Source: an uncultured Clostridia bacterium
Lineage (GTDB): Bacteria > Bacillota > Clostridia > Christensenellales > Borkfalkiaceae
NCBI GenBank assembly: GCA_944343275.1
Contig: CALVMH010000005.1
Span: 29,589-93,588 of the forward strand
Direction: 5' to 3'
DNA: 64,000 nucleotides
Shown: in pieces, positions 1 to 64,000 of the stretch
Numbering within the stretch: the stretch's first letter is position 1
How the letters are laid out: each line of letters opens with the position of its first letter
The notes under the pieces: model-generated
Told to the model about the DNA's origin: nothing
The model's input: the letters and a program-made list of their open reading frames with translations, nothing else
The model's database searches: none
Made by a program: the position numbers and the translations under genes

Positions 1-263
1 TGGTGATGCCGGGATGCACGTCCGATTCGCTGCGCGTCCTCGATTTTCTCAAAGACGTCCTCCCGCCCGGCACCCCCCTTTCCCTCATGCGGCAGTACAC
101 CCCGATGGGCGACATTGCGGGGTTCCCGGAACTTTCCCGCACCGTGACCGCGCGCGAATACCGCCGCGTCACCGAGCACGCCCTCGCCCTCGGCTTCTCC
201 CCGCTCTATGTGCAGGAGCCGGAGAGTGCGGGCAAGGCGTATATCCCCGCATGGGATTTTTAA
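1..263 (+). CDS. PflX-like radical SAM protein, C-terminal end (partial)
   Basis: The frame is open from the left edge and ends at the TAA at 261-263, so only about the last 86 residues are visible. The tail reads LMRQYTPMG, FPELSRTVTAREYRRV, then YVQEPESAGKAYIPAWDF. This matches the C-terminus of the COG1313 group (PflX-like radical SAM proteins, relatives of pyruvate-formate-lyase activating enzyme), which typically ends in a YIPxFDL-like motif. The Fe-S cysteine cluster and SAM-binding core lie outside the window, so the assignment rests on the tail alone. The end overlaps by 4 nt, tail to tail, a possible small gene on the minus strand. Confidence 0.65.
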   Translation, partial: VMPGCTSDSLRVLDFLKDVLPPGTPLSLMRQYTPMGDIAGFPELSRTVTAREYRRVTEHALALGFSPLYVQEPESAGKAYIPAWDF

Positions 264-385
264 GTTCCGCGGGAGAGCTCGTCCATCAGGCGGACGAGGC
301 GTTCGGTGAGGCGGGCGCAGTCCTTGGGAGATGCGCTCTTCAACTGCTCTTTGAGCCGCTCCGCTTTTACAAGTTTTTTGTTCAT
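260..385 (-). CDS. Possible small charged helical protein (41 aa)
   Basis: This short minus-strand frame starts at the ATG at 385 and ends at the TAA at 262-260. The product begins MNKKLVKAERLKEQLKSAS and continues with Arg/Leu/Glu-rich sequence, as expected of one or two amphipathic helices. It fills the gap between the PflX-like gene and the ABC-F gene, and its third positions are GC-rich like real genes here. The ribosome-binding signal is weak (GGAAG about 12 nt upstream). I recognise no family. It could also be a chance frame, or the 3' end of a longer antisense frame that would overlap the ABC-F gene. Confidence 0.35.
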   Translation of the reverse strand: MNKKLVKAERLKEQLKSASPKDCARLTERLVRLMDELSRGT

Positions 386-416
386 ATTACGCAGTTTCTT
401 CCGAACGAGGAAAACT

Positions 417-2267
<1,851 letters not shown>

Positions 2268-2349
2268 GCCCGCCCTTTTTCTTCCGCCGCCTTGCCGCCG
2301 CAAGCAGAGTGCAATTTGGCACAGGAAACTTCTTCCTGCGGCAATTCGC

Positions 2350-2378
2350 TTGCATTTTGCGCGCGCACGAATTATAAT
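2350..2378 (+). promoter_or_regulatory. Promoter of a predicted leaderless gene
   Basis: The -35 is TTGCAT (2350-2355), followed by 17 nt and the -10 TATAAT (2373-2378). Transcription would start about 7 nt after the -10, which is the A of the ATG at 2385. No Shine-Dalgarno lies between. Confidence 0.75.
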
Positions 2379-2384
2379 AGTATT

Positions 2385-2705
2385 ATGAACATTCAGAAGA
2401 TCGCGGCGCTCCCCGCAGAGATCGCCATTCCGTCCGCAAACGCCTTTTCCGAGGCGCGCACCGTGCAAAATGCAGCCGTTTGCTCCGCCGAGGGTGCGCT
2501 GCGCATCACAAGCAGCGGCAGGTTCAAACGCTTTGCTGCCCCCGCGGAGTATATCCGCATCGAGCGCGGAAGCGGCTACATCAAATGGAAGCGCGGGGAA
2601 CTCCCCTTTGCGGAGGGCGACCTCCTCTATGCGGAGCGCGCCGATGAATACGATTTTTACGGAGCGGGAGACTTCCTCGTTCTGACAGGCAAGGAGAGAG
2701 CATGA
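2385..2705 (+). CDS. Small cupin-like protein (106 aa), predicted leaderless
   Basis: This 106-residue protein begins MNIQKIAALPAEIAIP. Its second half (YIRIERGSGYIKWKRGELPF followed by AEGDLLYAERADEYDFYG) has the alternating strand-Gly pattern of a small cupin-like beta barrel, but I cannot see a full metal-binding motif, so the fold is tentative. The ATG at 2385 sits 6 nt after a consensus -10 with no ribosome-binding site, so translation from a leaderless mRNA is expected. Its TGA overlaps the ATG of the next gene by 4 nt (ATGA), so the two are probably translationally coupled. Its role may be tied to that large membrane protein. Confidence 0.7.
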   Translation: MNIQKIAALPAEIAIPSANAFSEARTVQNAAVCSAEGALRITSSGRFKRFAAPAEYIRIERGSGYIKWKRGELPFAEGDLLYAERADEYDFYGAGDFLVLTGKERA

Positions 2706-5230
2706 GCAAACGCAGCAAGGCGCTCAGGGCGTCCGACGCCCGCAAGATCGCGTTGGAAAAGGAACTTGTCAAGCGGGGAAAGATCTTCCCCCGCACGCAC
2801 TATGCGCCCCGCACCTTTCTGGGACGCATCCTTGCCGTGACGCTCGCCTTTTTGCTGGGCATTCTGGCGGCGGTCGGCGGCATTTTCGGCGCGGGATACT
2901 ACTTCGGGTCCCGCCCCTTGAAGGACGCCCTCGGCATGTTCGGGCTAGATTACAGCGCATGGCTCACAGACACCGCCGCAGACCTCACCGTCCTCGAACT
3001 CGTGCAGCAGGTCTCGGGCGGCGGCATCGACACCCTCGGCGACATCGCACGGTATACCCCTTATGTCGACACGCTCATCGCGCAGCTCAACGAGCAGACG
3101 GCGGCGCTGGGCATGACGCTCGACGGTGAAACGCTCAAAGCCACCCCCTTCCAAGAGATGGGGAGCTACTTCTCCTCCGCCATTCAAACTGCGGAACTCG
3201 GCAAGGCGCTGGGCGTGACGGCGCAGTCGGACGCGCTGATGATCGCCCTTTGCTACGGCGCGGAAGGCACGAACGAAGAGGGCGGCGATCACACCGTTCA
3301 GGACGGCGTCATCGTCATGAACGAGGGGAAATCCCCCACCACCATTGCAGACCTCAACGAGGGCGCGGGCGACATCGTCGGAAAAGTGACGGTGGAGGCG
3401 GCGCTGGGCGTCAACGGCGCCTCCAACAGCGCCATGCGCTACCTTGCCTACGGCACCGAAGACATCAACTACACGCGCGAGGGCGAGACCGTCACCATGC
3501 TCACCGACCCCATGACGGGCAAGCTCTATCAGAAGAAGCGCCTTGCAGACCTGTCCGGCACGGACAACGTCATGGCAAATGCCTCCATTCGTGATGTCAT
3601 CACGATCGGTGATGCAACAAGCGGTCTGCTCGCCGCGATCAGCGATTGGACGGTAAACGACCTCGGCAGTCAGGCGCGCCTCGAACGGCTCAAACTCTCG
3701 CAGGTCATGACCATCGGAGCGGATGCCTCCGGCATCATGCAGGCGATGCGGGATTGGCGCATCGGGGACCTGACCGATCAGAACAAGATCAACTCCTTAA
3801 CGCTCGGAAGCGTGCTCACCCTCGACGAAAACGCGGCGCCCATCCTTCAAGCGCTTCGGAACACCCGCCTCGGAGAACTCTCGCAGGCGACGCAGGAATT
3901 GCGCCTTTCGGACATCCTCGACAAAGACGCGTTTGCGAACAATGCGCTGCTGGAAAGCATTGCAGACAGTTCGCTGGACACCCTTGCGCACGACATCCGC
4001 AGCCTCACCGTTGCGGACATCTACGGCGGCGAAATCTATTCCTACCTCGACCTCGGCGAGAACGGCAAAAATCCGACCTATCTTTCGTTCCTGCAAAACT
4101 ATCGGGAGAACGCGGAGGATGCAGCACAGCGCAAGCCCCTGTCCCCCATCACGGCGGCCGACCTTCGGGTGACGGAATCCTATTACTACGAAGGCGTGCA
4201 AGTACAGCCCGGCTGGTTCCTTTTGGACAACGGGCAGACAACAGGCAGCCCGCTGGAAGAGAGCGCCGTGCATAAGACGATGGACGGGAACGCCGTCAAA
4301 TACTACACCCGCACGGAAGTTTTCCTGACGCCGCAGTACGCATGGAAGTTCATCAACTATGCGTCGGGCGGCGCGCTTCAAGACATCACGCTCCGAACGC
4401 TCGACGAGGGCGACGCAACGATCGAGGAAAACGGCACGCCGGGAACGGAAGTTCGGGACGAAACGACGAACAAGCCCCTCTATTTTGTGACCCAGCGCCC
4501 CACCGCGCCCGCAGACGATGCGTCCGCACCCGTCACGGAAACAGTCGCCTACCCCGTTTGGCAGGACGGCAACGGTTACTTCTACCGCGAGCGCGTCCTT
4601 GAAGAGAACGGCGAACGTTCCGTTGTGCGCCGCGTCGATCTCGAACGTGCCGTCGTCGGATATATTGAATCTGACGATTCGACGCAGCTTCCGCCCGACG
4701 AAAACGGCAATGTGACGTATGAGGAGCAGTCCTATCCCGTCCGTACAAAGACGGAAAACGGCGCGGAAACGTTCTATATCTCGGTGCGCAGGGACGTCGT
4801 GCAGCGCTATTATTCGGAAAACGGCACGGGGCTTGACATTCTTGACGAAACCGCTGCCGTCACCACACGCTTCCAAGGAACGTGGACGGAAGGCGGAGTC
4901 ACCGTCGAGCGCAGCGTAGACAGGTTTTTGCACGGGACATGGTACCTCATCTTCGGCGGCGAGAAACTCGACGATACGGGCAAGATCACCGCTGTCGTCG
5001 ACAACACCGACCTGCCCATCCTCGAAATCGCAGACAAGATCGCGGCGACCTCCGGTCTCATCAACTCCACGCCCCTCTGGAAACTCTATCTGCACGGCAT
5101 GATCGCGGAGGACCCCTACCAACTGCTCCCGGGAAGCGGATTTACAGACGGCGGAAAGACTTACACCAATCTCAATCAGCTCGATGTCGGCGGCGTCATC
5201 CGCTACATCAAGCAACTGCCGACCACATAA
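2702..5230 (+). CDS. Large membrane-anchored protein with ~36-residue repeats
   Basis: This 842-aa protein is of unknown function. It has a basic cytoplasmic N-terminus (1-40), one membrane segment (about 42-69) and a long presumably extracytoplasmic part. Between residues about 295 and 430 it carries about four degenerate repeats of 34-36 residues. Two read DVITIGDATSGLLAAISDW and QVMTIGADASGIMQAMRDW; the others are DENAAPILQALRNTRLGEL and a weaker copy near 404-430. The remainder is Glu/Asp/Thr-rich and looks like beta-rich envelope sequence, with VRRVDLERAVVGY- and YYSENGTGL-type segments. No catalytic motif or sorting signal is visible. It overlaps the cupin-like gene by 4 nt and is followed by a strong terminator, so the two genes form a closed unit. 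Confidence 0.85.
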   Translation: MSKRSKALRASDARKIALEKELVKRGKIFPRTHYAPRTFLGRILAVTLAFLLGILAAVGGIFGAGYYFGSRPLKDALGMFGLDYSAWLTDTAADLTVLELVQQVSGGGIDTLGDIARYTPYVDTLIAQLNEQTAALGMTLDGETLKATPFQEMGSYFSSAIQTAELGKALGVTAQSDALMIALCYGAEGTNEEGGDHTVQDGVIVMNEGKSPTTIADLNEGAGDIVGKVTVEAALGVNGASNSAMRYLAYGTEDINYTREGETVTMLTDPMTGKLYQKKRLADLSGTDNVMANASIRDVITIGDATSGLLAAISDWTVNDLGSQARLERLKLSQVMTIGADASGIMQAMRDWRIGDLTDQNKINSLTLGSVLTLDENAAPILQALRNTRLGELSQATQELRLSDILDKDAFANNALLESIADSSLDTLAHDIRSLTVADIYGGEIYSYLDLGENGKNPTYLSFLQNYRENAEDAAQRKPLSPITAADLRVTESYYYEGVQVQPGWFLLDNGQTTGSPLEESAVHKTMDGNAVKYYTRTEVFLTPQYAWKFINYASGGALQDITLRTLDEGDATIEENGTPGTEVRDETTNKPLYFVTQRPTAPADDASAPVTETVAYPVWQDGNGYFYRERVLEENGERSVVRRVDLERAVVGYIESDDSTQLPPDENGNVTYEEQSYPVRTKTENGAETFYISVRRDVVQRYYSENGTGLDILDETAAVTTRFQGTWTEGGVTVERSVDRFLHGTWYLIFGGEKLDDTGKITAVVDNTDLPILEIADKIAATSGLINSTPLWKLYLHGMIAEDPYQLLPGSGFTDGGKTYTNLNQLDVGGVIRYIKQLPTT

Positions 5231-5245
5231 AAGACGCAACATGCA

Positions 5246-5285
5246 CAGGGCGTTCCGCTGTAAGCGGAACGCCCTGCTTTTTTCT
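5246..5285 (+). terminator. Intrinsic terminator after the repeat protein
   Basis: Perfect 14-bp stem (5246-5259 with 5263-5276), 3-nt loop, followed by a run of six T (5278-5283). Confidence 0.9.
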
Positions 5286-5324
5286 TATCGCGACGGCATA
5301 AGCCGTCCTCATCTGTCATGCCGA

Positions 5325-5774
5325 TCACCGCGGAAGCCTGCCGCGTTCGCGGCACATTGCCTCCAAAATGGCGGCGGCATCGCGGATGACGTGCGGACAG
5401 GGGCGGCGGCGGTAATATTCCTCGGTGCGTTCCTCGGGAGTGGGCGCGGTTTCGGCGGGCAGCCCTGCGTTGCGCAGCAGAGTCCCGCAGCTGACAGTCG
5501 CGTGCCGTTCACGGAACCTGCCCGCGAACTCCTGCACGAGCGCGTACATCGCCGCCTTATCGTATGCGGGGAACAGCAGCCCCAGGACGATCGCCCCGCC
5601 CGAAATGGCGCCGCACGTCTCGCGCAGGCGCCCCAGCCCGCCGCCCAGCGGCAGCGACGCCGCCATCAGCGTATCCTCGTTCGCGCCAAGGACGTCCGCG
5701 AACGCCATCACCACAGACTGCGCGCAATTACAGCCTTCCAGAAATAATTTTTCCGCACGTTCCCCTCGCGTCAT
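5325..5774 (-). CDS. C_GCAxxG_C_C family putative redox protein
   Basis: This 149-aa protein has the family-defining cysteine pattern: C15 in EGCNCAQSV, C54 in RETCGAISGG, and later cysteines in SCGTLL and RPCPHVI. These proteins are small cytoplasmic proteins thought to bind a metal or perform redox chemistry, but no member's reaction is established to my knowledge. The start has a good GGAGGG about 9 nt upstream. The gene is divergent from the phosphopantetheinyl transferase gene, with only 34 nt between the two starts, so their promoters overlap. Confidence 0.85.
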   Translation of the reverse strand: MTRGERAEKLFLEGCNCAQSVVMAFADVLGANEDTLMAASLPLGGGLGRLRETCGAISGGAIVLGLLFPAYDKAAMYALVQEFAGRFRERHATVSCGTLLRNAGLPAETAPTPEERTEEYYRRRPCPHVIRDAAAILEAMCRERGRLPR

Positions 5775-5802
5775 TTACAAATCCCTCCGATTATGATATA
5801 CT
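5774..5802 (+). promoter_or_regulatory. Promoter of a predicted leaderless gene (Sfp-like)
   Basis: The -35 is TTTACA (5774-5779), then 17 nt and TATACT (5797-5802) with an extended TG upstream. The ATG at 5809 lies 6 nt after the -10, so no leader or ribosome-binding site is possible. The -35 abuts the first codon of the divergent gene. Confidence 0.75.
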
Positions 5803-5808
5803 CTTTGC

Positions 5809-6291
5809 ATGGTCGTATGGTTCACCGATGAAAACATCACGGGCGAAGCCTTTGCGGCGCGCATCCTGACGGCGCATCACGGCATGTCCGCACCCGCCTT
5901 CTTCCGCACGGAACAGGGAAAGCCGCTTACGCAAGGCGTCTTTTTCAGCTTGTCCCACAGCCGCGGGCGCACCTTTTTTGCCGCCTGCCGCGAAGAGGTC
6001 GGGCTGGATGCGGAATGGCGCGCGCGTCCCCTGCCTGCGGCGTACTGCCGCCGCCTCACGGAGCGCGAACGGCGCGAGGACTTCTTCCGTCTGTGGACCG
6101 CAAAAGAGGCTTACGTCAAATTCTGCGGCGGCACGCTTGCGCGCATGCTCCCCTCGCTGCGATTTGAAGGCGGCGTCCTTTCGGACGGCGGCGCGCCGCT
6201 GCCCGTACACCTCGCCTTTGCGGAGGCGGACGGCTACACCGTAGCCCTGTGCACGGCATCCCCGCAGGACATCGAACTCAGACACGGTTAG
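5809..6291 (+). CDS. 4'-phosphopantetheinyl transferase, Sfp type (short)
   Basis: Transfers phosphopantetheine from CoA to a carrier protein serine. The three family motifs are all present: FSLSHS (46-51), the Mg-binding VGLDAE (64-69) and WTAKEAYVK (96-104). At 160 residues it is much shorter than Sfp (about 224), closer to compact one-domain-like members. No carrier protein, fatty-acid or NRPS gene is adjacent, so its target lies elsewhere. The start codon follows the -10 by 6 nt with no Shine-Dalgarno, so a leaderless message is predicted. The gene ends just before a nitroreductase on the other strand (convergent). Confidence 0.85.
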   Translation: MVVWFTDENITGEAFAARILTAHHGMSAPAFFRTEQGKPLTQGVFFSLSHSRGRTFFAACREEVGLDAEWRARPLPAAYCRRLTERERREDFFRLWTAKEAYVKFCGGTLARMLPSLRFEGGVLSDGGAPLPVHLAFAEADGYTVALCTASPQDIELRHG

Positions 6292-6323
6292 CCCGTGAGC
6301 CGTCTGCGCACCGCGCAGACGGC

Positions 6324-6845
6324 TTAAAATTTGTTGCGGAAGATCAGCTGCTCCGCGGGCGCGGACGCCGTATGCATGGGCGAGGGCTTCGCATCGGGCG
6401 CGGCGTGCCCCATGACGAGGAGCGCCGCAGGCTCGAACGAGGCGGGCAGCGCGAACTCCCGCCTGACGGCGGCAGGATCGAAGTGCATGACCCACGTTGT
6501 TCCGATGCCGAGCGCCGTCGCCGCGAGCATCATTTGCGTCGTGACGATGGCGGCATCCGTTTCGCCGCTCGGCTTGTTGTCAAAGCGCTCCCGCTTCCAG
6601 CAGGCGTCCTTATCATAGCACACGAGCAGCGCGCACGGTGCACCGAAGCGGCACGCGGTGCACCTGTCCAGCTTTTCAAGCGCCGCGCACGTGTTGAGAA
6701 CGAGGATGCGCTGCGGCTGTATGTTTTTTGCCGTGGGCGCCAGCATCCCCGCCTGTAAAATGCGGGCGAGCGTCTCCTCCGCAATCGGCTCCTGCGTAAA
6801 TTTGCGGACCGAAAAACGGTCTGCGATGAGCTTGAAATACTCCAT
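6324..6845 (-). CDS. Nitroreductase family protein
   Basis: This 173-aa protein has an N-terminus YFKLIADRFSVRKFTQEP, the FMN-binding SVRKF signature of nitroreductases, followed by ILQAGMLAPTAKNIQPQRI and the C-terminal ALGIGTTWVMHF. It should be a dimeric FMN-dependent NAD(P)H oxidoreductase. A Cys-rich stretch (NTCAALEKLDRCTACR and CALLVCYDKDACW) sits between residues about 50 and 85, more cysteines than usual for the family. I chose the start at 6845 because GGAGGAGG lies about 7 nt upstream; a longer start five codons earlier would have no such signal. Confidence 0.85.
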   Translation of the reverse strand: MEYFKLIADRFSVRKFTQEPIAEETLARILQAGMLAPTAKNIQPQRILVLNTCAALEKLDRCTACRFGAPCALLVCYDKDACWKRERFDNKPSGETDAAIVTTQMMLAATALGIGTTWVMHFDPAAVRREFALPASFEPAALLVMGHAAPDAKPSPMHTASAPAEQLIFRNKF

Positions 6846-6877
6846 GTCTGCCTCCTCCAACAGCGAAATGCAGCTTT

Positions 6878-7450
6878 TTACATCTCATCCAGCGTCAGGG
6901 AAAACGCGGGGATGAAGTGTTCGAAGAAATAATCGACGGCGGGCATCCGCTTTTCCGAAAGCGCCGCTTTGATGCTTTTTTCCGCCTGCACGAATTCTGA
7001 ATTGCCCGAACGCAGTTCTTCCAGACATTTGAGGTATGCGGAAAGTTTGTCCGCCGCCTTGACGAACGCATATTCCCGCGACGTTTTGTCCGCCTGCAAA
7101 TAGGGATAGATGGCGGGGCGCAGTTCCTTGGGAAGCGTCGCGGCGATCTTATCGACGGCGAGCTGTTCCACCTTGGCGTATTCGCCGTGCAGCTGCATGT
7201 TGAAATATTTGACGGGCGTGGGCATATCCCCCGTCACCACCTCGCTGACTTCATGATACAGGGCGTACAGCACGGCGCGCTCCACGTTGACGCTGCCGCC
7301 GAACACCTCGTTCTCGATGGCGCAGAGCGCATGCGTCAGCAGCGCCACCTGATGCGAATGCTCCATGATATTCTCATCCCGCGTGGAACGCATGAGCTGC
7401 CAACGGCGGATAAACTTCATCCTGTCAAGATATGCATAAAATTTTTCCAT
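6878..7450 (-). CDS. yfbR: YfbR-like 5'-deoxynucleotidase (HD superfamily)
   Basis: Over its 190 residues the protein follows E. coli YfbR closely: MKFIRRWQLMRSTRDENIMEHS, GDMPTPVKYFN, AYLKCLEELRSGNSEF and DYFFEHFIPAFSLTLDE. YfbR hydrolyses deoxyribonucleoside 5'-monophosphates and depends on a divalent metal held by an HD motif. Here the motif reads YHEVSE, so the Asp of the HD pair is Glu (H66-E67). The other histidine (H31 in EHS) and the downstream Asp in KAADKLSAY are kept. The ATG at 7450 lies 6 nt after a TATAAT with no ribosome-binding site, so a leaderless message is predicted. Confidence 0.88.
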   Translation of the reverse strand: MEKFYAYLDRMKFIRRWQLMRSTRDENIMEHSHQVALLTHALCAIENEVFGGSVNVERAVLYALYHEVSEVVTGDMPTPVKYFNMQLHGEYAKVEQLAVDKIAATLPKELRPAIYPYLQADKTSREYAFVKAADKLSAYLKCLEELRSGNSEFVQAEKSIKAALSEKRMPAVDYFFEHFIPAFSLTLDEM

Positions 7451-7456
7451 GGCACC

Positions 7457-7485
7457 ATTATACTACAAAACCTGCAAAAATTCAA
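7457..7485 (-). promoter_or_regulatory. Promoter of the leaderless yfbR-like gene
   Basis: On the minus strand the -35 TTGAAT (7485-7480), a 17-nt spacer and TATAAT (7462-7457) are followed 6 nt later by the ATG at 7450. It lies back to back with the plus-strand promoter of the TPP riboswitch (-35 at 7486-7491). Confidence 0.75.
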
Positions 7486-7514
7486 TTGACTTTCCGCAGA
7501 AAACGCACTATAAT
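7486..7514 (+). promoter_or_regulatory. Promoter of the thiT transcript
   Basis: TTGACT (7486-7491), a 17-nt spacer and TATAAT (7509-7514), about 25 nt upstream of the TPP riboswitch. Confidence 0.8.
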
Positions 7515-7537
7515 GAAAATACAATTTTTCATATATC

Positions 7538-7618
7538 CGTCGCGGGTGCCGAAAGGCTGAGATCATACCGTTTGAATCGGACAAGGTAATCCTTGCACGA
7601 AAGAACAGGAGAAGTTAG
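7538..7618 (+). promoter_or_regulatory. TPP riboswitch (THI element)
   Basis: The conserved THI-box elements are present in order: GGGTGCC, GGCTGAGATCATACC, GAATCGGACAAGGTAATCC and TTGCACG. These form the thiamine pyrophosphate aptamer. The terminator hairpin starting 10 nt downstream provides an OFF-type expression platform for the ThiT-like gene. Confidence 0.93.
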
Positions 7619-7627
7619 GTATTTTTC

Positions 7628-7654
7628 CGCCCGCATTGCCGCGGGCGTTTTTTT
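7628..7654 (+). terminator. Riboswitch-controlled terminator
   Basis: 7-bp GC stem (7628-7634 with 7641-7647) followed by seven T, between the TPP aptamer and the thiT start. It is expected to form when thiamine pyrophosphate is bound. Confidence 0.85.
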
Positions 7655-7683
7655 ACGCTTCCGACGGGTAGAAAGGAGGTCTT

Positions 7684-8952
7684 ATGTTACTCAATTCCCT
7701 GCTGTCGGCGGGACCGGAATGGGATCCGCCCGAATGGTATCCCGTTCTGTTCGACTCCGCCAAGAACATTGCGGGCAGCGTCTTTTTTTGGCTGACCGTC
7801 GCCGCGCTCCTTGCGTTCGTGCTCTGCGTCTTCCTCATCAAAGGTGAAACGCGCAAACGCTTCTTCAAGGTCGCGCTCATCGCCGCCATCGGCTATGCCT
7901 GCATCGTCGGGATCACCATGCTCGTGCTCTCCTTTTTGGAGGATGGTATCGTCACGCTGCTCTTTGCGCCGCTCGTCACCGCGATCGCCGCGGTGGGTGC
8001 GGGCGCCATCCTGCTCGTCCTCAAAAGGACGCGCCTGACATACATCGTCGCAGGCTGTCTGGCGGGCACCGCCGTCATTGCGGCACTCGTCTGTATGGGC
8101 GTATATTACGCACAGAACATCGACGCGGACGGCTACTTCAACAGCGAAGCGACGGGCGCAAAGGTCAATCAGATCGTTTTGTATGTCTCCTCCGTCCTGC
8201 TGCTGGCACTCGTCATCGCCCTCGGATTTATATGCGATAAGGGGAAAAAGGGATTTGACAGCAAATCCATCGCCTATGCCGCCGTGTGCATTGCCATGAG
8301 CTTCGCCCTCTCCTACATCCGCATCGTCAAGATGCCGCAGGGCGGCTCGGTGACCGTCGCTTCCCTGCTGCCCCTCATGATCTATTCCTTCATGTTCGGA
8401 ACGAAGAAGGGCGTGTTCGCGGGGCTTGTTTACGGCTTGCTGCAAGCCGTGCAGGATCCGTGGATCATCCATCCCGCGCAGTTCCTTTTGGACTACCCGA
8501 TCGCCTTTGCGGGCATCGGCGTTGCGGGCATGTTCGCCCGTACAAAGCGCCTTGAAAAGGTGCCGCAGGTACAGTTCGCACTGGGGGCGGTCGTGGCGAG
8601 CGTGCTGCGCTTTCTTGCGCACATCCTGTCGGGCGTGTTCGCCTTCTCCGCTTATGCCATTGAGAAGGGAATGAACACCTGGGTATATTCGCTTTTCTAT
8701 AATTCCTTCGTCTTCCTCGACATCGCCATCGTCATTGCGGCGGGCGTGCTCGTGTTCAGCTCCAAGGCGTTCATGAAACAGGTGAGAAAATTCACCGCCC
8801 CCGCCAAGACGGGCGCCTGCGTGCCCGCGGCGGCGGAAGGCAGCGCCATGTCCGAAGATGCGGCGCAGGAAGTCTCCTCCGAGGCATCCATGTCCGAAGC
8901 GCCTGCCGCGGAACATCCGGCACCCGTGTCCGGACCGCACAGCGGACAATAG
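7684..8952 (+). CDS. thiT: ThiT-like thiamine ECF transporter S component with N-terminal extension
   Basis: Membrane substrate-binding component for thiamine uptake, made under a TPP riboswitch. The ThiT core lies in the second half (about 195-370): AMSFALSYIRIVKMPQGGSV, LLPLMIYSFMFGTKKGVFAG, LLQAVQDPWIIHPAQFLLDY. These include the segments that line the thiamine pocket in ThiT. Typical ThiT is about 190 aa with six helices; this protein is 422 aa. The first about 190 residues add several extra membrane helices (near 33-52, 63-84, 90-115, 120-140, 165-187), and the last about 50 residues are an Ala/Pro/Ser/Glu-rich tail. The start has AAAGGAGG upstream. The ECF ATPases and T component are not in this window. 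Confidence 0.88.
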   Translation: MLLNSLLSAGPEWDPPEWYPVLFDSAKNIAGSVFFWLTVAALLAFVLCVFLIKGETRKRFFKVALIAAIGYACIVGITMLVLSFLEDGIVTLLFAPLVTAIAAVGAGAILLVLKRTRLTYIVAGCLAGTAVIAALVCMGVYYAQNIDADGYFNSEATGAKVNQIVLYVSSVLLLALVIALGFICDKGKKGFDSKSIAYAAVCIAMSFALSYIRIVKMPQGGSVTVASLLPLMIYSFMFGTKKGVFAGLVYGLLQAVQDPWIIHPAQFLLDYPIAFAGIGVAGMFARTKRLEKVPQVQFALGAVVASVLRFLAHILSGVFAFSAYAIEKGMNTWVYSLFYNSFVFLDIAIVIAAGVLVFSSKAFMKQVRKFTAPAKTGACVPAAAEGSAMSEDAAQEVSSEASMSEAPAAEHPAPVSGPHSGQ

Positions 8953-8968
8953 TCCCGTCACACATTCA

Positions 8969-8998
8969 AAACGGCTTCCCTTGCGGGAAGCCGTTTTT
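8969..8998 (+). terminator. Intrinsic terminator, probably bidirectional
   Basis: The stem AAAACGGCTTCCC / GGGAAGCCGTTTT with TTGC loop lies between the convergent thiT and rseP genes. A-rich and T-rich flanks allow use on both strands. Confidence 0.88.
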
Positions 8999-9005
8999 GG
9001 ATGCA

Positions 9006-10256
9006 TCATATCAATTGTAAAATATCGACCAGAACCGCAAAGCCCAGAAGGAGCAAAAAACCGACGGCATGGATGACCGCCTCCACCTTTCTGTTCACAG
9101 GTTTTCCGCGCACCCATTCGATGAGGGTAAATACCACTTTGCTGCCGTCGAGCGCGGGAATGGGAAGCAGGTTGAACACGGCGAGGTTGACGCCCAGAAA
9201 GCCCGCGATCTCCAAAAACCCGCGCAGGCTCCCGCCCGCGATCCGGGACGTCAGCGTGATGGTGGTGACGGGTCCGCCCAGCGCGGAGAGCCCGAGCTGT
9301 CCCGTCAGCAGTTCCCCGATCACCTTGAAGATCGACCCCGCGATCTTGAAAGAGTAGACAAAACAGCGTCCGAGCGTCTCCCAAAATCCGAACCGATAGG
9401 AGGCATTGGCGAGCTGCCACGTTCCGCTCCCGTCGTCCTCCTCGTATGCGACGCCGAGCGCGCGCCATACGCCGTCCGTATCGGCGCTGTTTTTCACCTC
9501 CACATCCGCGCGCAGCATGACATGCACCGTCACCTCCTCCCGCGAGCAGTCCTCCCCCGTCACGCGGGAGACGAGCAGTTCGGCGAGATCGCCCTGTTTT
9601 TTGCCGTTGAGCGCCGCGGCGATGTCGGTGGTGAGATAGAGCTTTCTGCCCTCTGCTTCGAGCAGGATGTCCAGATCTTGCAGGCAGTATTCGCTTGCGA
9701 TGTCCGCCGAAGGCTCCGCCTTCCACACGGCGACCATCGTCTGCCCGTAGCCGTAAAAACAGGCGAGCAGGAGAAGGAGCGCCAGAACATAGTTCATCAG
9801 CGCGCCGGCGATGAGTACGATGATGCGCTTCCACGGCGGCATTTCGGTGAACCTGCCGCCCTTGGCTGCCGCCTGCGCCCGCTCCCCGTCCGCGGCGGGA
9901 ACGGGCTGCGGCGCGGCTGCGGACGGTTCCGCAGGCAGACCGTCGGGCGCGGGCTGCACAAGGGCGCGCTGCGGTTCCGCCTCCGCAGGCGGCGCGTCGG
10001 CGCCGTCCTCTCCCGCAAAGGCGCAGTATCCTCCGAGCGGAATAAGGCGCAGGGAAAACAGCTCCCCCGTCTTTTTGCTGCGGCGCTTGTAGAGGGCGGG
10101 ACCGAACCCGACGGAAAATTCATCGATGCGAAAGCCCAGCAGCCTGCCCGCAAGATAGTGCCCGCATTCGTGCACGGTGATCATGACGAGCAGGATGAGG
10201 ATGGCGAGCGCGACGGAACCCACCGTGTTCCATGCGCTAAGAAGCAGATTTCCCAT
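9006..10256 (-). CDS. rseP: RIP metalloprotease RseP/S2P-like (M50)
   Basis: Membrane-embedded zinc protease that cleaves transmembrane anti-sigma factors or signal peptides. The HExxH motif is VHECGHYLAG in the first helix, and the third zinc-ligand motif is NLLPIPALDG near the C-terminus; about four membrane segments are visible. A Pro/Ala-rich stretch of about 60 residues (roughly 75-135) follows FAGEDGADAPPAEAEP and precedes FTEMPPWKRIIV, longer than the usual linker. The PDZ region after the second helix is weakly conserved. I chose the start MGNLLLSAWNTV at 10256, which overlaps dxr by 20 nt. The gene is last in the pyrH-frr-uppS-cdsA-dxr-rseP operon, a standard order. Confidence 0.9.
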   Translation of the reverse strand: MGNLLLSAWNTVGSVALAILILLVMITVHECGHYLAGRLLGFRIDEFSVGFGPALYKRRSKKTGELFSLRLIPLGGYCAFAGEDGADAPPAEAEPQRALVQPAPDGLPAEPSAAAPQPVPAADGERAQAAAKGGRFTEMPPWKRIIVLIAGALMNYVLALLLLLACFYGYGQTMVAVWKAEPSADIASEYCLQDLDILLEAEGRKLYLTTDIAAALNGKKQGDLAELLVSRVTGEDCSREEVTVHVMLRADVEVKNSADTDGVWRALGVAYEEDDGSGTWQLANASYRFGFWETLGRCFVYSFKIAGSIFKVIGELLTGQLGLSALGGPVTTITLTSRIAGGSLRGFLEIAGFLGVNLAVFNLLPIPALDGSKVVFTLIEWVRGKPVNRKVEAVIHAVGFLLLLGFAVLVDILQLI

Positions 10257-11367
10257 AGATAAACGAATGCGCATGTGCGCGGGCGCGGGCATCCTCTGCG
10301 GCAAGGCGTTCGAAGCTGTCCGCCTCTTCCCGCGGGAAGGCGCTCAGCGCATCCTCGATAGTGTGTGCGATGGCGGGGAAACCGATACGCCCCGCAAGAA
10401 ATGCGTGCACCGCCTCCTCTGCCGCGGCGTTGAGGACGGTCGGCAGCGTTCCGCCCGCCCTGCCCGCCTCCACCGCGAGCGTAAAGCAGGGAAATTTTTG
10501 CTTCGGAAAGGGCAAAAAGGTGAGTTTTCCGACGGCGGCAAGGTCGAGCTGCCGTTCACAGGGCAGGCGCTCCGGGAACGTCAGTGCGAGCTGGATGGGA
10601 ACGCGCATGTCGGGATAGCCGAGCTGCGCGAGCGCGGCGCCGTCCGCAAAGTATACGAGGGAATGCACGATGCTCTCCGGGTGCACGACGGCTTCGATCG
10701 CTTCAAAGGGCGCGCCGTACAGCCTGTTCGCCTCAATGACTTCATACCCCTTGTTAAGCAGGGTGGCGCTGTCCACGGTGATCTTGGCGCCCATGTTCCA
10801 TGTGGGATGTTTGAGGGCGTCCGCCGCCGTCACATGGCGCAGCTGCTCCTCCGAACAGTGCAAAAAAGGTCCGCCGCTCGCCGTTAAGACAAGGCGCTCA
10901 AAGGGCGCGCTGCGCTGAAAATGCAGGCATTGGAAGATGGCGGAATGCTCGCTGTCCACGGGGATGAGCGCGGCGCCCGTCGCCGCGATCTCTTTTAGAA
11001 CGAGCTCCCCCCCGCAGACGAGGGACTCCTTGTTGGCAAGCGCGATGCGCACGCCCGCCCGCGCCGCATGCAGCGTATAGGCAAGCCCCGCAAACCCGCC
11101 CGCCGCAATGAGCGCGACGTCGCAGTCCGCAAACAGCGCTGCTTCCTCCCCGGCGGCAAGTTTTTCGGTGCCCGCGGGCGCGGAGAACTCCCCGTTTGCA
11201 CACAGCGCGCGGCGCGGGGAAAATTCACGGCACAGGGCGGAGAATGCCTCGCCCGCATGCCCGCAGGCGAGCGCACTGAAACAAAAGCGTTCGGGATAGC
11301 GGCGCACGACGTCTGCCGTCTGCCGCCCGATGCTGCCCGTGCAGCCGATGAGCGCGATCTTAGTCAT
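10237..11367 (-). CDS. dxr: 1-deoxy-D-xylulose 5-phosphate reductoisomerase
   Basis: Second step of the MEP isoprenoid pathway: converts DXP to MEP using NADPH and a divalent metal. The N-terminus has the nucleotide-binding GCTGSIG (8-14). Substrate and metal motifs include ALANKESLVCGG, PVDSEHSAIFQCL, LTASGGPF and MGAKITVDSATLLNKGYEVIE. Length (376 aa) is normal. GAGGAA lies upstream of the ATG at 11367. It sits with uppS and cdsA, linking isoprenoid precursor supply to undecaprenyl and phospholipid synthesis. Confidence 0.95.
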   Translation of the reverse strand: MTKIALIGCTGSIGRQTADVVRRYPERFCFSALACGHAGEAFSALCREFSPRRALCANGEFSAPAGTEKLAAGEEAALFADCDVALIAAGGFAGLAYTLHAARAGVRIALANKESLVCGGELVLKEIAATGAALIPVDSEHSAIFQCLHFQRSAPFERLVLTASGGPFLHCSEEQLRHVTAADALKHPTWNMGAKITVDSATLLNKGYEVIEANRLYGAPFEAIEAVVHPESIVHSLVYFADGAALAQLGYPDMRVPIQLALTFPERLPCERQLDLAAVGKLTFLPFPKQKFPCFTLAVEAGRAGGTLPTVLNAAAEEAVHAFLAGRIGFPAIAHTIEDALSAFPREEADSFERLAAEDARARAHAHSFIYGKSAS

Positions 11368-11386
11368 CCGAGTTCCTCAAAACAAA

Positions 11387-11406
11387 CGCCCGCCTTGCGG
11401 CGGGCG
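11387..11406 (-). terminator. Attenuator-like hairpin between cdsA and dxr
   Basis: 8-bp GC stem with TTGC (plus-strand) loop, followed on the minus strand by GTTTGTTTTG. It lies inside the operon, so it may only attenuate or process the message. Confidence 0.5.
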
Positions 11407-11420
11407 CAATACACTTATCT

Positions 11421-12464
11421 TTATGCGGGAAGTCCCACAAACATGATGCGCGCAACAAAGATGAGCGCCACGATGAGCCCCGCATACAGGGAAGAATCGA
11501 TCCTGTCGAGAATGCCGCCGTGCCCCGGAAGGAGATTTCCCATGTCCTTGATGCCGAGTTTGCGCTTGAAAGCGCTCTCCACAAGGTCGCCGAACTGCGC
11601 AAACGCCGAGACGATCACCCCCATCCCGATGAACAGGGCAAGGTCTCCCCAGGCAAAGGCGGGCGCGCGCAGGACGAGCCCCGTCTCGGAAAGCACGGGA
11701 GAGACGACGCAGTGGCACAGCCCGTAGTAGACGAAGAAGACGGCGCATCCGCCGATGGCTCCGCCCACAAGCCCGCCGAATCCGCCGATGAGCGTCTTGT
11801 TGGGGCTGACGTGGGGCGCCATCTTTGCGGGCAGCTTTTTCCCGAGCGACTTTCCGACCAGATAGGCAAGGCAGTCCGCCGCGGGGCTGATGACGAAGAC
11901 CATGGCGATCGCCGCATCGGAATACCCCGCAAGGTGGTTGCACACCGTCATGACGACCAGAAATGCCGAGGGATACAGATAGGCGATGAGCGTATATCCA
12001 ATCGATTCCAGACTCACGCGCGTATGCGCAAAGACGAGCATGCCGAACGTCACCGCAATGCCCGCAAAGAACATGATGAGGGTGATGTGCGGCGCATAGT
12101 TTCTGCCGACCGCCTCCATCGGCCTGTCGGGATCGGGCAGCTGCACGCCCAATACGTCGGTGAACACGACGTCGGAGATGATGTACGTCGCAACGACGAG
12201 GATGGCGAAGATCATGGCGATGATGCGCTGCGACTTGTGCATCTTGTCGCCGAACGCGCGGATCATCTCATAGGTGCCGAGTACCGTAAAGAGCAGAATG
12301 AGCCCGTCGAAAAACAGCTTGTGCACGACGATCTTCAAGACGAAGAAGGCGAGCAGCAGAGCGGCATAGACCATTCCCGTGAAAAAGCGGAGGGTGCCGT
12401 TGCTCAGTTTTTTGCGGGGGGCGGGTGCGCCATCGGGCGCATTCGTCAGCGTTTCGTTTTCCAT
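11421..12464 (-). CDS. cdsA: Phosphatidate cytidylyltransferase
   Basis: Makes CDP-diacylglycerol from phosphatidate and CTP for phospholipid synthesis. The C-terminus has the CDS signature: SAFKRKLGIKDMGNLLPGHG followed by GILDRIDSS. Many membrane helices precede it. At 347 aa it is longer than typical bacterial CdsA (about 265-285); the extra length is in the N-terminal half, including a region after IISDVVFTDVLGVQLPDP. The ribosome-binding site is weak (AAGAAA). It lies 41 nt after uppS in the same operon. Confidence 0.92.
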   Translation of the reverse strand: MENETLTNAPDGAPAPRKKLSNGTLRFFTGMVYAALLLAFFVLKIVVHKLFFDGLILLFTVLGTYEMIRAFGDKMHKSQRIIAMIFAILVVATYIISDVVFTDVLGVQLPDPDRPMEAVGRNYAPHITLIMFFAGIAVTFGMLVFAHTRVSLESIGYTLIAYLYPSAFLVVMTVCNHLAGYSDAAIAMVFVISPAADCLAYLVGKSLGKKLPAKMAPHVSPNKTLIGGFGGLVGGAIGGCAVFFVYYGLCHCVVSPVLSETGLVLRAPAFAWGDLALFIGMGVIVSAFAQFGDLVESAFKRKLGIKDMGNLLPGHGGILDRIDSSLYAGLIVALIFVARIMFVGLPA

Positions 12465-12505
12465 ATTTTTTCTTTATGATCTTGTTTTTGCCTTGGGGAC
12501 AAGGT

Positions 12506-13192
12506 TCAGACCTTCCCGAAGCGGCGCTCACGCGAGGCATACGCTTCCAGCGCCTTGTCAAATTCCTTGTCCGAAAAATCCGGGAAGAGCACATCCGTGA
12601 AGTAAAGTTCGCTGTATGCCGCCTGCCACAGGAGAAAATTGGAGATGCGCAGTTCCTTTCCCGTGCGGATCACGAGGTCGGGATCGGGCATGCCGCCCGT
12701 TGTCAGCATGGCGGAAAATTCCTCCATGCTCACCTCCTTCCCCTGCCGCACCGCACGGTTGACGGCGGCGAGGATGTCCTGCCGCCCGCCGTAACCGATG
12801 GCAAGCTGCAAGATGCCGCGTCCGCCGTCCGCCGTCAGCGCCTCCCCCTCTTCGATGAGGGCGACGACGTCGGCGGGGAGAAGTCCCCTGTCCCCGATGA
12901 CCTTGAGAACAACGGACTTTTCATGCAGGCGCTTGGCGTTGCGCGGAAAGTATTCGCGGAACAGCGCGTACAGCCCGTTCAGCTCCTCCTGCGGGCGGGA
13001 CAGGTTTTCCGTGGAAAGCGCGAACAACGTACAGACCTGCACGCCGCAGTCAAAGACGTGCTCGGAAAGCCCGATCATGCGGTTCATGCCCGCCCGATGC
13101 CCCGCAGCGCGCGGCAGCAGCCGTTTTTTTGCCCAACGCCCGTTGCCGTCCATGATGACGGCGACGTGGCGCGGGATCGCACGTCCGTCCAT
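12506..13192 (-). CDS. uppS: Isoprenyl transferase (undecaprenyl diphosphate synthase)
   Basis: Condenses isopentenyl diphosphate onto farnesyl diphosphate to make the C55 carrier for cell-wall synthesis. Motifs are HVAVIMDGNGRWAKKR, LFALSTENLSRP, GYGGRQDI and RISNFLLWQAAYSELYFTD. The usual RT(G/S)GE motif reads RTGKE, so the second Gly is Lys. The length of 228 aa fits. The start at 13192 overlaps the frr stop (TGATG), so the two are translationally coupled; the longer upstream frame is simply the frr region read in another frame. Confidence 0.93.
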   Translation of the reverse strand: MDGRAIPRHVAVIMDGNGRWAKKRLLPRAAGHRAGMNRMIGLSEHVFDCGVQVCTLFALSTENLSRPQEELNGLYALFREYFPRNAKRLHEKSVVLKVIGDRGLLPADVVALIEEGEALTADGGRGILQLAIGYGGRQDILAAVNRAVRQGKEVSMEEFSAMLTTGGMPDPDLVIRTGKELRISNFLLWQAAYSELYFTDVLFPDFSDKEFDKALEAYASRERRFGKV

Positions 13193-13764
13193 CAGACGGT
13201 CATGAGCTCCTTTTCCTTGACGGCGGCGGCTTTGTCGATCTCTTCGACGCAGGCGGCGATCTTCTTTTCGACGTCCTGCTCGCACGCCTTCGCCTCGTCC
13301 TCGGAGAGTTCCTTGTTCGTCTTCATCTTTTTCAGGGCGTCCATCGCCTCGCGGCGGATGTTGCGCGCGGCGACCTTCGCCTCCTCGCCCATGCGCTTGA
13401 CCTGCTTGACGAGGTCCTTTCTGCGTTCCTCGGTGAGTTCGGGGAACACGAGGCGGATGACGTTGCCGTCGTTGGTGGGCGTCAAGCCGATGTTGGCGGA
13501 GAGGATGGCTTTTTCGATAGACTTCAAAAGCGACTTATCCCACGGGCTGATGACAAGGCACCTTGCATCGAGCGCGGAAATGTTGCCGAGCTGATTCAAG
13601 GGACTCATGCCGCCGTAAGCCTCCGCCTGCACTTTGTCGAGAATGTGCGGGTTTGCCCTGCCCGCACGCACCGCGGCGAATTCTTCTTTGAGGACGCTGA
13701 CCGTCTTGTCGAGCTTATCCTCCAAAATAAGAAAGACCTCTTCCACTTGTTCGTTGTCGATCAT
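13192..13764 (-). CDS. frr: Ribosome recycling factor
   Basis: Splits post-termination ribosomes together with EF-G. The 190-aa protein contains the conserved helical core: LKEEFAAVRAGRANPHILDK, YGGMSPLNQLGNIS, IGLTPTNDGNVIRLVFPELT, EERRKDLVKQVKRMGEEAKV and RNIRREAMDALKKM. AAGGAG lies 8 nt upstream of ATG 13764. It lies 19 nt after pyrH and overlaps uppS. The order pyrH-frr-uppS is standard. Confidence 0.96.
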   Translation of the reverse strand: MIDNEQVEEVFLILEDKLDKTVSVLKEEFAAVRAGRANPHILDKVQAEAYGGMSPLNQLGNISALDARCLVISPWDKSLLKSIEKAILSANIGLTPTNDGNVIRLVFPELTEERRKDLVKQVKRMGEEAKVAARNIRREAMDALKKMKTNKELSEDEAKACEQDVEKKIAACVEEIDKAAAVKEKELMTV

Positions 13765-13783
13765 GATAAAGCTCCTTGGCTGA

Positions 13784-14494
13784 TTAATCGTTGGAAATGA
13801 GTGTGCCCAGCTTTTCGCCGCACACGGCACGCACGATGGAATTATCTTCATCCAGCGCAAATGCCAGCACGGGAACGTGGTTCTCCATACACATCGTCGC
13901 CGCCGTTGCGTCCATCGCTTTGAGCCCTTTGTTGAGAATGTCGTTGAACGTAAGATGGTCGTACTTTCTGGCGTTCGGGTTTTTGGCGGGATCGCTGTCG
14001 TAAATGCCGTCCACGTTCTTTGCCATGAGCAGCACGTCGGCGTCGATCTCGCAGGCGCGCTGCGCCGCCGCCGTGTCCGTCGAGCAATAGGGATTGCCCG
14101 TGCCGCACGCCATGATGACGATGCGCCCCTTTTCAAAGTGATGCAGCGCCTTGCGCAAAATATACGGCTCGGCGACCGACGTCATGATGAGCGCCGTCTG
14201 CACCCGCGTGGGGATGCCGCGCTGTTCGATGGCGTCCATCATGGCGAGCGAGTTCATGACGGTCGCGAGCATGCCCATATGGTCGGCGGTGGTGCGGTCC
14301 ATATTGGTGCCCTGCCTGCCCCGCCAGAAGTTGCCGCCGCCGATGACGAGCCCGATCTGCACGCCCATTTCGTGCACCTTGACGAGCTGATCGACGACCT
14401 TGGCAACGACGTTCTCGTTGAGGCCGAACCGCTGATCGCCCGCAAGCGCCTCTCCCGAAAGTTTCAAAAGGATACGATGGTATTTCGGCGTCAT
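13784..14494 (-). CDS. pyrH: UMP kinase
   Basis: Phosphorylates UMP to UDP; a hexameric amino-acid-kinase-fold enzyme. Motifs: YHRILLKLSGEALAG at the start, GLVIGGGNFWRG, TADHMGMLATVMNSLAMMDA and KNVDGIYDSDPAKNP. The start at 14494 is preceded by AAAGGAGGG; a further upstream in-frame ATG lacks a ribosome-binding site. The gene is first of the minus-strand operon running through rseP. It is separated from tsf by two opposite-strand genes, whereas tsf-pyrH are usually adjacent in Bacillota. Confidence 0.95.
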   Translation of the reverse strand: MTPKYHRILLKLSGEALAGDQRFGLNENVVAKVVDQLVKVHEMGVQIGLVIGGGNFWRGRQGTNMDRTTADHMGMLATVMNSLAMMDAIEQRGIPTRVQTALIMTSVAEPYILRKALHHFEKGRIVIMACGTGNPYCSTDTAAAQRACEIDADVLLMAKNVDGIYDSDPAKNPNARKYDHLTFNDILNKGLKAMDATAATMCMENHVPVLAFALDEDNSIVRAVCGEKLGTLISND

Positions 14495-14550
14495 GTCTCC
14501 CTCCTTTGCGTATTGCAAACAGCACAGCGCCATATTATGCCATTTTTAAC

Positions 14551-14579
14551 AGTATAGCACATCGCATAAAAAAAAGCAA
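14551..14579 (-). promoter_or_regulatory. Promoter of the pyrH-rseP operon
   Basis: Minus-strand TTGCTT (14579-14574), a 17-nt spacer and TATACT (14556-14551), giving a leader of about 50 nt before pyrH. The rest of 14495-14703 shows no gene. Confidence 0.65.
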
Positions 14580-14703
14580 GACGTAATCGGGAATTTGCCG
14601 TGAACGAATTTCGAAAATCTCTTTCCTTCGCAAAACCCGCACCCGCGGGAAGATTTTTATCCTGTAATGCAACGGGCACACGTCAAAAATTTCAACCAAA
14701 GGG

Positions 14704-14732
14704 TTGACCTATCCGGTACAATGTTGTATACT
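14704..14732 (+). promoter_or_regulatory. Promoter of the GIY-YIG gene pair
   Basis: TTGACC (14704-14709), a 17-nt spacer and TATACT (14727-14732), 25 nt upstream of the GTG start. Confidence 0.75.
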
Positions 14733-14757
14733 GTAAGGGAGAAAAGGAGGAACGCCC

Positions 14758-15528
14758 GTGCAGCCCGTCAACGAATTCCCGCCCGCAGCCGCCGCAGAAC
14801 TCGGCTACTATGTATACCGCCTCATCGACCCTCACAACGGTCAGACCTTTTACGTCGGCAAAGGGTGCGGCAACCGCGTATTTCAGCACGTCCGCCTCGC
14901 CATCGGATATTACGAAGGCGCGGAGAATGCCTCGGAGGACGATCCGAACAAATTCAAAGTCATCCACAGAATCTTGCAGGAAGGCATGGAAGTGATCCAC
15001 GTCATCCAGCGCTGGGGGCTGACCGAGCGGGAGGCGCTCCATGTGGAGGCGGCGCTCATCGACTGCTATCAGGGGCTCACCAACCTGCAGCGCGGCTATC
15101 ATTCCGATGAACAGGGCGTCACCAATGCGCAGACCCTCATCCACCGCTTTTCCCGCAAGGTTTATGAGGAACCGACCGATTTCAGATATCTCATCATCAA
15201 AGCGCAGCAATGGCGCATCGACGAGCTTCTCGCGCAGCACGGCGCCAATGCGCGCTACGAAGCGACGCGTTGGTGCTGGCGCATCCGCCCGCGCCCCGTC
15301 GACGAATACCCCTATGCATTTTCGGTGACGGGCGGACTCGTGCGGGAAGTGTACGCCATCGAGCGCTGGCTCCCCGCCGACGAAGGGCGTTACGCCTTTG
15401 AGGGAAGGGTGGCTCCGCAGGAGATCCACAAACGCTTTGTAGATTTTCGCATCCCGGGGGAATACTGCAAGAAAGGTTTGGCTTCCCCCGTCCTGTTCTC
15501 CAAAAACACCGTGAGCAGGGAGAATTAA
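14758..15528 (+). CDS. GIY-YIG (LEM3/COG3680-type) nuclease domain protein
   Basis: This 256-aa protein begins with a GIY-YIG fold related to the LEM-3/COG3680 branch: GYYVYRLIDPHNGQTFYVGK, GCGNRVFQHVR, then EALHVEAALID with the catalytic-type Glu. The C-terminal half (about 140-250) has YEATRWCWRI and FVDFRIPGEYCKKG segments that accompany this domain in COG3680-like proteins. It is a predicted endonuclease of unknown target. The start is GTG at 14758 with AAAAGGAGG upstream. With the following Cys-rich gene it forms a two-gene plus-strand unit inserted in the normally contiguous rpsB-tsf-pyrH block. Confidence 0.75.
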   Translation: MQPVNEFPPAAAAELGYYVYRLIDPHNGQTFYVGKGCGNRVFQHVRLAIGYYEGAENASEDDPNKFKVIHRILQEGMEVIHVIQRWGLTEREALHVEAALIDCYQGLTNLQRGYHSDEQGVTNAQTLIHRFSRKVYEEPTDFRYLIIKAQQWRIDELLAQHGANARYEATRWCWRIRPRPVDEYPYAFSVTGGLVREVYAIERWLPADEGRYAFEGRVAPQEIHKRFVDFRIPGEYCKKGLASPVLFSKNTVSREN

Positions 15529-15529
15529 A

Positions 15530-15961
15530 ATGTCATATCACTCCAACTTCCGACAGGATAAATGCTGGTCATGCGAATTTTTCAGCGGGCAGCGAGAATA
15601 CAACCACGGTCTGTTCGGCGACAGCGTCCGTACGTCCGATAAGGGAATATGCAAGTGCGACCGCAGCGACCAGCGCGATAAGCCGGTTTACGAACACGGA
15701 TGGTGTTCCCGGTATCAGAAATGGGGTGTCTTGCAAAGCACGATCGCCCAAAAACAGGCGGAACAGGAAATTTTGGAAATGCAGCAGCGGGCACAAAGAA
15801 CATCGCCGCCTGTGAAAGCCGAAACGGCAGCGGAACGGGCGGCGAGAATAAGGCTTGCCAAAAAGATCATGAAGGTCGCCGTCATTGCCTGCGCCGCCAT
15901 GTTCGGGCTCGGACTTCTCATCGGGCTCGGCGCCTATCTCGTTTCCGTCCTCATGATATGA
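15530..15961 (+). CDS. Cys-rich protein with C-terminal membrane segment
   Basis: This 143-aa protein belongs to no family I recognise. The N-terminus carries a possible zinc-binding cysteine set: KCWSCEFF (C12, C15), GICKCDR (C41, C43) and GWCSRY (C59). The middle is a Gln/Glu/Arg-rich helix, and residues about 113-140 form one membrane helix ending at the C-terminus (tail anchor). A GGGAG at the end of the GIY-YIG gene serves as ribosome-binding site, and the genes are 1 nt apart, so they are cotranscribed and may work together. Confidence 0.75.
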   Translation: MSYHSNFRQDKCWSCEFFSGQREYNHGLFGDSVRTSDKGICKCDRSDQRDKPVYEHGWCSRYQKWGVLQSTIAQKQAEQEILEMQQRAQRTSPPVKAETAAERAARIRLAKKIMKVAVIACAAMFGLGLLIGLGAYLVSVLMI

Positions 15962-15980
15962 CCCTCTCCGCAAAAAAAAA

Positions 15981-16009
15981 CGCCGTGCTGTGTGCACGGC
16001 GTAATTTTT
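15981..16009 (+). terminator. Intrinsic terminator between convergent units
   Basis: 8-bp stem CGCCGTGC / GCACGGCG with T-rich right flank and nine A on the left, so it can serve both the plus-strand pair and tsf on the minus strand. Confidence 0.85.
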
Positions 16010-16016
16010 TTGCTTT

Positions 16017-16913
16017 TTACTTTTTCATTGCCTCGACCTGCTTGGCAACTTCCTCGGAGAGGTCCTCGCTCTTCTTTTCAAGCCCCTCGCCGCGGACGAA
16101 GAAGCAGAACCGCTTCAAAGAAGCGCCGTCCGCCGTCTTCATGAGCTGCGCGATGGTGAGCTTGTCGTCCTTGACGAACTTCTGATCCATGAGGCAGTTC
16201 TCCTCATAGAACTTTTTCAGCTTGCCCATGACGATCTTCTCGGCGATGGCGGCGGGCTTGCCCTCGTTGATGACTTCCTGCGTGAGAATGGTCTTCTCCT
16301 TGTCGAGCGTCTCCTGCGAAACTTCTGCCGCCGTCATATACTGCGGCTTTGCGAACGCAACGTGCAGCGCGACGTCGTGCGCGACCGCCTTTGCCTTCTC
16401 GCTCGCCTTGCCCGCGAAATCGAGCATGACGCCCATCGTGCCGCCCATGTGGATATACGTCTCGACGAACCCCTCCGTCTCATACACTTGGAAGCGGCGG
16501 ACGGAGATCTTCTCGCCGATGACGGCGATCTGCTCCTGCACATAGGTTTCCACCGTCTTGCCGCCCATATCGCTTGCGAGCAGCGCCTCAACGGAGGAAG
16601 GTTTTGCGGCGGCGATCTGCTTTGCGACCGCCGTCACGAGTTCCTTGAACTTCTCGCCCTTGGCGACGAAGTCGGACTCGCAGTTGACTTCGACGAGAAC
16701 GCCGACGTTCCCCTCGACGAGGGCATAGACGATGCCCTCCGCCGCGATCTTGGAGGCACGCTTTGCCGCCTTTGCGATGCCGCGTTCACGAAGAAGGTCT
16801 GCCGCCTTCTCCATGTCGCCGTCCGCGTCCACGAGCGCACGCTTGCAGTCCATCATTCCCGCGCCCGTTGCCTCGCGCAGTTTCATAACGTCTTTTGCCG
16901 TAAATTCAGCCAT
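16017..16913 (-). CDS. tsf: Elongation factor Ts
   Basis: Guanine-nucleotide exchange factor for EF-Tu. The N-terminal UBA-like domain shows KDVMKLREATGAGMMDCKRA, followed by KAADLLRERGIAKAAKRASK and the core segments EVNCESDFVAK and HVAFAKPQYMTAAEV. The length of 298 aa is normal. AAGGAG precedes ATG 16913. It is cotranscribed with rpsB, 15 nt downstream. Confidence 0.96.
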   Translation of the reverse strand: MAEFTAKDVMKLREATGAGMMDCKRALVDADGDMEKAADLLRERGIAKAAKRASKIAAEGIVYALVEGNVGVLVEVNCESDFVAKGEKFKELVTAVAKQIAAAKPSSVEALLASDMGGKTVETYVQEQIAVIGEKISVRRFQVYETEGFVETYIHMGGTMGVMLDFAGKASEKAKAVAHDVALHVAFAKPQYMTAAEVSQETLDKEKTILTQEVINEGKPAAIAEKIVMGKLKKFYEENCLMDQKFVKDDKLTIAQLMKTADGASLKRFCFFVRGEGLEKKSEDLSEEVAKQVEAMKK

Positions 16914-16928
16914 GGTTTTCTCCTTATT

Positions 16929-17705
<777 letters not shown>

Positions 17706-17939
17706 AATTCCTCCGTTTTACCTCCCCGCGCTGCGTTGTTCCGCACCTGTCCGCCGCGAATGGATTTTGCGGACACGGAGAGCGGCACATACGCGGGTGC
17801 GTATTTACAGCCTTATGATTTTACCATAAACAGGCAGGAAAGCGCAAGCGATTTTGCAAGGCTTTTCGGGAAATTTGCGCTTTCGGGACGGGCTTTTTGC
17901 ATGCTTTTGAAATTTTTGCAAAGCAGTGGCGCGCAGACG

Positions 17940-17968
17940 TTGATTTTCCCCCGAAAGCGTGGTATAAT
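17940..17968 (+). promoter_or_regulatory. Promoter of tpiA-gpmI
   Basis: TTGATT (17940-17945), a 17-nt spacer and TATAAT (17963-17968), 34 nt upstream of tpiA. Confidence 0.78.
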
Positions 17969-18002
17969 AATCGGGAAATCAAACAACAAAGGAGCTTTTG
18001 TC

Positions 18003-18794
18003 ATGAAACAGAGGACCCCCATCATTGCAGGCAACTGGAAGATGAACAACACGGCGAAGGAGGGCGTCGCCCTCGTGAACGCCGTCAAGCCGCTCGTGGC
18101 GGATGCGAAATGCAAAGTCGTCGTGTGCGTTCCCGCCATCGACATCCCCGCCGTCGCCGAAGCGCTCAAAGGCAGCAACATCGCGCTCGGCGCGCAGAAC
18201 GTGCACTTCGCCGAAAAGGGCGCCTACACGGGCGAAATTTCTGCGGCGATGCTCAAAGAGTACGGCGTGAAATATGTCATCATCGGGCACAGCGAGCGCA
18301 GGCAGTACTTCGGCGAGACGGACGAAACGGTCAACAAGCGCACGCTTGCGGCGCTCGGCGCGGGGCTTGTGCCCATCGTCTGCATCGGCGAGACGCTCGA
18401 AGAGCGCGAAGGCGGCAAAACGGAGAACGTGCTGGACCGCCAGATCGAAACGGGGCTCAAAGGCATCGACGATATTTCCAAGATCGTCATCGCTTACGAA
18501 CCCGTCTGGGCGATCGGAACCGGTAAGACGGCGACCTGCGAACAGGCAAACGAGACGATCGGCTACATCCGCAAGAAGTGCGCCGAGGTGTTCTGCCCCA
18601 AGTGCGCGGAGAAGGTGCGCATCCAATACGGCGGGTCGATGAACGCGGGCAACTGCAAGCAGCTCATGGCAATGCCCGAGATCGACGGCGGGCTCATCGG
18701 CGGCGCCTCCCTGAAAGCCGTCGACTTTGCGACCATCGTTTGCTACGACCAGGGCGGCATTCAGGGCATGAAACTCCCGAAGGAGCTGCTGTAA
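18003..18794 (+). CDS. tpiA: Triosephosphate isomerase
   Basis: Interconverts DHAP and glyceraldehyde 3-phosphate. The lysine motif NWKMN (11-15), the histidine in IIGHSERRQYFGE, the catalytic Glu in AYEPVWAIGTGKT and the phosphate-binding YGGSMNAGNC are all present. The 263-aa protein has a C-terminal tail about 12 residues longer than usual after the final helix. AAAGGAG precedes the ATG at 18003; the much longer upstream frame is the antisense of rpsB and tsf. The stop codon directly abuts the gpmI start. Confidence 0.97.
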   Translation: MKQRTPIIAGNWKMNNTAKEGVALVNAVKPLVADAKCKVVVCVPAIDIPAVAEALKGSNIALGAQNVHFAEKGAYTGEISAAMLKEYGVKYVIIGHSERRQYFGETDETVNKRTLAALGAGLVPIVCIGETLEEREGGKTENVLDRQIETGLKGIDDISKIVIAYEPVWAIGTGKTATCEQANETIGYIRKKCAEVFCPKCAEKVRIQYGGSMNAGNCKQLMAMPEIDGGLIGGASLKAVDFATIVCYDQGGIQGMKLPKELL

Positions 18795-20348
18795 ATGAAA
18801 CAAACGTGTGCAATCATCATCATGGACGGTTACGGGCTTGCGCCTGCGGGAAGCGGCAACGCCATCTCCCTTGACGGCAGCAAGAACGTCAACGCCTACC
18901 GCGCGGAGTACCCCTCCGCCACGCTGGGCGCCAGCGGCAGAGCCGTGGGGCTTCCCGACGGGCAGATGGGAAATTCCGAAGTCGGGCACCTCAACATGGG
19001 CGCGGGACGCATCGTCTATCAGGACCTCACCAAGATCACCAAGGCGATCGAGGACGGCGAATTTTTTGAAAACCCCGCCCTTGTGAAGGCGATGGACAAC
19101 GCCAAGCGCAACCACAAAAAACTGCACCTGTGGGGGCTTTTGTCGGACGGCGGCGTGCACAGCCACATCACCCATCTCTACGCCCTGTTGGAGATGGCGA
19201 AGCGCTGCGGCGTTCCCGAAACGTATGTCCACGCCTTTCTGGACGGGCGCGACACGCCCCCCGCGTCGGCGGCGGAATATGTTGCACAACTGCTTGCCGA
19301 GATGAAAAAGCTGGGCTACGGCAAGCTCGCCTCCCTTTCGGGAAGATACTACGCGATGGACCGCGACAACAATTGGGACCGCATCGAGAAGGCATACGAC
19401 ATGCTCACCCTCGGAACGGGCGTTCAAGCGGAAGACCCCGTTGCCGCGCTGCATGCCTCCTATGAGGCGGGCGTAACGGATGAGTTCGTTCTGCCCACCA
19501 ACATCGTGGAAAACGGCAAGCCCGTGGCGCTCGTGGAGGAAGGCGACTCCGTCATCTTCTTCAACTTCCGCCCCGACCGCGCAAGGGAGCTGACGCGCGC
19601 CTTTTCGCAGGACCCCTTCGTCGTACCCAAGGGCACCGCGTTCGAGCGCAAGACGGGATTTTTGCACCCCGTGTACGTCTGCTTTACGGTGTACGACGCG
19701 GAATACAAGAACGTGGACATTGCCTTCCCCAAACAGACGATGAAGAACACGCTGGGCGAATACCTCGCCTCGCTCGGGAAAAAGCAGCTGCGCATCGCCG
19801 AAACGGAGAAATACGCGCACGTCACCTTCTTCTTCAACGGCGGCGTGGAAGCGCCGAACGCGGGCGAAGTGCGCGTCCTCATCAATTCCCCCAAGGTGGC
19901 GACCTATGACTTACAGCCCGAAATGAGTGCGCCGGAAGTGACAGAGCGCGCCATTCGGGAGCTCAAAACGGGCGAATACGACGCCATGATCTTAAACTTC
20001 GCCAACTGCGACATGGTCGGGCACACGGGCGTCATCCCCGCCGCCGTCAAAGCGGTGCACACCGTAGACGAATGCGTGAAGAAGGTGGTCGATGAGATCC
20101 TCGCGCTGGGCGGCAGCGTGCTGCTCACCGCCGACCACGGCAATGCGGACAAGATGCTCGCCGACGACGGCGAACCCTTTACGGCACACACCACCAACCC
20201 CGTGCCCGTCGTGCTCATTTCCGAAAAATACAAGAACGTCACCCTGCGCAAGGACGGCATCCTCGCCGACCTCGCCCCCACCCTGCTCGAAGTGATGGGA
20301 CTTCCCGTCCCCGCCGAAATGACGGGCAGGAGCCTCATCGAAAAGTAA
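18795..20348 (+). CDS. gpmI: 2,3-bisphosphoglycerate-independent phosphoglycerate mutase
   Basis: Glycolytic 3-PG to 2-PG interconversion with two Mn ions. The N-terminal metal motif MDGYGLAP and the phosphorylated serine in QMGNSEVGHLNMGAGR (S61) are present. Further motifs are HAFLDGRDTPP, FFNFRPDRARELT, NFANCDMVGHTG and LTADHGNAD. At 517 aa the length is normal. The gene begins immediately after the tpiA stop, with AAGGAG inside tpiA as ribosome-binding site, giving a compact glycolytic operon. Confidence 0.96.
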   Translation: MKQTCAIIIMDGYGLAPAGSGNAISLDGSKNVNAYRAEYPSATLGASGRAVGLPDGQMGNSEVGHLNMGAGRIVYQDLTKITKAIEDGEFFENPALVKAMDNAKRNHKKLHLWGLLSDGGVHSHITHLYALLEMAKRCGVPETYVHAFLDGRDTPPASAAEYVAQLLAEMKKLGYGKLASLSGRYYAMDRDNNWDRIEKAYDMLTLGTGVQAEDPVAALHASYEAGVTDEFVLPTNIVENGKPVALVEEGDSVIFFNFRPDRARELTRAFSQDPFVVPKGTAFERKTGFLHPVYVCFTVYDAEYKNVDIAFPKQTMKNTLGEYLASLGKKQLRIAETEKYAHVTFFFNGGVEAPNAGEVRVLINSPKVATYDLQPEMSAPEVTERAIRELKTGEYDAMILNFANCDMVGHTGVIPAAVKAVHTVDECVKKVVDEILALGGSVLLTADHGNADKMLADDGEPFTAHTTNPVPVVLISEKYKNVTLRKDGILADLAPTLLEVMGLPVPAEMTGRSLIEK

Positions 20349-20366
20349 CCATCGTATCCGAAAACA

Positions 20367-20403
20367 GCGCCCCTGCCGGACGGCAGGGGCGCTGCGTTTT
20401 TTC
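20367..20403 (+). terminator. Intrinsic terminator of tpiA-gpmI
   Basis: Perfect 11-bp GC stem (20367-20377 with 20382-20392), 4-nt loop, then a six-T run. Confidence 0.9.
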
Positions 20404-20411
20404 GGAGCATC

Positions 20412-22490
20412 TCAGCGGATGCTGTACATGATGTCGCTGTATGTGGGATAGGGCCAATAGTCGGAAGACGTCAGTTTTTCCATGCCGTCGGCAAGGCTGC
20501 GCACCGCTTCCATATCGGGAACGATGACGTGCGCCATCTTCTGCGAAGCGGGACCCTCGCCCGCGGGCATCTCCGCAAGGTCCTTTTCCAGCTTCTTCAT
20601 GGCGGCGAAGAACGCCTCGTTCATGGTGGAAAGCTGTTCTGCGAGCGCAACGTCCTCCCCGCATGCCATCTTCTCGGAGACGGCGCGCTTGGCGGCAACG
20701 GCGGAGCACAGTTCCGTGATATAGCCGTTGACGGCGGGATAGATGTCCTGCCTGCCCATTTCCAGCATGGTGCGCGCTTCGATGTTGATGGTCTTGATGT
20801 AATTTTCCAGCGAGATGTTCGCGCGGGCAATGACTTCCTTTTCGGTATACACGCCCTGACGGACGAACACGTCGATGTTCTCCCGCTTGAAGTATTCGGG
20901 AACGGCGTCGGCGGTCGTCTTGTTGTTGAGCAGTCCCCTGCGCTCCGCCTCCGGCTCCCAATCGGGACCATAGCCGTTATAGTTGAAGATGATGCGGTAG
21001 TGCTCTTTGAGGAGCCGCTTGGTGTAGCGCTTGCATGCCGTTTCGAAATCCTCCGCCCCGGAGAGCGCATCCACCGCCTCGGAGAACGTCTGCGCGACGA
21101 TGGTATTGAGCACGATGTTGGGATCGGCAACGGACGCCTGCGAACCGAGCATGCGGAACTCGAACTTGTTGCCCGTGAAGGCGAAGGGCGACGTGCGGTT
21201 CCTGTCCGTGGTGTCGATGGGGAAGATGGGCGATTCGGGCACGCCGATGGAACCGGGGATCGCCTTTTTGGGAACGTACTCCCTGCCCAGAACGATGCTG
21301 TCCACGAGCGCGCCGAGCTGATCGCCCAGATAGACGGAGATAATGGCGGGCGGTGCTTCGTTGGCGCCGAGACGGTGATCGTTCCCCGCCGTGGCGACGC
21401 AGGCGCGCAGGATGCCCTGATAGGTATCCACCGCCTCGATGATGCAGGCGAGCACGAGCATGAAGAGCGTGTTCTTTTCGGGGTTTTCGCCCGGATCGAG
21501 CAGGTTGAGCCCCGTGTCGGTGGAGAGCGACCAATTGTTGTGTTTGCCCGACCCGTTCACGCCCTCAAAGGGCTTTTCGTGCAGAAGGCACGCCATGTGA
21601 TGCTTCTGCGCCACCTTCTTCATGAGCTCCATCGTGAGCTGATTGTCGTCCACGGCGACGTTGGTCGTGGTGAAGACGGGCGCGAGCTCGTGCTGCGCGG
21701 GGGCGACTTCGTTGTGCTTTGTTTTAGCGAAGATGCCGTAAGACCAGAGCGTCTCGTCGAGGTCGCGCATGAACGCGGAAATGCGGGGCTTCAAGACCCC
21801 GAAGTAATGGTCTTCCAGCTCCTGTCCGCGCGCGGGCGCCGCACCGAACAGGGTGCGCCCCGTCAGGATGAGGTCCTTGCGCGCATTGTACACATCCTCG
21901 TCGATCAGGAAATATTCCTGTTCGGGACCCACCGTGGTGGAGACCTTGCGGCAGGAGATGCCGAACAGCTTCAGAAGGCGTTTGGTCTGCGCATCGATGG
22001 CGGTCATCGACTTCAAAAGCGGCGCCTTTTTATCGAGCGTCTCCCCCGTATAGGAGACGAACACCGTGGGGATGTAGAGCGTCCCCTCTTTGACGAAGGC
22101 GGGCGACGTGGGGTCCCACGCCGTATAGCCGCGCGCGGCACTCGTCATGCGGGAGCCGCCCGAAGGGAAGCTGGAGGCGTCCGGTTCGCCCACGATGAGG
22201 TTTTTCCCCGTCAGCTGCATGATGACTTTATCGCCCGACGGCTCGATAAAGGAGTCGTGCTTGGAGGCGGTCAGATTGGTGAGCGGCTGGAACCAATGCG
22301 TGTAGTGCGTTGCCCCCTTGGACACCGCCCAATCCTTCATGGCGTTGGCGACCGCCCCCGCGATGGAGGAATCCAGCGGCTTGCCCTCGTCGATGGTCTT
22401 GCGCAGCGACTGATAGACCTCCCTCGGCAGGGAATTTTTCATGACCTCGTCCGTAAAGACGTTCGTGCCGAACAGTTCCGTGACCTTCAT
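20412..22490 (-). CDS. glnN: Glutamine synthetase type III
   Basis: Makes glutamine from glutamate and ammonia. At 692 aa it is the size of GSIII, not GSI (about 450), and begins MKVTELFGTNVFTDEVMKNS, typical of GSIII. Other motifs: THWFQPLTNLTASKHDSFIE, GPEQEYFLIDED, NEVAPAQHELAPVFTTTNVA, NGSGKHNNWSLST, DRNRTSPFAFTGNKFEFRM. GGAGAG precedes the ATG. It is a single-gene unit with its own promoter at 22520-22548 (TTGACT, 17 nt, TATAAT). Confidence 0.96.
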   Translation of the reverse strand: MKVTELFGTNVFTDEVMKNSLPREVYQSLRKTIDEGKPLDSSIAGAVANAMKDWAVSKGATHYTHWFQPLTNLTASKHDSFIEPSGDKVIMQLTGKNLIVGEPDASSFPSGGSRMTSAARGYTAWDPTSPAFVKEGTLYIPTVFVSYTGETLDKKAPLLKSMTAIDAQTKRLLKLFGISCRKVSTTVGPEQEYFLIDEDVYNARKDLILTGRTLFGAAPARGQELEDHYFGVLKPRISAFMRDLDETLWSYGIFAKTKHNEVAPAQHELAPVFTTTNVAVDDNQLTMELMKKVAQKHHMACLLHEKPFEGVNGSGKHNNWSLSTDTGLNLLDPGENPEKNTLFMLVLACIIEAVDTYQGILRACVATAGNDHRLGANEAPPAIISVYLGDQLGALVDSIVLGREYVPKKAIPGSIGVPESPIFPIDTTDRNRTSPFAFTGNKFEFRMLGSQASVADPNIVLNTIVAQTFSEAVDALSGAEDFETACKRYTKRLLKEHYRIIFNYNGYGPDWEPEAERRGLLNNKTTADAVPEYFKRENIDVFVRQGVYTEKEVIARANISLENYIKTINIEARTMLEMGRQDIYPAVNGYITELCSAVAAKRAVSEKMACGEDVALAEQLSTMNEAFFAAMKKLEKDLAEMPAGEGPASQKMAHVIVPDMEAVRSLADGMEKLTSSDYWPYPTYSDIMYSIR

Positions 22491-22519
22491 ACGTTCTCTC
22501 CTTGCTTTCGTTCTCCTAC

Positions 22520-22548
22520 ATTATAAGAGTTTCGGCGGCGCAAGTCAA
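22520..22548 (-). promoter_or_regulatory. glnN promoter
   Basis: Minus-strand TTGACT (22548-22543), a 17-nt spacer and TATAAT (22525-22520). Confidence 0.8.
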
Positions 22549-22607
22549 ATGTTTTGCGCGCGTCCTGCTTACGGCTTTTGAATCGCATGTATAACTTTTG
22601 CTTAACC

Positions 22608-22645
22608 GCGCGCCGCGCGGCAGGGAACCCTGCCGCGCGGCGCGC
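22608..22645 (-). terminator. Long GC palindrome after aspS
   Basis: Two perfect 18-nt arms (22608-22625 and 22628-22645) with a 2-nt loop, just after the aspS stop. It lacks a T run on the minus strand, so it may act as a stability or pause hairpin rather than a classic terminator. Confidence 0.6.
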
Positions 22646-22650
22646 ATCGA

Positions 22651-24408
22651 TTATTTCTTTTCGGGCTTCACGACGGTGATATGCACGTCGTCAAGCTGCT
22701 TTTGCTCCACGGGCGAGGGCGCGTTCATCAGAAGATCGCGCGCCTTGGCGTTCATCGGGAAGGCGATGACCTCGCGGATGTTGACGGTATCCGAAATGAG
22801 CATCACCATCCTGTCCACGCCGGGAGCGACGCCCGCGTGCGGCGGCGCGCCGTATTCGAACGCGTGATAGAGCGCGGGGAACTTTTTGACGACGTCCTCC
22901 TTTCCCAGCCCCACAAGGGAGAACGCCTTGACCATGATCGCGGGATCGTGATTGCGCACGGCGCCCGAGGAGAGCTCCACGCCGTTGCAGACGATGTCGT
23001 ACTGATAGGCGAGCACGTCCAAGGGGTCCTGTTCTTCCAAAGCCTTCATCCCGCCCTGCGGCATGGAGAAGGGATTGTGGCAGAATTCGAGCTCGCCCGA
23101 CTCCTCCCCGATCTCGTACATGGGGAAGTCGACGATCCAGCAGAAACGATAGACGTTTTTCTCCGAAAGATCGAGCGCCGCCGCGAGCATGGTGCGAAGG
23201 ATGCCCGCGCGCTTTTGCGCGAGGGAGAGTTTTTCCTCCGCGACGACGGCGACGAACGCGCCCGCCCCGACGGAGAGCGCCTCCTTCCACGCCTCCGCGC
23301 GGGGAGCGACGAACTTGGCGATGCCGCCCGCGGGCTGCCCGTTCTCGTCCAGCTTGAACCAGAACATGGCGCCCCCTTCCGTCTTCACCTTGAACTCCTC
23401 GGCGAGCTTATCCACCTGCTTTCTGGGGAAGTTGACGCCGTTTACGGCGATCGCCTTGACGCGCTTGCCCTGTACCATGTCGAAGCCGCAGCCTTCGACA
23501 AGCTGCGTGACGTCGCGGATGACGAGCGGGTTGCGCAAATCGGGCTTGTCCGTTCCGTACCGTTCGAGCGCCTCGCGGTACGGGATGCGCATGAAGGGCG
23601 GTTTGTCCGCCTCCCAACCCGAAAATTTGGCGAACACAGGCGGGAGCACGCGCTCCAAGACGGCGAACACGTCCTCCTGCGAGGCGAACGCCATCTCGAT
23701 GTCGAGCTGATAAAATTCGCCCGGAGAGCGGTCGGCGCGGGCGTCCTCGTCGCGGAAACAGGGCGCGATCTGAAAGTACTTATCGAACCCCGAACACATC
23801 AGGAGCTGTTTATACTGCTGCGGCGCCTGCGGGAGCGCATAGAACTCCCCGGGACAGAGGCGGCTGGGGACGATGTAGTCGCGCGCGCCCTCGGGCGAGG
23901 AGCTCGTCAAAATGGGCGTGGAGATCTCCAGAAAGCCCTCCTCCGTCATGAGGCGCCTGAGCTCGGAGATGACGGCGGCACGCAGCACAATCTTCTCCTT
24001 GACGGCGGGGTTCCTTAAATCGAGAAAGCGGTATTTGAGGCGCACGTCCTCGCCCGCCTCCGTGGAACGGGACACCTCGAAGGGCAGCGCCTGCGTGGTG
24101 CGCCTGCCGAGAACTTCCACCCGTTCGGGAACGATCTCCACTTTGCCCGTGGGGAGCTTGTCGTTGGGGGAAGAACGCAGCACGACTTTCCCCTCCACCG
24201 CAACGGTGGACTCGGTGGGAATGTCGCGGAGCTGCGAGAGGAAGGGCTCCTCGGAGGCGACGACCTGCGTCGTGCCGTAAAAGTCACGAAGAACCGCAAA
24301 GAGCAGTCCGCCCTTGTCGCGCTTGGAATCCAGCCAGCCGCAGAGCTTCACCCGCTTGCCGGCGTCCCCTTCCCGAAGTTCGTTGCAGTTGTGCGTTCTG
24401 TAAGACAT
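22651..24408 (-). CDS. aspS: Aspartate--tRNA ligase (bacterial type)
   Basis: Class II synthetase. The N-terminal OB fold reads VKLCGWLDSKRDKGGLLFAV. Class II motif 2 is CFRDEDARADRSPGEFYQLD, and motif 3 lies in GAPPHAGVAPGVDRMVMLI. At 585 aa, with the GAD insert, it is the bacterial type. Since asnS and asnA are both in this window, the enzyme need not be non-discriminating for Asn-tRNA, but that cannot be read from the sequence alone. AAGGAAA precedes ATG 24408. Confidence 0.96.
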   Translation of the reverse strand: MSYRTHNCNELREGDAGKRVKLCGWLDSKRDKGGLLFAVLRDFYGTTQVVASEEPFLSQLRDIPTESTVAVEGKVVLRSSPNDKLPTGKVEIVPERVEVLGRRTTQALPFEVSRSTEAGEDVRLKYRFLDLRNPAVKEKIVLRAAVISELRRLMTEEGFLEISTPILTSSSPEGARDYIVPSRLCPGEFYALPQAPQQYKQLLMCSGFDKYFQIAPCFRDEDARADRSPGEFYQLDIEMAFASQEDVFAVLERVLPPVFAKFSGWEADKPPFMRIPYREALERYGTDKPDLRNPLVIRDVTQLVEGCGFDMVQGKRVKAIAVNGVNFPRKQVDKLAEEFKVKTEGGAMFWFKLDENGQPAGGIAKFVAPRAEAWKEALSVGAGAFVAVVAEEKLSLAQKRAGILRTMLAAALDLSEKNVYRFCWIVDFPMYEIGEESGELEFCHNPFSMPQGGMKALEEQDPLDVLAYQYDIVCNGVELSSGAVRNHDPAIMVKAFSLVGLGKEDVVKKFPALYHAFEYGAPPHAGVAPGVDRMVMLISDTVNIREVIAFPMNAKARDLLMNAPSPVEQKQLDDVHITVVKPEKK

Positions 24409-24441
24409 ATCGTGTTTCCTTATCGGTTGATCTCACCGATG

Positions 24442-24470
24442 ATTATATCCCGCGCACACAAAAAAGTCAA
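24442..24470 (-). promoter_or_regulatory. aspS promoter
   Basis: Minus-strand TTGACT (24470-24465), a 17-nt spacer and TATAAT (24447-24442). It lies immediately after the end of the preceding P-loop gene. Confidence 0.8.
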
Positions 24471-24479
24471 GGGAAAGTA

Positions 24480-25007
24480 CTATTTCCCCCGAAAACTTTC
24501 CAGCCAATCGTAGGCGTCTTTGCGCGTGCGGAACACGAAATACGGCTTTTTGCCTGCGGAAAGCAGCGCAAGCACGCAGGGACGGACACGCTCTTCATAG
24601 TCGCAAATGAACGCTTCGAACTCCGCGTCCACCCGCTCGGGGCAGCCGTCCGCCATGTCGGGGCGCGTCCTGCCCGCGTACTGCTCCGCGCGCGCATAAG
24701 CGCTTTTCAGGCATTCCGCGGCGGGGATGTCCAAAAAGACGGTGGCGTCCGCCGCCGCAAGGCGCACGGGCAGCGTGCGGTGATAGTTCCCGTCCATCAC
24801 CCACGCGGGCTTTGCAAGCTCCTCCGCGAGGAGGGCGTCGAATTCCTCCTGCGTCCTGTTCACCCACCCGGGGAGCCACCAGAGCCTGTCGAGATGGACG
24901 ACGGGAAGGGAGAACGCCTCCCCCGCCGCCGCGGCGAACGTGGATTTCCCCGCCCCGCCGTTGCCGAGGACCAACATTTTCCGATAAGGAAACCGCAAAA
25001 GAGCCAT
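24480..25007 (-). CDS. P-loop kinase-like protein (FlaR/topology-modulation type)
   Basis: This 175-aa single-domain P-loop NTPase has Walker A GNGGAGKST (15-23), VVHLDRLWWLPGWVNR, WVMDGNYHRTLPVRL and GRTRPDMADGCPERVD. These are hallmarks of small adenylate-kinase-like proteins annotated as topology modulation protein FlaR. The real substrate is not known; the fold suggests a nucleotide or small-molecule kinase. Its ribosome-binding site AGGTAGGAA overlaps the helicase stop codon, so it is translated from the same message, downstream of the helicase. Confidence 0.82.
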   Translation of the reverse strand: MALLRFPYRKMLVLGNGGAGKSTFAAAAGEAFSLPVVHLDRLWWLPGWVNRTQEEFDALLAEELAKPAWVMDGNYHRTLPVRLAAADATVFLDIPAAECLKSAYARAEQYAGRTRPDMADGCPERVDAEFEAFICDYEERVRPCVLALLSAGKKPYFVFRTRKDAYDWLESFRGK

Positions 25008-25013
25008 CTGTTC

Positions 25014-26264
25014 CTACCTCACGAGGACGAGTTTCTTTTTGGCGCGCGTGACGGCGGTGTACAGCCACTGTCTTCCGTCCTCGAAGAACGCCGATTCGTC
25101 GAGCACGACGACAAAGTCGTACTCCGACCCCTGCGCCTTGTGGCAGGTGACGGCATAGGCAAATTCAAAGCGGCAGACGGCATCCTCCCGCCGCACCTTG
25201 AAGCGGCGCAGCATGGCGGCGTTGCCCTCATGCACCAGGAGCCCGTTGGTCAGCAGGCATGCCTTGTCGCCATAGCCGTGGAAATACCGCCCGCGCGTGA
25301 AGATGCCCGCATCGAAGGGCAGCCCCTCCAACGTATCGGGCAAAAAATCGGGCGTAAAATCGAGCTGCCCCAGCCCGTCCGCCTGCTCGTGCACGTTGCC
25401 GCACGTTCCGATGATGCCGTTGACAAGGTGAAAATCCCCCTTTTCGTCCAGCGTCTTGCTCCAATCGTTCAACGTACACACGAGCTTCTCCCCTTCGCAG
25501 GGAAGCAGGGCGTCCTCCGGGATGCCGCGCAGCCTGCGCACTTCGGCGTTGACGGCGGCGCGCGTGCGATTGGTGCCGACGATGATCTGATCGGCTTCCG
25601 AAAAGAGCTTTTCGCGCACGGCGGGCGTCAGCGCGCGGCGCGGGAGAACTTCCACGCAGCCCTCCTTTCCGTAGTGCGGCGTCCCGCCCTCCCGCACCTG
25701 CGCGGCGAGCCGCACGATGGGATCGTCCTTCTGCTGCCGCACGATCTCCCTGAGCGTGATGACGGGCATCGTCAGAAGGGAATTGTTCCCCTTCACGGGC
25801 GGAAGCTGAGCGGGGTCGCCGCAGCACAGACACTTGACGCCGAAGGACATGAGATCGCGCAGAACATCGTCCGGAACCATGCTCGTCTCGTCCAGCACGA
25901 TGAGGCGGACGGCGGCGTCGATCTTGTCCTTTTTGACAAAACGCAGAAAGCGTTCGGAGATGACTTCGCCGTTCTCGTCCACCTCGATGTCCTCTTCCCG
26001 CGTGTAGATGAGGCTGTGCACGGTGGAGGCGGGCACGCCCTGACGGATGAGCACGGACGCCGCCTTGCCCGTGGGCGCGACAAAGACGGCGCTCTCCCCC
26101 GGCACCAGACCGAGACTGCGCACGACATAGTCCACAAGAAAGGTCTTCCCCGTTCCCGCATAGCCGCACAGGACGAAGATCTGCGTATTCAGATGCAAAA
26201 ACCACTCTTCGATGAGCGCCGCCGCCTCCGACTGATCGGCGGTCAGCAGCTTTGCTTCTTCCAT
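25014..26264 (-). CDS. RecD/Dda-like superfamily 1 DNA helicase
   Basis: This 416-aa ATP-dependent helicase of the RecD/Pif1/Dda group contains Walker A GYAGTGKT (34-41), motif Ia VFVAPTGKAASVLIRQG, Walker B VLDETSMVPDD, motif III CCGDPAQLPPV, and the C-terminal AVTCHKAQGSEYDFVVVLDE and LYTAVTRAKKKLVLV. It lacks the long N-terminal domain of RecD2 (about 740 aa), so it is a compact Dda-like enzyme. Possible roles are repair or replication restart. The ATG follows the -10 by 6 nt with no ribosome-binding site, predicting a leaderless message, while the downstream kinase-like gene has a normal one. Confidence 0.88.
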   Translation of the reverse strand: MEEAKLLTADQSEAAALIEEWFLHLNTQIFVLCGYAGTGKTFLVDYVVRSLGLVPGESAVFVAPTGKAASVLIRQGVPASTVHSLIYTREEDIEVDENGEVISERFLRFVKKDKIDAAVRLIVLDETSMVPDDVLRDLMSFGVKCLCCGDPAQLPPVKGNNSLLTMPVITLREIVRQQKDDPIVRLAAQVREGGTPHYGKEGCVEVLPRRALTPAVREKLFSEADQIIVGTNRTRAAVNAEVRRLRGIPEDALLPCEGEKLVCTLNDWSKTLDEKGDFHLVNGIIGTCGNVHEQADGLGQLDFTPDFLPDTLEGLPFDAGIFTRGRYFHGYGDKACLLTNGLLVHEGNAAMLRRFKVRREDAVCRFEFAYAVTCHKAQGSEYDFVVVLDESAFFEDGRQWLYTAVTRAKKKLVLVR

Positions 26265-26270
26265 ACGTAC

Positions 26271-26299
26271 AGTATATCATATCCCGCCGCAAAACGCAA
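26271..26299 (-). promoter_or_regulatory. Promoter of the leaderless helicase gene
   Basis: Minus-strand TTGCGT (26299-26294), a 17-nt spacer and TATACT (26276-26271) with extended TG. ATG 26264 follows 6 nt later. Confidence 0.7.
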
Positions 26300-26343
26300 A
26301 CATTCGTTCATGCGAATTTTTGTTGATTTTGCCGCGGCAGCAT

Positions 26344-26372
26344 TTGCAATCCGCGGAAAAATGTGATATAAT
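26344..26372 (+). promoter_or_regulatory. asnA promoter
   Basis: TTGCAA (26344-26349), a 17-nt spacer and TATAAT (26367-26372), followed by a normal leader with CAGGGAG. Confidence 0.8.
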
Positions 26373-26402
26373 AACACAAACCACCGCAGGGAGCATCGCA
26401 TT

Positions 26403-27386
26403 ATGTATCGGGCGAAACTCGATCTATTGGAAACGGAACATGCCATCAAACTCGTCAAAGATACCTTTGAACGGCTGCTTGCCAAAGCACTGAACCTGAC
26501 GCGCATCAGCGCCCCCCTCTTCGTTCCCGAGGGCAGCGGGCTCAACGACAACCTCAACGGCGTGGAGCGCCCCGTCTCCTTTGACATCCACGCGGGCGGC
26601 GGACGCGCGGAAGTCGTACAGTCGCTTGCGAAATGGAAGCGCTATGCCCTTGCCAAATACGGCTTCGGACCGCACACGGGGCTTTATTGCGATATGAACG
26701 CCATCCGCCGCGACGAACTTCTCGACGCCCTGCACTCCGTCTATGTGGATCAGTGGGATTGGGAAGCCGTCATCCTGCGCGAAGACAGGACGCGCGCCTA
26801 TCTGGAAGAGACGGTGCGCAAAATTTATGCCGCCATGCTGGCGGCGGCGGATGCGGTGCACGCGCAATTCCCCGTCCTTGAAAATTATTTCTCGAAGGAC
26901 ATCGTCTTTGTGACGACGCAGGAGCTGGAAGACGCCTATCCCCTGCTCTCCCCCAAGGAACGCGAATGCGTATTCGCACGGGAGCACGGCGCCGCCTTCA
27001 TCATGCAGATCGGCGGAAAACTGCGCTCCGGATTTTTACATGACGGACGTTCCCCCGACTATGACGATTGGACACTCAACGGCGACATCGTCGCATGGTA
27101 CCCCCCGCTCGGCTGCGCCTTCGAGCTCTCCTCGATGGGCATCCGCGTGGACGAAGCCGCTCTGCTCGCTCAGCTCAAAGAGCGCGGCTGCCTCGACCGT
27201 CTCGAACTGCCCTTTCACAAGGCGCTCGCCGCAGGGCAGCTGCCCCTTACGATGGGCGGCGGCATCGGGCAGTCCCGCCTGTGCATGTTCCTTCTCAACA
27301 AGCTGCATGTGGGCGAAGTGCAGGTGTCCGTCTGGGACGAAAAGACGCTCGCTTACTGCCGCGAAGAGGGCATCCCGCTCATGTGA
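26403..27386 (+). CDS. asnA: Aspartate--ammonia ligase
   Basis: Ammonia-dependent asparagine synthetase, structurally related to class II synthetases. Motifs: LTRISAPLFVPEGSGLNDNL, NGVERPVSFDI, VVQSLAKWKRYALAKYGF, LYCDMNAIRRDE, YVDQWDWEAVI, TMGGGIGQSRLCMFLL. The length of 327 aa matches AsnA. It is a stand-alone gene with its own promoter, ending convergently 1 nt before a lipoprotein gene. Together with asnS it gives a direct route to Asn and Asn-tRNA. Confidence 0.96.
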   Translation: MYRAKLDLLETEHAIKLVKDTFERLLAKALNLTRISAPLFVPEGSGLNDNLNGVERPVSFDIHAGGGRAEVVQSLAKWKRYALAKYGFGPHTGLYCDMNAIRRDELLDALHSVYVDQWDWEAVILREDRTRAYLEETVRKIYAAMLAAADAVHAQFPVLENYFSKDIVFVTTQELEDAYPLLSPKERECVFAREHGAAFIMQIGGKLRSGFLHDGRSPDYDDWTLNGDIVAWYPPLGCAFELSSMGIRVDEAALLAQLKERGCLDRLELPFHKALAAGQLPLTMGGGIGQSRLCMFLLNKLHVGEVQVSVWDEKTLAYCREEGIPLM

Positions 27387-27785
27387 CTACCGCGCAAACT
27401 GCGCATAGAGATAGCGTCCGCCAAGGCTCGTGCCGAGGCGGACGCTTGCTTCTTCCAGGCGGCAGGCATACCGCACGTTCCCGCGCACGAGCAGCAGGCG
27501 CCCCTCGTCGGGCTGCGCCTCGAAGGGCAGGCGGCATGTTCCCGCGGCGCCCTCCTTCGTCGTCCAGGAAAAGCACGCCTCCCCCGCAGGGGTGAGCGTC
27601 AGGCGCAATTCGCCGAAGGCGGGCAGCACATCCTCCCCCGCGAGCAGCAGACGCTCGCACACATATTCGCCGAGATAGGGACGGGAGAGCTCGGTGAGCG
27701 AGCTCATTTCGGACACGTCCCCCTCGCAGCCCGTCAGCAGCGCGGCGCACAGCGCAAGCGCCGCAAGGCAGAAATGTTTTCGCAT
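27387..27785 (-). CDS. Small lipoprotein of unknown function
   Basis: The 132-aa product starts MRKHFCLAALALCAALLTGC, a lipoprotein signal with lipobox LTGC. The mature part (SRPYLGEYVCERLLLAGED, ELRLTLTPAGEACFSW) looks like a small beta-barrel or lipocalin-like envelope domain, but no family is recognised. I prefer the start at 27785 because the lipobox spacing fits; an in-frame ATG eight codons upstream (27809) would lengthen the N-terminus. No clear ribosome-binding site is seen for either start. It is divergent from the amino acid kinase gene. Confidence 0.7.
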   Translation of the reverse strand: MRKHFCLAALALCAALLTGCEGDVSEMSSLTELSRPYLGEYVCERLLLAGEDVLPAFGELRLTLTPAGEACFSWTTKEGAAGTCRLPFEAQPDEGRLLLVRGNVRYACRLEEASVRLGTSLGGRYLYAQFAR

Positions 27786-27796
27786 AAGAAAAGTAT

Positions 27797-27825
27797 TTGC
27801 AATTTCCATGCTTTCATGTTATAAT
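27797..27825 (+). promoter_or_regulatory. Promoter of the amino acid kinase gene
   Basis: TTGCAA (27797-27802), a 17-nt spacer and TATAAT (27820-27825), with AAGGACGGAG downstream as ribosome-binding site. Confidence 0.78.
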
Positions 27826-27851
27826 CGTCTTAATAAGGACGGAGACAGACT

Positions 27852-28670
27852 ATGACGTTCGATTTTGAATTGGTCGGAAAGATCGGTTCGATGGCGCTCA
27901 TCGACCGGGAAGACGGCATCATCGACTATACGCGGGTAGCACGCATCTCACGCGAACTGCGTCCGGGATACATCTGGGTGTCGAGCGGCGCGACGGAGAT
28001 CGGCCGCCTCGATTTTTTGCAGCGCACGGGCAGGGAGCTTGCGGGCGAACACGCCAAGACGGACTACGCCGCGCAGGGACAGGCGATCCTCATGCAGACG
28101 TACCGCCAATTCGTCGATCCCGCCTACTCCGTGCGGCAGGTGCTCGTCGAACACCATCACTTCAACGACGAACAAAAGAGCGAACATCTGAAAGGATTGC
28201 TGCTCAGGTGCCGCGAACAGAACGCCGTTCCCATCGTCAACTATAACGACGCCGTCTCCTCCGAGGAGAACAGGCGGATGGAGCTGCTCGCCCTTGCGCA
28301 TGACAAAAAGCGGGTGTTCGAATGCGTGGACAACGACGAAACGGCGTCGCGCATTGCCTGCCTCGTGCATGCGCGCACACTCATCATTTTCACGAGCGTG
28401 GACGGCATCTATCTCAATCCCGACGACCCCGCGACCATCGTCAAGGAGATCGCGGGAAAGGACGGCGCCGAGATCGCGGAGCACATCGACGAATATAAGC
28501 AGTACTGCATCGGCGCCTCGCGCGCGGGCGCGAACGGTGCGCGGGCGAAGCTCGAATACGTCAAAGACGCCGCCGCACAGGGCACGACCGTGTACATCGC
28601 CAACGCAAAATACTCCATTGCCGCCGTCCTCTCGGGCGAAGCGCCCCGCACCCGCATCGGCATTCGCTGA
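27852..28670 (+). CDS. Amino acid kinase family protein (glutamate 5-kinase-like)
   Basis: This 272-aa protein has the amino acid kinase fold: VSSGATEIGRLDF, AQGQAILMQTYRQFVD, VPIVNYNDAVSSEE and IFTSVDGIYLNPDD. The VSSGA, VNYND-VS and S-DG-Y motifs are most like glutamate 5-kinase or UMP-kinase relatives. The canonical N-terminal VVKxGSS of ProB reads LVGKIGSMALID. It has no PUA domain, and no proA lies nearby. It may be a proline-pathway kinase or another acyl or uridylate kinase; I leave the symbol empty. Confidence 0.7.
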   Translation: MTFDFELVGKIGSMALIDREDGIIDYTRVARISRELRPGYIWVSSGATEIGRLDFLQRTGRELAGEHAKTDYAAQGQAILMQTYRQFVDPAYSVRQVLVEHHHFNDEQKSEHLKGLLLRCREQNAVPIVNYNDAVSSEENRRMELLALAHDKKRVFECVDNDETASRIACLVHARTLIIFTSVDGIYLNPDDPATIVKEIAGKDGAEIAEHIDEYKQYCIGASRAGANGARAKLEYVKDAAAQGTTVYIANAKYSIAAVLSGEAPRTRIGIR

Positions 28671-28715
28671 ACGAAAAAAAATCAAAAATTCCGCCCGCAG
28701 ACAGCGTAAAAGACG

Positions 28716-28744
28716 TTGACTTGCGGGCGAAAATATTGTAAAAT
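28716..28744 (+). promoter_or_regulatory. Promoter of rpsF-ssb-rpsR
   Basis: TTGACT (28716-28721), a 17-nt spacer and TAAAAT (28739-28744). Confidence 0.75.
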
Positions 28745-28749
28745 AATAT

Positions 28750-28806
28750 CCACGGGCAAAGATTGCCCGCATTTTGCCTTGCATGCCGCAATGGTATGCC
28801 GAATAA
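28750..28806 (+). promoter_or_regulatory. Candidate ribosomal S6 (rpsF) leader motif
   Basis: The leader has a GGGCAA...TTGCCC hairpin and a second stem GCATGCCGC...GGTATGCCGA with unpaired CCG. That resembles the CCG-loop leader bound by the S6:S18 complex for autoregulation of rpsF operons. It is a match by eye, not a covariance hit. Confidence 0.45.
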
Positions 28807-28825
28807 GACCGGGAGGTGAAACAGT

Positions 28826-29116
28826 ATGCAGAAGTACGAAATGCTCCTTCTTCTCCGCAGCGATCTGGAGGAAGAGGCACGGGAGGCGGAACTCAAAAAG
28901 TACGCCGACATCGTGACGGGCATGGGCGGGACCGTCGAATCGACGGACAAAACGGGTGTCAAAAAGCTCCCCTACCCCATTGCCTTTAAGTCGGAAGCAT
29001 TCTACGCCCTGATGACGTTCCATGCGGACGGCGCGGCTGTCAAAGAACTTGACCGCATCGCCGGCATTTCCGATGGCGTTTTAAGGCGCATGATCACGAA
29101 AGTCAAGGAGAAATAA
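28826..29116 (+). CDS. rpsF: 30S ribosomal protein S6
   Basis: This 96-aa protein matches S6: KYEMLLLLRSDLEEEAREAE, LKKYADIVTGMGGTVESTD, GVKKLPYPIAFKSEAFYALM, LDRIAGISDGVLRRMITKV. It assembles with S18 in the platform of the 30S subunit. GGGAGGTGAAACAGT precedes the ATG. It is the first gene of the rpsF-ssb-rpsR operon, 1 nt from ssb. Confidence 0.96.
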   Translation: MQKYEMLLLLRSDLEEEAREAELKKYADIVTGMGGTVESTDKTGVKKLPYPIAFKSEAFYALMTFHADGAAVKELDRIAGISDGVLRRMITKVKEK

Positions 29117-29117
29117 G

Positions 29118-29540
29118 ATGACAAAAGTCTTTCTCATCGGTAATCTGACGCGCGATCCCGAACTCACCGAGACGGCGGGCGGCGTGTCCGTCTGCCGCTT
29201 TGCCGTTGCCGTCAACCGCGGCTACGGCGAAAACAGGGCGACGGACTTCTTCAACGTCACCGCCTGGCGCAGGCTGGGCGAGCAGGTCGCCCAATACACC
29301 AAGAAGGGCAACCGCATCGCCGTGAGCGGCGATTTGCAGATCCGCCAGTACGATGCGAACGACGGCACCCGCCGCACCTCGGTGGATGTCATCGCACAGG
29401 ATGTGGAGTTCCTCACGCCCAAACAACAGGACGGCGGGGACTTCTACGATGCGCCCGCAGCGCATGCCAATCCGGGCACGGCTCCCAAAAAGAAGCCCGC
29501 GCTCGAAGCCTTCGACGACGACGGGGACATCCCCTTCTGA
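29118..29540 (+). CDS. ssb: Single-stranded DNA-binding protein
   Basis: The 140-aa protein has an OB fold (KVFLIGNLTRDPELTETAGG, VCRFAVAVNRGY, DFFNVTAWRRLGEQVAQYTK, KGNRIAVSGDLQIRQYD), a short Pro/Ala/Gly linker and the acidic C-terminal tip DDDGDIPF that recruits repair and replication partners. It is slightly shorter than typical SSB. It is placed between rpsF and rpsR as is standard in Bacillota. Confidence 0.96.
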   Translation: MTKVFLIGNLTRDPELTETAGGVSVCRFAVAVNRGYGENRATDFFNVTAWRRLGEQVAQYTKKGNRIAVSGDLQIRQYDANDGTRRTSVDVIAQDVEFLTPKQQDGGDFYDAPAAHANPGTAPKKKPALEAFDDDGDIPF

Positions 29541-29576
29541 GCCGTCGGCACGACTATTTTATAAGGAGTGACTATC

Positions 29577-29903
29577 ATGGAAGAGAATCCCGTCGTGACG
29601 GAAGCAGCCGCAGAGAATGCGGCGCCCGCGGCGTCCGCTCCCGCGGCAGATGCACGCGAAACGCGCGAGCGCCCCGCAAAAAAGAGCTACAAGCGCCAGA
29701 ATTATAAAAAGGTCTGCCTCTTCTGCCAGGAAAAGAGCACGATCGATTATAAGGAGACGAACAAGCTCAGAAAGTTCATCAGCGAGGGCGGTAAGATCCT
29801 GCCCCGCCGCATGACCGGAACGTGCGCAAAACATCAGCGCGAGCTTGCCGTTGCCATCAAGCGTGCCCGCGTTGCAGCCCTTCTGCCCTTCAAAGCAGAC
29901 TGA
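29577..29903 (+). CDS. rpsR: 30S ribosomal protein S18, N-terminally extended
   Basis: The S18 core occupies the second half: [60 protein letters not shown]. The CxxC plus later Cys is the zinc-type arrangement. The first about 35 residues (Glu/Ala/Pro-rich) are an extension absent from minimal S18 (about 75-80 aa). I prefer ATG 29577, 8 nt after AAGGAG, over the in-frame GTG at 29568 that overlaps that signal. Confidence 0.95.
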
Positions 29904-29913
29904 CGACAACATC

Positions 29914-29945
29914 AAAAGACCCCTCGTAAGGGGTCTTTTTTGTTT
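29914..29945 (+). terminator. Terminator of rpsF-ssb-rpsR
   Basis: 11-bp stem (29914-29924 with 29929-29939), 4-nt loop and T run. The following stretch to 30023 holds no gene; it contains ATTCCGAGCGCAGCGGCATG, which looks like a remnant of a dispersed extragenic repeat. Confidence 0.9.
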
Positions 29946-30023
29946 GGGAATGCCCCCGCACTATCCGCAAAGTGCATCGGAGCCCTATCTGCCATTCCGA
30001 GCGCAGCGGCATGAGCCGCGGCG

Positions 30024-30851
30024 TCAGTCCTGTATGCCGTGTTCCTTGGCAAGCAGCACTTTCGCGCTCTCGCTGCCGCCCTTGGCGGCACGTTCCAGCC
30101 ACGCCTGCGCCTCCTGCTCGTCCTGTTCCACGCCGCTCCCGACCGCATAGCACAGACCGAGATTGTACTGTGCGCCGGAGCAGTCGCGGCGCGCCGCCGC
30201 ACGGAAACACCGGAACGCCTTTTTTTCATTCTTGCGGACACCGCGCCCGAACCGGAAGCAATATCCGAGGTTGTTGAGCGCCTCCGGGCAGCCCTTCATC
30301 GCCGCTGCGCGGAAATGATAAAAGGCGCGCTTTTCGTTCCTGTCCACGCCCTTGCCCGCGAGATAACAGCTCCCCAGATCGCACCGTGCGAGCGCGTTGC
30401 CTCCATCCGCCGCCCGACGCAGCCATTCCGCCGCAAGGCGGGCGTTCTTCTCCGTGCCCGTGCCGTACAGAAAGCACAGCCCCGTGCGGCGCTGCGCCTC
30501 GGCAAGCCCGCTCTCCGCGGCAAGGCGCATCCACTCGAAAGCGGACTTTGAATCCTGCGGGACGCCGCACCCCGCTGCATAGCACTCTCCCAGCGCGAAC
30601 TGCGCCGCAGCGTTCCCGCGCCATGCCGCACGACGGAAGTGCTCCGCCGCCTGCGCCGCATCGCACGGAATGCCCTTTCCGTCCCGATACAGGCAGCCTG
30701 CCCGATAATGCGCATCGGCATGTCCCGCATCCGCAGCCTGTTTGTAGCATGCGAACGCCTGCGCGTACTCCTGCATTTTTTCATACGCCCTGCCCTGCTC
30801 GTAAGCCTGTTCCGCAGCGGGGTCGGACTGTTGTACCGCCTTTTTCGCCAT
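30024..30851 (-). CDS. Sel1-like repeat (SLR/TPR) protein
   Basis: The 275-aa protein is made of about seven Sel1-like repeats of 36 residues, each with the pattern A-x-x-x-L-G-x-C-Y-x-x-G-x-G-V-x-x-[DN]-x-x-x-A. Examples are LGECYAAGCGVPQDSKSAFEW, here split as LGECYAAGCGV and QDSKSAFEW, and LGYCFRFGRGVRKNEKKAF. It has no signal peptide, so it is a cytoplasmic helical solenoid, likely a protein-interaction scaffold. GGGAGG precedes the ATG. Many repeats carry Cys at the second-helix start. It is convergent with rpsR. Confidence 0.9.
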   Translation of the reverse strand: MAKKAVQQSDPAAEQAYEQGRAYEKMQEYAQAFACYKQAADAGHADAHYRAGCLYRDGKGIPCDAAQAAEHFRRAAWRGNAAAQFALGECYAAGCGVPQDSKSAFEWMRLAAESGLAEAQRRTGLCFLYGTGTEKNARLAAEWLRRAADGGNALARCDLGSCYLAGKGVDRNEKRAFYHFRAAAMKGCPEALNNLGYCFRFGRGVRKNEKKAFRCFRAAARRDCSGAQYNLGLCYAVGSGVEQDEQEAQAWLERAAKGGSESAKVLLAKEHGIQD

Positions 30852-30939
30852 GGTACCCTCCCATCGTTATTATTGTAAACGAACACCGCGCATTTGTCAA
30901 GACGTCCGATAAAAAAACGTGCGGGTATATTTTATAAAA

Positions 30940-30975
30940 CGCCGCCCGCCGCGTCAAATGACGCGGCGGGCGGCG
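30940..30975 (-). terminator. glyA terminator
   Basis: 17-bp perfect GC stem with 2-nt loop (30940-30956 with 30959-30975), followed on the minus strand by TTTTATAAAAT. Confidence 0.85.
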
Positions 30976-30988
30976 CACATCTTTACAG

Positions 30989-32239
30989 TTACAAAATATC
31001 GTTTGCGTAAATGGGGAACTTTTTGCACAGTGCCGCGACCTTTTCGGAAACGGCGGGCACGGCTTCCTCGCGCCTGCGGATGACCTCGGTGACGAGGTCG
31101 GCGATCTCCGCAGCCTCCTTCTCCTTCATGCCGCGCGAAGTGACGGCGGGCGTGCCGATCCGCACGCCGCTCGTGACGAAGGGCGACGTCGTCTCGAAGG
31201 GAATGGTATTCTTGTTCGCCGTGATGTGCGCGCTGTCCAGCAGGGCTTCCAGCTCCTTGCCCGTCATGTTCTCCTGCCGAAGGTCCAGGAGCATGAGATG
31301 GTTATCCGTTCCGCCCGAAACGAGGCGCACGCCGTTCTCGGTAAAGCGCGCCGCCATTGCCGCGGCGTTTTTTACGATCTGCTGCTGATATGTCCTGAAC
31401 GCGGGGGAAAGCGCCTCCCTGAAGGCGACCGCCTTTGCCGCGATGACGTGCATGAGCGGTCCCCCCTGCGCGCCGGGGAACACCGATTTATCGATGGCTT
31501 TGGCGTACTGCTCCCTGCACATGATGGCGCCGCCGCGCGGTCCGCGCAGCGTCTTGTGCGTGGTGGTCGTCACGAAGTCCGCATACGGCACGGGCGAAGG
31601 ATGCAGCCCCGCCGCAACAAGCCCCGCGATGTGGGCGATGTCCACCATCATCAGCGCGCCCACCTTGTCGCAGATGGCGCGGATGCGCGCGAAGTCGAGG
31701 ATGCGCGGATAGGCGCTCGCACCCGAGACGATCATCTTGGGCTTGCATTCGAGGGCGATGCGCTCCATCTCGTCATAGTCGATGGTCTCCGTCTCCTTGG
31801 AGACGCCGTAGGGAACGATGTTGAAAAAGGTGCCCGAAAAGTTGACGGGCGAGCCGTGCGTCAGATGTCCGCCGTGGGAAAGGTTCATCCCCATGACGGT
31901 ATCGCCGGGCTTGAGCATGGCGAAATAGACGGCAAAGTTCGCCTGCGCGCCCGAATGGGGCTGCACGTTGGCATGTTCGCAGCCGAACAGCTCCTTGAGC
32001 CTGTCGCGCGCAAGGTCCTCCACGATGTCCACGTATTGGCAGCCGCCGTAATAGCGCTTTCCGGGATACCCTTCCGCATACTTGTTGGTGAGATGGCTCC
32101 CCATCGCCGCCATGACGGCAGGCGAAACGATATTCTCGCTGGCGATGAGTTCGAGATTGCCGCGCTGACGGGCAAGCTCCTGTTCCATCGCCTTGCAGAC
32201 TTCGGGGTCGGTGTTTCTGACAGTGGTAAGATCGATCAT
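30989..32239 (-). CDS. glyA: Serine hydroxymethyltransferase
   Basis: PLP enzyme that converts serine and tetrahydrofolate to glycine and methylene-THF. Motifs: [78 protein letters not shown] and the PLP lysine in [15 protein letters not shown]. The length of 416 aa is normal. Its promoter is at 32272-32300 (TTGCTA, 17 nt, TATAAT), and the leader carries a GGAG. Confidence 0.97.
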
Positions 32240-32271
32240 GTGACAGCTCCGTATCGTTTTCTGTTACGAAT

Positions 32272-32300
32272 ATTATAACAGAACGCGCAAAAAATAGCAA
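32272..32300 (-). promoter_or_regulatory. glyA promoter
   Basis: Minus-strand TTGCTA (32300-32295), a 17-nt spacer and TATAAT (32277-32272). Confidence 0.75.
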
Positions 32301-32437
32301 GGCATTCGTGGGATGATTTTTCCGTTCCGCCGCCCGATGCGGCACATTGCCGTGCGCGTTCCGCCGCCCCGCGCCGCAATAACGGGAAAAGAGGCGGGTG
32401 CTTTGCGCATCCGCCTCCCTTTGCGGGCATTGCCCGT

Positions 32438-34795
32438 TCAGTTCTTTCGATTCTTTCTGCCCTTGAGCTTTTCAAGGTCCACTTCTTCCACCGTCTTTTC
32501 GGAGGGCTTGACGACGAACAGCACGATGATGATGACGGCAAGCACACCCGAAACGGCAAACAGCACGACGGAGACGGTATTGTTTTGCAGCCACTGGGAT
32601 ACCCCGGGAATGACGTCGACGGGGTTGCGGATGTCGACCGCCATATACGACGTGACGGTCGCGCCCGACTGCTCGGTGACGGTCAGCTCCACAAAGTAGA
32701 CGCCCGAGAGCTGCGGCGTGAAGGAGAGCGAAGATTCGGGATCCCAATCATAGGCATTGTCGGTATCGTCCCATTCCTCGTCATCCTCGGAGACGTCGTC
32801 GTTATAGACGTTGATGAGGCGAAGGTTCTCGGCATACTGCGTAAAGACGGACCTTGCATCGTTCACACAGTCGCTGTATGTGGGCGCGTTTTCGAGTTCC
32901 GACCTGTCGAAATAATAGAGCGAATAGTCGGAGGCATACCCTTCGAGCGCGATGACCTCGAAGTCATCCACCGAATAATTCCTGTCACGATAGCCATAGT
33001 CCTGCGAACCGGGATCCTCGATGGATGCGCCCGTGTAGCCGATGGACACGGAGAACGTGGGAATCTCGGCAATGAGGAATTCCTCGCCGTCGTCGTCATA
33101 GCCGACGGTATCCGAGGAGAGTTCCACAAGTTCGCCGTTTTTATCGTACATCTCCATGGCGGCGCCCGCGGAGTCCTCGGCAATGATGCGGAAGGTATAC
33201 TTGCCCTCCTTATCCACTTCAAAGCGCAGGTTGTTGTAGCTCAGCGATGTCTCGGAGGAAGGAGCAGACCCCACTTCCTGCGATTCGTGCCAATAATAGA
33301 CGGAGAAGGAGAGGTCGCGGTAGTCGGCGTAGCTGCTTTTAATGAGCCCGCGCAGCGAGGGAAGATAGAGATAGGCGCCCGTGCCCGCAGACGTATTTTC
33401 GGCAGCCTCCGTGACGTCGCTCTGATATACCTTGACCGCGTCCGTATATGCCTGTTCCGTCGTATTGGTTTTGCCCGATTCGTCCAACGTGACGCCCGTG
33501 TAGGCGGGACCTTCGCGGTCGTCGGGAGAGACAACGATGAAGTCCCAGCTCTGCGCGGAATCGGTGTCGTCCGCAGCGGAAGAGAGCGTCTTGACGATGC
33601 CGCCTTCCTCCGACGTGTCGGCGGCGTACCAGGTGAGATAGACATACTGCCCTTCGCTGTTGTCCCTGCCGTCGTCCAGCTCGAAGCGGACGGAGACGTA
33701 TTCATCCCCCAGCGCATCCGCGGTCGACTGGGCGGGCAGGAAGAAGGTGGACGTCGTCAGCGATTTGTAGGAGCTTTCCTCCCCCTCGTCGGCGATCTCA
33801 TAAGTGCCGGTACCCGTCTTCTTCGCCATGTAGTAATAGCGGGAGACGGTAACGGAGCTGTCGCACACGTCGATCGCCTCGTAAGAGGTGAAATTGTAGC
33901 GCTGACCGAGGCGGAAGGCATACACGCCCTCGTTGACGGCAAGCACGGGCGCAACATTGTCGACTACTTTGCCGTCTGCATCGAGCTTGAAGCTCTGCCC
34001 GTTGAGGCTGTGCATGAGCACTTTGACGTTCTCCGCCTCCGTTTCCTCCGCAAAGTCCATCGTGAACGTGATGGGCGTGTTGGGCGTGGAGGAGGAAGAA
34101 GAGCGGTATTCCGCATAGTTGCCGCCGATGTTGGTGAAGTCGCCGTTAAGCGATTCGGAAGAAGTGCCCACCGTGACGGAAAATTCCCCGACGTTTTGTC
34201 CTTCCTCAAAAGAAACGGCGATGACGTCCGTCACGGACGCGTTGACCTTGCTCCAAGACAGCTTGTCGTTTTCCGTCTCTTGCTCCGAAGCATTTTTGAC
34301 GGCTGCCTCGATGCTGTTGCCGTCCTCAGCGGGACGGAAGAGGATGCTGTTGACGGACTTTCCTTCCTTGCTGACATTCTCTTCCCCGCTCTCGAAGGAG
34401 ACGGTGAACAGTTCGAAATCCCCGGAGGCAAAGGCGAACTCCATGGAAAAATACCTGGCGACGCCGGGATTGGCAAGCTCCGTCTGCGCGCTGTCGGCGG
34501 GGTCGGCGGGGTCGGCGGCTTCAAACCACTTGTAGGCAAGGTCGCGGCGGAAATGCACATTGCCGCCGTCCGTGAAGGAGAACTGCACAAACTTGTCCCC
34601 TTCGCCTTCCGAGGCGCCGACCGTGCCGCCCGAACCTGCCGCAAAGACGGAAGAGGGCGCGTAATTGACGTCGCCGTCCGCCGCATAAGCGCCGACGGGC
34701 GCGCCGAATGCCGCCCATGCGCCCAGCACAAGGGAGGCAAGCAGCGCCGCACACAGCGCAAAAATGGTGATAAACCGTACTTTGACCTTGTTCAT
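32438..34795 (-). CDS. Large acidic surface protein with signal peptide and C-terminal anchor
   Basis: This 785-aa protein of no recognised family begins with a cleavable signal (FITIFALCAALLASLVLGAW, likely cut after AYA near residue 38). The ectodomain of about 700 residues is very rich in Asp, Glu, Ser and Tyr and looks beta-rich, perhaps Ig-like modules. A single membrane helix (VSVVLFAVSGVLAVIIIVLF) and a basic KLKGRKNRKN tail close it, so it is a type I membrane protein rather than a sortase substrate. I chose the start at 34795, preceded by CGGAGC; in-frame sequence upstream lacks signal-peptide character. The 5' leader contains an 18-nt palindrome at 34812-34829. Confidence 0.85.
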   Translation of the reverse strand: MNKVKVRFITIFALCAALLASLVLGAWAAFGAPVGAYAADGDVNYAPSSVFAAGSGGTVGASEGEGDKFVQFSFTDGGNVHFRRDLAYKWFEAADPADPADSAQTELANPGVARYFSMEFAFASGDFELFTVSFESGEENVSKEGKSVNSILFRPAEDGNSIEAAVKNASEQETENDKLSWSKVNASVTDVIAVSFEEGQNVGEFSVTVGTSSESLNGDFTNIGGNYAEYRSSSSSTPNTPITFTMDFAEETEAENVKVLMHSLNGQSFKLDADGKVVDNVAPVLAVNEGVYAFRLGQRYNFTSYEAIDVCDSSVTVSRYYYMAKKTGTGTYEIADEGEESSYKSLTTSTFFLPAQSTADALGDEYVSVRFELDDGRDNSEGQYVYLTWYAADTSEEGGIVKTLSSAADDTDSAQSWDFIVVSPDDREGPAYTGVTLDESGKTNTTEQAYTDAVKVYQSDVTEAAENTSAGTGAYLYLPSLRGLIKSSYADYRDLSFSVYYWHESQEVGSAPSSETSLSYNNLRFEVDKEGKYTFRIIAEDSAGAAMEMYDKNGELVELSSDTVGYDDDGEEFLIAEIPTFSVSIGYTGASIEDPGSQDYGYRDRNYSVDDFEVIALEGYASDYSLYYFDRSELENAPTYSDCVNDARSVFTQYAENLRLINVYNDDVSEDDEEWDDTDNAYDWDPESSLSFTPQLSGVYFVELTVTEQSGATVTSYMAVDIRNPVDVIPGVSQWLQNNTVSVVLFAVSGVLAVIIIVLFVVKPSEKTVEEVDLEKLKGRKNRKN

Positions 34796-34855
34796 GAAAA
34801 AGCTCCGCACCGCGGCGCATGCGCCGCGAAGGTATTCTGTGTTTGACAATTCCTT

Positions 34856-34884
34856 ATTTTACACGAAAATCCCCCGTTCGTCAA
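34856..34884 (-). promoter_or_regulatory. Promoter of the acidic surface protein
   Basis: Minus-strand TTGACG (34884-34879), a 17-nt spacer and TAAAAT (34861-34856). Confidence 0.7.
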
Positions 34885-34940
34885 GCGGGAATGCCGCTTC
34901 GGACGGAGAATTTGAAAATTTCACCGCGTTTCCACCACGC

Positions 34941-35648
34941 TTACGCAGGGAGCAGATGGTCCTGGACGTGAAAGAGCTTCCACGGCACGCCGTCTTCGGG
35001 AGGACCCGCGACGAACCGCATGCGCTCCTTGGTGACGGGATGGGTGAATGCAAGCGAATACGCCCACAGCGCAAGCCTGCCCTTGACGGCATATTCGCCG
35101 CCGTAACGCATGTCGCCGTAGACGGGATGCGCGATGCCCGCAAACTGCACGCGGATCTGATGGCTCCTGCCCGTGTGCAATTTGATGTCCGCAAGGGAGA
35201 GCCCGTTCCTTTGTTCGAGGATGCGGTAATCGAGCGCGGCGTATTTCGACCCGTCCGTTCCCTCGGTGGAAAGATAGACCATGTTATTGACGGCATTTTT
35301 TTTCAGCCAGCCTTCCAGCTTGCCGCTCGCAGGCTCCACCGTGCCGCCGAGCACGGCAAGATAGCGCTTTTCAAAGTCGCCCGTCTTCATCTGCTCGCTG
35401 AGCCGCGCCGCCGCCTTGCTCGTCTTGGCGAACACCATCACGCCGCCCGTGGGGCGGTCGAGGCGGTGCACCAGCCCCAGATAGACGTTGCCGGGCTTGT
35501 TGTAGGTGCGCTTGACGTAGTCCTTCAAAAGATCGAGCAGGTTCTCGTCCTTGCTCTCGTCGGGACAGGACGCAAGCCCCTGTTCCTTGACGACGACGAG
35601 CAGATGATTGTCTTCCAATAAAATTGTCGGCTCGAACGGTTCATTCAT
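34941..35648 (-). CDS. RluA-family RNA pseudouridine synthase
   Basis: This 235-aa enzyme has the catalytic Asp motif GLVHRLDRPTGGVMVFAKTS and the RluA-type LHTGRSHQIRVQFAGIAHPV and GDMRYGG segments. It isomerises uridine in rRNA or tRNA; the exact site is not readable. It has no S4 domain. The start at 35648 overlaps the upstream methyltransferase by 8 nt (ATGAATGA), with AGGAGG about 11 nt upstream, so the two RNA-modification genes are translationally coupled. Confidence 0.9.
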   Translation of the reverse strand: MNEPFEPTILLEDNHLLVVVKEQGLASCPDESKDENLLDLLKDYVKRTYNKPGNVYLGLVHRLDRPTGGVMVFAKTSKAAARLSEQMKTGDFEKRYLAVLGGTVEPASGKLEGWLKKNAVNNMVYLSTEGTDGSKYAALDYRILEQRNGLSLADIKLHTGRSHQIRVQFAGIAHPVYGDMRYGGEYAVKGRLALWAYSLAFTHPVTKERMRFVAGPPEDGVPWKLFHVQDHLLPA

Positions 35649-36504
35649 AGAGATAAAGTCCTCCTGCCCCGCAGGGAAGCGGAATGCCTTCTTCGGTCGG
35701 GAGCCCCACTTCATACGCCTCCGCCCTGCCGCCCGCGAGCGCGAGCGTCAGGATGTTGGAGAGCACGGTGGGCTGCAATCCCGTTGTGTAACTGTTGATG
35801 AGAAAGAAGAGCGGCGCATCGGACAACAGCTGCGCGCACAGCTTCACGAAGGGAAACAGCTCCGTTTCGATCTTCCACATCTCGCCGCCCGGTCCCCTGC
35901 CGTAGGAGGGCGGGTCCATGATGACGGCGTCGTATGTGTTGCCGCGGCGCAGCTCGCGCGCGACGAACTTCTTGCAGTCGTCCACGATGTAACGGATGCC
36001 CCGTTCGATGCCCGAGAGGCACGCGTTTTCGCCCGCACGCTCCACCATGCCCTTGGCGGCATCCACATGGGTGACTTCCGCCCCCGCCCTGGCGAGCGCA
36101 ACGCTCGCGCCGCCTGTATAGGCAAAGAGGTTGAGCACCTTTACCCTGCGCCCCGCCTGCACCGCACGGCGGACGATGGCGCCCGTTCTCTCCCAATTGA
36201 CCGCCTGTTCGGGAAAGAGCCCCGTGTGCTTGAAGCCCATGGGCATCACCTTGAAGGTGAGGTCCTTATAGCCGATATTCCAGAAGGGCGGAAGCTGCCG
36301 CTTATACTCCCACGCGCCGCCGCCCTTTTCGCTGCGGCGGTAAACGGCGTCCGTCCCCGGATAGGCAAAGAGGTCGCGCCGGGCGCTCCAGATGACCTGC
36401 GGGTCGGGACGCAGCAGGAGATAGTCCCCCCACCGTTCGAGTTTATAGCCGTCGCCCGTGGCGAGCACGGAAAAATCCTTCCAACCGTCTGCAATGCAAA
36501 GCAT
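35641..36504 (-). CDS. Class I SAM-dependent methyltransferase (RlmI/PF10672-like)
   Basis: This 287-aa protein contains LNLFAYTGGASVALARAGAE (SAM-binding motif I), VTHVDAAKGMVERAGENA, VDDCKKFVARELRRG and the catalytic-type VIMDPPSYGRGPGGEMWKIE. These match rRNA cytosine-5 methyltransferase relatives of RlmI/RlmK. A GLFPEQAVNW segment precedes motif I. The true start is the ATG at 36504 (MLCIADGWKDF): the longer frame extends into a terminator. That ATG lies 6 nt after TATAAT with no ribosome-binding site, so a leaderless message is predicted. It is coupled to the pseudouridine synthase. Confidence 0.88.
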   Translation of the reverse strand: MLCIADGWKDFSVLATGDGYKLERWGDYLLLRPDPQVIWSARRDLFAYPGTDAVYRRSEKGGGAWEYKRQLPPFWNIGYKDLTFKVMPMGFKHTGLFPEQAVNWERTGAIVRRAVQAGRRVKVLNLFAYTGGASVALARAGAEVTHVDAAKGMVERAGENACLSGIERGIRYIVDDCKKFVARELRRGNTYDAVIMDPPSYGRGPGGEMWKIETELFPFVKLCAQLLSDAPLFFLINSYTTGLQPTVLSNILTLALAGGRAEAYEVGLPTEEGIPLPCGAGGLYLYE

Positions 36505-36510
36505 AAGGAT

Positions 36511-36539
36511 ATTATAGTAAAAAACGGCGGTTTTGTAAA
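36511..36539 (-). promoter_or_regulatory. Promoter of the leaderless methyltransferase gene
   Basis: Minus-strand TTTACA (36539-36534), a 17-nt spacer and TATAAT (36516-36511), with ATG 36504 six nt later. The -35 lies mostly in the loop of the upstream gene's terminator. Confidence 0.78.
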
Positions 36540-36554
36540 GAAAAAACCGCCGTT
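36517..36554 (-). terminator. Terminator of the GH51 gene, overlapping the next promoter
   Basis: 12-bp stem (36523-36534 with 36543-36554), 8-nt loop, followed on the minus strand by six T. The loop and stem edge include the -35 of the downstream leaderless gene. Confidence 0.8.
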
Positions 36555-36624
36555 CCCGATAAAATTTCCTGCGCTGCGCAGCGCGCCGCATGTTCCGCGC
36601 CCCCTTTCGGCAGGCGCCCGTCCG

Positions 36625-38553
36625 CTATTTGCGGAACACGAGCACGGAAAAGCTGTGCGGCGGAAGGAGCGCGGCGCGCGCGGACGTGGGTGCCACTTCG
36701 ACGGGCACGAGTTTTTCGGGCTGCTCCGCCGTGTTGCAGTCGGAAAGCGCCCCCGCCATCTGCACGATGCGCAGCATGTCGCCGAAGGCGAAGTCTCCCT
36801 CCACCTCCGCCGCGACTTCCTTGTCCGTCGCGTTGACTGCCTTCACATAGGTGAGGTCGCCCGACGAGGTGGCGGACACATACACGCCCGCCGCGTCGGA
36901 TACCGCCTTGTAAGAGACGTCGCCCGTGTAAAGCGAATACATCTTCTGCACATGATAGTTGACGGAACCGAACGCGCGGCACGCGTCGAACCAGATGAGG
37001 TCGGGGCTCCACTGCGTATAGCCGATGCGCGCAAGCAGGGGCGCATACGACTTCATGACGACGACGTCCGCATTGCGCTCCGTGCCCGTCATGAACGCGG
37101 CTTCGGCGAGCGCGCCCTCCCACACGTTGCCTTCGGGAGAAAGGCAGTTTGCCTTTCCCTCGATATGGGCGGCATATTCCCCCACATAAACCTTACCCGC
37201 GCGGGGATATTCGTCATACATGCCGACATGGTCATACAGCCATCCGGGGGGAGCGTAGAAATGTTCGTCCGAAGCATAGACGAAGTTCGCGTCCTTGGCG
37301 AGCGCGTTCCGCGTCCACTTCCACGCGTCCTTGCTGCGCGGCGTGTCCGTATCGGGTCCCACCGTGCCGATGATCTTGATGTCGGGATATTTTTCGCGCA
37401 CGCGGGCGGAGAACAGGGCAAAACGGCGATAAAAATCGCTCTGCGCCGTCTCCCACTGTTCGTTGCCGAGCCCGAGATATTCCAGCCCGAACGGTTCGGG
37501 ATGTCCCATCTCCGCGCGCACCCTGCCCCAGACGGTATCCGTTCCGCCGTTTGCAAACTCCACCACGTCGAGCGCCTCCTGAATGTACGCTTCGAGCGCG
37601 GGATCGTCCAAGGCGACCGCCTCGTCGGACATATACTGACAGGCAATGCCCAGACCGAGAACGGGCAGGGGCTTTGCGCCGAGATATTCGCAGAGGCGAA
37701 AATATTCATAATAGCCGATGCCGAGCGTCTGCCCGTAATGGGAGAACTGCGAGCAGAAATCCCCCTCGCGGGAGGCGCCGTGCACCGCCCAGCGGTTCCA
37801 ATTGTGTTTTCTGCGTTCGGGCTGCCCCACCGAACACTTCCACTGATAGCGGTTGGCAAGGGAGTTCCCCTCCACGACGCACCCGCCCGGAAAGCGCACG
37901 AAGCCGGGACGCAGTTCTTTGAGCAGGACGGCGAGGTCGCGGCGGAACACGCCGAAGACGGCATTTTCCGGCATGAGGGAAAAGGCGTCGATATGCACCG
38001 CGCCGGGCTTGTCGAGCGTGAAGGCAAACGCCGCGCCCGCACAGTCCGCTTTCGCACGCACGCGGTAGGCGTACCGATGCCACTTTCCGTCCGCGCGCAG
38101 CTTGGCTTTGACTTCAAAAACCGCACCCGTAGCCGTATAGACCCCCGCACGGGCGAACCCGCGCAGGTCATAAGAGCGCACCCAAAAGCTCAGGCGGAGC
38201 ACGTCGCCCTTTTTCAGGAAGATGCCGTCATACGCCTTGTTCCTGACGCCGCACTTTTCCGCCTGCGTCACGACGCGCAGATAGTGCGGGTTTTCCGCGT
38301 AAAGCGGTCTGTCGTCCTTCACCTTGCACGCGACGGACGCGCCCGCGGGATACGCCTCCCACGCATAGCCGCCGTCCTGCTCGGCAAGGAAGGCGCCGAT
38401 CTTGCCGTGCGCCCGCTTTGCCTCGAAATTGCGGTTTTCCAAAAGCTCGGCATACAGCCCGCCGTCCGCCGCGTAGTTGATGTCCTCAAAAAATATCCCC
38501 AGCCCGCCCGCGGCAACGGGCACGCTGTGTTCTTGGGAAAGCGTTATTTTCAT
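36625..38553 (-). CDS. Alpha-L-arabinofuranosidase (GH51)
   Basis: This 642-aa cytoplasmic glycosidase releases arabinose from arabino-oligosaccharides. N-terminal LGIFFEDINYAADGGLYAEL is the GH51 signature. The acid/base Glu lies in YLGLGNEQWE and the nucleophile in KVYVGEYAAH. A carbohydrate-binding-like beta domain (about 80-200) precedes the catalytic barrel, and a C-terminal beta sandwich follows. No signal peptide, so it acts on imported oligosaccharides. The start at 38553 has GTGGAG upstream. No arabinose transporter or regulator is adjacent. Confidence 0.92.
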   Translation of the reverse strand: MKITLSQEHSVPVAAGGLGIFFEDINYAADGGLYAELLENRNFEAKRAHGKIGAFLAEQDGGYAWEAYPAGASVACKVKDDRPLYAENPHYLRVVTQAEKCGVRNKAYDGIFLKKGDVLRLSFWVRSYDLRGFARAGVYTATGAVFEVKAKLRADGKWHRYAYRVRAKADCAGAAFAFTLDKPGAVHIDAFSLMPENAVFGVFRRDLAVLLKELRPGFVRFPGGCVVEGNSLANRYQWKCSVGQPERRKHNWNRWAVHGASREGDFCSQFSHYGQTLGIGYYEYFRLCEYLGAKPLPVLGLGIACQYMSDEAVALDDPALEAYIQEALDVVEFANGGTDTVWGRVRAEMGHPEPFGLEYLGLGNEQWETAQSDFYRRFALFSARVREKYPDIKIIGTVGPDTDTPRSKDAWKWTRNALAKDANFVYASDEHFYAPPGWLYDHVGMYDEYPRAGKVYVGEYAAHIEGKANCLSPEGNVWEGALAEAAFMTGTERNADVVVMKSYAPLLARIGYTQWSPDLIWFDACRAFGSVNYHVQKMYSLYTGDVSYKAVSDAAGVYVSATSSGDLTYVKAVNATDKEVAAEVEGDFAFGDMLRIVQMAGALSDCNTAEQPEKLVPVEVAPTSARAALLPPHSFSVLVFRK

Positions 38554-38664
38554 TGTGTTCTCCACGCCCCGCAATGGGGCATCCGTTCTCGGTAAGCTAT
38601 CTCTATTATAGCACGCCGCAGGCAAAAGCGGAAGCCCCTCGGATGACTTTTTTGCAAAAATCCG

Positions 38665-40041
38665 TCATAATTTTTCGGGAACGTCCCCTTCGTTTGCGCA
38701 AAAACCCACGCGGAACGTGCTGCCGACCCCCTCGCGGCTCTCGACGGTGAGCGTCCAGCCCTGTTTTTTGCACAGCTTTTTGACGACGGAAAGCCCCAGC
38801 CCGAACCCGCCGTTCTTGCCGTTGTGCGACTTGTCCACCGTAAAGAACCTGTCGAAAATACGTTCGAGATTTTCCTGAGCGATGCCGATCCCCGTATCGG
38901 AGACGGTGAACGCCTCCCGGGTGAGCAGAACGCTGACGCTCCCCCCGTCCCGGTTGTAGCGCACGGCATTGCGGATGATGTTGCCGAAGATCTCCGTCAC
39001 GCGCTCCTGACGGGACATGAGCAGCACGCCGTCCGCGATCTCGGAGAGCAGAACGACGTTGCGCTCGCGGAATTCGGGCGCAAGCGCCGCGAGCGTCTCG
39101 CGCGCGATGTGGGACGCGTCCACCTCATAGACGGGCAGTTCCTCGCTGTCGATCTCGCTGTAATTGATGATGGACGCGACCAGACTTTGCAGCCGCTCGC
39201 TCTGGGTGAGAATGGTCTGCGCCGCGCGGCGGGAACGTTCCGCATCCAGCCCGCCGGAGGCGAGCAGCTCGGAAAATCCGCGGATGGAGGTGAGCGGCGT
39301 GTTCATCTCATGCGTCACGTTGGCGATAAATTCATCCTTGGACTGCTTGGCGCGCAGCACTTCCCCCCGCTCCTCTTCCAGCTCTTTGACGCGCGCCTCG
39401 GCATCCTCGTTCATGCGGTTGACGAGCCGCGCAAAGGGCGCAAGTTCGGGAACGGCGGGCTCCACCCGCTGTTTGCAGGCGGCGTCGCGGGCGAGCTTTT
39501 CGAGCGGTTTTAAGATAAATCCCGTGGAGAGATAGGACAACAGCAGACAGACCGCCGCGTCCGCAAGCAGGAAGACCGCCACGGCGGGCAGCGTGTCGAG
39601 ATAGATGCTCCACGCCGACTGCGTCCGCTCCGCGATGCGCACGAGATACCCGTCAAAGCGCTTGCAATAGTAGAGGTATGCCTCCCCCGTCGTGGAGGAA
39701 GTGCGCGCGTCGAACCCCTCCCCCTCCGCGATCGCCTTCCGTACTTCGGGGCGCAGCGCGCGGGAGGAACTGTCCGCATCCTCGGAATCGGCGAGAAACT
39801 CCCCCTCCGCCGTCAGAAAGGTGATCCGCGCGCCGCCCAGCGCATCGGAGAGCGCTGCGGCATACTCCGCATCCAGCATCTCCGCGGTACGCGTCCCGTC
39901 AAACGCAGCCATGTAAGCGCGCAGATACCGCTGTGAATCGGCAATGCCCCGGTTGTAATAGATCTGGGCGGAGACGACGGAAAAGACGATGAGCGCCACG
40001 GCAGTGATGGCGAATCCGATCCACATGATGCGTTGTTTCAT
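38665..40041 (-). CDS. PhoR-like sensor histidine kinase
   Basis: This 458-aa kinase has two membrane helices (about 8-26 and 150-172) enclosing an extracellular sensor of about 120 residues, then a HAMP-like linker. The dimerisation motif is FIANVTHEMNTPLTSIRGFS with phospho-acceptor H244. The ATPase has NIIRNAVRYN (N box), VSDTGIGI (G1), FDRFFTVDKSH (F box) and GGFGLGLSVVKKL (G2). It lies directly downstream of a PhoB-like regulator and the pst-phoU-nptA cluster, so it most likely senses phosphate limitation. AAAGGAGAG precedes the ATG. Confidence 0.9.
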   Translation of the reverse strand: MKQRIMWIGFAITAVALIVFSVVSAQIYYNRGIADSQRYLRAYMAAFDGTRTAEMLDAEYAAALSDALGGARITFLTAEGEFLADSEDADSSSRALRPEVRKAIAEGEGFDARTSSTTGEAYLYYCKRFDGYLVRIAERTQSAWSIYLDTLPAVAVFLLADAAVCLLLSYLSTGFILKPLEKLARDAACKQRVEPAVPELAPFARLVNRMNEDAEARVKELEEERGEVLRAKQSKDEFIANVTHEMNTPLTSIRGFSELLASGGLDAERSRRAAQTILTQSERLQSLVASIINYSEIDSEELPVYEVDASHIARETLAALAPEFRERNVVLLSEIADGVLLMSRQERVTEIFGNIIRNAVRYNRDGGSVSVLLTREAFTVSDTGIGIAQENLERIFDRFFTVDKSHNGKNGGFGLGLSVVKKLCKKQGWTLTVESREGVGSTFRVGFCANEGDVPEKL

Positions 40042-40092
40042 ATCACTCTCCTTTGCAGCCCCGTCCCATGCGAAAAAAGGGGCGTGCGCCCC

Positions 40093-40743
40093 TTAGTCTG
40101 CGATAAATTTATATCCGACGCCGAACACCGTTTCGAAATTGAGCCCGAGCTTTCGGAGCCGCGCGATGTGGTTGTCCAGCGTGCGCGTCTCCCCGCCGTC
40201 ATATCCCCAGACGTCGGTCAGGATGGTCTCGCGCGGAAGCACCTTACCCTCGTTCGCCATGAAATAGCGCAGGAGCTGATATTCCTTATTGCTCAATTCG
40301 AGCGGCTTGCCGCGGTACGTCACCGTCATATTTTCGGGATCGAGCACGACGGAACCCGCGCGCAGGCGGTTGGTCTTACGGACGCGCCGCAGCGCCGCAT
40401 TGACGCGCGCGATGAGCTCGAGAACGCCGAAGGGCTTGGCGATATAGTCGTCCGCGCCCGCGTTGAGCCCCTTCACCTTGTCCGTCTCCTTTCCGAGCGC
40501 GGAGAGCATGATGACGCAAAGATCGGGATAGCGCGCTTTGAGGCGCGCGAGCACTTCCAGCCCGTTGCCGTCCGCAAGCATGATGTCCAGAAGAACGACG
40601 TCGGGCAGGTGTTCCTCAACGGCTGCAAAAAACGCCTTCACCGTCGGGAACGTCCGGCAGGAGATGCTGTGCATATCGAGCGTGCATTGGACGAGTTCGC
40701 AGATGCTCTCGTCATCTTCCAAAAGATAAACTTGTTCGTTCAT
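40093..40743 (-). CDS. PhoB/OmpR-family response regulator
   Basis: The 216-aa protein has a receiver domain with acidic pair D10-D11, phosphorylation site D53 in DVVLLDIML, Thr/Ser and Lys switch residues (MLSALGKET, YIAKPFG), and a winged-helix DNA-binding domain (LELSNKEYQLLRYFMANEGK, RTLDNHIARLRKLG, VFGVGYKF). It lies 3 nt after the nptA-like gene. By position it should control the phosphate cluster, and Pho-box-like repeats stand upstream of pstS. Confidence 0.92.
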   Translation of the reverse strand: MNEQVYLLEDDESICELVQCTLDMHSISCRTFPTVKAFFAAVEEHLPDVVLLDIMLADGNGLEVLARLKARYPDLCVIMLSALGKETDKVKGLNAGADDYIAKPFGVLELIARVNAALRRVRKTNRLRAGSVVLDPENMTVTYRGKPLELSNKEYQLLRYFMANEGKVLPRETILTDVWGYDGGETRTLDNHIARLRKLGLNFETVFGVGYKFIAD

Positions 40744-40746
40744 GGC

Positions 40747-42396
40747 TTAGTCGATGGAGTGCGCAATGTAGGTGAGGTGATCGGCGGCACGCTCCAGATT
40801 CCCCACGAGGTTGATAAAGACGCTGGAATTCTGCGGCTGACACTTGCCTTCGTTGAGGCGCTTGATGTGCTTGTTGACGAGCGTGCGGCGGTAGTTGTCG
40901 ATCTCGTCCTCGATGGCGTCCGCCTCTTTGAGGCAGGCGTAATCCTTTTCGAGAAAGGCGGTCAGGCAGGCGTCGTACAGCTTTTTGATCTTGTCGAACA
41001 TCTCCTGCGTCATCGAGAGAAATTCCCCCGAAAAGACAAGTCCGTCCCGCTCGTAATGGTCGGTATATTTGGTGACGTTGTCGGCGAGTTCGCCGATACG
41101 CACGATGTCGTTGAGCACATAATGCATGCCCGAAATGGTCTTTTCGTCCTCCATGACGAGGGAGGACGCGGAGAGCTTTACAAGATACTCCACCGCCGCA
41201 CGGTTGGCTTCCGCAAGTTTCGCGTTCCGCGCCTGCACATCCTGCTTGACGGACGTATCCTTCCTTTCAAAGGCGTCGAACGCTTCGGTGAGCGTCGCCA
41301 TCGCGTAGGTGACCATCTTCCCCATCTGCGCATAGAGATGACCGAGCGCAACGGAGGGCTGCAACAGCAGGCGCTCGTCCAGCCCGCCCATGACGCCGTC
41401 CTCCGCGGGCTGCTGCTTTTTCTTATCCCGCACGATGTGCTCCGCAAGCCAGACAAAGCCCTTGGCAAAGGGCAGGAAAAGAGCGGTGCAGATGAGGTTG
41501 AAAAAGGTGTGAAAGAAGGAGATCTGCCATTCGATACTGTCGGGGAACATCTTGGTGAGCACGAGCTCGGAAAAGGACGTGTTGAAGGGCAGGAACAGGC
41601 ACAAAAAGACCGTGAAGACGACGGCGCCGAAACAGTTGAACATGAGATGCACGAGCGCGGCGCGGCGGGCATTGGTGCTTGCGCCGATGGAGGAAAGGAG
41701 CGCCGTCACGCAGGTGCCGATGTTGGAGCCGATGATGGCAAAATAGACGCCGTCGCCCACGCCGCCGATGACGATCCCGTGCGCGGCAAGCGCAATGATG
41801 ATGCTCGTGACCGCCGAGGAGGATTGGACGAGCGCCGTGACGACCGCGCCGATGAGGATGAGCAGGATGGGATTGTTGATCGCCGCAAAGATGGGAGAGA
41901 TGGCGGCGCGGATGCGCTCGTCCCCCATCGCGTCCGACATGTACGCAAGCCCGACAAAGATGAGCCCCAGCCCCGCAAGGATGCTGCCGACCGTCTTATG
42001 ATTGTCCTTCTTGCACAGCATCATCATGAACGCGCCGACGATGGCAAGCAGGAAAAAGAATTTGGAGATATCCACCGTGCCCAGCGAGGCGATCCACGCC
42101 GTGACGGTGGTCCCGATATTGGCGCCCATGATGATGGCGGTCGCCTGAAACAGCGTCATGATGCCCGCATTGACGAGCCCGACGACCATGACCGTCGTTG
42201 CGGCGGAACTCTGAATGATCGCCGTCACCGCCGTTCCGATCCCGACGCCCGCAAGACGGTTGTTCGCCGTCTTGTTGAGCATGTTTTTGAGGCTCCCGTG
42301 CGCAAGGCGGGACATGTTTTCCGACATGATCTCCATGCCGATGAGGAAACACCCCATGCCGCCGAGCATCTGCAAAATCAGATAAACGTAATCCAT
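40747..42396 (-). CDS. Na/Pi cotransporter family protein with PhoU-like domain
   Basis: The 549-aa protein has two inverted Na/Pi-cotransporter repeats with signature QSSAATTVMVVGLVNAG (62-78) and VQSSSAVTSIIIAL, about eight membrane helices, then a cytoplasmic PhoU-like helical domain (about 350-545). Sodium-driven phosphate uptake (or export) is expected, with the PhoU part tuning activity. It provides a low-affinity phosphate route beside the Pst ABC system. It has its own promoter: minus-strand GTGACA, 17 nt, TATAAT near 42440-42470. Confidence 0.9.
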   Translation of the reverse strand: MDYVYLILQMLGGMGCFLIGMEIMSENMSRLAHGSLKNMLNKTANNRLAGVGIGTAVTAIIQSSAATTVMVVGLVNAGIMTLFQATAIIMGANIGTTVTAWIASLGTVDISKFFFLLAIVGAFMMMLCKKDNHKTVGSILAGLGLIFVGLAYMSDAMGDERIRAAISPIFAAINNPILLILIGAVVTALVQSSSAVTSIIIALAAHGIVIGGVGDGVYFAIIGSNIGTCVTALLSSIGASTNARRAALVHLMFNCFGAVVFTVFLCLFLPFNTSFSELVLTKMFPDSIEWQISFFHTFFNLICTALFLPFAKGFVWLAEHIVRDKKKQQPAEDGVMGGLDERLLLQPSVALGHLYAQMGKMVTYAMATLTEAFDAFERKDTSVKQDVQARNAKLAEANRAAVEYLVKLSASSLVMEDEKTISGMHYVLNDIVRIGELADNVTKYTDHYERDGLVFSGEFLSMTQEMFDKIKKLYDACLTAFLEKDYACLKEADAIEDEIDNYRRTLVNKHIKRLNEGKCQPQNSSVFINLVGNLERAADHLTYIAHSID

Positions 42397-42534
42397 AACT
42401 CTCTTCCCAACGTATAATGTGCCGAAACAAACAAGTCCATTATACCGAGAACAGAGCGCTTTGTCACCCGATTTTCAATAAATTGAAATAAGTTTTTTGT
42501 GCAGGACGAGCGCCGCCTTCCCCTGCGCGTGCGG

Positions 42535-43191
42535 TCACTGATATTCCTTGTGCACACCCGTCACGAGGTACTTTGCCCATTCGCTGACGTTGACGGCGTA
42601 ATCGCCGATCTTTTCGAGATACTTGGCGATCATCAGAAGCTGCACCGCCTGGTCCGCGACGGAGGCGTCGGTGGCGATGCGGTCGATGAGTTCCTGCTTG
42701 ACCTCGTTGAACAGCGCGTCCATTTCGTCGTCGGCATGGATGACCATGTCCGCGCCGCCCACGCTTTCCCCCAAAAAAGATTCGACGCTCTGATGGATCA
42801 TCGCCACCGCAAGATCGCCCATGCGCGCGATGTGTTCGGGTTCTTTGAAGAGCTTGTCGTCGGGGAACTGCCGCACGATCTCGCCGATGTCCGCCGCCTG
42901 ATCGCCGATGCGCTCGACGTCGGTAATGACTTTGAGCGCCGTCGTCACCTTCACGAGGTCCTTTGCGACGGGCTGCTGCTTCAAAAGGATGCGCATGCAC
43001 TTCTTTTCGATGGCGATTTCGAGGTCGTCCACCTCCCTGTCCGTCTCCGCAACGGAGGCGCCGAGCGCCCTGTCCAGCGTCTTCAAGGCGCTGACGGCGT
43101 CCGCGATCATCCGTTCCGTGACGGTGCACATCCTGCCGAGCGTCTCGTGCAGGTCGTCGAGTTCTTCGTCAAAATATTTTCTGGGTGCCAT
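42535..43191 (-). CDS. phoU: Phosphate signalling protein PhoU
   Basis: The 218-aa all-helical protein contains two PhoU repeats: EELDDLHETLGRMCTVTERM and ERIGDQAADIGEIVRQFPDD, and in the second half DEMDALFNEVKQELIDRIAT and LEKIGDYAVNVSEWAKYLVT. The E-R-x-x-D-x-A metal motif occurs in both. It links Pst transport to the PhoR kinase. GAAGGAGC precedes the ATG at 43191; in-frame codons upstream lack homology. The order pstB-phoU is standard. The 118-nt gap to pstB contains a GCGGCATTTTGCCGC hairpin. Confidence 0.94.
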   Translation of the reverse strand: MAPRKYFDEELDDLHETLGRMCTVTERMIADAVSALKTLDRALGASVAETDREVDDLEIAIEKKCMRILLKQQPVAKDLVKVTTALKVITDVERIGDQAADIGEIVRQFPDDKLFKEPEHIARMGDLAVAMIHQSVESFLGESVGGADMVIHADDEMDALFNEVKQELIDRIATDASVADQAVQLLMIAKYLEKIGDYAVNVSEWAKYLVTGVHKEYQ

Positions 43192-43309
43192 AATTGCTCC
43201 TTCCGAAATCACTTTTTTGTCAGCCGTCCGAGCGGGCGGCTGCTGCTTCAAGCGGCAAAATGCCGCAAAAGTTCCGTTTGCCCCGCCGCCCGCCCCTCTT
43301 GCCCCGGTT

Positions 43310-44173
43310 TTAACCGAATCTGCCCGTGATGTAGCGCTCCGTCTCGGGATGGGAAGGCGCGGAGAACACCTGCTCGGTGTCCCCCATCTCGATCATCTCG
43401 CCCAGCAGGAAAAACGCCGTCTTATCCGAGATGCGCGCCGCCTGCTGCATGTTGTGCGTGACCATGACGATGGTGACGTCCTTTTTTAGCTCCTCGCACA
43501 GCTCCTCGATCTTGCCCGTGGAGATGGGGTCGAGCGCGGAAGTCGGCTCGTCCATCAGAAGGATCTGCGGCCCGACCGCGAGCGCGCGCGCAATGCAGAG
43601 GCGCTGCTGCTGTCCGCCCGAAAGCCCCAAAGCCGACTTGTTGAGGCGGTCCTTGAGTTCATCCCACATGGCAGCCTGCTTTAAGGAGCGCTCGACGATC
43701 TCGTCCAGTTCCCCCTTCTTGCGGATGCCGAAGGTGCGGGGGCCGTAGGCGATGTTGTCGTACACGCTCATCGGGAAGGGATTGGGTTTCTGGAACACCA
43801 TGCCCACGTTCTTGCGCAGCGCCGAGAGGTCCACGCCCCTGTCGTAAATGTTCAGCCCGCCGATGATGATCTCCCCCACCACGCGGCAGCCCTCCACCAG
43901 GTCGTTCATGCGGTTGAGCGTCTTGATGAGGGTGGACTTGCCGCAGCCCGAGGGACCGATCATCGCCGTGATCTGATATTTGGGCATCTCCATGTTGATC
44001 TTTTTGAGCGCCTGGAACTCACCGTAAAACAGGTCGAGGTCCCTGACCGTGATGGCGAGTTCGCCGGAGAAGTCAAAGATATCAAGAGAATCTGACTTCT
44101 TTTTCTTTTCATGCCGATCAACAGTTTCTGGCTGAGGCTGCTCTATCGTATTTTTTTTCTGAAATAATCCCAT
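43310..44173 (-). CDS. pstB: Phosphate ABC transporter ATPase
   Basis: The 287-aa ATPase has the PstB hallmarks [20 protein letters not shown], Walker [44 protein letters not shown], signature [17 protein letters not shown] and Walker [13 protein letters not shown]. The first about 35 residues (Lys/Glu-rich, [20 protein letters not shown]) are an extension and are encoded by AT-richer DNA than the rest. The start at 44173 has AAGGAA upstream and lies 10 nt after the pstCA stop. Confidence 0.96.
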
Positions 44174-44183
44174 TTTGTATTCC

Positions 44184-46064
44184 TTACCTCTTTTTCTTAA
44201 CACGCCTTTGAATTAGATAAACACAGAAGTTAAGCAATGCCGTTATAATCAGCAAAATAACAGCCGTTGCATATGCTTGGTCATAGCCAAGGCCACTAGA
44301 CGGTTCTGCCCAACACATATACAGGAACACCGTAAGCGTACTTGCCATGTTGCCCGGATTAGCCGCAGCCCCTATCGTAGTAATCAACATGCCTGATGTG
44401 TAGATGAGTGCCGCCGACTCGCCGACGATGCGCCCGATGGCAAGGATCGCCGCCGTGGCAATGCCAGGAAACGCCGAGGGGAGCACAATCTTGAAGATTG
44501 TGCGAACCTTGCTGGCTCCCAAGCCGTAACTTGCCTCGCGCAATGATACAGGCACAGCAATTAATGCTTCTTCTGTCGATCGAATGATGGTCGGAAGAAC
44601 AACCAGAACCATCGTAAACGAACCGGCCCAAACGGAATAACCGAAAAGCTCTACAAAAAGTAAGTTGCCAAAAAGACCAAATACAATAGACGGAACACCG
44701 GAGAGCGTATCAACAAACGTGCGGATAACCTTGACAAGCTTGCTGCCAGGTTTTGCATATTCCACCATAAAAATTGCTGCACCAATGCCGAGCGGAAGCG
44801 AAATGGCAAGCGTAATGAGAATGGTATATGCTGTGGAAATAAAAGCAGGAACCAGCGACGGGTGCTGATAGGTTGATTCTCCGAATAGGAAATCCCACTT
44901 CAGATTGGGAATGCCGTTAATCAATATAAACAGAATCAACGCTGCTAGAACCACTACAACAACGAATGCCAGCACAATTGCAACGTATTTAAGAATTTCA
45001 GGAATGAGTCCCTTTTTCTTGTATACAACGGCAGTTTTTTCGCCATTGAGCACCTTGTTCCCACGTTTGCCCTTGAATTCTTTTGGAACAAGATTAATCG
45101 AAAAATTAATGATCAGCACAAGTACGAGCAAAACAAAGCCCGTAGCAAACAGCGCGCTGAACAATGTATTCCCCTGCGAGGCATCTGCAAATTCCATAGC
45201 GATATTGGTTGTCAGTGTACGGATGGGCTGAAACAATGAGGTTGGGAAGCTGACACTGCCACCCGAAACCATTGCAACAGCCATCGTCTCGCCCACGGCT
45301 CTGCCGATGCCCAGGATGAGCGCCGAAATAATACCCGAGCGTGCCGCGGGGAATACCACACGGAACACCGCCTGCGCCTTGGTGTTGCCCATGGCGAGAG
45401 CGCCCTCAAAGTAGTGCTCGGGAACAGCTTCCAGGGCGTTCTTTGCAAGCGAGGTTACTGTCGGAATGATCATGATGGCAAGCACCAAAGAACTTGCCAG
45501 AGCACCTTTCCCAATATAATACACATCCCCGCCACGAATCAGATTGAGAATAACAGCTACACCGAAGTAACCGAATACAACAGACGGAATTCCCGCAAGT
45601 AATTTGATAACCTGATCGAAGAAGGTGCGCAGATTGATCTTATTGAAACCATTCACAACCTTTTGCAAAAACTTGTTCTGACCATTGTAGCGCAGATGAA
45701 ATTTATCCGGACACCAGAACACGAGGAAAATCGCCGTAAAGATGCCAATGGTTCCGCCAATGAGAATAGCTCCCAATGTAACAACGATAGAACTAACAAG
45801 CATTGGCAGAATGCCATATTCATCGGAATTATGATTCCAGCGTGTTCCGAACAGAAACTGAAAAACACCCACCTCACGGAATGCCGGGATCGAGGCATAT
45901 AAAATGTAACCGATGATCCCGAAGACGGCAAGGATAGAAAGGGATGCGCAGACAAAAAACAGATATTTTGCCATGCCGTCTTTAAAACGCGTCACATTGA
46001 TATCCCCTCTCTTTCCGTGAGCGGGAGCCGGATTTTCTGGACTGTTTGCAGCAGTTTGTACCAT
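44184..46064 (-). CDS. Fused phosphate ABC permease PstC-PstA
   Basis: This 626-aa protein contains both permease subunits of the Pst transporter in one chain. The PstC half (about 1-320) has [35 protein letters not shown] and [21 protein letters not shown] basic linker ([16 protein letters not shown]) leads to the PstA half (about 345-626), which has [60 protein letters not shown] and AALIYTSG. Normally these are two genes of about 300 codons each. About twelve membrane helices are expected. The DNA is notably lower in GC than the flanking genes, with high-GC patches. Confidence 0.93.
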
Positions 46065-46146
46065 TGTTTTTCTCCGTGCAAATTCCGCCGAGGAATATTG
46101 ATCCCCGACGGAACTGTATCATAATTTTTGTATAAAAACGTTTGCG

Positions 46147-47052
46147 TCAGGCAATCTGGATAGGCGTACCATTCATGTACAAGTTATAGAGCTGATCGAA
46201 TGTAACATTCGTCAAACGCACGTCCTTCTGCACAATAACCGCAATTCCATCGAGTGCGATCGTGTGCGCCTCAAGCTGACTGGTGTAAGACTCGCCAAGT
46301 TCTCTGGAAATCATACCCATATCATTATTTCCAGCAACCGCATCCGTCTCACCTTGACCAGAACCCGAGCCAGACAGATTTATCGTAAAGTTTTTGCCGG
46401 GATTGGCTTCTTGGAATGCAGGAATAATAAAGTCACGCATCAAAGGCTGCACAGAGGTCGAACCGGTAAGCGTGAGCGTCGTTTCATCTCCCTCATAAGG
46501 TACATAAGCCACGGGATTTTCCGCCTGCCCGATATAGTCTTCATTGACAAGCGCCTGTCCCTCAGTACTCTCAATAAAAGAAATGAAGTTCTTTGCAAGG
46601 TCGCTCAGATCGTCGTAACTTTTATAAACAAGGTTAAAAGGACGGGAAAGTTTATAATCGCCAGATTCGATGTTGGCAACTGTCGCATCGACGCCATTGA
46701 CCTGTACTGCCTTAATCTTATCTGTGTTCGCCGCAACTGCTCCCAAAGAAATATAGCCAAGCGATTGAGGATTGGCAGCAACATCCGCAATAACCGTTCC
46801 CGTTTCGTTGGAATACTGCACATTTTCAGCAAAATCAAGACCGTCATCATTACGCGCCTCGTCAATAGACTTACCATCGCTATTAACGACTAACTCATTG
46901 AACGCTCCATACGTGCCTGAGCTGGCCGGACGCGAAAACGCAACTGTGATTTGCGTGATGCTCGCACCATCCGTTCCGCACCCTGCCATCAAGCCCACTG
47001 CCGTGACGGACATTGCAGCCGCCAAACCAATCGCAAGAATCTTCTTCTTCAT
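46147..47052 (-). CDS. pstS: Phosphate-binding lipoprotein PstS, circularly permuted
   Basis: This 301-aa lipoprotein (lipobox LMAGC, C25) captures phosphate for the Pst transporter. The domain order is unusual. The region that is normally C-terminal comes first: SRPASSGTYGAF (40-51), ANPQSLGYISLGAV, YKLSRPFNLVYKS and FISFIESTEGQALVNEDYIG. The normally N-terminal part follows: LTGSTSVQPLMRDFIIPAF (195-213), SGSGSGQGETDAV, DMGMISREL and HTIALDGIAVIVQKD. All phosphate-contact motifs are present, so it should function. It is first in the pst unit, with Pho-box-like repeats upstream. Confidence 0.92.
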   Translation of the reverse strand: MKKKILAIGLAAAMSVTAVGLMAGCGTDGASITQITVAFSRPASSGTYGAFNELVVNSDGKSIDEARNDDGLDFAENVQYSNETGTVIADVAANPQSLGYISLGAVAANTDKIKAVQVNGVDATVANIESGDYKLSRPFNLVYKSYDDLSDLAKNFISFIESTEGQALVNEDYIGQAENPVAYVPYEGDETTLTLTGSTSVQPLMRDFIIPAFQEANPGKNFTINLSGSGSGQGETDAVAGNNDMGMISRELGESYTSQLEAHTIALDGIAVIVQKDVRLTNVTFDQLYNLYMNGTPIQIA

Positions 47053-47100
47053 TGTCTTGTTACTCCTTTTCTTCTTTCCTTTTTTTTGTTTTGTGCCTAT

Positions 47101-47174
47101 ATCATATCACGCAGTTGTAAATATCCCCGCACAAATTTGTCACGAAGTTGTAAATTCTTTTGCCGATTTGTAAA
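47101..47174 (-). promoter_or_regulatory. Candidate Pho-box promoter of pstS
   Basis: On the minus strand TTTACA occurs at 47154-47149, a GTGACA at 47143-47138 (11 bp away) and TTTACA again at 47121-47116 (22 bp further); another lies at 47174-47169. A -10 TATGAT follows at 47106-47101. Direct TT(A/T)ACA-like repeats in 11-bp phase ahead of a -10 are how Bacillus PhoP boxes look. Confidence 0.55.
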
Positions 47175-47187
47175 AAATTTTTTACAA
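47168..47187. repeat. 20-bp AT palindrome upstream of the Pho box
   Basis: A perfect palindrome with half site TTGTAAAAAA, sharing the TGTAAA core with the Pho-box-like repeats. It may be an additional regulator site or part of the same array. Confidence 0.45.
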
Positions 47188-47268
47188 CTTGTCCGCCTTT
47201 TATTCCTTATATTTATTATGCGCACAAAACAAACCGAAATACCCGCCAATCGAAACTGCAACCTCTTG

Positions 47269-47420
47269 CCCCCCTTAACACTTGTTTTAAGGGGGGATGT
47301 CCGCAGGACAGGGGAGATTGTGCTCTCCACATTCTGCGAGGGGATTCTTCGCTGCGGGCTACGCCCTCCGCTCTGAATGACGTGGTACCTTCACGTAGCC
47401 TTCCCCCTCGGGGGAAGGCT
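47269..47420. repeat. Intergenic hairpin array, possible repeat-element remnant
   Basis: No gene is present. Three hairpins occur in 150 nt: 10-bp arms at 47269-47278/47287-47296, a small one at 47298-47310, and 10-bp arms at 47398-47407/47410-47419. Between them lies CTTCGCTGCGGGCTACGCCC and GCTCTGAATGACG, which resembles dispersed extragenic repeats of Clostridia. Confidence 0.4.
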
Positions 47421-47467
47421 AACATACGCATTCGCCCCCAAGGGGAAGCCTTTCCAAATGCTGACAG

Positions 47468-47505
47468 GGAACGCCGCCCGACACATTTGCGTCGGGCGGC
47501 GTTCC
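47468..47505 (-). terminator. Hairpin after the nucleoside hydrolase gene
   Basis: Perfect 15-bp GC-rich stem with an 8-nt loop 14 nt beyond the stop codon. No T run follows on the minus strand. Confidence 0.65.
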
Positions 47506-47518
47506 AAATATAATCGAT

Positions 47519-48322
47519 TTACAATTCCATGATCTCGCCGTAGGGCTTGTTCAGAATATAGCGCGCGACGGTGAGCAGATTGCCGTCGCGGTCGGTTTTC
47601 TCCTCTAGCGCAAACCAATCGGGATGGCGCAGCGCCTTGACTGCGATGTCGTCCCAAAGGTAGCACCCCTTTTCGCCCGAGACGAAGGTCATCTCCCGCG
47701 CCCGCCGCGCGATCGCGGCAAGCAGTCCGCCGCCCGCGGGCGGAGCATTCTGAATGTTCAAAAGAGGGTGGCGGCAGGTATCCATCGTCACGGCGGTGTG
47801 CGCGCACATGCGCACGGCGGCGGTAAACGCCTCCTTATTCAGCGCATGGTTGAATTCGTAGCCGTGGAAATTGGGTTGTTCGGCAATGTTCCCGCCCATA
47901 AACACGAACCTGCGCGGCGTTTTGCGCTGCAGCATGCGCGGAACGAGCGTCATGGGGCCGAGGCTCAAAAGGTCGTACTCCCCCTCAAAGTCTGCCAGCC
48001 ACGCGGCAAACGGGGCAACGGGCGACCGAAAACCGTCCGCATCCGCGAACAGGTCCCCCATTCCGTCGCCGCCGTGAATGGTCTTGAGAAATTCGCAGGG
48101 CTGCGCCTCCTGCGTCGTGTCCACGACGGTGAGCGGCACCGTTCCGAACGGAAGGTGCGCCGCAAGTTTTTTGGCGTTTTCCAGCGACACTTCGGGCGGC
48201 ACGTTCCCCCCGACGGCAACGAGCACCGCCTCCGAATAGCCGTCCTGCGCGGCGTGCGCAAGCGCGTCCACCGTCGCCGCGGCGTCGTCCAGACCGTAAT
48301 CACAAAAAAGAACGAGTTTCAT
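47519..48322 (-). CDS. Nucleoside hydrolase (inosine-uridine preferring family)
   Basis: The 267-aa protein resembles the IUNH family that cleaves the N-glycosidic bond of ribonucleosides using a Ca ion held by Asp residues. Motifs: N-terminal FCDYGLDDAAA (family DxDxGxDDA, with the first Asp position altered), TIHGGDGMGD, LSLGPMTLVPRML, FVFMGGNIAEQPN, GYEFNHALNKEA and the late LWDDIAV. The first Asp of the usual DTDxGxDD reads C-D, so metal binding may differ. The ATG follows a TATAAT by 6 nt with only a too-close GGGA, so a leaderless message is predicted. Confidence 0.8.
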   Translation of the reverse strand: MKLVLFCDYGLDDAAATVDALAHAAQDGYSEAVLVAVGGNVPPEVSLENAKKLAAHLPFGTVPLTVVDTTQEAQPCEFLKTIHGGDGMGDLFADADGFRSPVAPFAAWLADFEGEYDLLSLGPMTLVPRMLQRKTPRRFVFMGGNIAEQPNFHGYEFNHALNKEAFTAAVRMCAHTAVTMDTCRHPLLNIQNAPPAGGGLLAAIARRAREMTFVSGEKGCYLWDDIAVKALRHPDWFALEEKTDRDGNLLTVARYILNKPYGEIMEL

Positions 48323-48328
48323 ATTCCC

Positions 48329-48357
48329 ATTATAGCACGATGCGCCCCTTTTTACAA
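48329..48357 (-). promoter_or_regulatory. Promoter of the leaderless nucleoside hydrolase gene
   Basis: Minus-strand TTGTAA (48357-48352), a 17-nt spacer and TATAAT (48334-48329), with ATG 48322 six nt later. The -35 lies in the loop of a 9-bp hairpin (48338-48346 with 48360-48368) that follows asnS. Confidence 0.72.
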
Positions 48358-48368
48358 GAGGCGCATCG
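48338..48368 (-). terminator. Hairpin after asnS overlapping the next promoter
   Basis: 9-bp stem CGATGCGCC / GGCGCATCG with a 13-nt loop that contains the downstream -35. There is no T run, so termination may be weak. Confidence 0.5.
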
Positions 48369-48382
48369 AAAAATGTATGACG

Positions 48383-49756
48383 TTACATGATATTTTTGAC
48401 CGTGCGCGGGAAGAGCACGACGTCGCGGATGTTCTCCATGCCCGTCACATACATGACGAAACGATCGAACCCCAGCCCGAACCCGCCGTGCGGCGCGGTG
48501 CCGAACTTTCTCAAATCGAGGTACTGTTCATAGGCGGCAAGGTCCATGTTCCGTGCCTGCATGGCGGCAAGCAGTTTGTCGGGGTCCGCCTCGCGCTCGC
48601 TCCCCCCGATGATCTCGCCGATGCCGGGCACGAGCAGGTCGGTCGCCGCCACCGTCTTTCCGTCGGGATTTTGTTTCATGTAGAAGGACTTGATCTCCTT
48701 GGGGTAGTTGACGACGAACACGGGCTTTTTGTACACCTGCTCGGTAATGTATTTTTCGTGCTCCGTCTGCAGATCGCACCCCCACTCGACGGGGAACTGG
48801 AATTTGACGTCCGCCTTTTTCAGAAGTTCGATGGCGTGAGTATATTCGAGCACGGCAAACTTGTTTTCCACGATGTTGGCAAGTTTTGCTTTCAGCCCCT
48901 GTTCCATGAACCGGTCGAAGAAGTCCATTTCGGCGGGACATTCCGCAAGAACGGCGCGGACGACAGATTTTATCATGTCCTCCGCGACCTCCATCACCTC
49001 CGGAAGCTCGGCGAACGCGATCTCCGGCTCCACATGCCAGAACTCGGCAAGGTGGCGCGTCGTGTTGGAATTCTCGGCGCGGAAGGAGGGTCCGAAGGTA
49101 TAGATCCTGCCCAGCGCCATGGCGGCGACTTCCCCTTCGAGCTGCCCGGAAACGGAAAGCCCTGCCTTGACGCCGAAGAAATCGTCCTTATAATATGCCG
49201 TCTCGCTCTCGTACTTTGCGTCCCACGGCTGCGTTGTGACGCGGAACATCTCCCCCGCGCCCTCGCAGTCGCTCGCCGTGATGAGCGGCGTATGCATGTA
49301 ATAGAACCTGTGCTCGTGAAAATAGCGGTGGATCGCCTGCGCCGCCACGCTCCTGACGCGGAACACGGCGGAGAAGGTGTTTGTGCGCAGCCGCAGATGG
49401 GGAATGGTGCGCAAAAAGTCGAGCGTGGTGCGCTTTTTCTGGATGGGAAAATCACCGGGGCACTTTCCGAGAAGCGTCACTTCCGCCGCGTTGAGCTCCG
49501 CGCCCTCCCCCTTGAACGCCTTGACGACGGTGCCCTTCACCGCAACGGACGCACCGCACTTGGTGCATTCGGGGTCAAGGGAGAGCTTCGCCTTGTCCAC
49601 AACGGCTTGCAGGCGCAAAAAGCTCGTTCCGTCCGTCAGTTCGAGGAAGGCGACGGCGGCGGAATCGCGCGCGGTGCGCACCCAGCCGCAGACGGTGACT
49701 TCACTCCCAAGGAGCGTCTTGTCCTGCAAAACGCTCGCAATATCGATATGCTTCAT
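48383..49756 (-). CDS. asnS: Asparagine--tRNA ligase
   Basis: Class II synthetase of 457 aa. The N-terminal OB fold reads VTVCGWVRTARDSAAVAFLE, motif 2 SFRAENSNTTRHLAEFWHVE and motif 3 HGGFGLGFDRFVMYVTG. A GAGGAA at the end of the glucosidase gene is its ribosome-binding site; the stop and start are 1 nt apart, so it is read from the same message as the GH13 gene, an odd pairing. Confidence 0.95.
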   Translation of the reverse strand: MKHIDIASVLQDKTLLGSEVTVCGWVRTARDSAAVAFLELTDGTSFLRLQAVVDKAKLSLDPECTKCGASVAVKGTVVKAFKGEGAELNAAEVTLLGKCPGDFPIQKKRTTLDFLRTIPHLRLRTNTFSAVFRVRSVAAQAIHRYFHEHRFYYMHTPLITASDCEGAGEMFRVTTQPWDAKYESETAYYKDDFFGVKAGLSVSGQLEGEVAAMALGRIYTFGPSFRAENSNTTRHLAEFWHVEPEIAFAELPEVMEVAEDMIKSVVRAVLAECPAEMDFFDRFMEQGLKAKLANIVENKFAVLEYTHAIELLKKADVKFQFPVEWGCDLQTEHEKYITEQVYKKPVFVVNYPKEIKSFYMKQNPDGKTVAATDLLVPGIGEIIGGSEREADPDKLLAAMQARNMDLAAYEQYLDLRKFGTAPHGGFGLGFDRFVMYVTGMENIRDVVLFPRTVKNIM

Positions 49757-49757
49757 G

Positions 49758-51290
49758 TTATTCCTCTGTCAGAATGACGGCGGCGCTGCATGCTGCCATC
49801 TTACCGTCCTTGGGCGCCTCGCCGACGCCGAACAGCAATTGCCCTTTGAGCGAAACGGGAACGCGCACTTCCCTGTCCGCGGGGTTGAGCGCGACGACGA
49901 TGCGCTCGCTCTTTGCCTTGCGTTCGTAGACGAAGGGATATTTTCCCTTTTCGGCATACAGCGGCGCGAACTCGCCGAACGATTGCAGCGCCTTATGCGC
50001 CTTTCTCAGCGCAAGCAGTTCCTTCACCGCGGAAAGCAGGGAGTTCTTGTCCTTTGCCTGTTCTTCGACCGTGGGCGCATCCGCCGAGGGGTCGAAGGGA
50101 AGGTAGGACGTCGCCGACGAGGTGAACCCGAAGCCCGTCCTCTTTTCCCACTGCATGGGCGTGCGCGACCCCGTGCGGAAGTAGCCGCCCTCCTTGGAGG
50201 TGATGTCGGGAAGGTAGCGCATGCCGATCTCGTCGCCGTAGTAGATGAAGGGCGCGCCCGGCATGGTCAGGAGGAAGGCAAAGCAGATCTTCAGATCGCG
50301 CACATCCTTCCCGAATGCGAGGCGGCGCATATCGTGGTTGCCCGACGGGATGCAGATGAGCCCCTTGCCCTCGGTGGAGGCAAGGTCCGCGGAATAGGTG
50401 TCGAGGAAGGCGGTGATGTCCCCCGTTCCCTCCTTTGTGAAGAAGGGCTGATCGCGGAAGAGCGCCATGTAGGCGGGAGGTCCGAAGTGCAGCATGAAAT
50501 CCATATGGAAGCCGCCCGCGATGGACTCCTTCGGCACGCCCCATTCGGAGACCATGGCGCAGTGGGGATATTCCTTGTCGAGGAAGGCACGGAAATCCTG
50601 CCACAGGCGGATGTTCGCGGGGTGACCGATGTCGTCCTCTTTTATGAGGCTCGCCGCCATGTCGACGCGGAAGCCGTCCGCCCCCAGATCGAGCCAGAAG
50701 CGCATGATGTCCTTGATCGCCTCACGCGTGGCGAGCGCGCCTTCGGAGTCGGGCGCAAGCTGCCACGGGCGGTTTTGATGCGCATAGCCGTAGTTGAGCG
50801 CGGGCTGGTGCGAGAAGAAGTTGACGACGGCGGCGCCGTTGCGGTCGGAGATGCCGCGCAGGGTCGCATATTCCCCCGCGCCCTCCCATGCGTCGCCCGT
50901 CCAGACGTAGCGGTCGGTGTATTCGTTTTTCTCCGCCTTCATGGACTCCTTGAACCACGCATGGTCGAAGGAAGTATGCCCCGGCACGAGGTCAATGAGA
51001 ACGTGCATGCCGCGCTTGTGCGCCTCTTCAAAGAAGCGCTTTGCATCCTCGTTCGTGCCGTAGCGGGGCGCGATCTTTTTGAAGTCGCGCACGTCGTAGC
51101 CCGCATCGCCGAAGGGAGAATCGTACCACGGATTCACCCAGATGGCGTTGCAGCCGAGGTCCTTGATGTAATCCAGGCGGGAGATCATGCCGGGAATGTC
51201 GCCGATGCCGTCGCCGTTCGAGTCCTGAAAGGACTGCGGATAAATTTCGTAAAAGACGGCATCCGAAAGCCATGCAGGAAGTTTGTTCAT
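49758..51290 (-). CDS. GH13 alpha-glucosidase (oligo-1,6-glucosidase/maltase-like)
   Basis: This 510-aa intracellular alpha-amylase-family enzyme begins AVFYEIYPQSFQDSNGDGIG with the calcium-type DxNxDGxGD of oligo-1,6-glucosidases. Nucleophile Asp in GADGFRVDMAASL, acid/base Glu in AMVSEWGV, and the third acid in IPSGNHDMRR. It hydrolyses alpha-1,4 or 1,6 linked gluco-oligosaccharides. The start at 51290 (MNKLPAWLSD) has AAGGTG at the right distance; an ATG five codons upstream (51305) overlaps that signal. Confidence 0.9.
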   Translation of the reverse strand: MNKLPAWLSDAVFYEIYPQSFQDSNGDGIGDIPGMISRLDYIKDLGCNAIWVNPWYDSPFGDAGYDVRDFKKIAPRYGTNEDAKRFFEEAHKRGMHVLIDLVPGHTSFDHAWFKESMKAEKNEYTDRYVWTGDAWEGAGEYATLRGISDRNGAAVVNFFSHQPALNYGYAHQNRPWQLAPDSEGALATREAIKDIMRFWLDLGADGFRVDMAASLIKEDDIGHPANIRLWQDFRAFLDKEYPHCAMVSEWGVPKESIAGGFHMDFMLHFGPPAYMALFRDQPFFTKEGTGDITAFLDTYSADLASTEGKGLICIPSGNHDMRRLAFGKDVRDLKICFAFLLTMPGAPFIYYGDEIGMRYLPDITSKEGGYFRTGSRTPMQWEKRTGFGFTSSATSYLPFDPSADAPTVEEQAKDKNSLLSAVKELLALRKAHKALQSFGEFAPLYAEKGKYPFVYERKAKSERIVVALNPADREVRVPVSLKGQLLFGVGEAPKDGKMAACSAAVILTEE

Positions 51291-51341
51291 TGTGTTCACC
51301 TTCATTTTGAATTTTTTTATATCCGTTCCCCGAAACAGTTC

Positions 51342-52769
51342 TCAATATGCGCGGGCAAAGATGACGGTGCTTTCCGCCTTTTTGCCGCAGACGACGCACG
51401 TCTCGGAGGTGTTCTCACCGTCCAGCACGCGCGCGGTCGCCTGCGCAAATTCTTTGACCTTGTCCTCACAGGCGCGGCAGCCGCACCAACCCGCACGGAC
51501 GAAGTTGCCGCCTTCCACCCCCGCGAGCAGCTCTTCGAGGGACGCGGCGCGCACGATGCGCTTTTCCATGCGCGCCTTGGCGGAAGCGTACATGTTTTCG
51601 GAAATTTCTTTGAGCAGCGCCTGCACGCTCTGAACGGCGGCATCCAGCGCGTACTCCCCTTTTTCGAGCGTATCGCGCCGCGCCATCATGCACTTGCCCG
51701 CCTCCAGATCGCGCGGGCCGAGCTCGATGCGCACGGGCACGCCCTTCATCTCCCACTCGTTGAACTTCCAGCCGGGTGAATTTTCGCTCTCGTCCAACAC
51801 AACGCGCACGCCCGCGGCGGCAAGTTTTTGTTTGAGATCGCGGCACGCCTCCAAAACGCCCGCCTTTTGGGATGCGATGGGCACGATGACGGCTTGCACG
51901 GGCGCGACGACGGGGGGCATCACAAGCCCGCGCTTATCGCCGTGCGTCATGATGAGCGCGCCGATGAGGCGGGTGGAGACGCCGAACGACGTCGTATATC
52001 CGTATTTCAAAGCGCCGTCCTTATCGAGGAACTGAATGCCGAACGCCTTGGCGAAGTTCTGCCCCAGATAATGGGTGGTGCCCGCTTGAAGGCTCTTGCC
52101 GTCGTGCATCATCGCCTCCATGCCGAAGGTGGCGACGGCGCCCGCGAACTTCTCCTTCTCCGTCTTGCGCCCCGTCAGAACGGGCATCGCAAGGCAGGTC
52201 CTTGCAAACTCTTCATAGACGGCGAGCATTTTCAGCGTCTCCTCCATCGCCTCCTCTTCGGACGCGTGGACGGTGTGCCCTTCCTGCCACAAAAATTCGC
52301 TCGTGCGGAGGAAGGGACGGGTGGTCTTTTCCCAGCGCATGACGTTCGCCCACTGGTTCATGAGCACGGGCAGATCGCGGTAAGATTGGATCCACTTGCC
52401 GTACATGCTGCCGATAATGGTCTCGGACGTGGGACGGATGACGAGGGGCTCGGCGAGCTTTTCCCCGCCCGCGTGCGTCACGACGGCGACTTCGGGCGCG
52501 AACCCTTCGACGTGCTCCGCCTCCTTCGTCATGAAGCTCATGGGAATGAGCAGCGGGAAATAGGCATTTTCAATGCCGGCCGCCTTGAAGCGCCCGTCCA
52601 GCTCGCGCCGGATATTTTCCCAGATCGCATATCCGTAGGGGCGGATGACCATCGTCCCCTTGACGGGTCCGTAGTCAACGAGCTTGGTTTTGACGACGAC
52701 GTCCGTGTACCACTGCGGAAAATCGGTATCGATATCCGCGATCTGTTCCACAAAAGTATCCTTTGCCAT
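51342..52769 (-). CDS. proS: Proline--tRNA ligase (archaeal/eukaryal type)
   Basis: This 475-aa class II synthetase begins DFPQWYTDVVVKTKLVDYGP, the signature of archaeal/eukaryal-type ProRS, with PYGYAIWENIRRELD, VIRPTSETIIGSMYGKWI, motif 2 FLRTSEFLWQEGHTVH and motif 3 region GVSTRLIGALIMTHGD. It lacks the bacterial editing insertion and ends with the zinc-binding-like C-terminal domain (CGCRACEDKVKEFA, CVVCGKKAESTVIFARAY). The start at 52769 has CGGAGC upstream; seven upstream codons were trimmed. Confidence 0.95.
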   Translation of the reverse strand: MAKDTFVEQIADIDTDFPQWYTDVVVKTKLVDYGPVKGTMVIRPYGYAIWENIRRELDGRFKAAGIENAYFPLLIPMSFMTKEAEHVEGFAPEVAVVTHAGGEKLAEPLVIRPTSETIIGSMYGKWIQSYRDLPVLMNQWANVMRWEKTTRPFLRTSEFLWQEGHTVHASEEEAMEETLKMLAVYEEFARTCLAMPVLTGRKTEKEKFAGAVATFGMEAMMHDGKSLQAGTTHYLGQNFAKAFGIQFLDKDGALKYGYTTSFGVSTRLIGALIMTHGDKRGLVMPPVVAPVQAVIVPIASQKAGVLEACRDLKQKLAAAGVRVVLDESENSPGWKFNEWEMKGVPVRIELGPRDLEAGKCMMARRDTLEKGEYALDAAVQSVQALLKEISENMYASAKARMEKRIVRAASLEELLAGVEGGNFVRAGWCGCRACEDKVKEFAQATARVLDGENTSETCVVCGKKAESTVIFARAY

Positions 52770-52804
52770 GGTTGTGCTCCGTCCGCGCACGCGCGGTACA
52801 AATT

Positions 52805-52836
52805 AAAAAGATATGGTCATTATACCATATCTTTTT
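52805..52836 (-). promoter_or_regulatory. Palindrome containing the proS -10
   Basis: Perfect 13-bp arms (52805-52817 with 52824-52836) around a 6-nt loop. The minus-strand -10 TATAAT (52824-52819) overlaps the loop and arm edge, and a TTGGAC -35 sits 18 nt upstream. T-rich ends also make it a possible terminator for the preceding ECF gene, whose stop codon (52822-52820) lies inside it. Confidence 0.6.
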
Positions 52837-53587
52837 GCGTTCGTCCAACGTTTGAAGGGGGACTTTTGGCGCCGCGCGAGAAAATTCTTGCAAGAACGGG
52901 ATAGAGCAGCAGGACGCTGACGGCGGCGCACACCGTCTGCGGCAGCATGGCGAGAAATCCCGTATAGAAATAGGCGAGCGCGGCGTCCGCCGTGTAGCTG
53001 TAAAAAAGCGGCGTCAGAACGTCGTCCAGCAGCGTAAAGAGCACCGTAAAGAAGGCGGCAAGCACCGCGAACGGGAGCACTTCCCCGCGCTTTCCGGACA
53101 GGAGCAGCACAACGAACGCGGCGAGCAGCGCGCACATCACGCCGAAGAGCGCCCATGCCATGCCGCGGATGCGTCCGAGCGCAAGCGCCCCGACGGGCAG
53201 CGGAGCGAGCGCCGCAACCAGCGCGCCGCCCGCAAGCAGCACGATAAGAACGGGCGCGGCACGGCTGCCGATGCGGCGCCCCGCCGTTCCGAAAAAGAGC
53301 GCGAACGCGTTGAAATAGACGAGATACAGCACGACGACGTTCGCATAAAACCCGAACAGAAAACAGCGCAGCAGCGAAAACGCCGTCGCCGTCAGCATGC
53401 CCGCCCGCCATCCGAAAAAGACGCAGAAGGACAAAAAAAGCACCGTCACGAGCTCCGCGCCCGGCACGAACGAGAGCACGAACTGCACCACGAGCAGCAG
53501 CGCGCACATGACCGACGAGAGCGCGACGAGCCGCGCAGGACTGCGCAAAACGCGTACCCGCGCTGGGTTATCGGCAGATTTGTTCAT
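52820..53587 (-). CDS. ECF transporter S component (probable cobalamin type)
   Basis: The 255-aa membrane protein has about six to seven helices: LVALSSVMCALLLVVQFVLS, VLFLSFCVFFGWRAGMLTAT, FYANVVVLYLVYFNAFALFF and further ones, the compact layout of ECF substrate-binding components. It starts at 53587 (MNKSADNPARVRV), overlapping the DUF4430 lipoprotein gene by 4 nt, and sits under a cobalamin riboswitch, so a cobalamin or cobinamide S component (CbrT-like) is the natural inference. The energising ECF module is not in this window. Confidence 0.8.
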   Translation of the reverse strand: MNKSADNPARVRVLRSPARLVALSSVMCALLLVVQFVLSFVPGAELVTVLFLSFCVFFGWRAGMLTATAFSLLRCFLFGFYANVVVLYLVYFNAFALFFGTAGRRIGSRAAPVLIVLLAGGALVAALAPLPVGALALGRIRGMAWALFGVMCALLAAFVVLLLSGKRGEVLPFAVLAAFFTVLFTLLDDVLTPLFYSYTADAALAYFYTGFLAMLPQTVCAAVSVLLLYPVLARIFSRGAKSPPSNVGRTQKDMV

Positions 53588-54021
53588 ATTGCAGTATAGA
53601 CGAGCGCATATACGGCGCCCTCTTCGAGCGGCAAAAGCGAAACGCCGAAGCGCGCCGATGCCAAGGTCTCCCCCGCATATTCCCACGTTCCCCACGTCGC
53701 GTCGGAATACGCCTCCAAAGAGGTGTACACCGCCCAGAAGTTCCCCGTATCCGCCTGCGTGCCGTTCACGGAGGTGACGAAAAAGTCCCCCGCCCCGCCG
53801 CTGCCTTCCAGCGTGATGTCGCCCTGCTGCGCAAACACGGCAAGGGCGTCGTAAAGGCTCTTTTTCTCGTCCCCCGCCGTCACCTCGATGACGACGTGCG
53901 TCTCGTCGTTCCTGCGCAGTTCGGCTTGCGCGCCGCCGATGTCCGCCATCGGCGCACAGCCCGCGAACGCTCCCATGCACAGCAGCGCGAGCGTGAGCGC
54001 CGCACCCGTCAGTTTCTTCAT
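53584..54021 (-). CDS. DUF4430 domain lipoprotein
   Basis: The 145-aa lipoprotein starts MKKLTGAALTLALLCMGAFA with lipobox FAGC. The rest is a DUF4430/transcobalamin C-terminal-like domain: HVVIEVTAGDEKKSLYDALA, FFVTSVNGTQADTGNFWAVY, ASARFGVSLLPLEEGAVYAL. DUF4430 domains are often found in cobalamin-related surface proteins. Here it is directly under a cobalamin riboswitch and overlaps an ECF S component gene, supporting a role in surface capture of cobamides. GGGAGGACGGT precedes the ATG. Confidence 0.85.
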   Translation of the reverse strand: MKKLTGAALTLALLCMGAFAGCAPMADIGGAQAELRRNDETHVVIEVTAGDEKKSLYDALAVFAQQGDITLEGSGGAGDFFVTSVNGTQADTGNFWAVYTSLEAYSDATWGTWEYAGETLASARFGVSLLPLEEGAVYALVYTAI

Positions 54022-54130
54022 ACCGTCCTCCCGAAAAAATATGCGCCCCTGAAAAAGGGACGCGCAAAACGGACAGGCAAACGCGCTGTCCGCGGTGCTC
54101 CTCTTTTCCGACCCGAAAAAAGCAGTGTGC

Positions 54131-54328
54131 CCGATGCAGGCAGGTCTCCTGGCTCTCGCCGACGGCGCCCGAAGAGCGGCGCGGACGGCTCCCGGAGCGC
54201 TTTGGAAGGCGCGTCCTTCCCGCCTTCCGGCAGTGAACGCACCGCGCTCCGAACAGTAGCGGGGGCTGCGGAGGAATGACCTCTCTTCCCGTTTTAAGCC
54301 TCTCCCGCAGAAGAGGCACCCGCATCGG
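54131..54328 (-). promoter_or_regulatory. Cobalamin riboswitch
   Basis: On the minus strand, P1 pairs CCGATGC (54328-54322) with GCATCGG (54137-54131). Inside are GGGTGCCTC, AACGGGAA, CCCCCGCTACTG, CACTGCC and the hallmark GCCAGGAGACCTGCC. It lies about 110 nt upstream of the DUF4430 gene and should repress it when cobalamin is plentiful. The rest of 54022-54440 is leader. Confidence 0.93.
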
Positions 54329-54444
54329 ATAAAGTTGTAAGTTGCGGCAGGAACGCCGCGGGGATATCTTCCGCCCCGTACGCAGGACGGGTTCCGCCGA
54401 ACCGGCGTTCTCCGCCGTTGCCCGCGCTCCCGGCGACCTTCAAT

Positions 54445-54473
54445 AGTATATCATAAAAACGCGGCGACTGCAA
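54445..54473 (-). promoter_or_regulatory. Promoter of the cobalamin-riboswitch transcript
   Basis: Minus-strand TTGCAG (54473-54468), a 17-nt spacer and TATACT (54450-54445), about 110 nt before the aptamer. Confidence 0.72.
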
Positions 54474-54512
54474 GATTTTTTCGGAAAAACTCCTCTTTTT
54501 TGCGAAAAAGTC

Positions 54513-54541
54513 TTGAAAAATGCCCGCCGAAGCGGTATAAT
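54513..54541 (+). promoter_or_regulatory. Promoter of the hexose-phosphate mutase gene
   Basis: TTGAAA (54513-54518), a 17-nt spacer and TATAAT (54536-54541), divergent from the riboswitch promoter. Confidence 0.78.
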
Positions 54542-54607
54542 AAGAACATGTGAACTTGCGGCATCCGACCCTTGCGCGCCGCATGAAAATCATTTTCAGG
54601 GGGGAAC

Positions 54608-56110
54608 ATGACGGAACAGGAATTTTTACGGCTCAGGAACGGAACGGATGTGCGCGGAACGGCGCTTGCGGGCGTCGAAGGCGATCCCGTGACGCTCACC
54701 GACGAGGCAGTGCTCGCCATTGCAAAAGCCTTTTTTGTATGGGCGCAGGGCAAAACGGGAAAGGCACGCCCCGTGCTTGCCGTCGGGCGCGATTCGCGCC
54801 TTTCGGGGGAGCACCTCGCGGAGCTCGTCACCAACGGATACACGGCATGCGGAGGCGACGTCATCGCAACGGGGCTCTCGTCCACACCCTCCATGTTCAT
54901 GCTGCTGCAAGAGGACTTCGGCGCGGACGTCTCCGTGATGATCACGGCGAGCCACCTGCCGTGGCAGAAGAACGGGCTGAAATTTTTTGCCAAAGACGGC
55001 GGGCTGGAAGGCAGCGACGTTGCAGAAATCCTGAAACTCGCCGCCGCAGGAACCTTCCCGCAGGGCAGCGGCAGCGTCTCGGACAAGCCGTATATCGCAC
55101 GGTACGCCGCGGGGCTCGTCGAACAGGTGCGCGCCGCGTGCGGGGAGAACACGCCCCTTGCGGGCAAAAAGATCCTTGTGGACGCGGGAAACGGCGCGGG
55201 CGGTTTTTATGTCGACCTGGTGTTGAAGCCCCTCGGCGCGGATACGGAAGGGTCGCAGTTTTTGGAACCCGACGGGCACTTCCCCAATCACATCCCCAAC
55301 CCCGAAAACGAGACGGCGATGCAGTCCGTCTGCGCGGCGGTCAGGCGGCATAAGGCGGACTTCGGCATCATCTTCGATACCGACGTGGACCGCGCGGGCG
55401 CCGTCGCCCCCGACGGCGAAGAGATCAACCGCAACCGCCTGATCGCGCTCATCTCCGCCATCCTGCTCAGAGAAAAGAAGGGCGTCATCGTCACCGACTC
55501 GGTGACGAGCGACGGACTTGCCGCGTTCATCGCGGCGCACGGCGGCGTTCACCGCCGCTTCAAGCGCGGATACAAAAACGTCATCAACGAGGCAAAGCGC
55601 CTCAACGCCGAAGGCAGGTACTCCCCCCTCGCCATCGAGACGAGCGGGCACGCGGCGCTCAAAGAAAATTACTTTCTGGACGACGGCGCATACCTCGTCA
55701 CCCGCCTGCTCATTGCGCTTGCCAAGTGCGCCAAGGAAGGCAAAGACCTCATGTCCCTCATTGCAGATCTCCCGGAGCCGAAGGAAGCCGCCGAAGCGCG
55801 CCTCTCCTTTGTCCCGGGGTGCGACTTCAAGGTGCTGGGCGCGGGCGTCATTGCCGACTTCACGGCATACGCGAACGGCACGCCGCACCTTTCGCTTGCG
55901 CCCGACAACTGCGAGGGCGTGCGCGTCAACTTCGACAAGGAGGCGGGCGACGGCTGGGCGCTGCTGCGTATGAGCCTGCATGAGCCCATCCTGCCCGTCA
56001 ACGTGGAGAGCAACGAACAGGGCGGCAACCAGCGCATCATGCGCGCCCTTTACAAGTTCCTCTCCGCCTACCCCTTCTTAAACCTCGAAACTCTCAAAAA
56101 ACAAATTTAA
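54608..56110 (+). CDS. Phosphomannomutase/phosphoglucomutase family protein
   Basis: The 500-aa alpha-D-phosphohexomutase moves phosphate between C1 and C6 of hexoses. It has the catalytic phosphoserine in MITASHLPWQKNGLKFF (S115), Mg-binding IIFDTDVDRAGAV, sugar-binding IETSGHAALKENYFLDDGAY and the C-terminal phosphate loop VNVESNEQGGNQRIM. GlcN or Glc versus Man preference cannot be set from the sequence. GGGGGGAAC precedes ATG 54608. The transketolase gene follows 18 nt later, so they are likely cotranscribed. Confidence 0.9.
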   Translation: MTEQEFLRLRNGTDVRGTALAGVEGDPVTLTDEAVLAIAKAFFVWAQGKTGKARPVLAVGRDSRLSGEHLAELVTNGYTACGGDVIATGLSSTPSMFMLLQEDFGADVSVMITASHLPWQKNGLKFFAKDGGLEGSDVAEILKLAAAGTFPQGSGSVSDKPYIARYAAGLVEQVRAACGENTPLAGKKILVDAGNGAGGFYVDLVLKPLGADTEGSQFLEPDGHFPNHIPNPENETAMQSVCAAVRRHKADFGIIFDTDVDRAGAVAPDGEEINRNRLIALISAILLREKKGVIVTDSVTSDGLAAFIAAHGGVHRRFKRGYKNVINEAKRLNAEGRYSPLAIETSGHAALKENYFLDDGAYLVTRLLIALAKCAKEGKDLMSLIADLPEPKEAAEARLSFVPGCDFKVLGAGVIADFTAYANGTPHLSLAPDNCEGVRVNFDKEAGDGWALLRMSLHEPILPVNVESNEQGGNQRIMRALYKFLSAYPFLNLETLKKQI

Positions 56111-56128
56111 TGTAAGGAGAATGAAGTT

Positions 56129-58135
56129 ATGAAAGAAGTCAAACAGACCACCATCAACGCCATCCGCATCCTCTCGGCGGAGGCCGTGCAGAAAGCCAAT
56201 TCCGGTCACCCCGGACTGCCCATCGGCTCCGCCCCTATCGCCTATACGCTGTGGCAGAACTTTCTGAAATTCAACAACAAGGACCCCAAGTGGGACGACA
56301 GAGACCGTTTTGTCCTCTCGGCGGGACACGGCTCCATGCTCGATTACTCCCTGTTCTATCTCTACGGGCTCGGGCTCAAAAAGGAAGACCTCATGAACTT
56401 CCGCCAGCTCGGCTCCAAGACGCCCGGTCACCCCGAATACGGGCACACCGTGGGCGTCGAAACGACGACGGGTCCCCTCGGTCAGGGCATTGCCAATGCC
56501 GTGGGCATGGCGGTCGCCGAAGCGCACCTTGCCGCCGTGTTCAACCGCGAAGGCTTCCCCGTGGTCGATCACTACACCTATGCGTTGTGCGGCGACGGGT
56601 GCCTCGAAGAGGGCATCTCCTACGAGGCATGTTCGTTCGCGGGCGCGCACGAACTCGGCAAGCTCATCCTCTTCTATGACGACAACGACATCACCATCGA
56701 AGGCGATACCGACATCACCTTCAAGGAGGACGTTGCCGCCCGCTTCAAGGCGCAGAATTGGCAGGTTCTCAAAGTCGATCTTGTGGAAAACCCCGACAAC
56801 GTTGCCATGCTCTCGAATGCCGTCAAAAAGGCGCAGAAGGAGACGAAGAAGCCCACCATCATCATCTGCAAGACGAAGATCGGCTACGGGACCCCCCTCG
56901 AAGGCAGCCACAAGTGCCACGGCGCGCCCCTCGGTACGGAGAACCTGCAAAAGACCAAGGAGCATTTCGGCTGGACGGCAGCGCCCTTCGAAGTGCCCGC
57001 GGAGGTGCTTGCTCACACCGCCAAGGCGGGCAGGCGGGGCGCCAAACGCGAGCGCGAATGGAAGGCGATGTTCGCGGAGTACGAAAAGAAATATCCGGAA
57101 CTTGCCGCCGCCTACAAGGCTGCGATGAAGGGCGAGCTGCCCGATCTCACCAAGATCGACGACCTCATGAAGTTTGAAAAGCCCATGGCGACACGGCAGA
57201 CCTCCGCCACGGTGCTCAACAAACTTGCGGCACTCGTTCCCGACCTGATGGGCGGCTCGGCGGACCTTGCGCCCTCCAACCTGTCCGACATGAAGGACAC
57301 GGAAACCGTGAAATACGGCGACTTCACCGCCAAAGACAAGAGCGGGCGCAACATGCACTTCGGCATCCGCGAACACGCGATGGCTGCGATCGCCAACGGC
57401 ATGCAGCTCCACGGCGGGCTGCGGGCGTACTGCGCGACCTTCTTCATCTTCTCCGATTACTGCAAGCACGCGATGCGGCTTTCGGCGCTCATGAACATCC
57501 CCGTCACCTATATCCTGACGCACGACTCCATCGGCGTCGGCGAGGACGGCCCCACGCATGAGCCCGTCGAACAGCTCATCGCCCTGCGCTCCATCCCCAA
57601 CATGAAGGTGTTCCGCCCCGCCGACGGCAAGGAAACGGCTGCCGCATGGATCTCCGCCCTCACGGGCACGGCGCCCACGGCGCTCGTTCTGACGCGGCAG
57701 AACCTGCCGCAGTACGCGGGCAGCGGGCTTACCGCCCTCAAAGGCGGCTATGTCCTCGAAGACTGCGACGGCACACCGGACGTCCTGCTCATTGCGAGCG
57801 GCTCGGAAGTCGAGCAGTGCGTGGGCGCCAAGGCGAAGCTCGCCGAAGAAGGGATCAAGGCGCGCGTTGTGTCCATGCCCTGCTTCGAGGAGTACGAAAA
57901 GCAGAGCGCGGAATACAAGGAGAGCGTCATGCCCGCCGCCGTCAGGGCGCGCGTGTGCGTGGAAGCAGGCTCGCCGTACAGCTGGTACAAGTATGCGGGA
58001 GAGTGCGGCGAGATCATCGGCATGTCGACCTTCGGCGCGAGCGGTCCCGCGGCGCAGCTCTTCAAGCTGTTCGGCTTTACCATCGAGAACGTCGTCGAAA
58101 AGGCAAAGGCGTCCATCGCCAAAGCCGCAAAGTGA
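56129..58135 (+). CDS. tkt: Transketolase
   Basis: The 668-aa thiamine-diphosphate enzyme transfers two-carbon units in the pentose phosphate pathway. Motifs: VQKANSGHPGLPIGSAPIAY, FVLSAGHGSMLDYSLFYLYG, GPLGQGIANAVGMAVAE, the cofactor motif CGDGCLEEGISYEACSFAG, and in the pyrimidine domain HFGIREHAMAAIANGM and THDSIGVGEDGPTHEPVEQL. AAGGAG precedes the ATG. Its cofactor is the product imported by the ThiT in this window. Confidence 0.97.
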   Translation: MKEVKQTTINAIRILSAEAVQKANSGHPGLPIGSAPIAYTLWQNFLKFNNKDPKWDDRDRFVLSAGHGSMLDYSLFYLYGLGLKKEDLMNFRQLGSKTPGHPEYGHTVGVETTTGPLGQGIANAVGMAVAEAHLAAVFNREGFPVVDHYTYALCGDGCLEEGISYEACSFAGAHELGKLILFYDDNDITIEGDTDITFKEDVAARFKAQNWQVLKVDLVENPDNVAMLSNAVKKAQKETKKPTIIICKTKIGYGTPLEGSHKCHGAPLGTENLQKTKEHFGWTAAPFEVPAEVLAHTAKAGRRGAKREREWKAMFAEYEKKYPELAAAYKAAMKGELPDLTKIDDLMKFEKPMATRQTSATVLNKLAALVPDLMGGSADLAPSNLSDMKDTETVKYGDFTAKDKSGRNMHFGIREHAMAAIANGMQLHGGLRAYCATFFIFSDYCKHAMRLSALMNIPVTYILTHDSIGVGEDGPTHEPVEQLIALRSIPNMKVFRPADGKETAAAWISALTGTAPTALVLTRQNLPQYAGSGLTALKGGYVLEDCDGTPDVLLIASGSEVEQCVGAKAKLAEEGIKARVVSMPCFEEYEKQSAEYKESVMPAAVRARVCVEAGSPYSWYKYAGECGEIIGMSTFGASGPAAQLFKLFGFTIENVVEKAKASIAKAAK

Positions 58136-58157
58136 CGGCATACAAAACAACATCCAC

Positions 58158-58184
58158 GGGCGCGGCGTCTGCCGCGCCCTTCTT
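58158..58184 (+). terminator. Hairpin between tkt and the nitroreductase gene
   Basis: 9-bp GC stem (58158-58166 with 58171-58179) followed by TTCTT. It is a weak terminator or attenuator, so the downstream gene may get partial read-through. Confidence 0.5.
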
Positions 58185-58197
58185 AAAGGAGGAAACA

Positions 58198-58737
58198 ATG
58201 CAACTTTCCGATCTGCGTGCGCTCTTTCTGCACCGCCAGAGCTGCCGCGCCTTTGACGGGCGCGGCGTGGAGGACGACATCCTCAAAGAAGTATGCTCCG
58301 CCGCGCTGCTCGCCCCTTCCGCCTGCAACGCACAGCCCTGGCATCTCATTGCCGTGCGCGGCGATAAGATGCGGGAAGTAGTGCCCTGCCTGCAAGGGAT
58401 GGGCATGAACAAGTTCGCTTCCAAAGCGGGCGCGCTCGTCGCCGTCTGTGAGGGCGCGAGCAACCTGACGGCGCGCCTCGGCGGAAAATTAAAGGGGACC
58501 GACTTCACGGCGAACGACCTCGGCATCCTCACCGCGCACCTTGTGCTTGCCGCCGAAGGCGCGGGGCTTGCAAGCTGCATCCTCGGCTGGCGGGACGAGG
58601 ACAAACTGCGCGCCGCGCTCGGCATCCGCCAAAAGGTACGCATCCCCGTGGTCGTCGCGCTCGGCTATGCCGAGGCGGACGACCCCATCCGCCCCAAAAA
58701 GCGCAAGCCTGTCGAGGAAACCTTCACCATTTTGTAA
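58198..58737 (+). CDS. Nitroreductase family protein
   Basis: The 179-aa protein has LFLHRQSCRAFDGRGVEDDI (FMN-binding R-x-x-C-R-x-F/Y motif), AALLAPSACNAQPWHLIAV, AAEGAGLASCILGW and the C-terminal VVVALGYAEADDPIRPKKRK. These identify a dimeric FMN oxidoreductase of the nitroreductase superfamily. AAAGGAGG precedes ATG 58198; the longer frame upstream is a shadow of tkt. It is probably read with tkt through a weak hairpin. It is distinct from the Cys-rich nitroreductase at 6.3 kb. Confidence 0.9.
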   Translation: MQLSDLRALFLHRQSCRAFDGRGVEDDILKEVCSAALLAPSACNAQPWHLIAVRGDKMREVVPCLQGMGMNKFASKAGALVAVCEGASNLTARLGGKLKGTDFTANDLGILTAHLVLAAEGAGLASCILGWRDEDKLRAALGIRQKVRIPVVVALGYAEADDPIRPKKRKPVEETFTIL

Positions 58738-58740
58738 GCC

Positions 58741-58769
58741 TTGACTTTTTCCCGCCGCTGTGCTATCAT
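58741..58769 (+). promoter_or_regulatory. Promoter of the DUF697 gene
   Basis: TTGACT (58741-58746), a 17-nt spacer and TATCAT (58764-58769), directly after the nitroreductase stop. Confidence 0.72.
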
Positions 58770-58800
58770 ATCGGTAACGATTTTTCACAAAGGATGTGTT

Positions 58801-59856
58801 ATGAAAGCAAGACCCCTTCCGCCTTCCGCACAGGAGAGCGCGCCCGTCCCCGACGGGCAGACAAACGCGGACGAGAACAAGATGTCCATCTATGAATACG
58901 AGGAGAAGTACGTCCGCCGGCAGAACGTGCGCGGCGTCCGCCTGCTCATCGGGCTGTGCGCGGGCGTCATGGGCGTGTTCATCGGATGGTGCCTCTTCTC
59001 CTTCGTCATGCAGCTGTACGAACTGCATCCCTACGCGGGCTATGCGGGCGCGGCGGTCGCCGTCGTGCTCTTTGCCGCAGTGTTCCTTGTCCCCCTCGTC
59101 AAGATCCTGCGCTCCGACTACTTCATCACAAACGTCGGGGACGTCCACGCGGGCAAAGCGAAACGCCACAACAAAAAAGTGCGCCGCAGCATCGCCGCGA
59201 AGATGACCGACCTGCATGCGAGCGTGGGCGGCGCCGGCTGGTACGACAGCGCTTCCGTCGCCACCCTCAGAACGGCGCTCAAAGCAAACGACGACGAAAG
59301 CATCAAACAGACGCTCACCGCGCTCTACCGCGGCAGCGTGAAAAAGACGGCAAAGGACATCATCTTCAAATGCTCTTTGAAGTCGGCGGCATACTCCACG
59401 GTCTCGCAGAGTTCGCGCACGGACGCACTGCTCGTCACCGTGGTCAACCTGCAAATGATCAAGGACATCGTCTTTTTGTACGGCTTCCGCCCCTCCGATG
59501 CGAGACTTCTGAAAATTTTCGGCGCGGTGATCCGCAACTCGCTCGTCGCCTTCGGGCTGGGCTCGCTGCAAATCGGCAACGCCGTCATCAAAACGATGGG
59601 CGACGCCGCGAACAGCATCCCCTTTTTGGGGGCAGCCATCTCCGCCCTGGTGGACAGTTCCATTCAGGGGCTCACCAACGGAACGCTGACGGCGGTCATC
59701 GGCTATCAGACCATCCGCTATCTCAATAAGGAATACCGCCTGCAAAATATCCTCGACGGCGTGGAGATCGCCGAAACCAAGGAAGAACTCGAAGAAGCGT
59801 GCGCCGAGATCAAATCGGAATTGAAGCGGCGCCCCATGCGTCCGCAGAGCGCATGA
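58801..59856 (+). CDS. DUF697/YcjF-like membrane protein
   Basis: This 351-aa protein has two membrane helices (about 46-70 and 82-102: LLIGLCAGVMGVFIGWCLFS, GAAVAVVLFAAVFLVPLV), a basic stretch and a C-terminal DUF697-like region: VVNLQMIKDIVFLYGFRPSD, ARLLKIFGAVIRNSLVAFGL, PFLGAAISALVDSSIQGLTN and TLTAVIGYQTIRYLNKEYRL. DUF697 often accompanies small GTPases; none is adjacent here. The function is unknown. AAAGGATG precedes the ATG, and a strong terminator follows. Confidence 0.82.
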   Translation: MKARPLPPSAQESAPVPDGQTNADENKMSIYEYEEKYVRRQNVRGVRLLIGLCAGVMGVFIGWCLFSFVMQLYELHPYAGYAGAAVAVVLFAAVFLVPLVKILRSDYFITNVGDVHAGKAKRHNKKVRRSIAAKMTDLHASVGGAGWYDSASVATLRTALKANDDESIKQTLTALYRGSVKKTAKDIIFKCSLKSAAYSTVSQSSRTDALLVTVVNLQMIKDIVFLYGFRPSDARLLKIFGAVIRNSLVAFGLGSLQIGNAVIKTMGDAANSIPFLGAAISALVDSSIQGLTNGTLTAVIGYQTIRYLNKEYRLQNILDGVEIAETKEELEEACAEIKSELKRRPMRPQSA

Positions 59857-59863
59857 CGTAAGA

Positions 59864-59898
59864 AAAAACCACGTGCACGGCAGCGGCACGTGGTTTTT
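59864..59898 (+). terminator. Terminator of the DUF697 gene
   Basis: 13-bp stem (59864-59876 with 59886-59898), 9-nt loop, ending in a T run. The stretch to 59990 contains no gene, only CGAAGCCCGCACCTTGTCAT-type repeat-like sequence. Confidence 0.88.
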
Positions 59899-59990
59899 CA
59901 TGTCCGGGCATGGCGAAGCCCGCACCTTGTCATCCGAACGCATGGGAAGAGCCCACGGGGAGCGCCCCGAGCGCGGCTGCGGTGCTTCGC

Positions 59991-60953
59991 TTATGACGAA
60001 ATTTCCGTATCGGCGGCAGGCTCCTTTTCCGTAAAATCCGCAGGCAGCTCCATGTCTGCCACGCCGAAAGCAATCTGCACCGTATAATTGAGATAGGGAT
60101 TCTCCGTCCTGTACGCCAACGTTTTCAATTTCCCGTTTTCAAATCGGACAGATACGTCCTTCAACCTCTCTGTTGTGTTATCCGTCAGCCGCACTTCGAC
60201 GCTGTCTGCATGGTACTCGCCGTCGGCAAACGTAAACAAATCGTATTCGTCCTTCAATCCGTTCCAGACCCTTCGCAAACTTGCGTCGGATGTGCTTACG
60301 GTCACGTTATATTCGCTTTCGGTGATCTGTTTCCGTTCCCAGATCTGATTGTCCGGCGACGTGTAAGAATAAAAACGATCCCCTTCTTTGGTGAAAATGT
60401 TGGTGATAAACGATTCGCCTTCGGGGGGATTGTCAAAGCCGACAAGCCCCATATAAAACATATTTCTGTGAAAGTCGATTTTTTGTACCAGATCATACCC
60501 TTCTTGCGTTGCCATCGCCGTATAAACGTTGATTTGTGCTGTCAGCGCCGCTCTCCACCCCTCTTCCGTTACGGTATCGATGACGGGCGCACGGACGGTG
60601 ACGGCGCAGGCAGCCGTTTTGTCTCCCGCCTTTGCCGTAATGGTGGCGGAACCCGCCGCCAACGCCGTCACTTTGCCGTCTTCCACCGTTGCAACGGCAG
60701 GATCGCTTGACGACCATGTCACCGCTTGCACTGTCGCATTGTCGGGTGCAACCGTTGCCGTGAGTGCCTCTTCGTCGCCGACATCCAACGTCAGTTCGGT
60801 CTTGTCGAGCGTTACGCTCTCCACCGCCACCGTCTGCGTGCCGCCGTCGCCGTTTCCGGCGGTGGTGTCCCGATCGTCGCAAGCGGCAAGCCCGAACGCG
60901 CAGATCATGGCGCATACCGGCACCAACATCTTCAATAGCCCTTTTTTCATCAT
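59991..60953 (-). CDS. Lipoprotein with a Big_2 (Ig-like) domain
   Basis: The 320-aa lipoprotein starts MMKKGLLKMLVPVCAMICAF with lipobox GLAAC. Residues about 43-118 form a bacterial Ig-like group 2 domain: VESVTLDKTELTLDVGDEEA, ALTATVAPDNATVQAVTWSS, ATVEDGKVTALAAGSATITA. The C-terminal about 200 residues (GWRAALTAQINVYTAMATQE onward) form a second unrecognised domain that resembles LppX/LolA-like lipoproteins in layout. It is displayed on the outer face of the membrane. AAGGAGG precedes the ATG. A -10 TATACT lies at 60985-60980. Confidence 0.87.
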   Translation of the reverse strand: MMKKGLLKMLVPVCAMICAFGLAACDDRDTTAGNGDGGTQTVAVESVTLDKTELTLDVGDEEALTATVAPDNATVQAVTWSSSDPAVATVEDGKVTALAAGSATITAKAGDKTAACAVTVRAPVIDTVTEEGWRAALTAQINVYTAMATQEGYDLVQKIDFHRNMFYMGLVGFDNPPEGESFITNIFTKEGDRFYSYTSPDNQIWERKQITESEYNVTVSTSDASLRRVWNGLKDEYDLFTFADGEYHADSVEVRLTDNTTERLKDVSVRFENGKLKTLAYRTENPYLNYTVQIAFGVADMELPADFTEKEPAADTEISS

Positions 60954-61005
60954 CGATCCTCCTTACGGCTTGCAGTTTAAGTATACGTTTCCTGTTGTCG
61001 TATGC

Positions 61006-61035
61006 TTGACCCGTTTCCCACGTTTATGCTATAAT
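61006..61035 (+). promoter_or_regulatory. Orphan promoter upstream of a candidate small RNA
   Basis: TTGACC (61006-61011), an 18-nt spacer and TATAAT (61030-61035). No open reading frame with a ribosome-binding site follows. Confidence 0.6.
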
Positions 61036-61041
61036 AAATCA

Positions 61042-61119
61042 AGCAAATTCATGGAATTTGCGCCCACTCTGTCATTTTTCGGCATTGCAGGAAACGTATA
61101 CGTTTCCTGCAATTTTTTT
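61042..61119 (+). ncRNA. Candidate small RNA (~78 nt)
   Basis: The span runs from the expected start of the orphan promoter to the T run of an intrinsic terminator with 13-bp arms (61084-61096 with 61101-61113). The stem and its 4-nt centre form a perfect 30-bp palindrome. The 14-nt GTATACGTTTCCTG in its 3' arm also occurs at 60981-60994, near the start of the divergent lipoprotein gene. No protein is evident. The alternative is an operator palindrome plus a spurious promoter. Confidence 0.4.
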
Positions 61120-61189
61120 CGTGTGGAATGGTCTCGGGCGGTTTTTTCTTGCGCCATCCTCATGAAAAGCCATGGAAAAAACAGGCATC

Positions 61190-61225
61190 AAAAAAAACCG
61201 CATTTTCTCCGAAAAGAAAATGCGG
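61190..61225 (-). terminator. Terminator of the HAD gene
   Basis: 11-bp stem (61198-61208 with 61215-61225) followed on the minus strand by eight T. Confidence 0.87.
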
Positions 61226-61252
61226 CAAGATGCCGAAAATCCATCTCAACGC

Positions 61253-62098
61253 TTATGAACGCACTCCGCAGGCTGAAAACTTTTCCGCGAGCCACTTTGC
61301 GACGGCGTCCTCGTCGTTGGAGCCGATGACGGCGGTCGCAAGCCGCAGAAGTTCGGGCGCCGCGTTTGCCACGGCATATTTTTCGTCGGCAGCTTCAAAC
61401 ATGGGCAGATCGTTCACCGCATCCCCGAAACAGACGATCTTCTCGCAGCCGAGCAGGTCTTTCAGAAGGAGCGCGGCAGACGCCTTGGAGACGCCCTTGG
61501 GCAGGATCTCCAGCCACGGGGCGTCCGTATAGATGTCCCGCGAGAAGATGCAGCGGAAATGCGCTTTGAGCGCTTCGTAGACGGGCACGAGCACCTCTTC
61601 CCGGTCGGCGATGCAGGCGAAGTAATATACGTCCCCGTCCAGCGCCTCTGCGGGCGAAAAAATTTCCCGCGCGCGATGGTCCTCGGCATGCTCCGTGCGC
61701 GAACGCACGAACGCCCGCTGCGCCTCGGAGCACCTGTCCCGGAGGAAGGAGAACCTGTTCTTCCCGTCGATGACGGCATACGTCAGCGGGAACAGCCCCC
61801 GCCGCAGGAACGCGGCGTACACTTCCTCTTCCTCTTCGGGCGTGAACTTCGCCGACCACAGCGGGCGGCGGGTGACGCTGTCCACGATGAACGCGCCGTT
61901 GTGCACGATGACGGGGATGTCCACTTCCAGCCCCTTTGTGACGCGCGCCGCCGTGTCGATGGAGCGCGCCGTCGCGTAAGAAAAGTGCACGCCCGCCCGC
62001 ACGAGCGCATCCAGCACGCGGCAGGTATAGGCGCTCAACGTCTGATCGCTGCGCAGCAGCGTTCCGTCCAGATCGCTCAGATACAGTGTCTTGTCCAT
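61253..62098 (-). CDS. HAD superfamily (Cof-type, IIB) hydrolase
   Basis: The 281-aa phosphatase has motif I LSDLDGTLL (catalytic D9 and D11), motif II FSYATARS, the lysine motif ILPKGVSKASAALLL and motif IV CFGDAVNDLPMFEAAD. The cap domain between them is type C2B, typical of Cof/YbjI/Had sugar-phosphate or flavin-phosphate phosphatases. Substrate unknown. GGAGGAG precedes the ATG. It lies downstream of the MBL hydrolase, 43 nt apart, in one transcript. Confidence 0.9.
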   Translation of the reverse strand: MDKTLYLSDLDGTLLRSDQTLSAYTCRVLDALVRAGVHFSYATARSIDTAARVTKGLEVDIPVIVHNGAFIVDSVTRRPLWSAKFTPEEEEEVYAAFLRRGLFPLTYAVIDGKNRFSFLRDRCSEAQRAFVRSRTEHAEDHRAREIFSPAEALDGDVYYFACIADREEVLVPVYEALKAHFRCIFSRDIYTDAPWLEILPKGVSKASAALLLKDLLGCEKIVCFGDAVNDLPMFEAADEKYAVANAAPELLRLATAVIGSNDEDAVAKWLAEKFSACGVRS

Positions 62099-62141
62099 GG
62101 ATGTACTCCTCCGCCGCCGGCATGCGCCCGTGCGCGCCGCT

Positions 62142-62993
62142 TTATATCGTCAGCTCCAATCCGTCGTAGGCGGCGACAAAACCGTATTCCCGTTCCGCGC
62201 GGCGCACCGCCTCCTCCGAGGGCGCGCTGTTGTGCGAAAAGTGCGTGATGACTTTTACCGTCCTTTCGTCACAGACCCCCGCGCGGGTCAGCCTTTCAAC
62301 AGTATGCGCCGCTTCTTTGAGGTTCATGTGCCGCGCAGACGGGTCGGATTCGTCCCACAAAAACGTACAGTCGAGCGTGACAAGGTCGGCGCGCTTGCCG
62401 AGCGAACGCAGGAACGCGACGCTCTCCTCCGGCAGCCGCCCCGTGTCGGTGAGGTGCAGAACGCGCTTATCGTCCCTTTCCACAAGCCACAAGAGCGGCT
62501 CTTTGGAGGAATGGTGCGCGGGGAAGGAATACGCCTTCCAGCCGCCGGATGCGATCTCTTCAAACGCCCCCGTGCGGTGCAGGCGGACGGTGGAGGCGAC
62601 CTCCGCCTTCATCTCCCGCCGCGTGCATTCCGCGAACACCGCGCACGCCTCTTCGTTGGCATAGATGTCCAGCTTCGGCGCCGCCATGTCATGCGCATAT
62701 TTGTAGCCGTGCAGCACAAAGTCATGCGCATAGAAGTGATCCATGTGCGAATGGGTGACGAGCAGATACCGCAATGCCGAAAAATCGACGCCCGCCTGCG
62801 CCGCGTGGAAAAAAGCGTCGGGCGGAAAATCGACGGAGAGCTCGCCGTCGATGAGCACCTGCATACGAGTACGCAGCTCCTTGGTGCGCTCGCCCGCGGC
62901 GATGCGCGCACGCAGCTTTTTACAGTATGCGCAGTTGCAGAACAGGGCGGGCACGCCCTCCGCCGCCCCCGTTCCGAGATAGAGTACTTTCAT
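62142..62993 (-). CDS. MBL-fold metallohydrolase (PhnP/RNase Z-like)
   Basis: The 283-aa protein has the metal motif THSHMDH (80-86), a later FPAHHSS, TDTGRLP and DCTFLW, and a C-terminal ITHFSHN. The N-terminal CNCAYC (C19, C21, C24) is the structural zinc site seen in PhnP-like phosphodiesterases. It probably cleaves a cyclic or RNA phosphodiester. GGAA lies upstream of the ATG, and it follows the interrupted dtd gene in the efp-dtd run. Confidence 0.85.
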   Translation of the reverse strand: MKVLYLGTGAAEGVPALFCNCAYCKKLRARIAAGERTKELRTRMQVLIDGELSVDFPPDAFFHAAQAGVDFSALRYLLVTHSHMDHFYAHDFVLHGYKYAHDMAAPKLDIYANEEACAVFAECTRREMKAEVASTVRLHRTGAFEEIASGGWKAYSFPAHHSSKEPLLWLVERDDKRVLHLTDTGRLPEESVAFLRSLGKRADLVTLDCTFLWDESDPSARHMNLKEAAHTVERLTRAGVCDERTVKVITHFSHNSAPSEEAVRRAEREYGFVAAYDGLELTI

Positions 62994-63035
62994 AAATTCC
63001 GTTGTGTTTCTTCTGCCGCGGCAGCGCCGCGCTTT

Positions 63036-63473
63036 TCAGAGCTCATAGAGGATGGTAACGGGTCCGTCGTTCTCCTGACGGATGACCATGTGCGCGCCGA
63101 ATACGCCGCATTATACAGGAACGCCCTGCTCCCGCAGCCGTTCGGCGGCATAGCGGTAGAGCGCCGCGGCGCGCGTCGGCTCCTCCGCCGCCGTGAAGGA
63201 GGGACGGTTGCCCTTGCGGATGTCGCCCAACAGGGTGAACTGCGAGACGAACAGCACTTCGCCGCCGACGTCCTTCACCGACAGGTTCATCTTGCCCGCG
63301 CCGTCCTCAAACACGCGCAGGGCGGCAATTTTTTGGGCGCACTTTTGCGCCATCTCCTCCGTGTCCCCCGCCTGCACCCCGAAATAGACGACAAGCCCGC
63401 GTCCGATGTCGGATACGGGCCTTTCGTCCACGGTGAGCGAAGCGGCGCTCACACGCTGTGCAACAAATTTCAT
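63036..63473 (-). pseudogene. dtd: D-aminoacyl-tRNA deacylase gene interrupted by an in-frame UAA
   Basis: The first 120 codons encode a good Dtd N-terminal part: [53 protein letters not shown]. Codon 121 (63113-63111) is TAA. Reading on in the same frame, the sequence gives CGVFGAHMVIRQENDGPVTI then LYEL and a TGA at 63038-63036, which is exactly the missing C-terminus (family: VETGxFGAxM...NDGPVT). Total length with read-through is 145 residues, normal for Dtd. The shortened 120-aa product lacks the Gly-cisPro (GPVT) motif of the chiral-proofreading site and should be inactive. The start overlaps the efp stop (TAATG). Confidence 0.88.
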
Positions 63474-64000
63474 TACACGCGGCTCATGTACTCGCCCGTG
63501 CGGGTGTCGATGCGGATGGTGTCGCCCTCTTCGACGAACATGGGCACCTGGAACGTGGCGCCCGTCTCCACCTTGGCTGCCTTGGTGACGTTGGTCGCGG
63601 TGTTGCCCCGAACGCCCGGTTCCGCCTCGACGACTTTGAGTTCGACGAAGTTCTCCGGCTCCACCGAGAAGGCGTTGCCGTAGAGGAACTTCACCGTGAC
63701 GACGTCGTTCTCGCGGATGTAGCGGAGCGCGTCCTCCACCTGCGAGAAGTTGAGGGGCGTGAGGTTGAACTCCTCGTCCATGAAGTAATAAAACTCGCCG
63801 TCCGTGTAGGAATAGGTCATCTTCTTGGTCTCGACCTGCGCCGTTTCGAGCTTTGCGGTGGGGTTGAACGTTTCGTCCGAGAGCACCTGCCCCGTGACGA
63901 CGTTCTTCAAGGTGCAGCGGACGAACGCCGCGCCCTTGCCGGGCTTGACGTGCTGGAACTCCGTGACCGTATACACGCCGCTCTTGTACTCGAACGTGGT
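63473..64000 (-). CDS. efp: Elongation factor P (partial, N-terminus outside)
   Basis: The visible 175 residues contain the EF-P N-terminal part [20 protein letters not shown] with [12 protein letters not shown], around the modified-residue loop, then [19 protein letters not shown] and the C-terminal [20 protein letters not shown] and [20 protein letters not shown] relieves ribosome stalling at polyproline. Only about ten N-terminal residues are missing. The stop overlaps the dtd start. Confidence 0.96.

What the first reader, a model, noticed from the sequence alone, without database searches (positions are those of the whole stretch)
2350..48357. Six genes with an identical leaderless architecture: -35, 17 nt, -10, 6 nt, ATG
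Starts at 2385 (+), 5809 (+), 7450 (-), 26264 (-), 36504 (-) and 48322 (-) all show a sigma-A-like -35, a spacer of exactly 17 nt, a -10 (TATAAT or TATACT) and then exactly 6 nt before the ATG, with no usable Shine-Dalgarno. The first transcribed base would be the A of the ATG. Other genes nearby (glnN, aspS, asnA, tpiA, rpsF) have the same promoter spacing but normal leaders with ribosome-binding sites. Leaderless mRNAs are well known in Actinobacteria, Deinococcus and archaea but are thought uncommon in Bacillota. Six in 64 kb suggests a regular second initiation mode in this lineage, used mostly by solitary accessory genes (PPTase, nucleotidase, helicase, methyltransferase, nucleoside hydrolase).
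Basis: partly seen in the sequence, partly recalled or inferred. Interest (0 to 1): 0.8.

Follow-up and report, generated by a model that had tools for sequence, protein, structure and literature searches.

The report
Leaderless genes in a gut Clostridium relative
In an uncultured gut bacterium of the Clostridia, dozens of genes seem to place the start codon exactly where copying of the gene into RNA begins, so that their messages lack the usual ribosome landing site; this is known from other bacteria but looks regular and conserved in this lineage.

Summary
In detail: all six starts carry -35, 17 nt, TATAAT/TATACT, 6 nt, ATG (chance 0.01-0.07 per window). The genome, nearest to Candidatus Gallimonas, has 26 strict copies, against 4 with a 12-nt gap and 6 with GTG; 21 of 26 open ORFs of at least 70 aa. 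98 of 159 orthologs keep the 6-nt gap; in helicase the start slides over 21 nt together with the -10. The base before the ATG is a pyrimidine in 26 of 26 (SD-led starts 320 of 480). Leaderless transcription is very likely, for an estimated 45-65 genes (2-4%). Several families of the order show the excess, others do not; a phylum sample shows no general excess. In YfbR the leaderless state needs at least three changes on the tree. No RNA data exist. New member of a known kind.

The parts
2350..2705 (+). -35 TTGCAT, 17 nt, -10 TATAAT (2373-2378), N6, ATG at 2385; 106-aa ORF without Pfam match
   Evidence: 14 of 21 orthologs keep N6, own included
5774..6291 (+). -35 TTTACA, 17 nt, -10 TATACT preceded by TGn, N6, ATG at 5809; 4'-phosphopantetheinyl transferase superfamily (PF01648)
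   Evidence: 27 of 30 orthologs keep N6 (25 with at most one mismatch in the -10), down to about 36% protein identity
6878..7485 (-). -35 TTGAAT, 17 nt, -10 TATAAT, N6, ATG at 7450; YfbR-like 5'-deoxynucleotidase (PF12917)
   Evidence: 3 of 30 orthologs N6 and 3 N7; many relatives have the promoter followed by a short leader with an SD
25014..26299 (-). -35 TTGCGT, 17 nt, -10 TATACT preceded by TGn, N6, ATG at 26264; helicase with AAA_30 and UvrD_C_2 domains
   Evidence: 23 of 30 orthologs N6 and 5 N7
35641..36539 (-). -35 TTTACA, 17 nt, -10 TATAAT, N6, ATG at 36504; SAM-dependent methyltransferase (PF10672)
   Evidence: 20 of 30 orthologs N6 and 6 N7
47519..48357 (-). -35 TTGTAA, 17 nt, -10 TATAAT preceded by TGn, N6, ATG at 48322; inosine-uridine nucleoside hydrolase (PF01156)
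   Evidence: 11 of 18 orthologs N6
54513..54553 (+). seventh promoter of the same form; ATG followed at once by TGA, in the leader of a phosphoglucomutase gene (SD-led ATG at 54608); possibly chance

Best explanation
These genes are transcribed from housekeeping (sigma-A type) promoters whose start point is the A of the start codon, giving 5'-triphosphate-AUG mRNAs without a leader or Shine-Dalgarno sequence. A ribosome carrying initiator tRNA then binds the 5'-terminal AUG. Shown by sequence: the promoter, the exact 6-nt gap (7 in a minority of orthologs), the preference for ATG, the pyrimidine at -1 and the conservation. Inferred: the transcription start itself. Taken from work on other bacteria: the ribosome step. 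In at least one gene (YfbR) leadered and leaderless forms occur in close relatives, which suggests repeated loss of a short SD leader.
For: 1) Own genome: 26 TTG-N20-TATAAT-N6-ATG, reversed control 0, N12 gap 4, N6-GTG 6. 2) Of 82 strong promoters in 464 kb, 10 have ATG at gap 6 and at most 3 at any other gap from 0 to 25. 3) 21 of 26 strict hits open ORFs of at least 70 aa, 18 of 21 with a Pfam match. 4) 98 of 159 orthologs (own six included) keep N6; helicase starts lie from -15 to +6 nt of the window's start while the -10 moves along (28 of 30 with N6 or N7). 5) -1 pyrimidine in 26 of 26 strict hits and 98 of 98 N6 orthologs (related sequences), against 320 of 480 SD-led starts; in the sample 22 of 24 at gap 6. 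6) ORF of at least 80 codons: own 20 of 26, G513 16 of 20, G539 14 of 18, G410 8 of 10; outside the enriched families G431 1 of 10, G335 2 of 10. 7) Ten of the 27 own proteins compared have a leaderless relative among the strict hits of G513, G539 or G410, among them RsmG, a recombinase, Nth type, UvrC, ThiF, M24, the hydrolase and an 85-aa protein.
Against: No RNA data for this uncultured lineage. Some transcripts could start 1-3 nt away or at an upstream promoter (not searched for). In YfbR most relatives are SD-led. Allowing two mismatches in the -10, the gap-6 count (31) no longer stands out clearly from other gaps (10-31). The 0-of-112 SD count among N6/N7 orthologs is largely forced by geometry. 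In two other families several genomes have 7-9 N6-GTG hits (G412, G428, G540, G546), so the AUG restriction may not hold across the order. One genome of another genus in the family, G438, shows no excess (4 against 4).
Confidence: 0.9

Rival explanations
1. Chance alignment: in any set of promoters some ATGs fall 6 nt after the -10.
For: 5 of the 26 strict hits do not open an ORF of 70 aa, about the number at the control gap (4). In G335 2 of 10 and in G431 1 of 10 N6 hits open an ORF of 80 codons.
Against: Window 7 against 0.01-0.07 expected; genome 26 against 4 and 6; conservation in orthologs.
Confidence: 0.03
2. The AT-rich hexamer just upstream of the ATG is a translation signal (an SD-free, leadered start), not a promoter, and transcription begins further upstream.
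For: AT-rich upstream signals are described as non-SD ribosome sites in the FCB group (PMC9581028 passages).
Against: A -35 sits 17 nt away and is kept in many orthologs. A TGn before the -10, a promoter feature (recalled), is present in 23 of 23 helicase, 25 of 27 PPTase and 11 of 11 hydrolase N6 orthologs, though in only 1 of 20 methyltransferase, 0 of 14 2385-ORF and 1 of 3 YfbR ones. Leadered neighbours use the same promoter form.
Confidence: 0.04
3. The true protein starts lie downstream, with the ATG inside a short 5' leader.
For: Start choice from sequence alone can be wrong; the first residues of helicase and PPTase align poorly in many orthologs.
Against: Within the genus YfbR aligns from residue 1 in 24 of 24 loci, and the methyltransferase and hydrolase from residue 1 in nearly all listed full-length matches. 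In helicase the ATG moves with the -10.
Confidence: 0.03

Closest known systems
Leaderless mRNAs of streptococci (S. agalactiae, S. pyogenes)
   Same: Bacillota; in S. agalactiae all leaderless transcripts have AUG and 90% start at its A; a minority class beside leadered genes; 81% of the S. pyogenes ones are leaderless in S. agalactiae too (PMC4448216, PMC6431027; passages read).
   Different: There measured by RNA-seq at 8-9% of mRNAs; here inferred from sequence, estimated at 2-4% of genes, in Clostridia and in a window of about 60% GC.
TA-led genes of Zheng et al. 2011 (PMC3160421)
   Same: -10-like box at a fixed distance before the start codon; 56 of 209 Firmicutes genomes had them (mean 4.2%), concentrated in Lactobacillales and Mycoplasma (passages and one section read).
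   Different: The string 'clostrid' does not occur in its main text, so this lineage is not discussed there.
Leaderless genes of Actinobacteria and Deinococcus
   Same: Promoter placed so that transcription starts at the start codon.
   Different: A much larger share there (about 19% and 39% on average in PMC3160421), with weak TAnnnT boxes in high-GC genomes; here near-consensus TATAAT and no clear GTG class in the own genome.
Potentially leaderless genes in C. difficile and C. phytofermentans
   Same: Same class, Clostridia.
   Different: 15 genes in C. difficile (PMC7438776); 4% of InterS TSS in C. phytofermentans, generally with an RBS and another upstream start (PMC5171806). Here no SD at the six sites; second promoters were not searched for.

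Membership tests
Leaderless mRNA class (bacterial) | Transcription starts at or within a few nt of the start codon | not testable with these tools
   No RNA data; inferred from promoter position and -1 pyrimidine
Leaderless mRNA class (bacterial) | Promoter -10 fixed about 6-7 nt upstream of the start codon, above chance | tested here: met
Leaderless mRNA class (bacterial) | Start codon AUG rather than GUG/UUG | tested here: met
   Own genome ATG 26 against GTG 6; no GTG or TTG peak at gap 6 in 464 kb. Some genomes of other families have 7-9 GTG hits
Leaderless mRNA class (bacterial) | No Shine-Dalgarno sequence | tested here: met
   read directly at all six sites; of 46 orthologs without the fixed -10, 33 have an SD-like motif
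Leaderless mRNA class (bacterial) | Initiation by 70S ribosomes, dependence on IF2, antagonism by IF3 | not testable with these tools
   reported in the review PMC4611024 (passages)
Sigma-A promoter | TTGACA-like and TATAAT-like boxes 16-18 nt apart | tested here: met
   all six at 17 nt; two of the six -35 boxes match TTGACA at only 3 of 6 positions

The most novel reading that the evidence does not exclude
Leaderless initiation is a distinct, selected programme in this order: certain DNA-repair, recombination and RNA-modification genes (UvrC, RuvC, Nth type, recombinase, helicase, RsmG, PrmA, a TilS-like PP-loop protein) are held leaderless so that they stay translated when SD-dependent initiation is limited, and leader loss recurs because of it. 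No enrichment of such genes was tested.
Probability: 0.12. Interest if true: 0.75.

Novelty: new member of a known kind. Interest (0 to 1): 0.48.

Why it matters
It extends leaderless translation, in a regular and conserved form, to a large group of uncultured gut Clostridia. Gene finders that rely on SD sites may place these starts wrongly. Leadered and leaderless versions of the same gene in close relatives (YfbR) give a natural series for asking how and why a gene loses its leader.

Tried and rejected
Rejected: G335, a class-mate with 18 strict N6 hits, as a second leaderless lineage outside the order. 2 of its 10 printed hits open ORFs of 80 codons, and its N12 count is 8. Other genomes of the phylum sample with 8-9 N6 hits were not followed up.

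Rejected: small N6 ORFs as regulatory leader peptides. The five non-gene hits (18, 1, 42, 29 and 35 codons) number about what the N12 control gives (4). The tyrosine-rich 42-codon frame lies in a low-complexity stretch upstream of what looks like dnaN (gene name by eye).

Led nowhere: paper searches for leaderless with Christensenellales or Borkfalkia (0 papers) and one on gut bacteria (228 papers, ten listed, 0 occurrences of 'leaderless gene' in those ten). The GeneMarkS-2 paper is not held. The anti-SD of the 16S RNA, ribosomal protein S1 and IF3 were not examined.

Limits of the counts. The 464 kb sample is the window plus 20 stretches of 20 kb from 5 other contigs. 'Convincing' (15 of 20) means a -35 with at most 2 mismatches to TTGACA, or, for 2385 and 26264 with 3, conservation in orthologs. 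The SD-led baseline (480) is any SD word 4-9 nt before an ATG with 80 open codons and contains chance cases. Ortholog starts were chosen with a preference for an ATG that has a -10 at gap 6. Ortholog sets include the own gene and hold the best 30 loci at most: methyltransferase 30 of 66 matches, PPTase 30 of 46, helicase 30 of 50, YfbR 30 of 39 (6 of them from other families), hydrolase 18 of 18, 2385 ORF 21 of 21. One ortholog with a truncated upstream was dropped. In the YfbR tree 20 of 81 rows have unknown state because the script did not find their start. The ORF test used 20 of the 25 printed hits of G513, 18 of 18 of G539, 10 of 10 of G410, 10 of 10 of G431 and the 10 printed of 18 of G335; the printed hits of G480, G498 and G460 were not fetched, and no genome of the other enriched families was tested that way. 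The phylum comparison uses the tallies of genomes with at least one hit; summed counts were not made.
Full report
WHAT IS THERE. The six sites are as described. TATAMT-N6-ATG occurs 7 times in the window against 0.07 expected, and with the -35 at 17 nt 7 times against 0.01. The seventh, at 54536, puts ATG-TGA in the leader of a phosphoglucomutase gene. Three leadered neighbours (glutamine synthetase III, aspS, asnA) have the same promoter form but 29-33 nt between -10 and ATG.

THE GENOME. The window is part of a 1.98 Mb genome in 92 contigs, 92% complete; window GC is 59.6%. Its YfbR protein is 92% identical to that of an uncultured Clostridia bacterium and 89% to that of Candidatus Gallimonas caecicola. 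NCBI places that genus in Clostridia, incertae sedis; the names Borkfalkiaceae and Christensenellales for its GTDB family and order are recalled.

GENOME-WIDE TEST. TTG-N20-TATAAT-N6-ATG is found 26 times, 0 in the reversed control. The same promoter with a 12-nt gap gives 4, and N6 with GTG gives 6. In a 464 kb sample, 82 strong promoters have ATG at gap 6 ten times and at most three times at any other gap from 0 to 25; a second, broad rise from gap 26 on (6 and 5 at gaps 26 and 27) fits SD-led genes. With one mismatch allowed in the -10 and an ORF of at least 80 codons, gap 6 has 20 sites against a mean of about 6 and a maximum of 11 at the other gaps from 0 to 24; with two mismatches it has 31 and no longer stands out clearly. 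I judge 15 of the 20 convincing: 6 in the window and 9 in the other 400 kb. Extrapolated, that is about 45 (without the window) to 65 (with it) genes per genome, or 2-4% if there are about 1,900 genes (gene number assumed).

THE GENES. 21 of the 26 strict hits open ORFs of at least 70 aa; 18 of the 21 match Pfam. They include a PLP decarboxylase, ThiF, PrmA, UvrC, GidB/RsmG, EPSP synthase, a nucleotidyltransferase with HD domain, an HhH-GPD (endonuclease III type) protein, peptidase M24 and AraC and HTH_3 regulators. The looser scan adds RuvC, a phage-integrase-family recombinase and a pyridine nucleotide-disulphide oxidoreductase. They are not mainly accessory.

EVIDENCE FOR A TRANSCRIPTION START AT THE ATG. 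The base at -1 is a pyrimidine in 26 of 26 strict hits, against 320 of 480 SD-led starts in the sample; in the looser sample scan it is 22 of 24 at gap 6 and lower at most, not all, other gaps. Pyrimidine at -1 with purine at +1 is the usual make-up of a bacterial start point (recalled; a paper search for it failed). All 98 orthologs that keep N6 also have it (related sequences, not independent), as do 38 of 38 hits that open ORFs of 80 codons in G513, G539 and G410.

CONSERVATION. Orthologs keep -35, -10 and gap. Counts with N6, own gene included: PPTase 27 of 30, helicase 23 of 30, methyltransferase 20 of 30, 2385 ORF 14 of 21, hydrolase 11 of 18, YfbR 3 of 30; one of the three YfbR cases, L152, is from another family of the order. 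A gap of 7 occurs in 6 methyltransferase, 5 helicase, 3 YfbR and 1 2385-ORF orthologs. In helicase the start codon lies anywhere from -15 to +6 nt relative to the window's start, and the -10 moves with it (28 of 30). Of 46 orthologs without a fixed -10, 33 have an SD-like motif; several of the hydrolase and 2385 ORF cases look like genes inside an operon (my reading, not tested). That none of 112 N6/N7 orthologs has an SD is largely forced by geometry.

SWITCHING. Many YfbR relatives have the promoter followed by a short leader with an SD; the nearest relative, L047, differs from the window by such a leader. On a tree of 81 proteins the leaderless state (N6 or N7) needs at least three changes, three being forced by well-supported branches (54 leadered, 7 leaderless, 20 unknown). 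Three changes could in principle include losses.

DISTRIBUTION. In 151 genomes of the order N6 totals 1368, N12 411 and N6-GTG 300 (counts copied by hand). Six genomes of the genus average 23.3 N6 against 2.8 N12; three of other genera in the family 10.7 against 3.0, one of them (G438) without excess. Families f147, f172, f156, f164, f158, f168 and f144 are enriched 4.4 to 9.5 fold; f171, f173, f145, f153 and f163 are not. In f156 and f172 four genomes have 7-9 GTG hits. In 398 genomes across the phylum 299 have an N6 hit and 307 an N12 hit; the own genome is the highest with 26, then G335 with 18, then 9 or fewer. The ORF test separates the groups: 16 of 20 (G513), 14 of 18 (G539) and 8 of 10 (G410) in the family, against 1 of 10 (G431, f145) and 2 of 10 (G335). 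So raw N6 counts outside the enriched families are mostly not gene starts in the two genomes tested. Several genes are leaderless in more than one genome: RsmG and the recombinase in three, Nth type, UvrC, ThiF, M24, HTH_3, the hydrolase and an 85-aa protein in at least two.

COMPARISON. The features match the leaderless class of streptococci: AUG, start at the A, conserved gene by gene, a minority beside leadered genes (PMC4448216, PMC6431027; passages). The AUG requirement and IF2/IF3 roles are as reviewed in PMC4611024 (passages). Zheng et al. (PMC3160421; passages and one section) found such genes in 56 of 209 Firmicutes genomes. In the two clostridial TSS maps whose passages I read they are few. 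Searches found no paper on leaderless genes under the two group names tried (open-licence library only).

VERDICT. What is new, as far as these searches go, is its regular, conserved use in part of an uncultured clostridial order, and a clear case of repeated switching between leadered and leaderless forms.

Noticed in passing
window 54513-54608: A strict promoter places ATG-TGA at the predicted 5' end of the phosphoglucomutase mRNA; a start-stop element or chance.
   Followed up: partly
L015:1500-1650: Between rsmG and what looks like dnaN lie DnaA-box-like motifs followed by TAC/TAT triplets, resembling the unwinding part of an oriC (motif recalled, not tested).
   Followed up: no
L018:1536-1790 and L300: An 85-aa protein without Pfam match is leaderless here and, as a 65% identical relative, in another genus.
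   Followed up: partly
window 2702-5230: An 842-aa ORF overlapping the end of the 2385 ORF by 4 nt has no NCBIfam or Pfam match.
   Followed up: no
L047 upstream of YfbR, against window 7450: The nearest relative has nearly the same promoter but a short SD leader: a pair for studying leader loss.
   Followed up: partly
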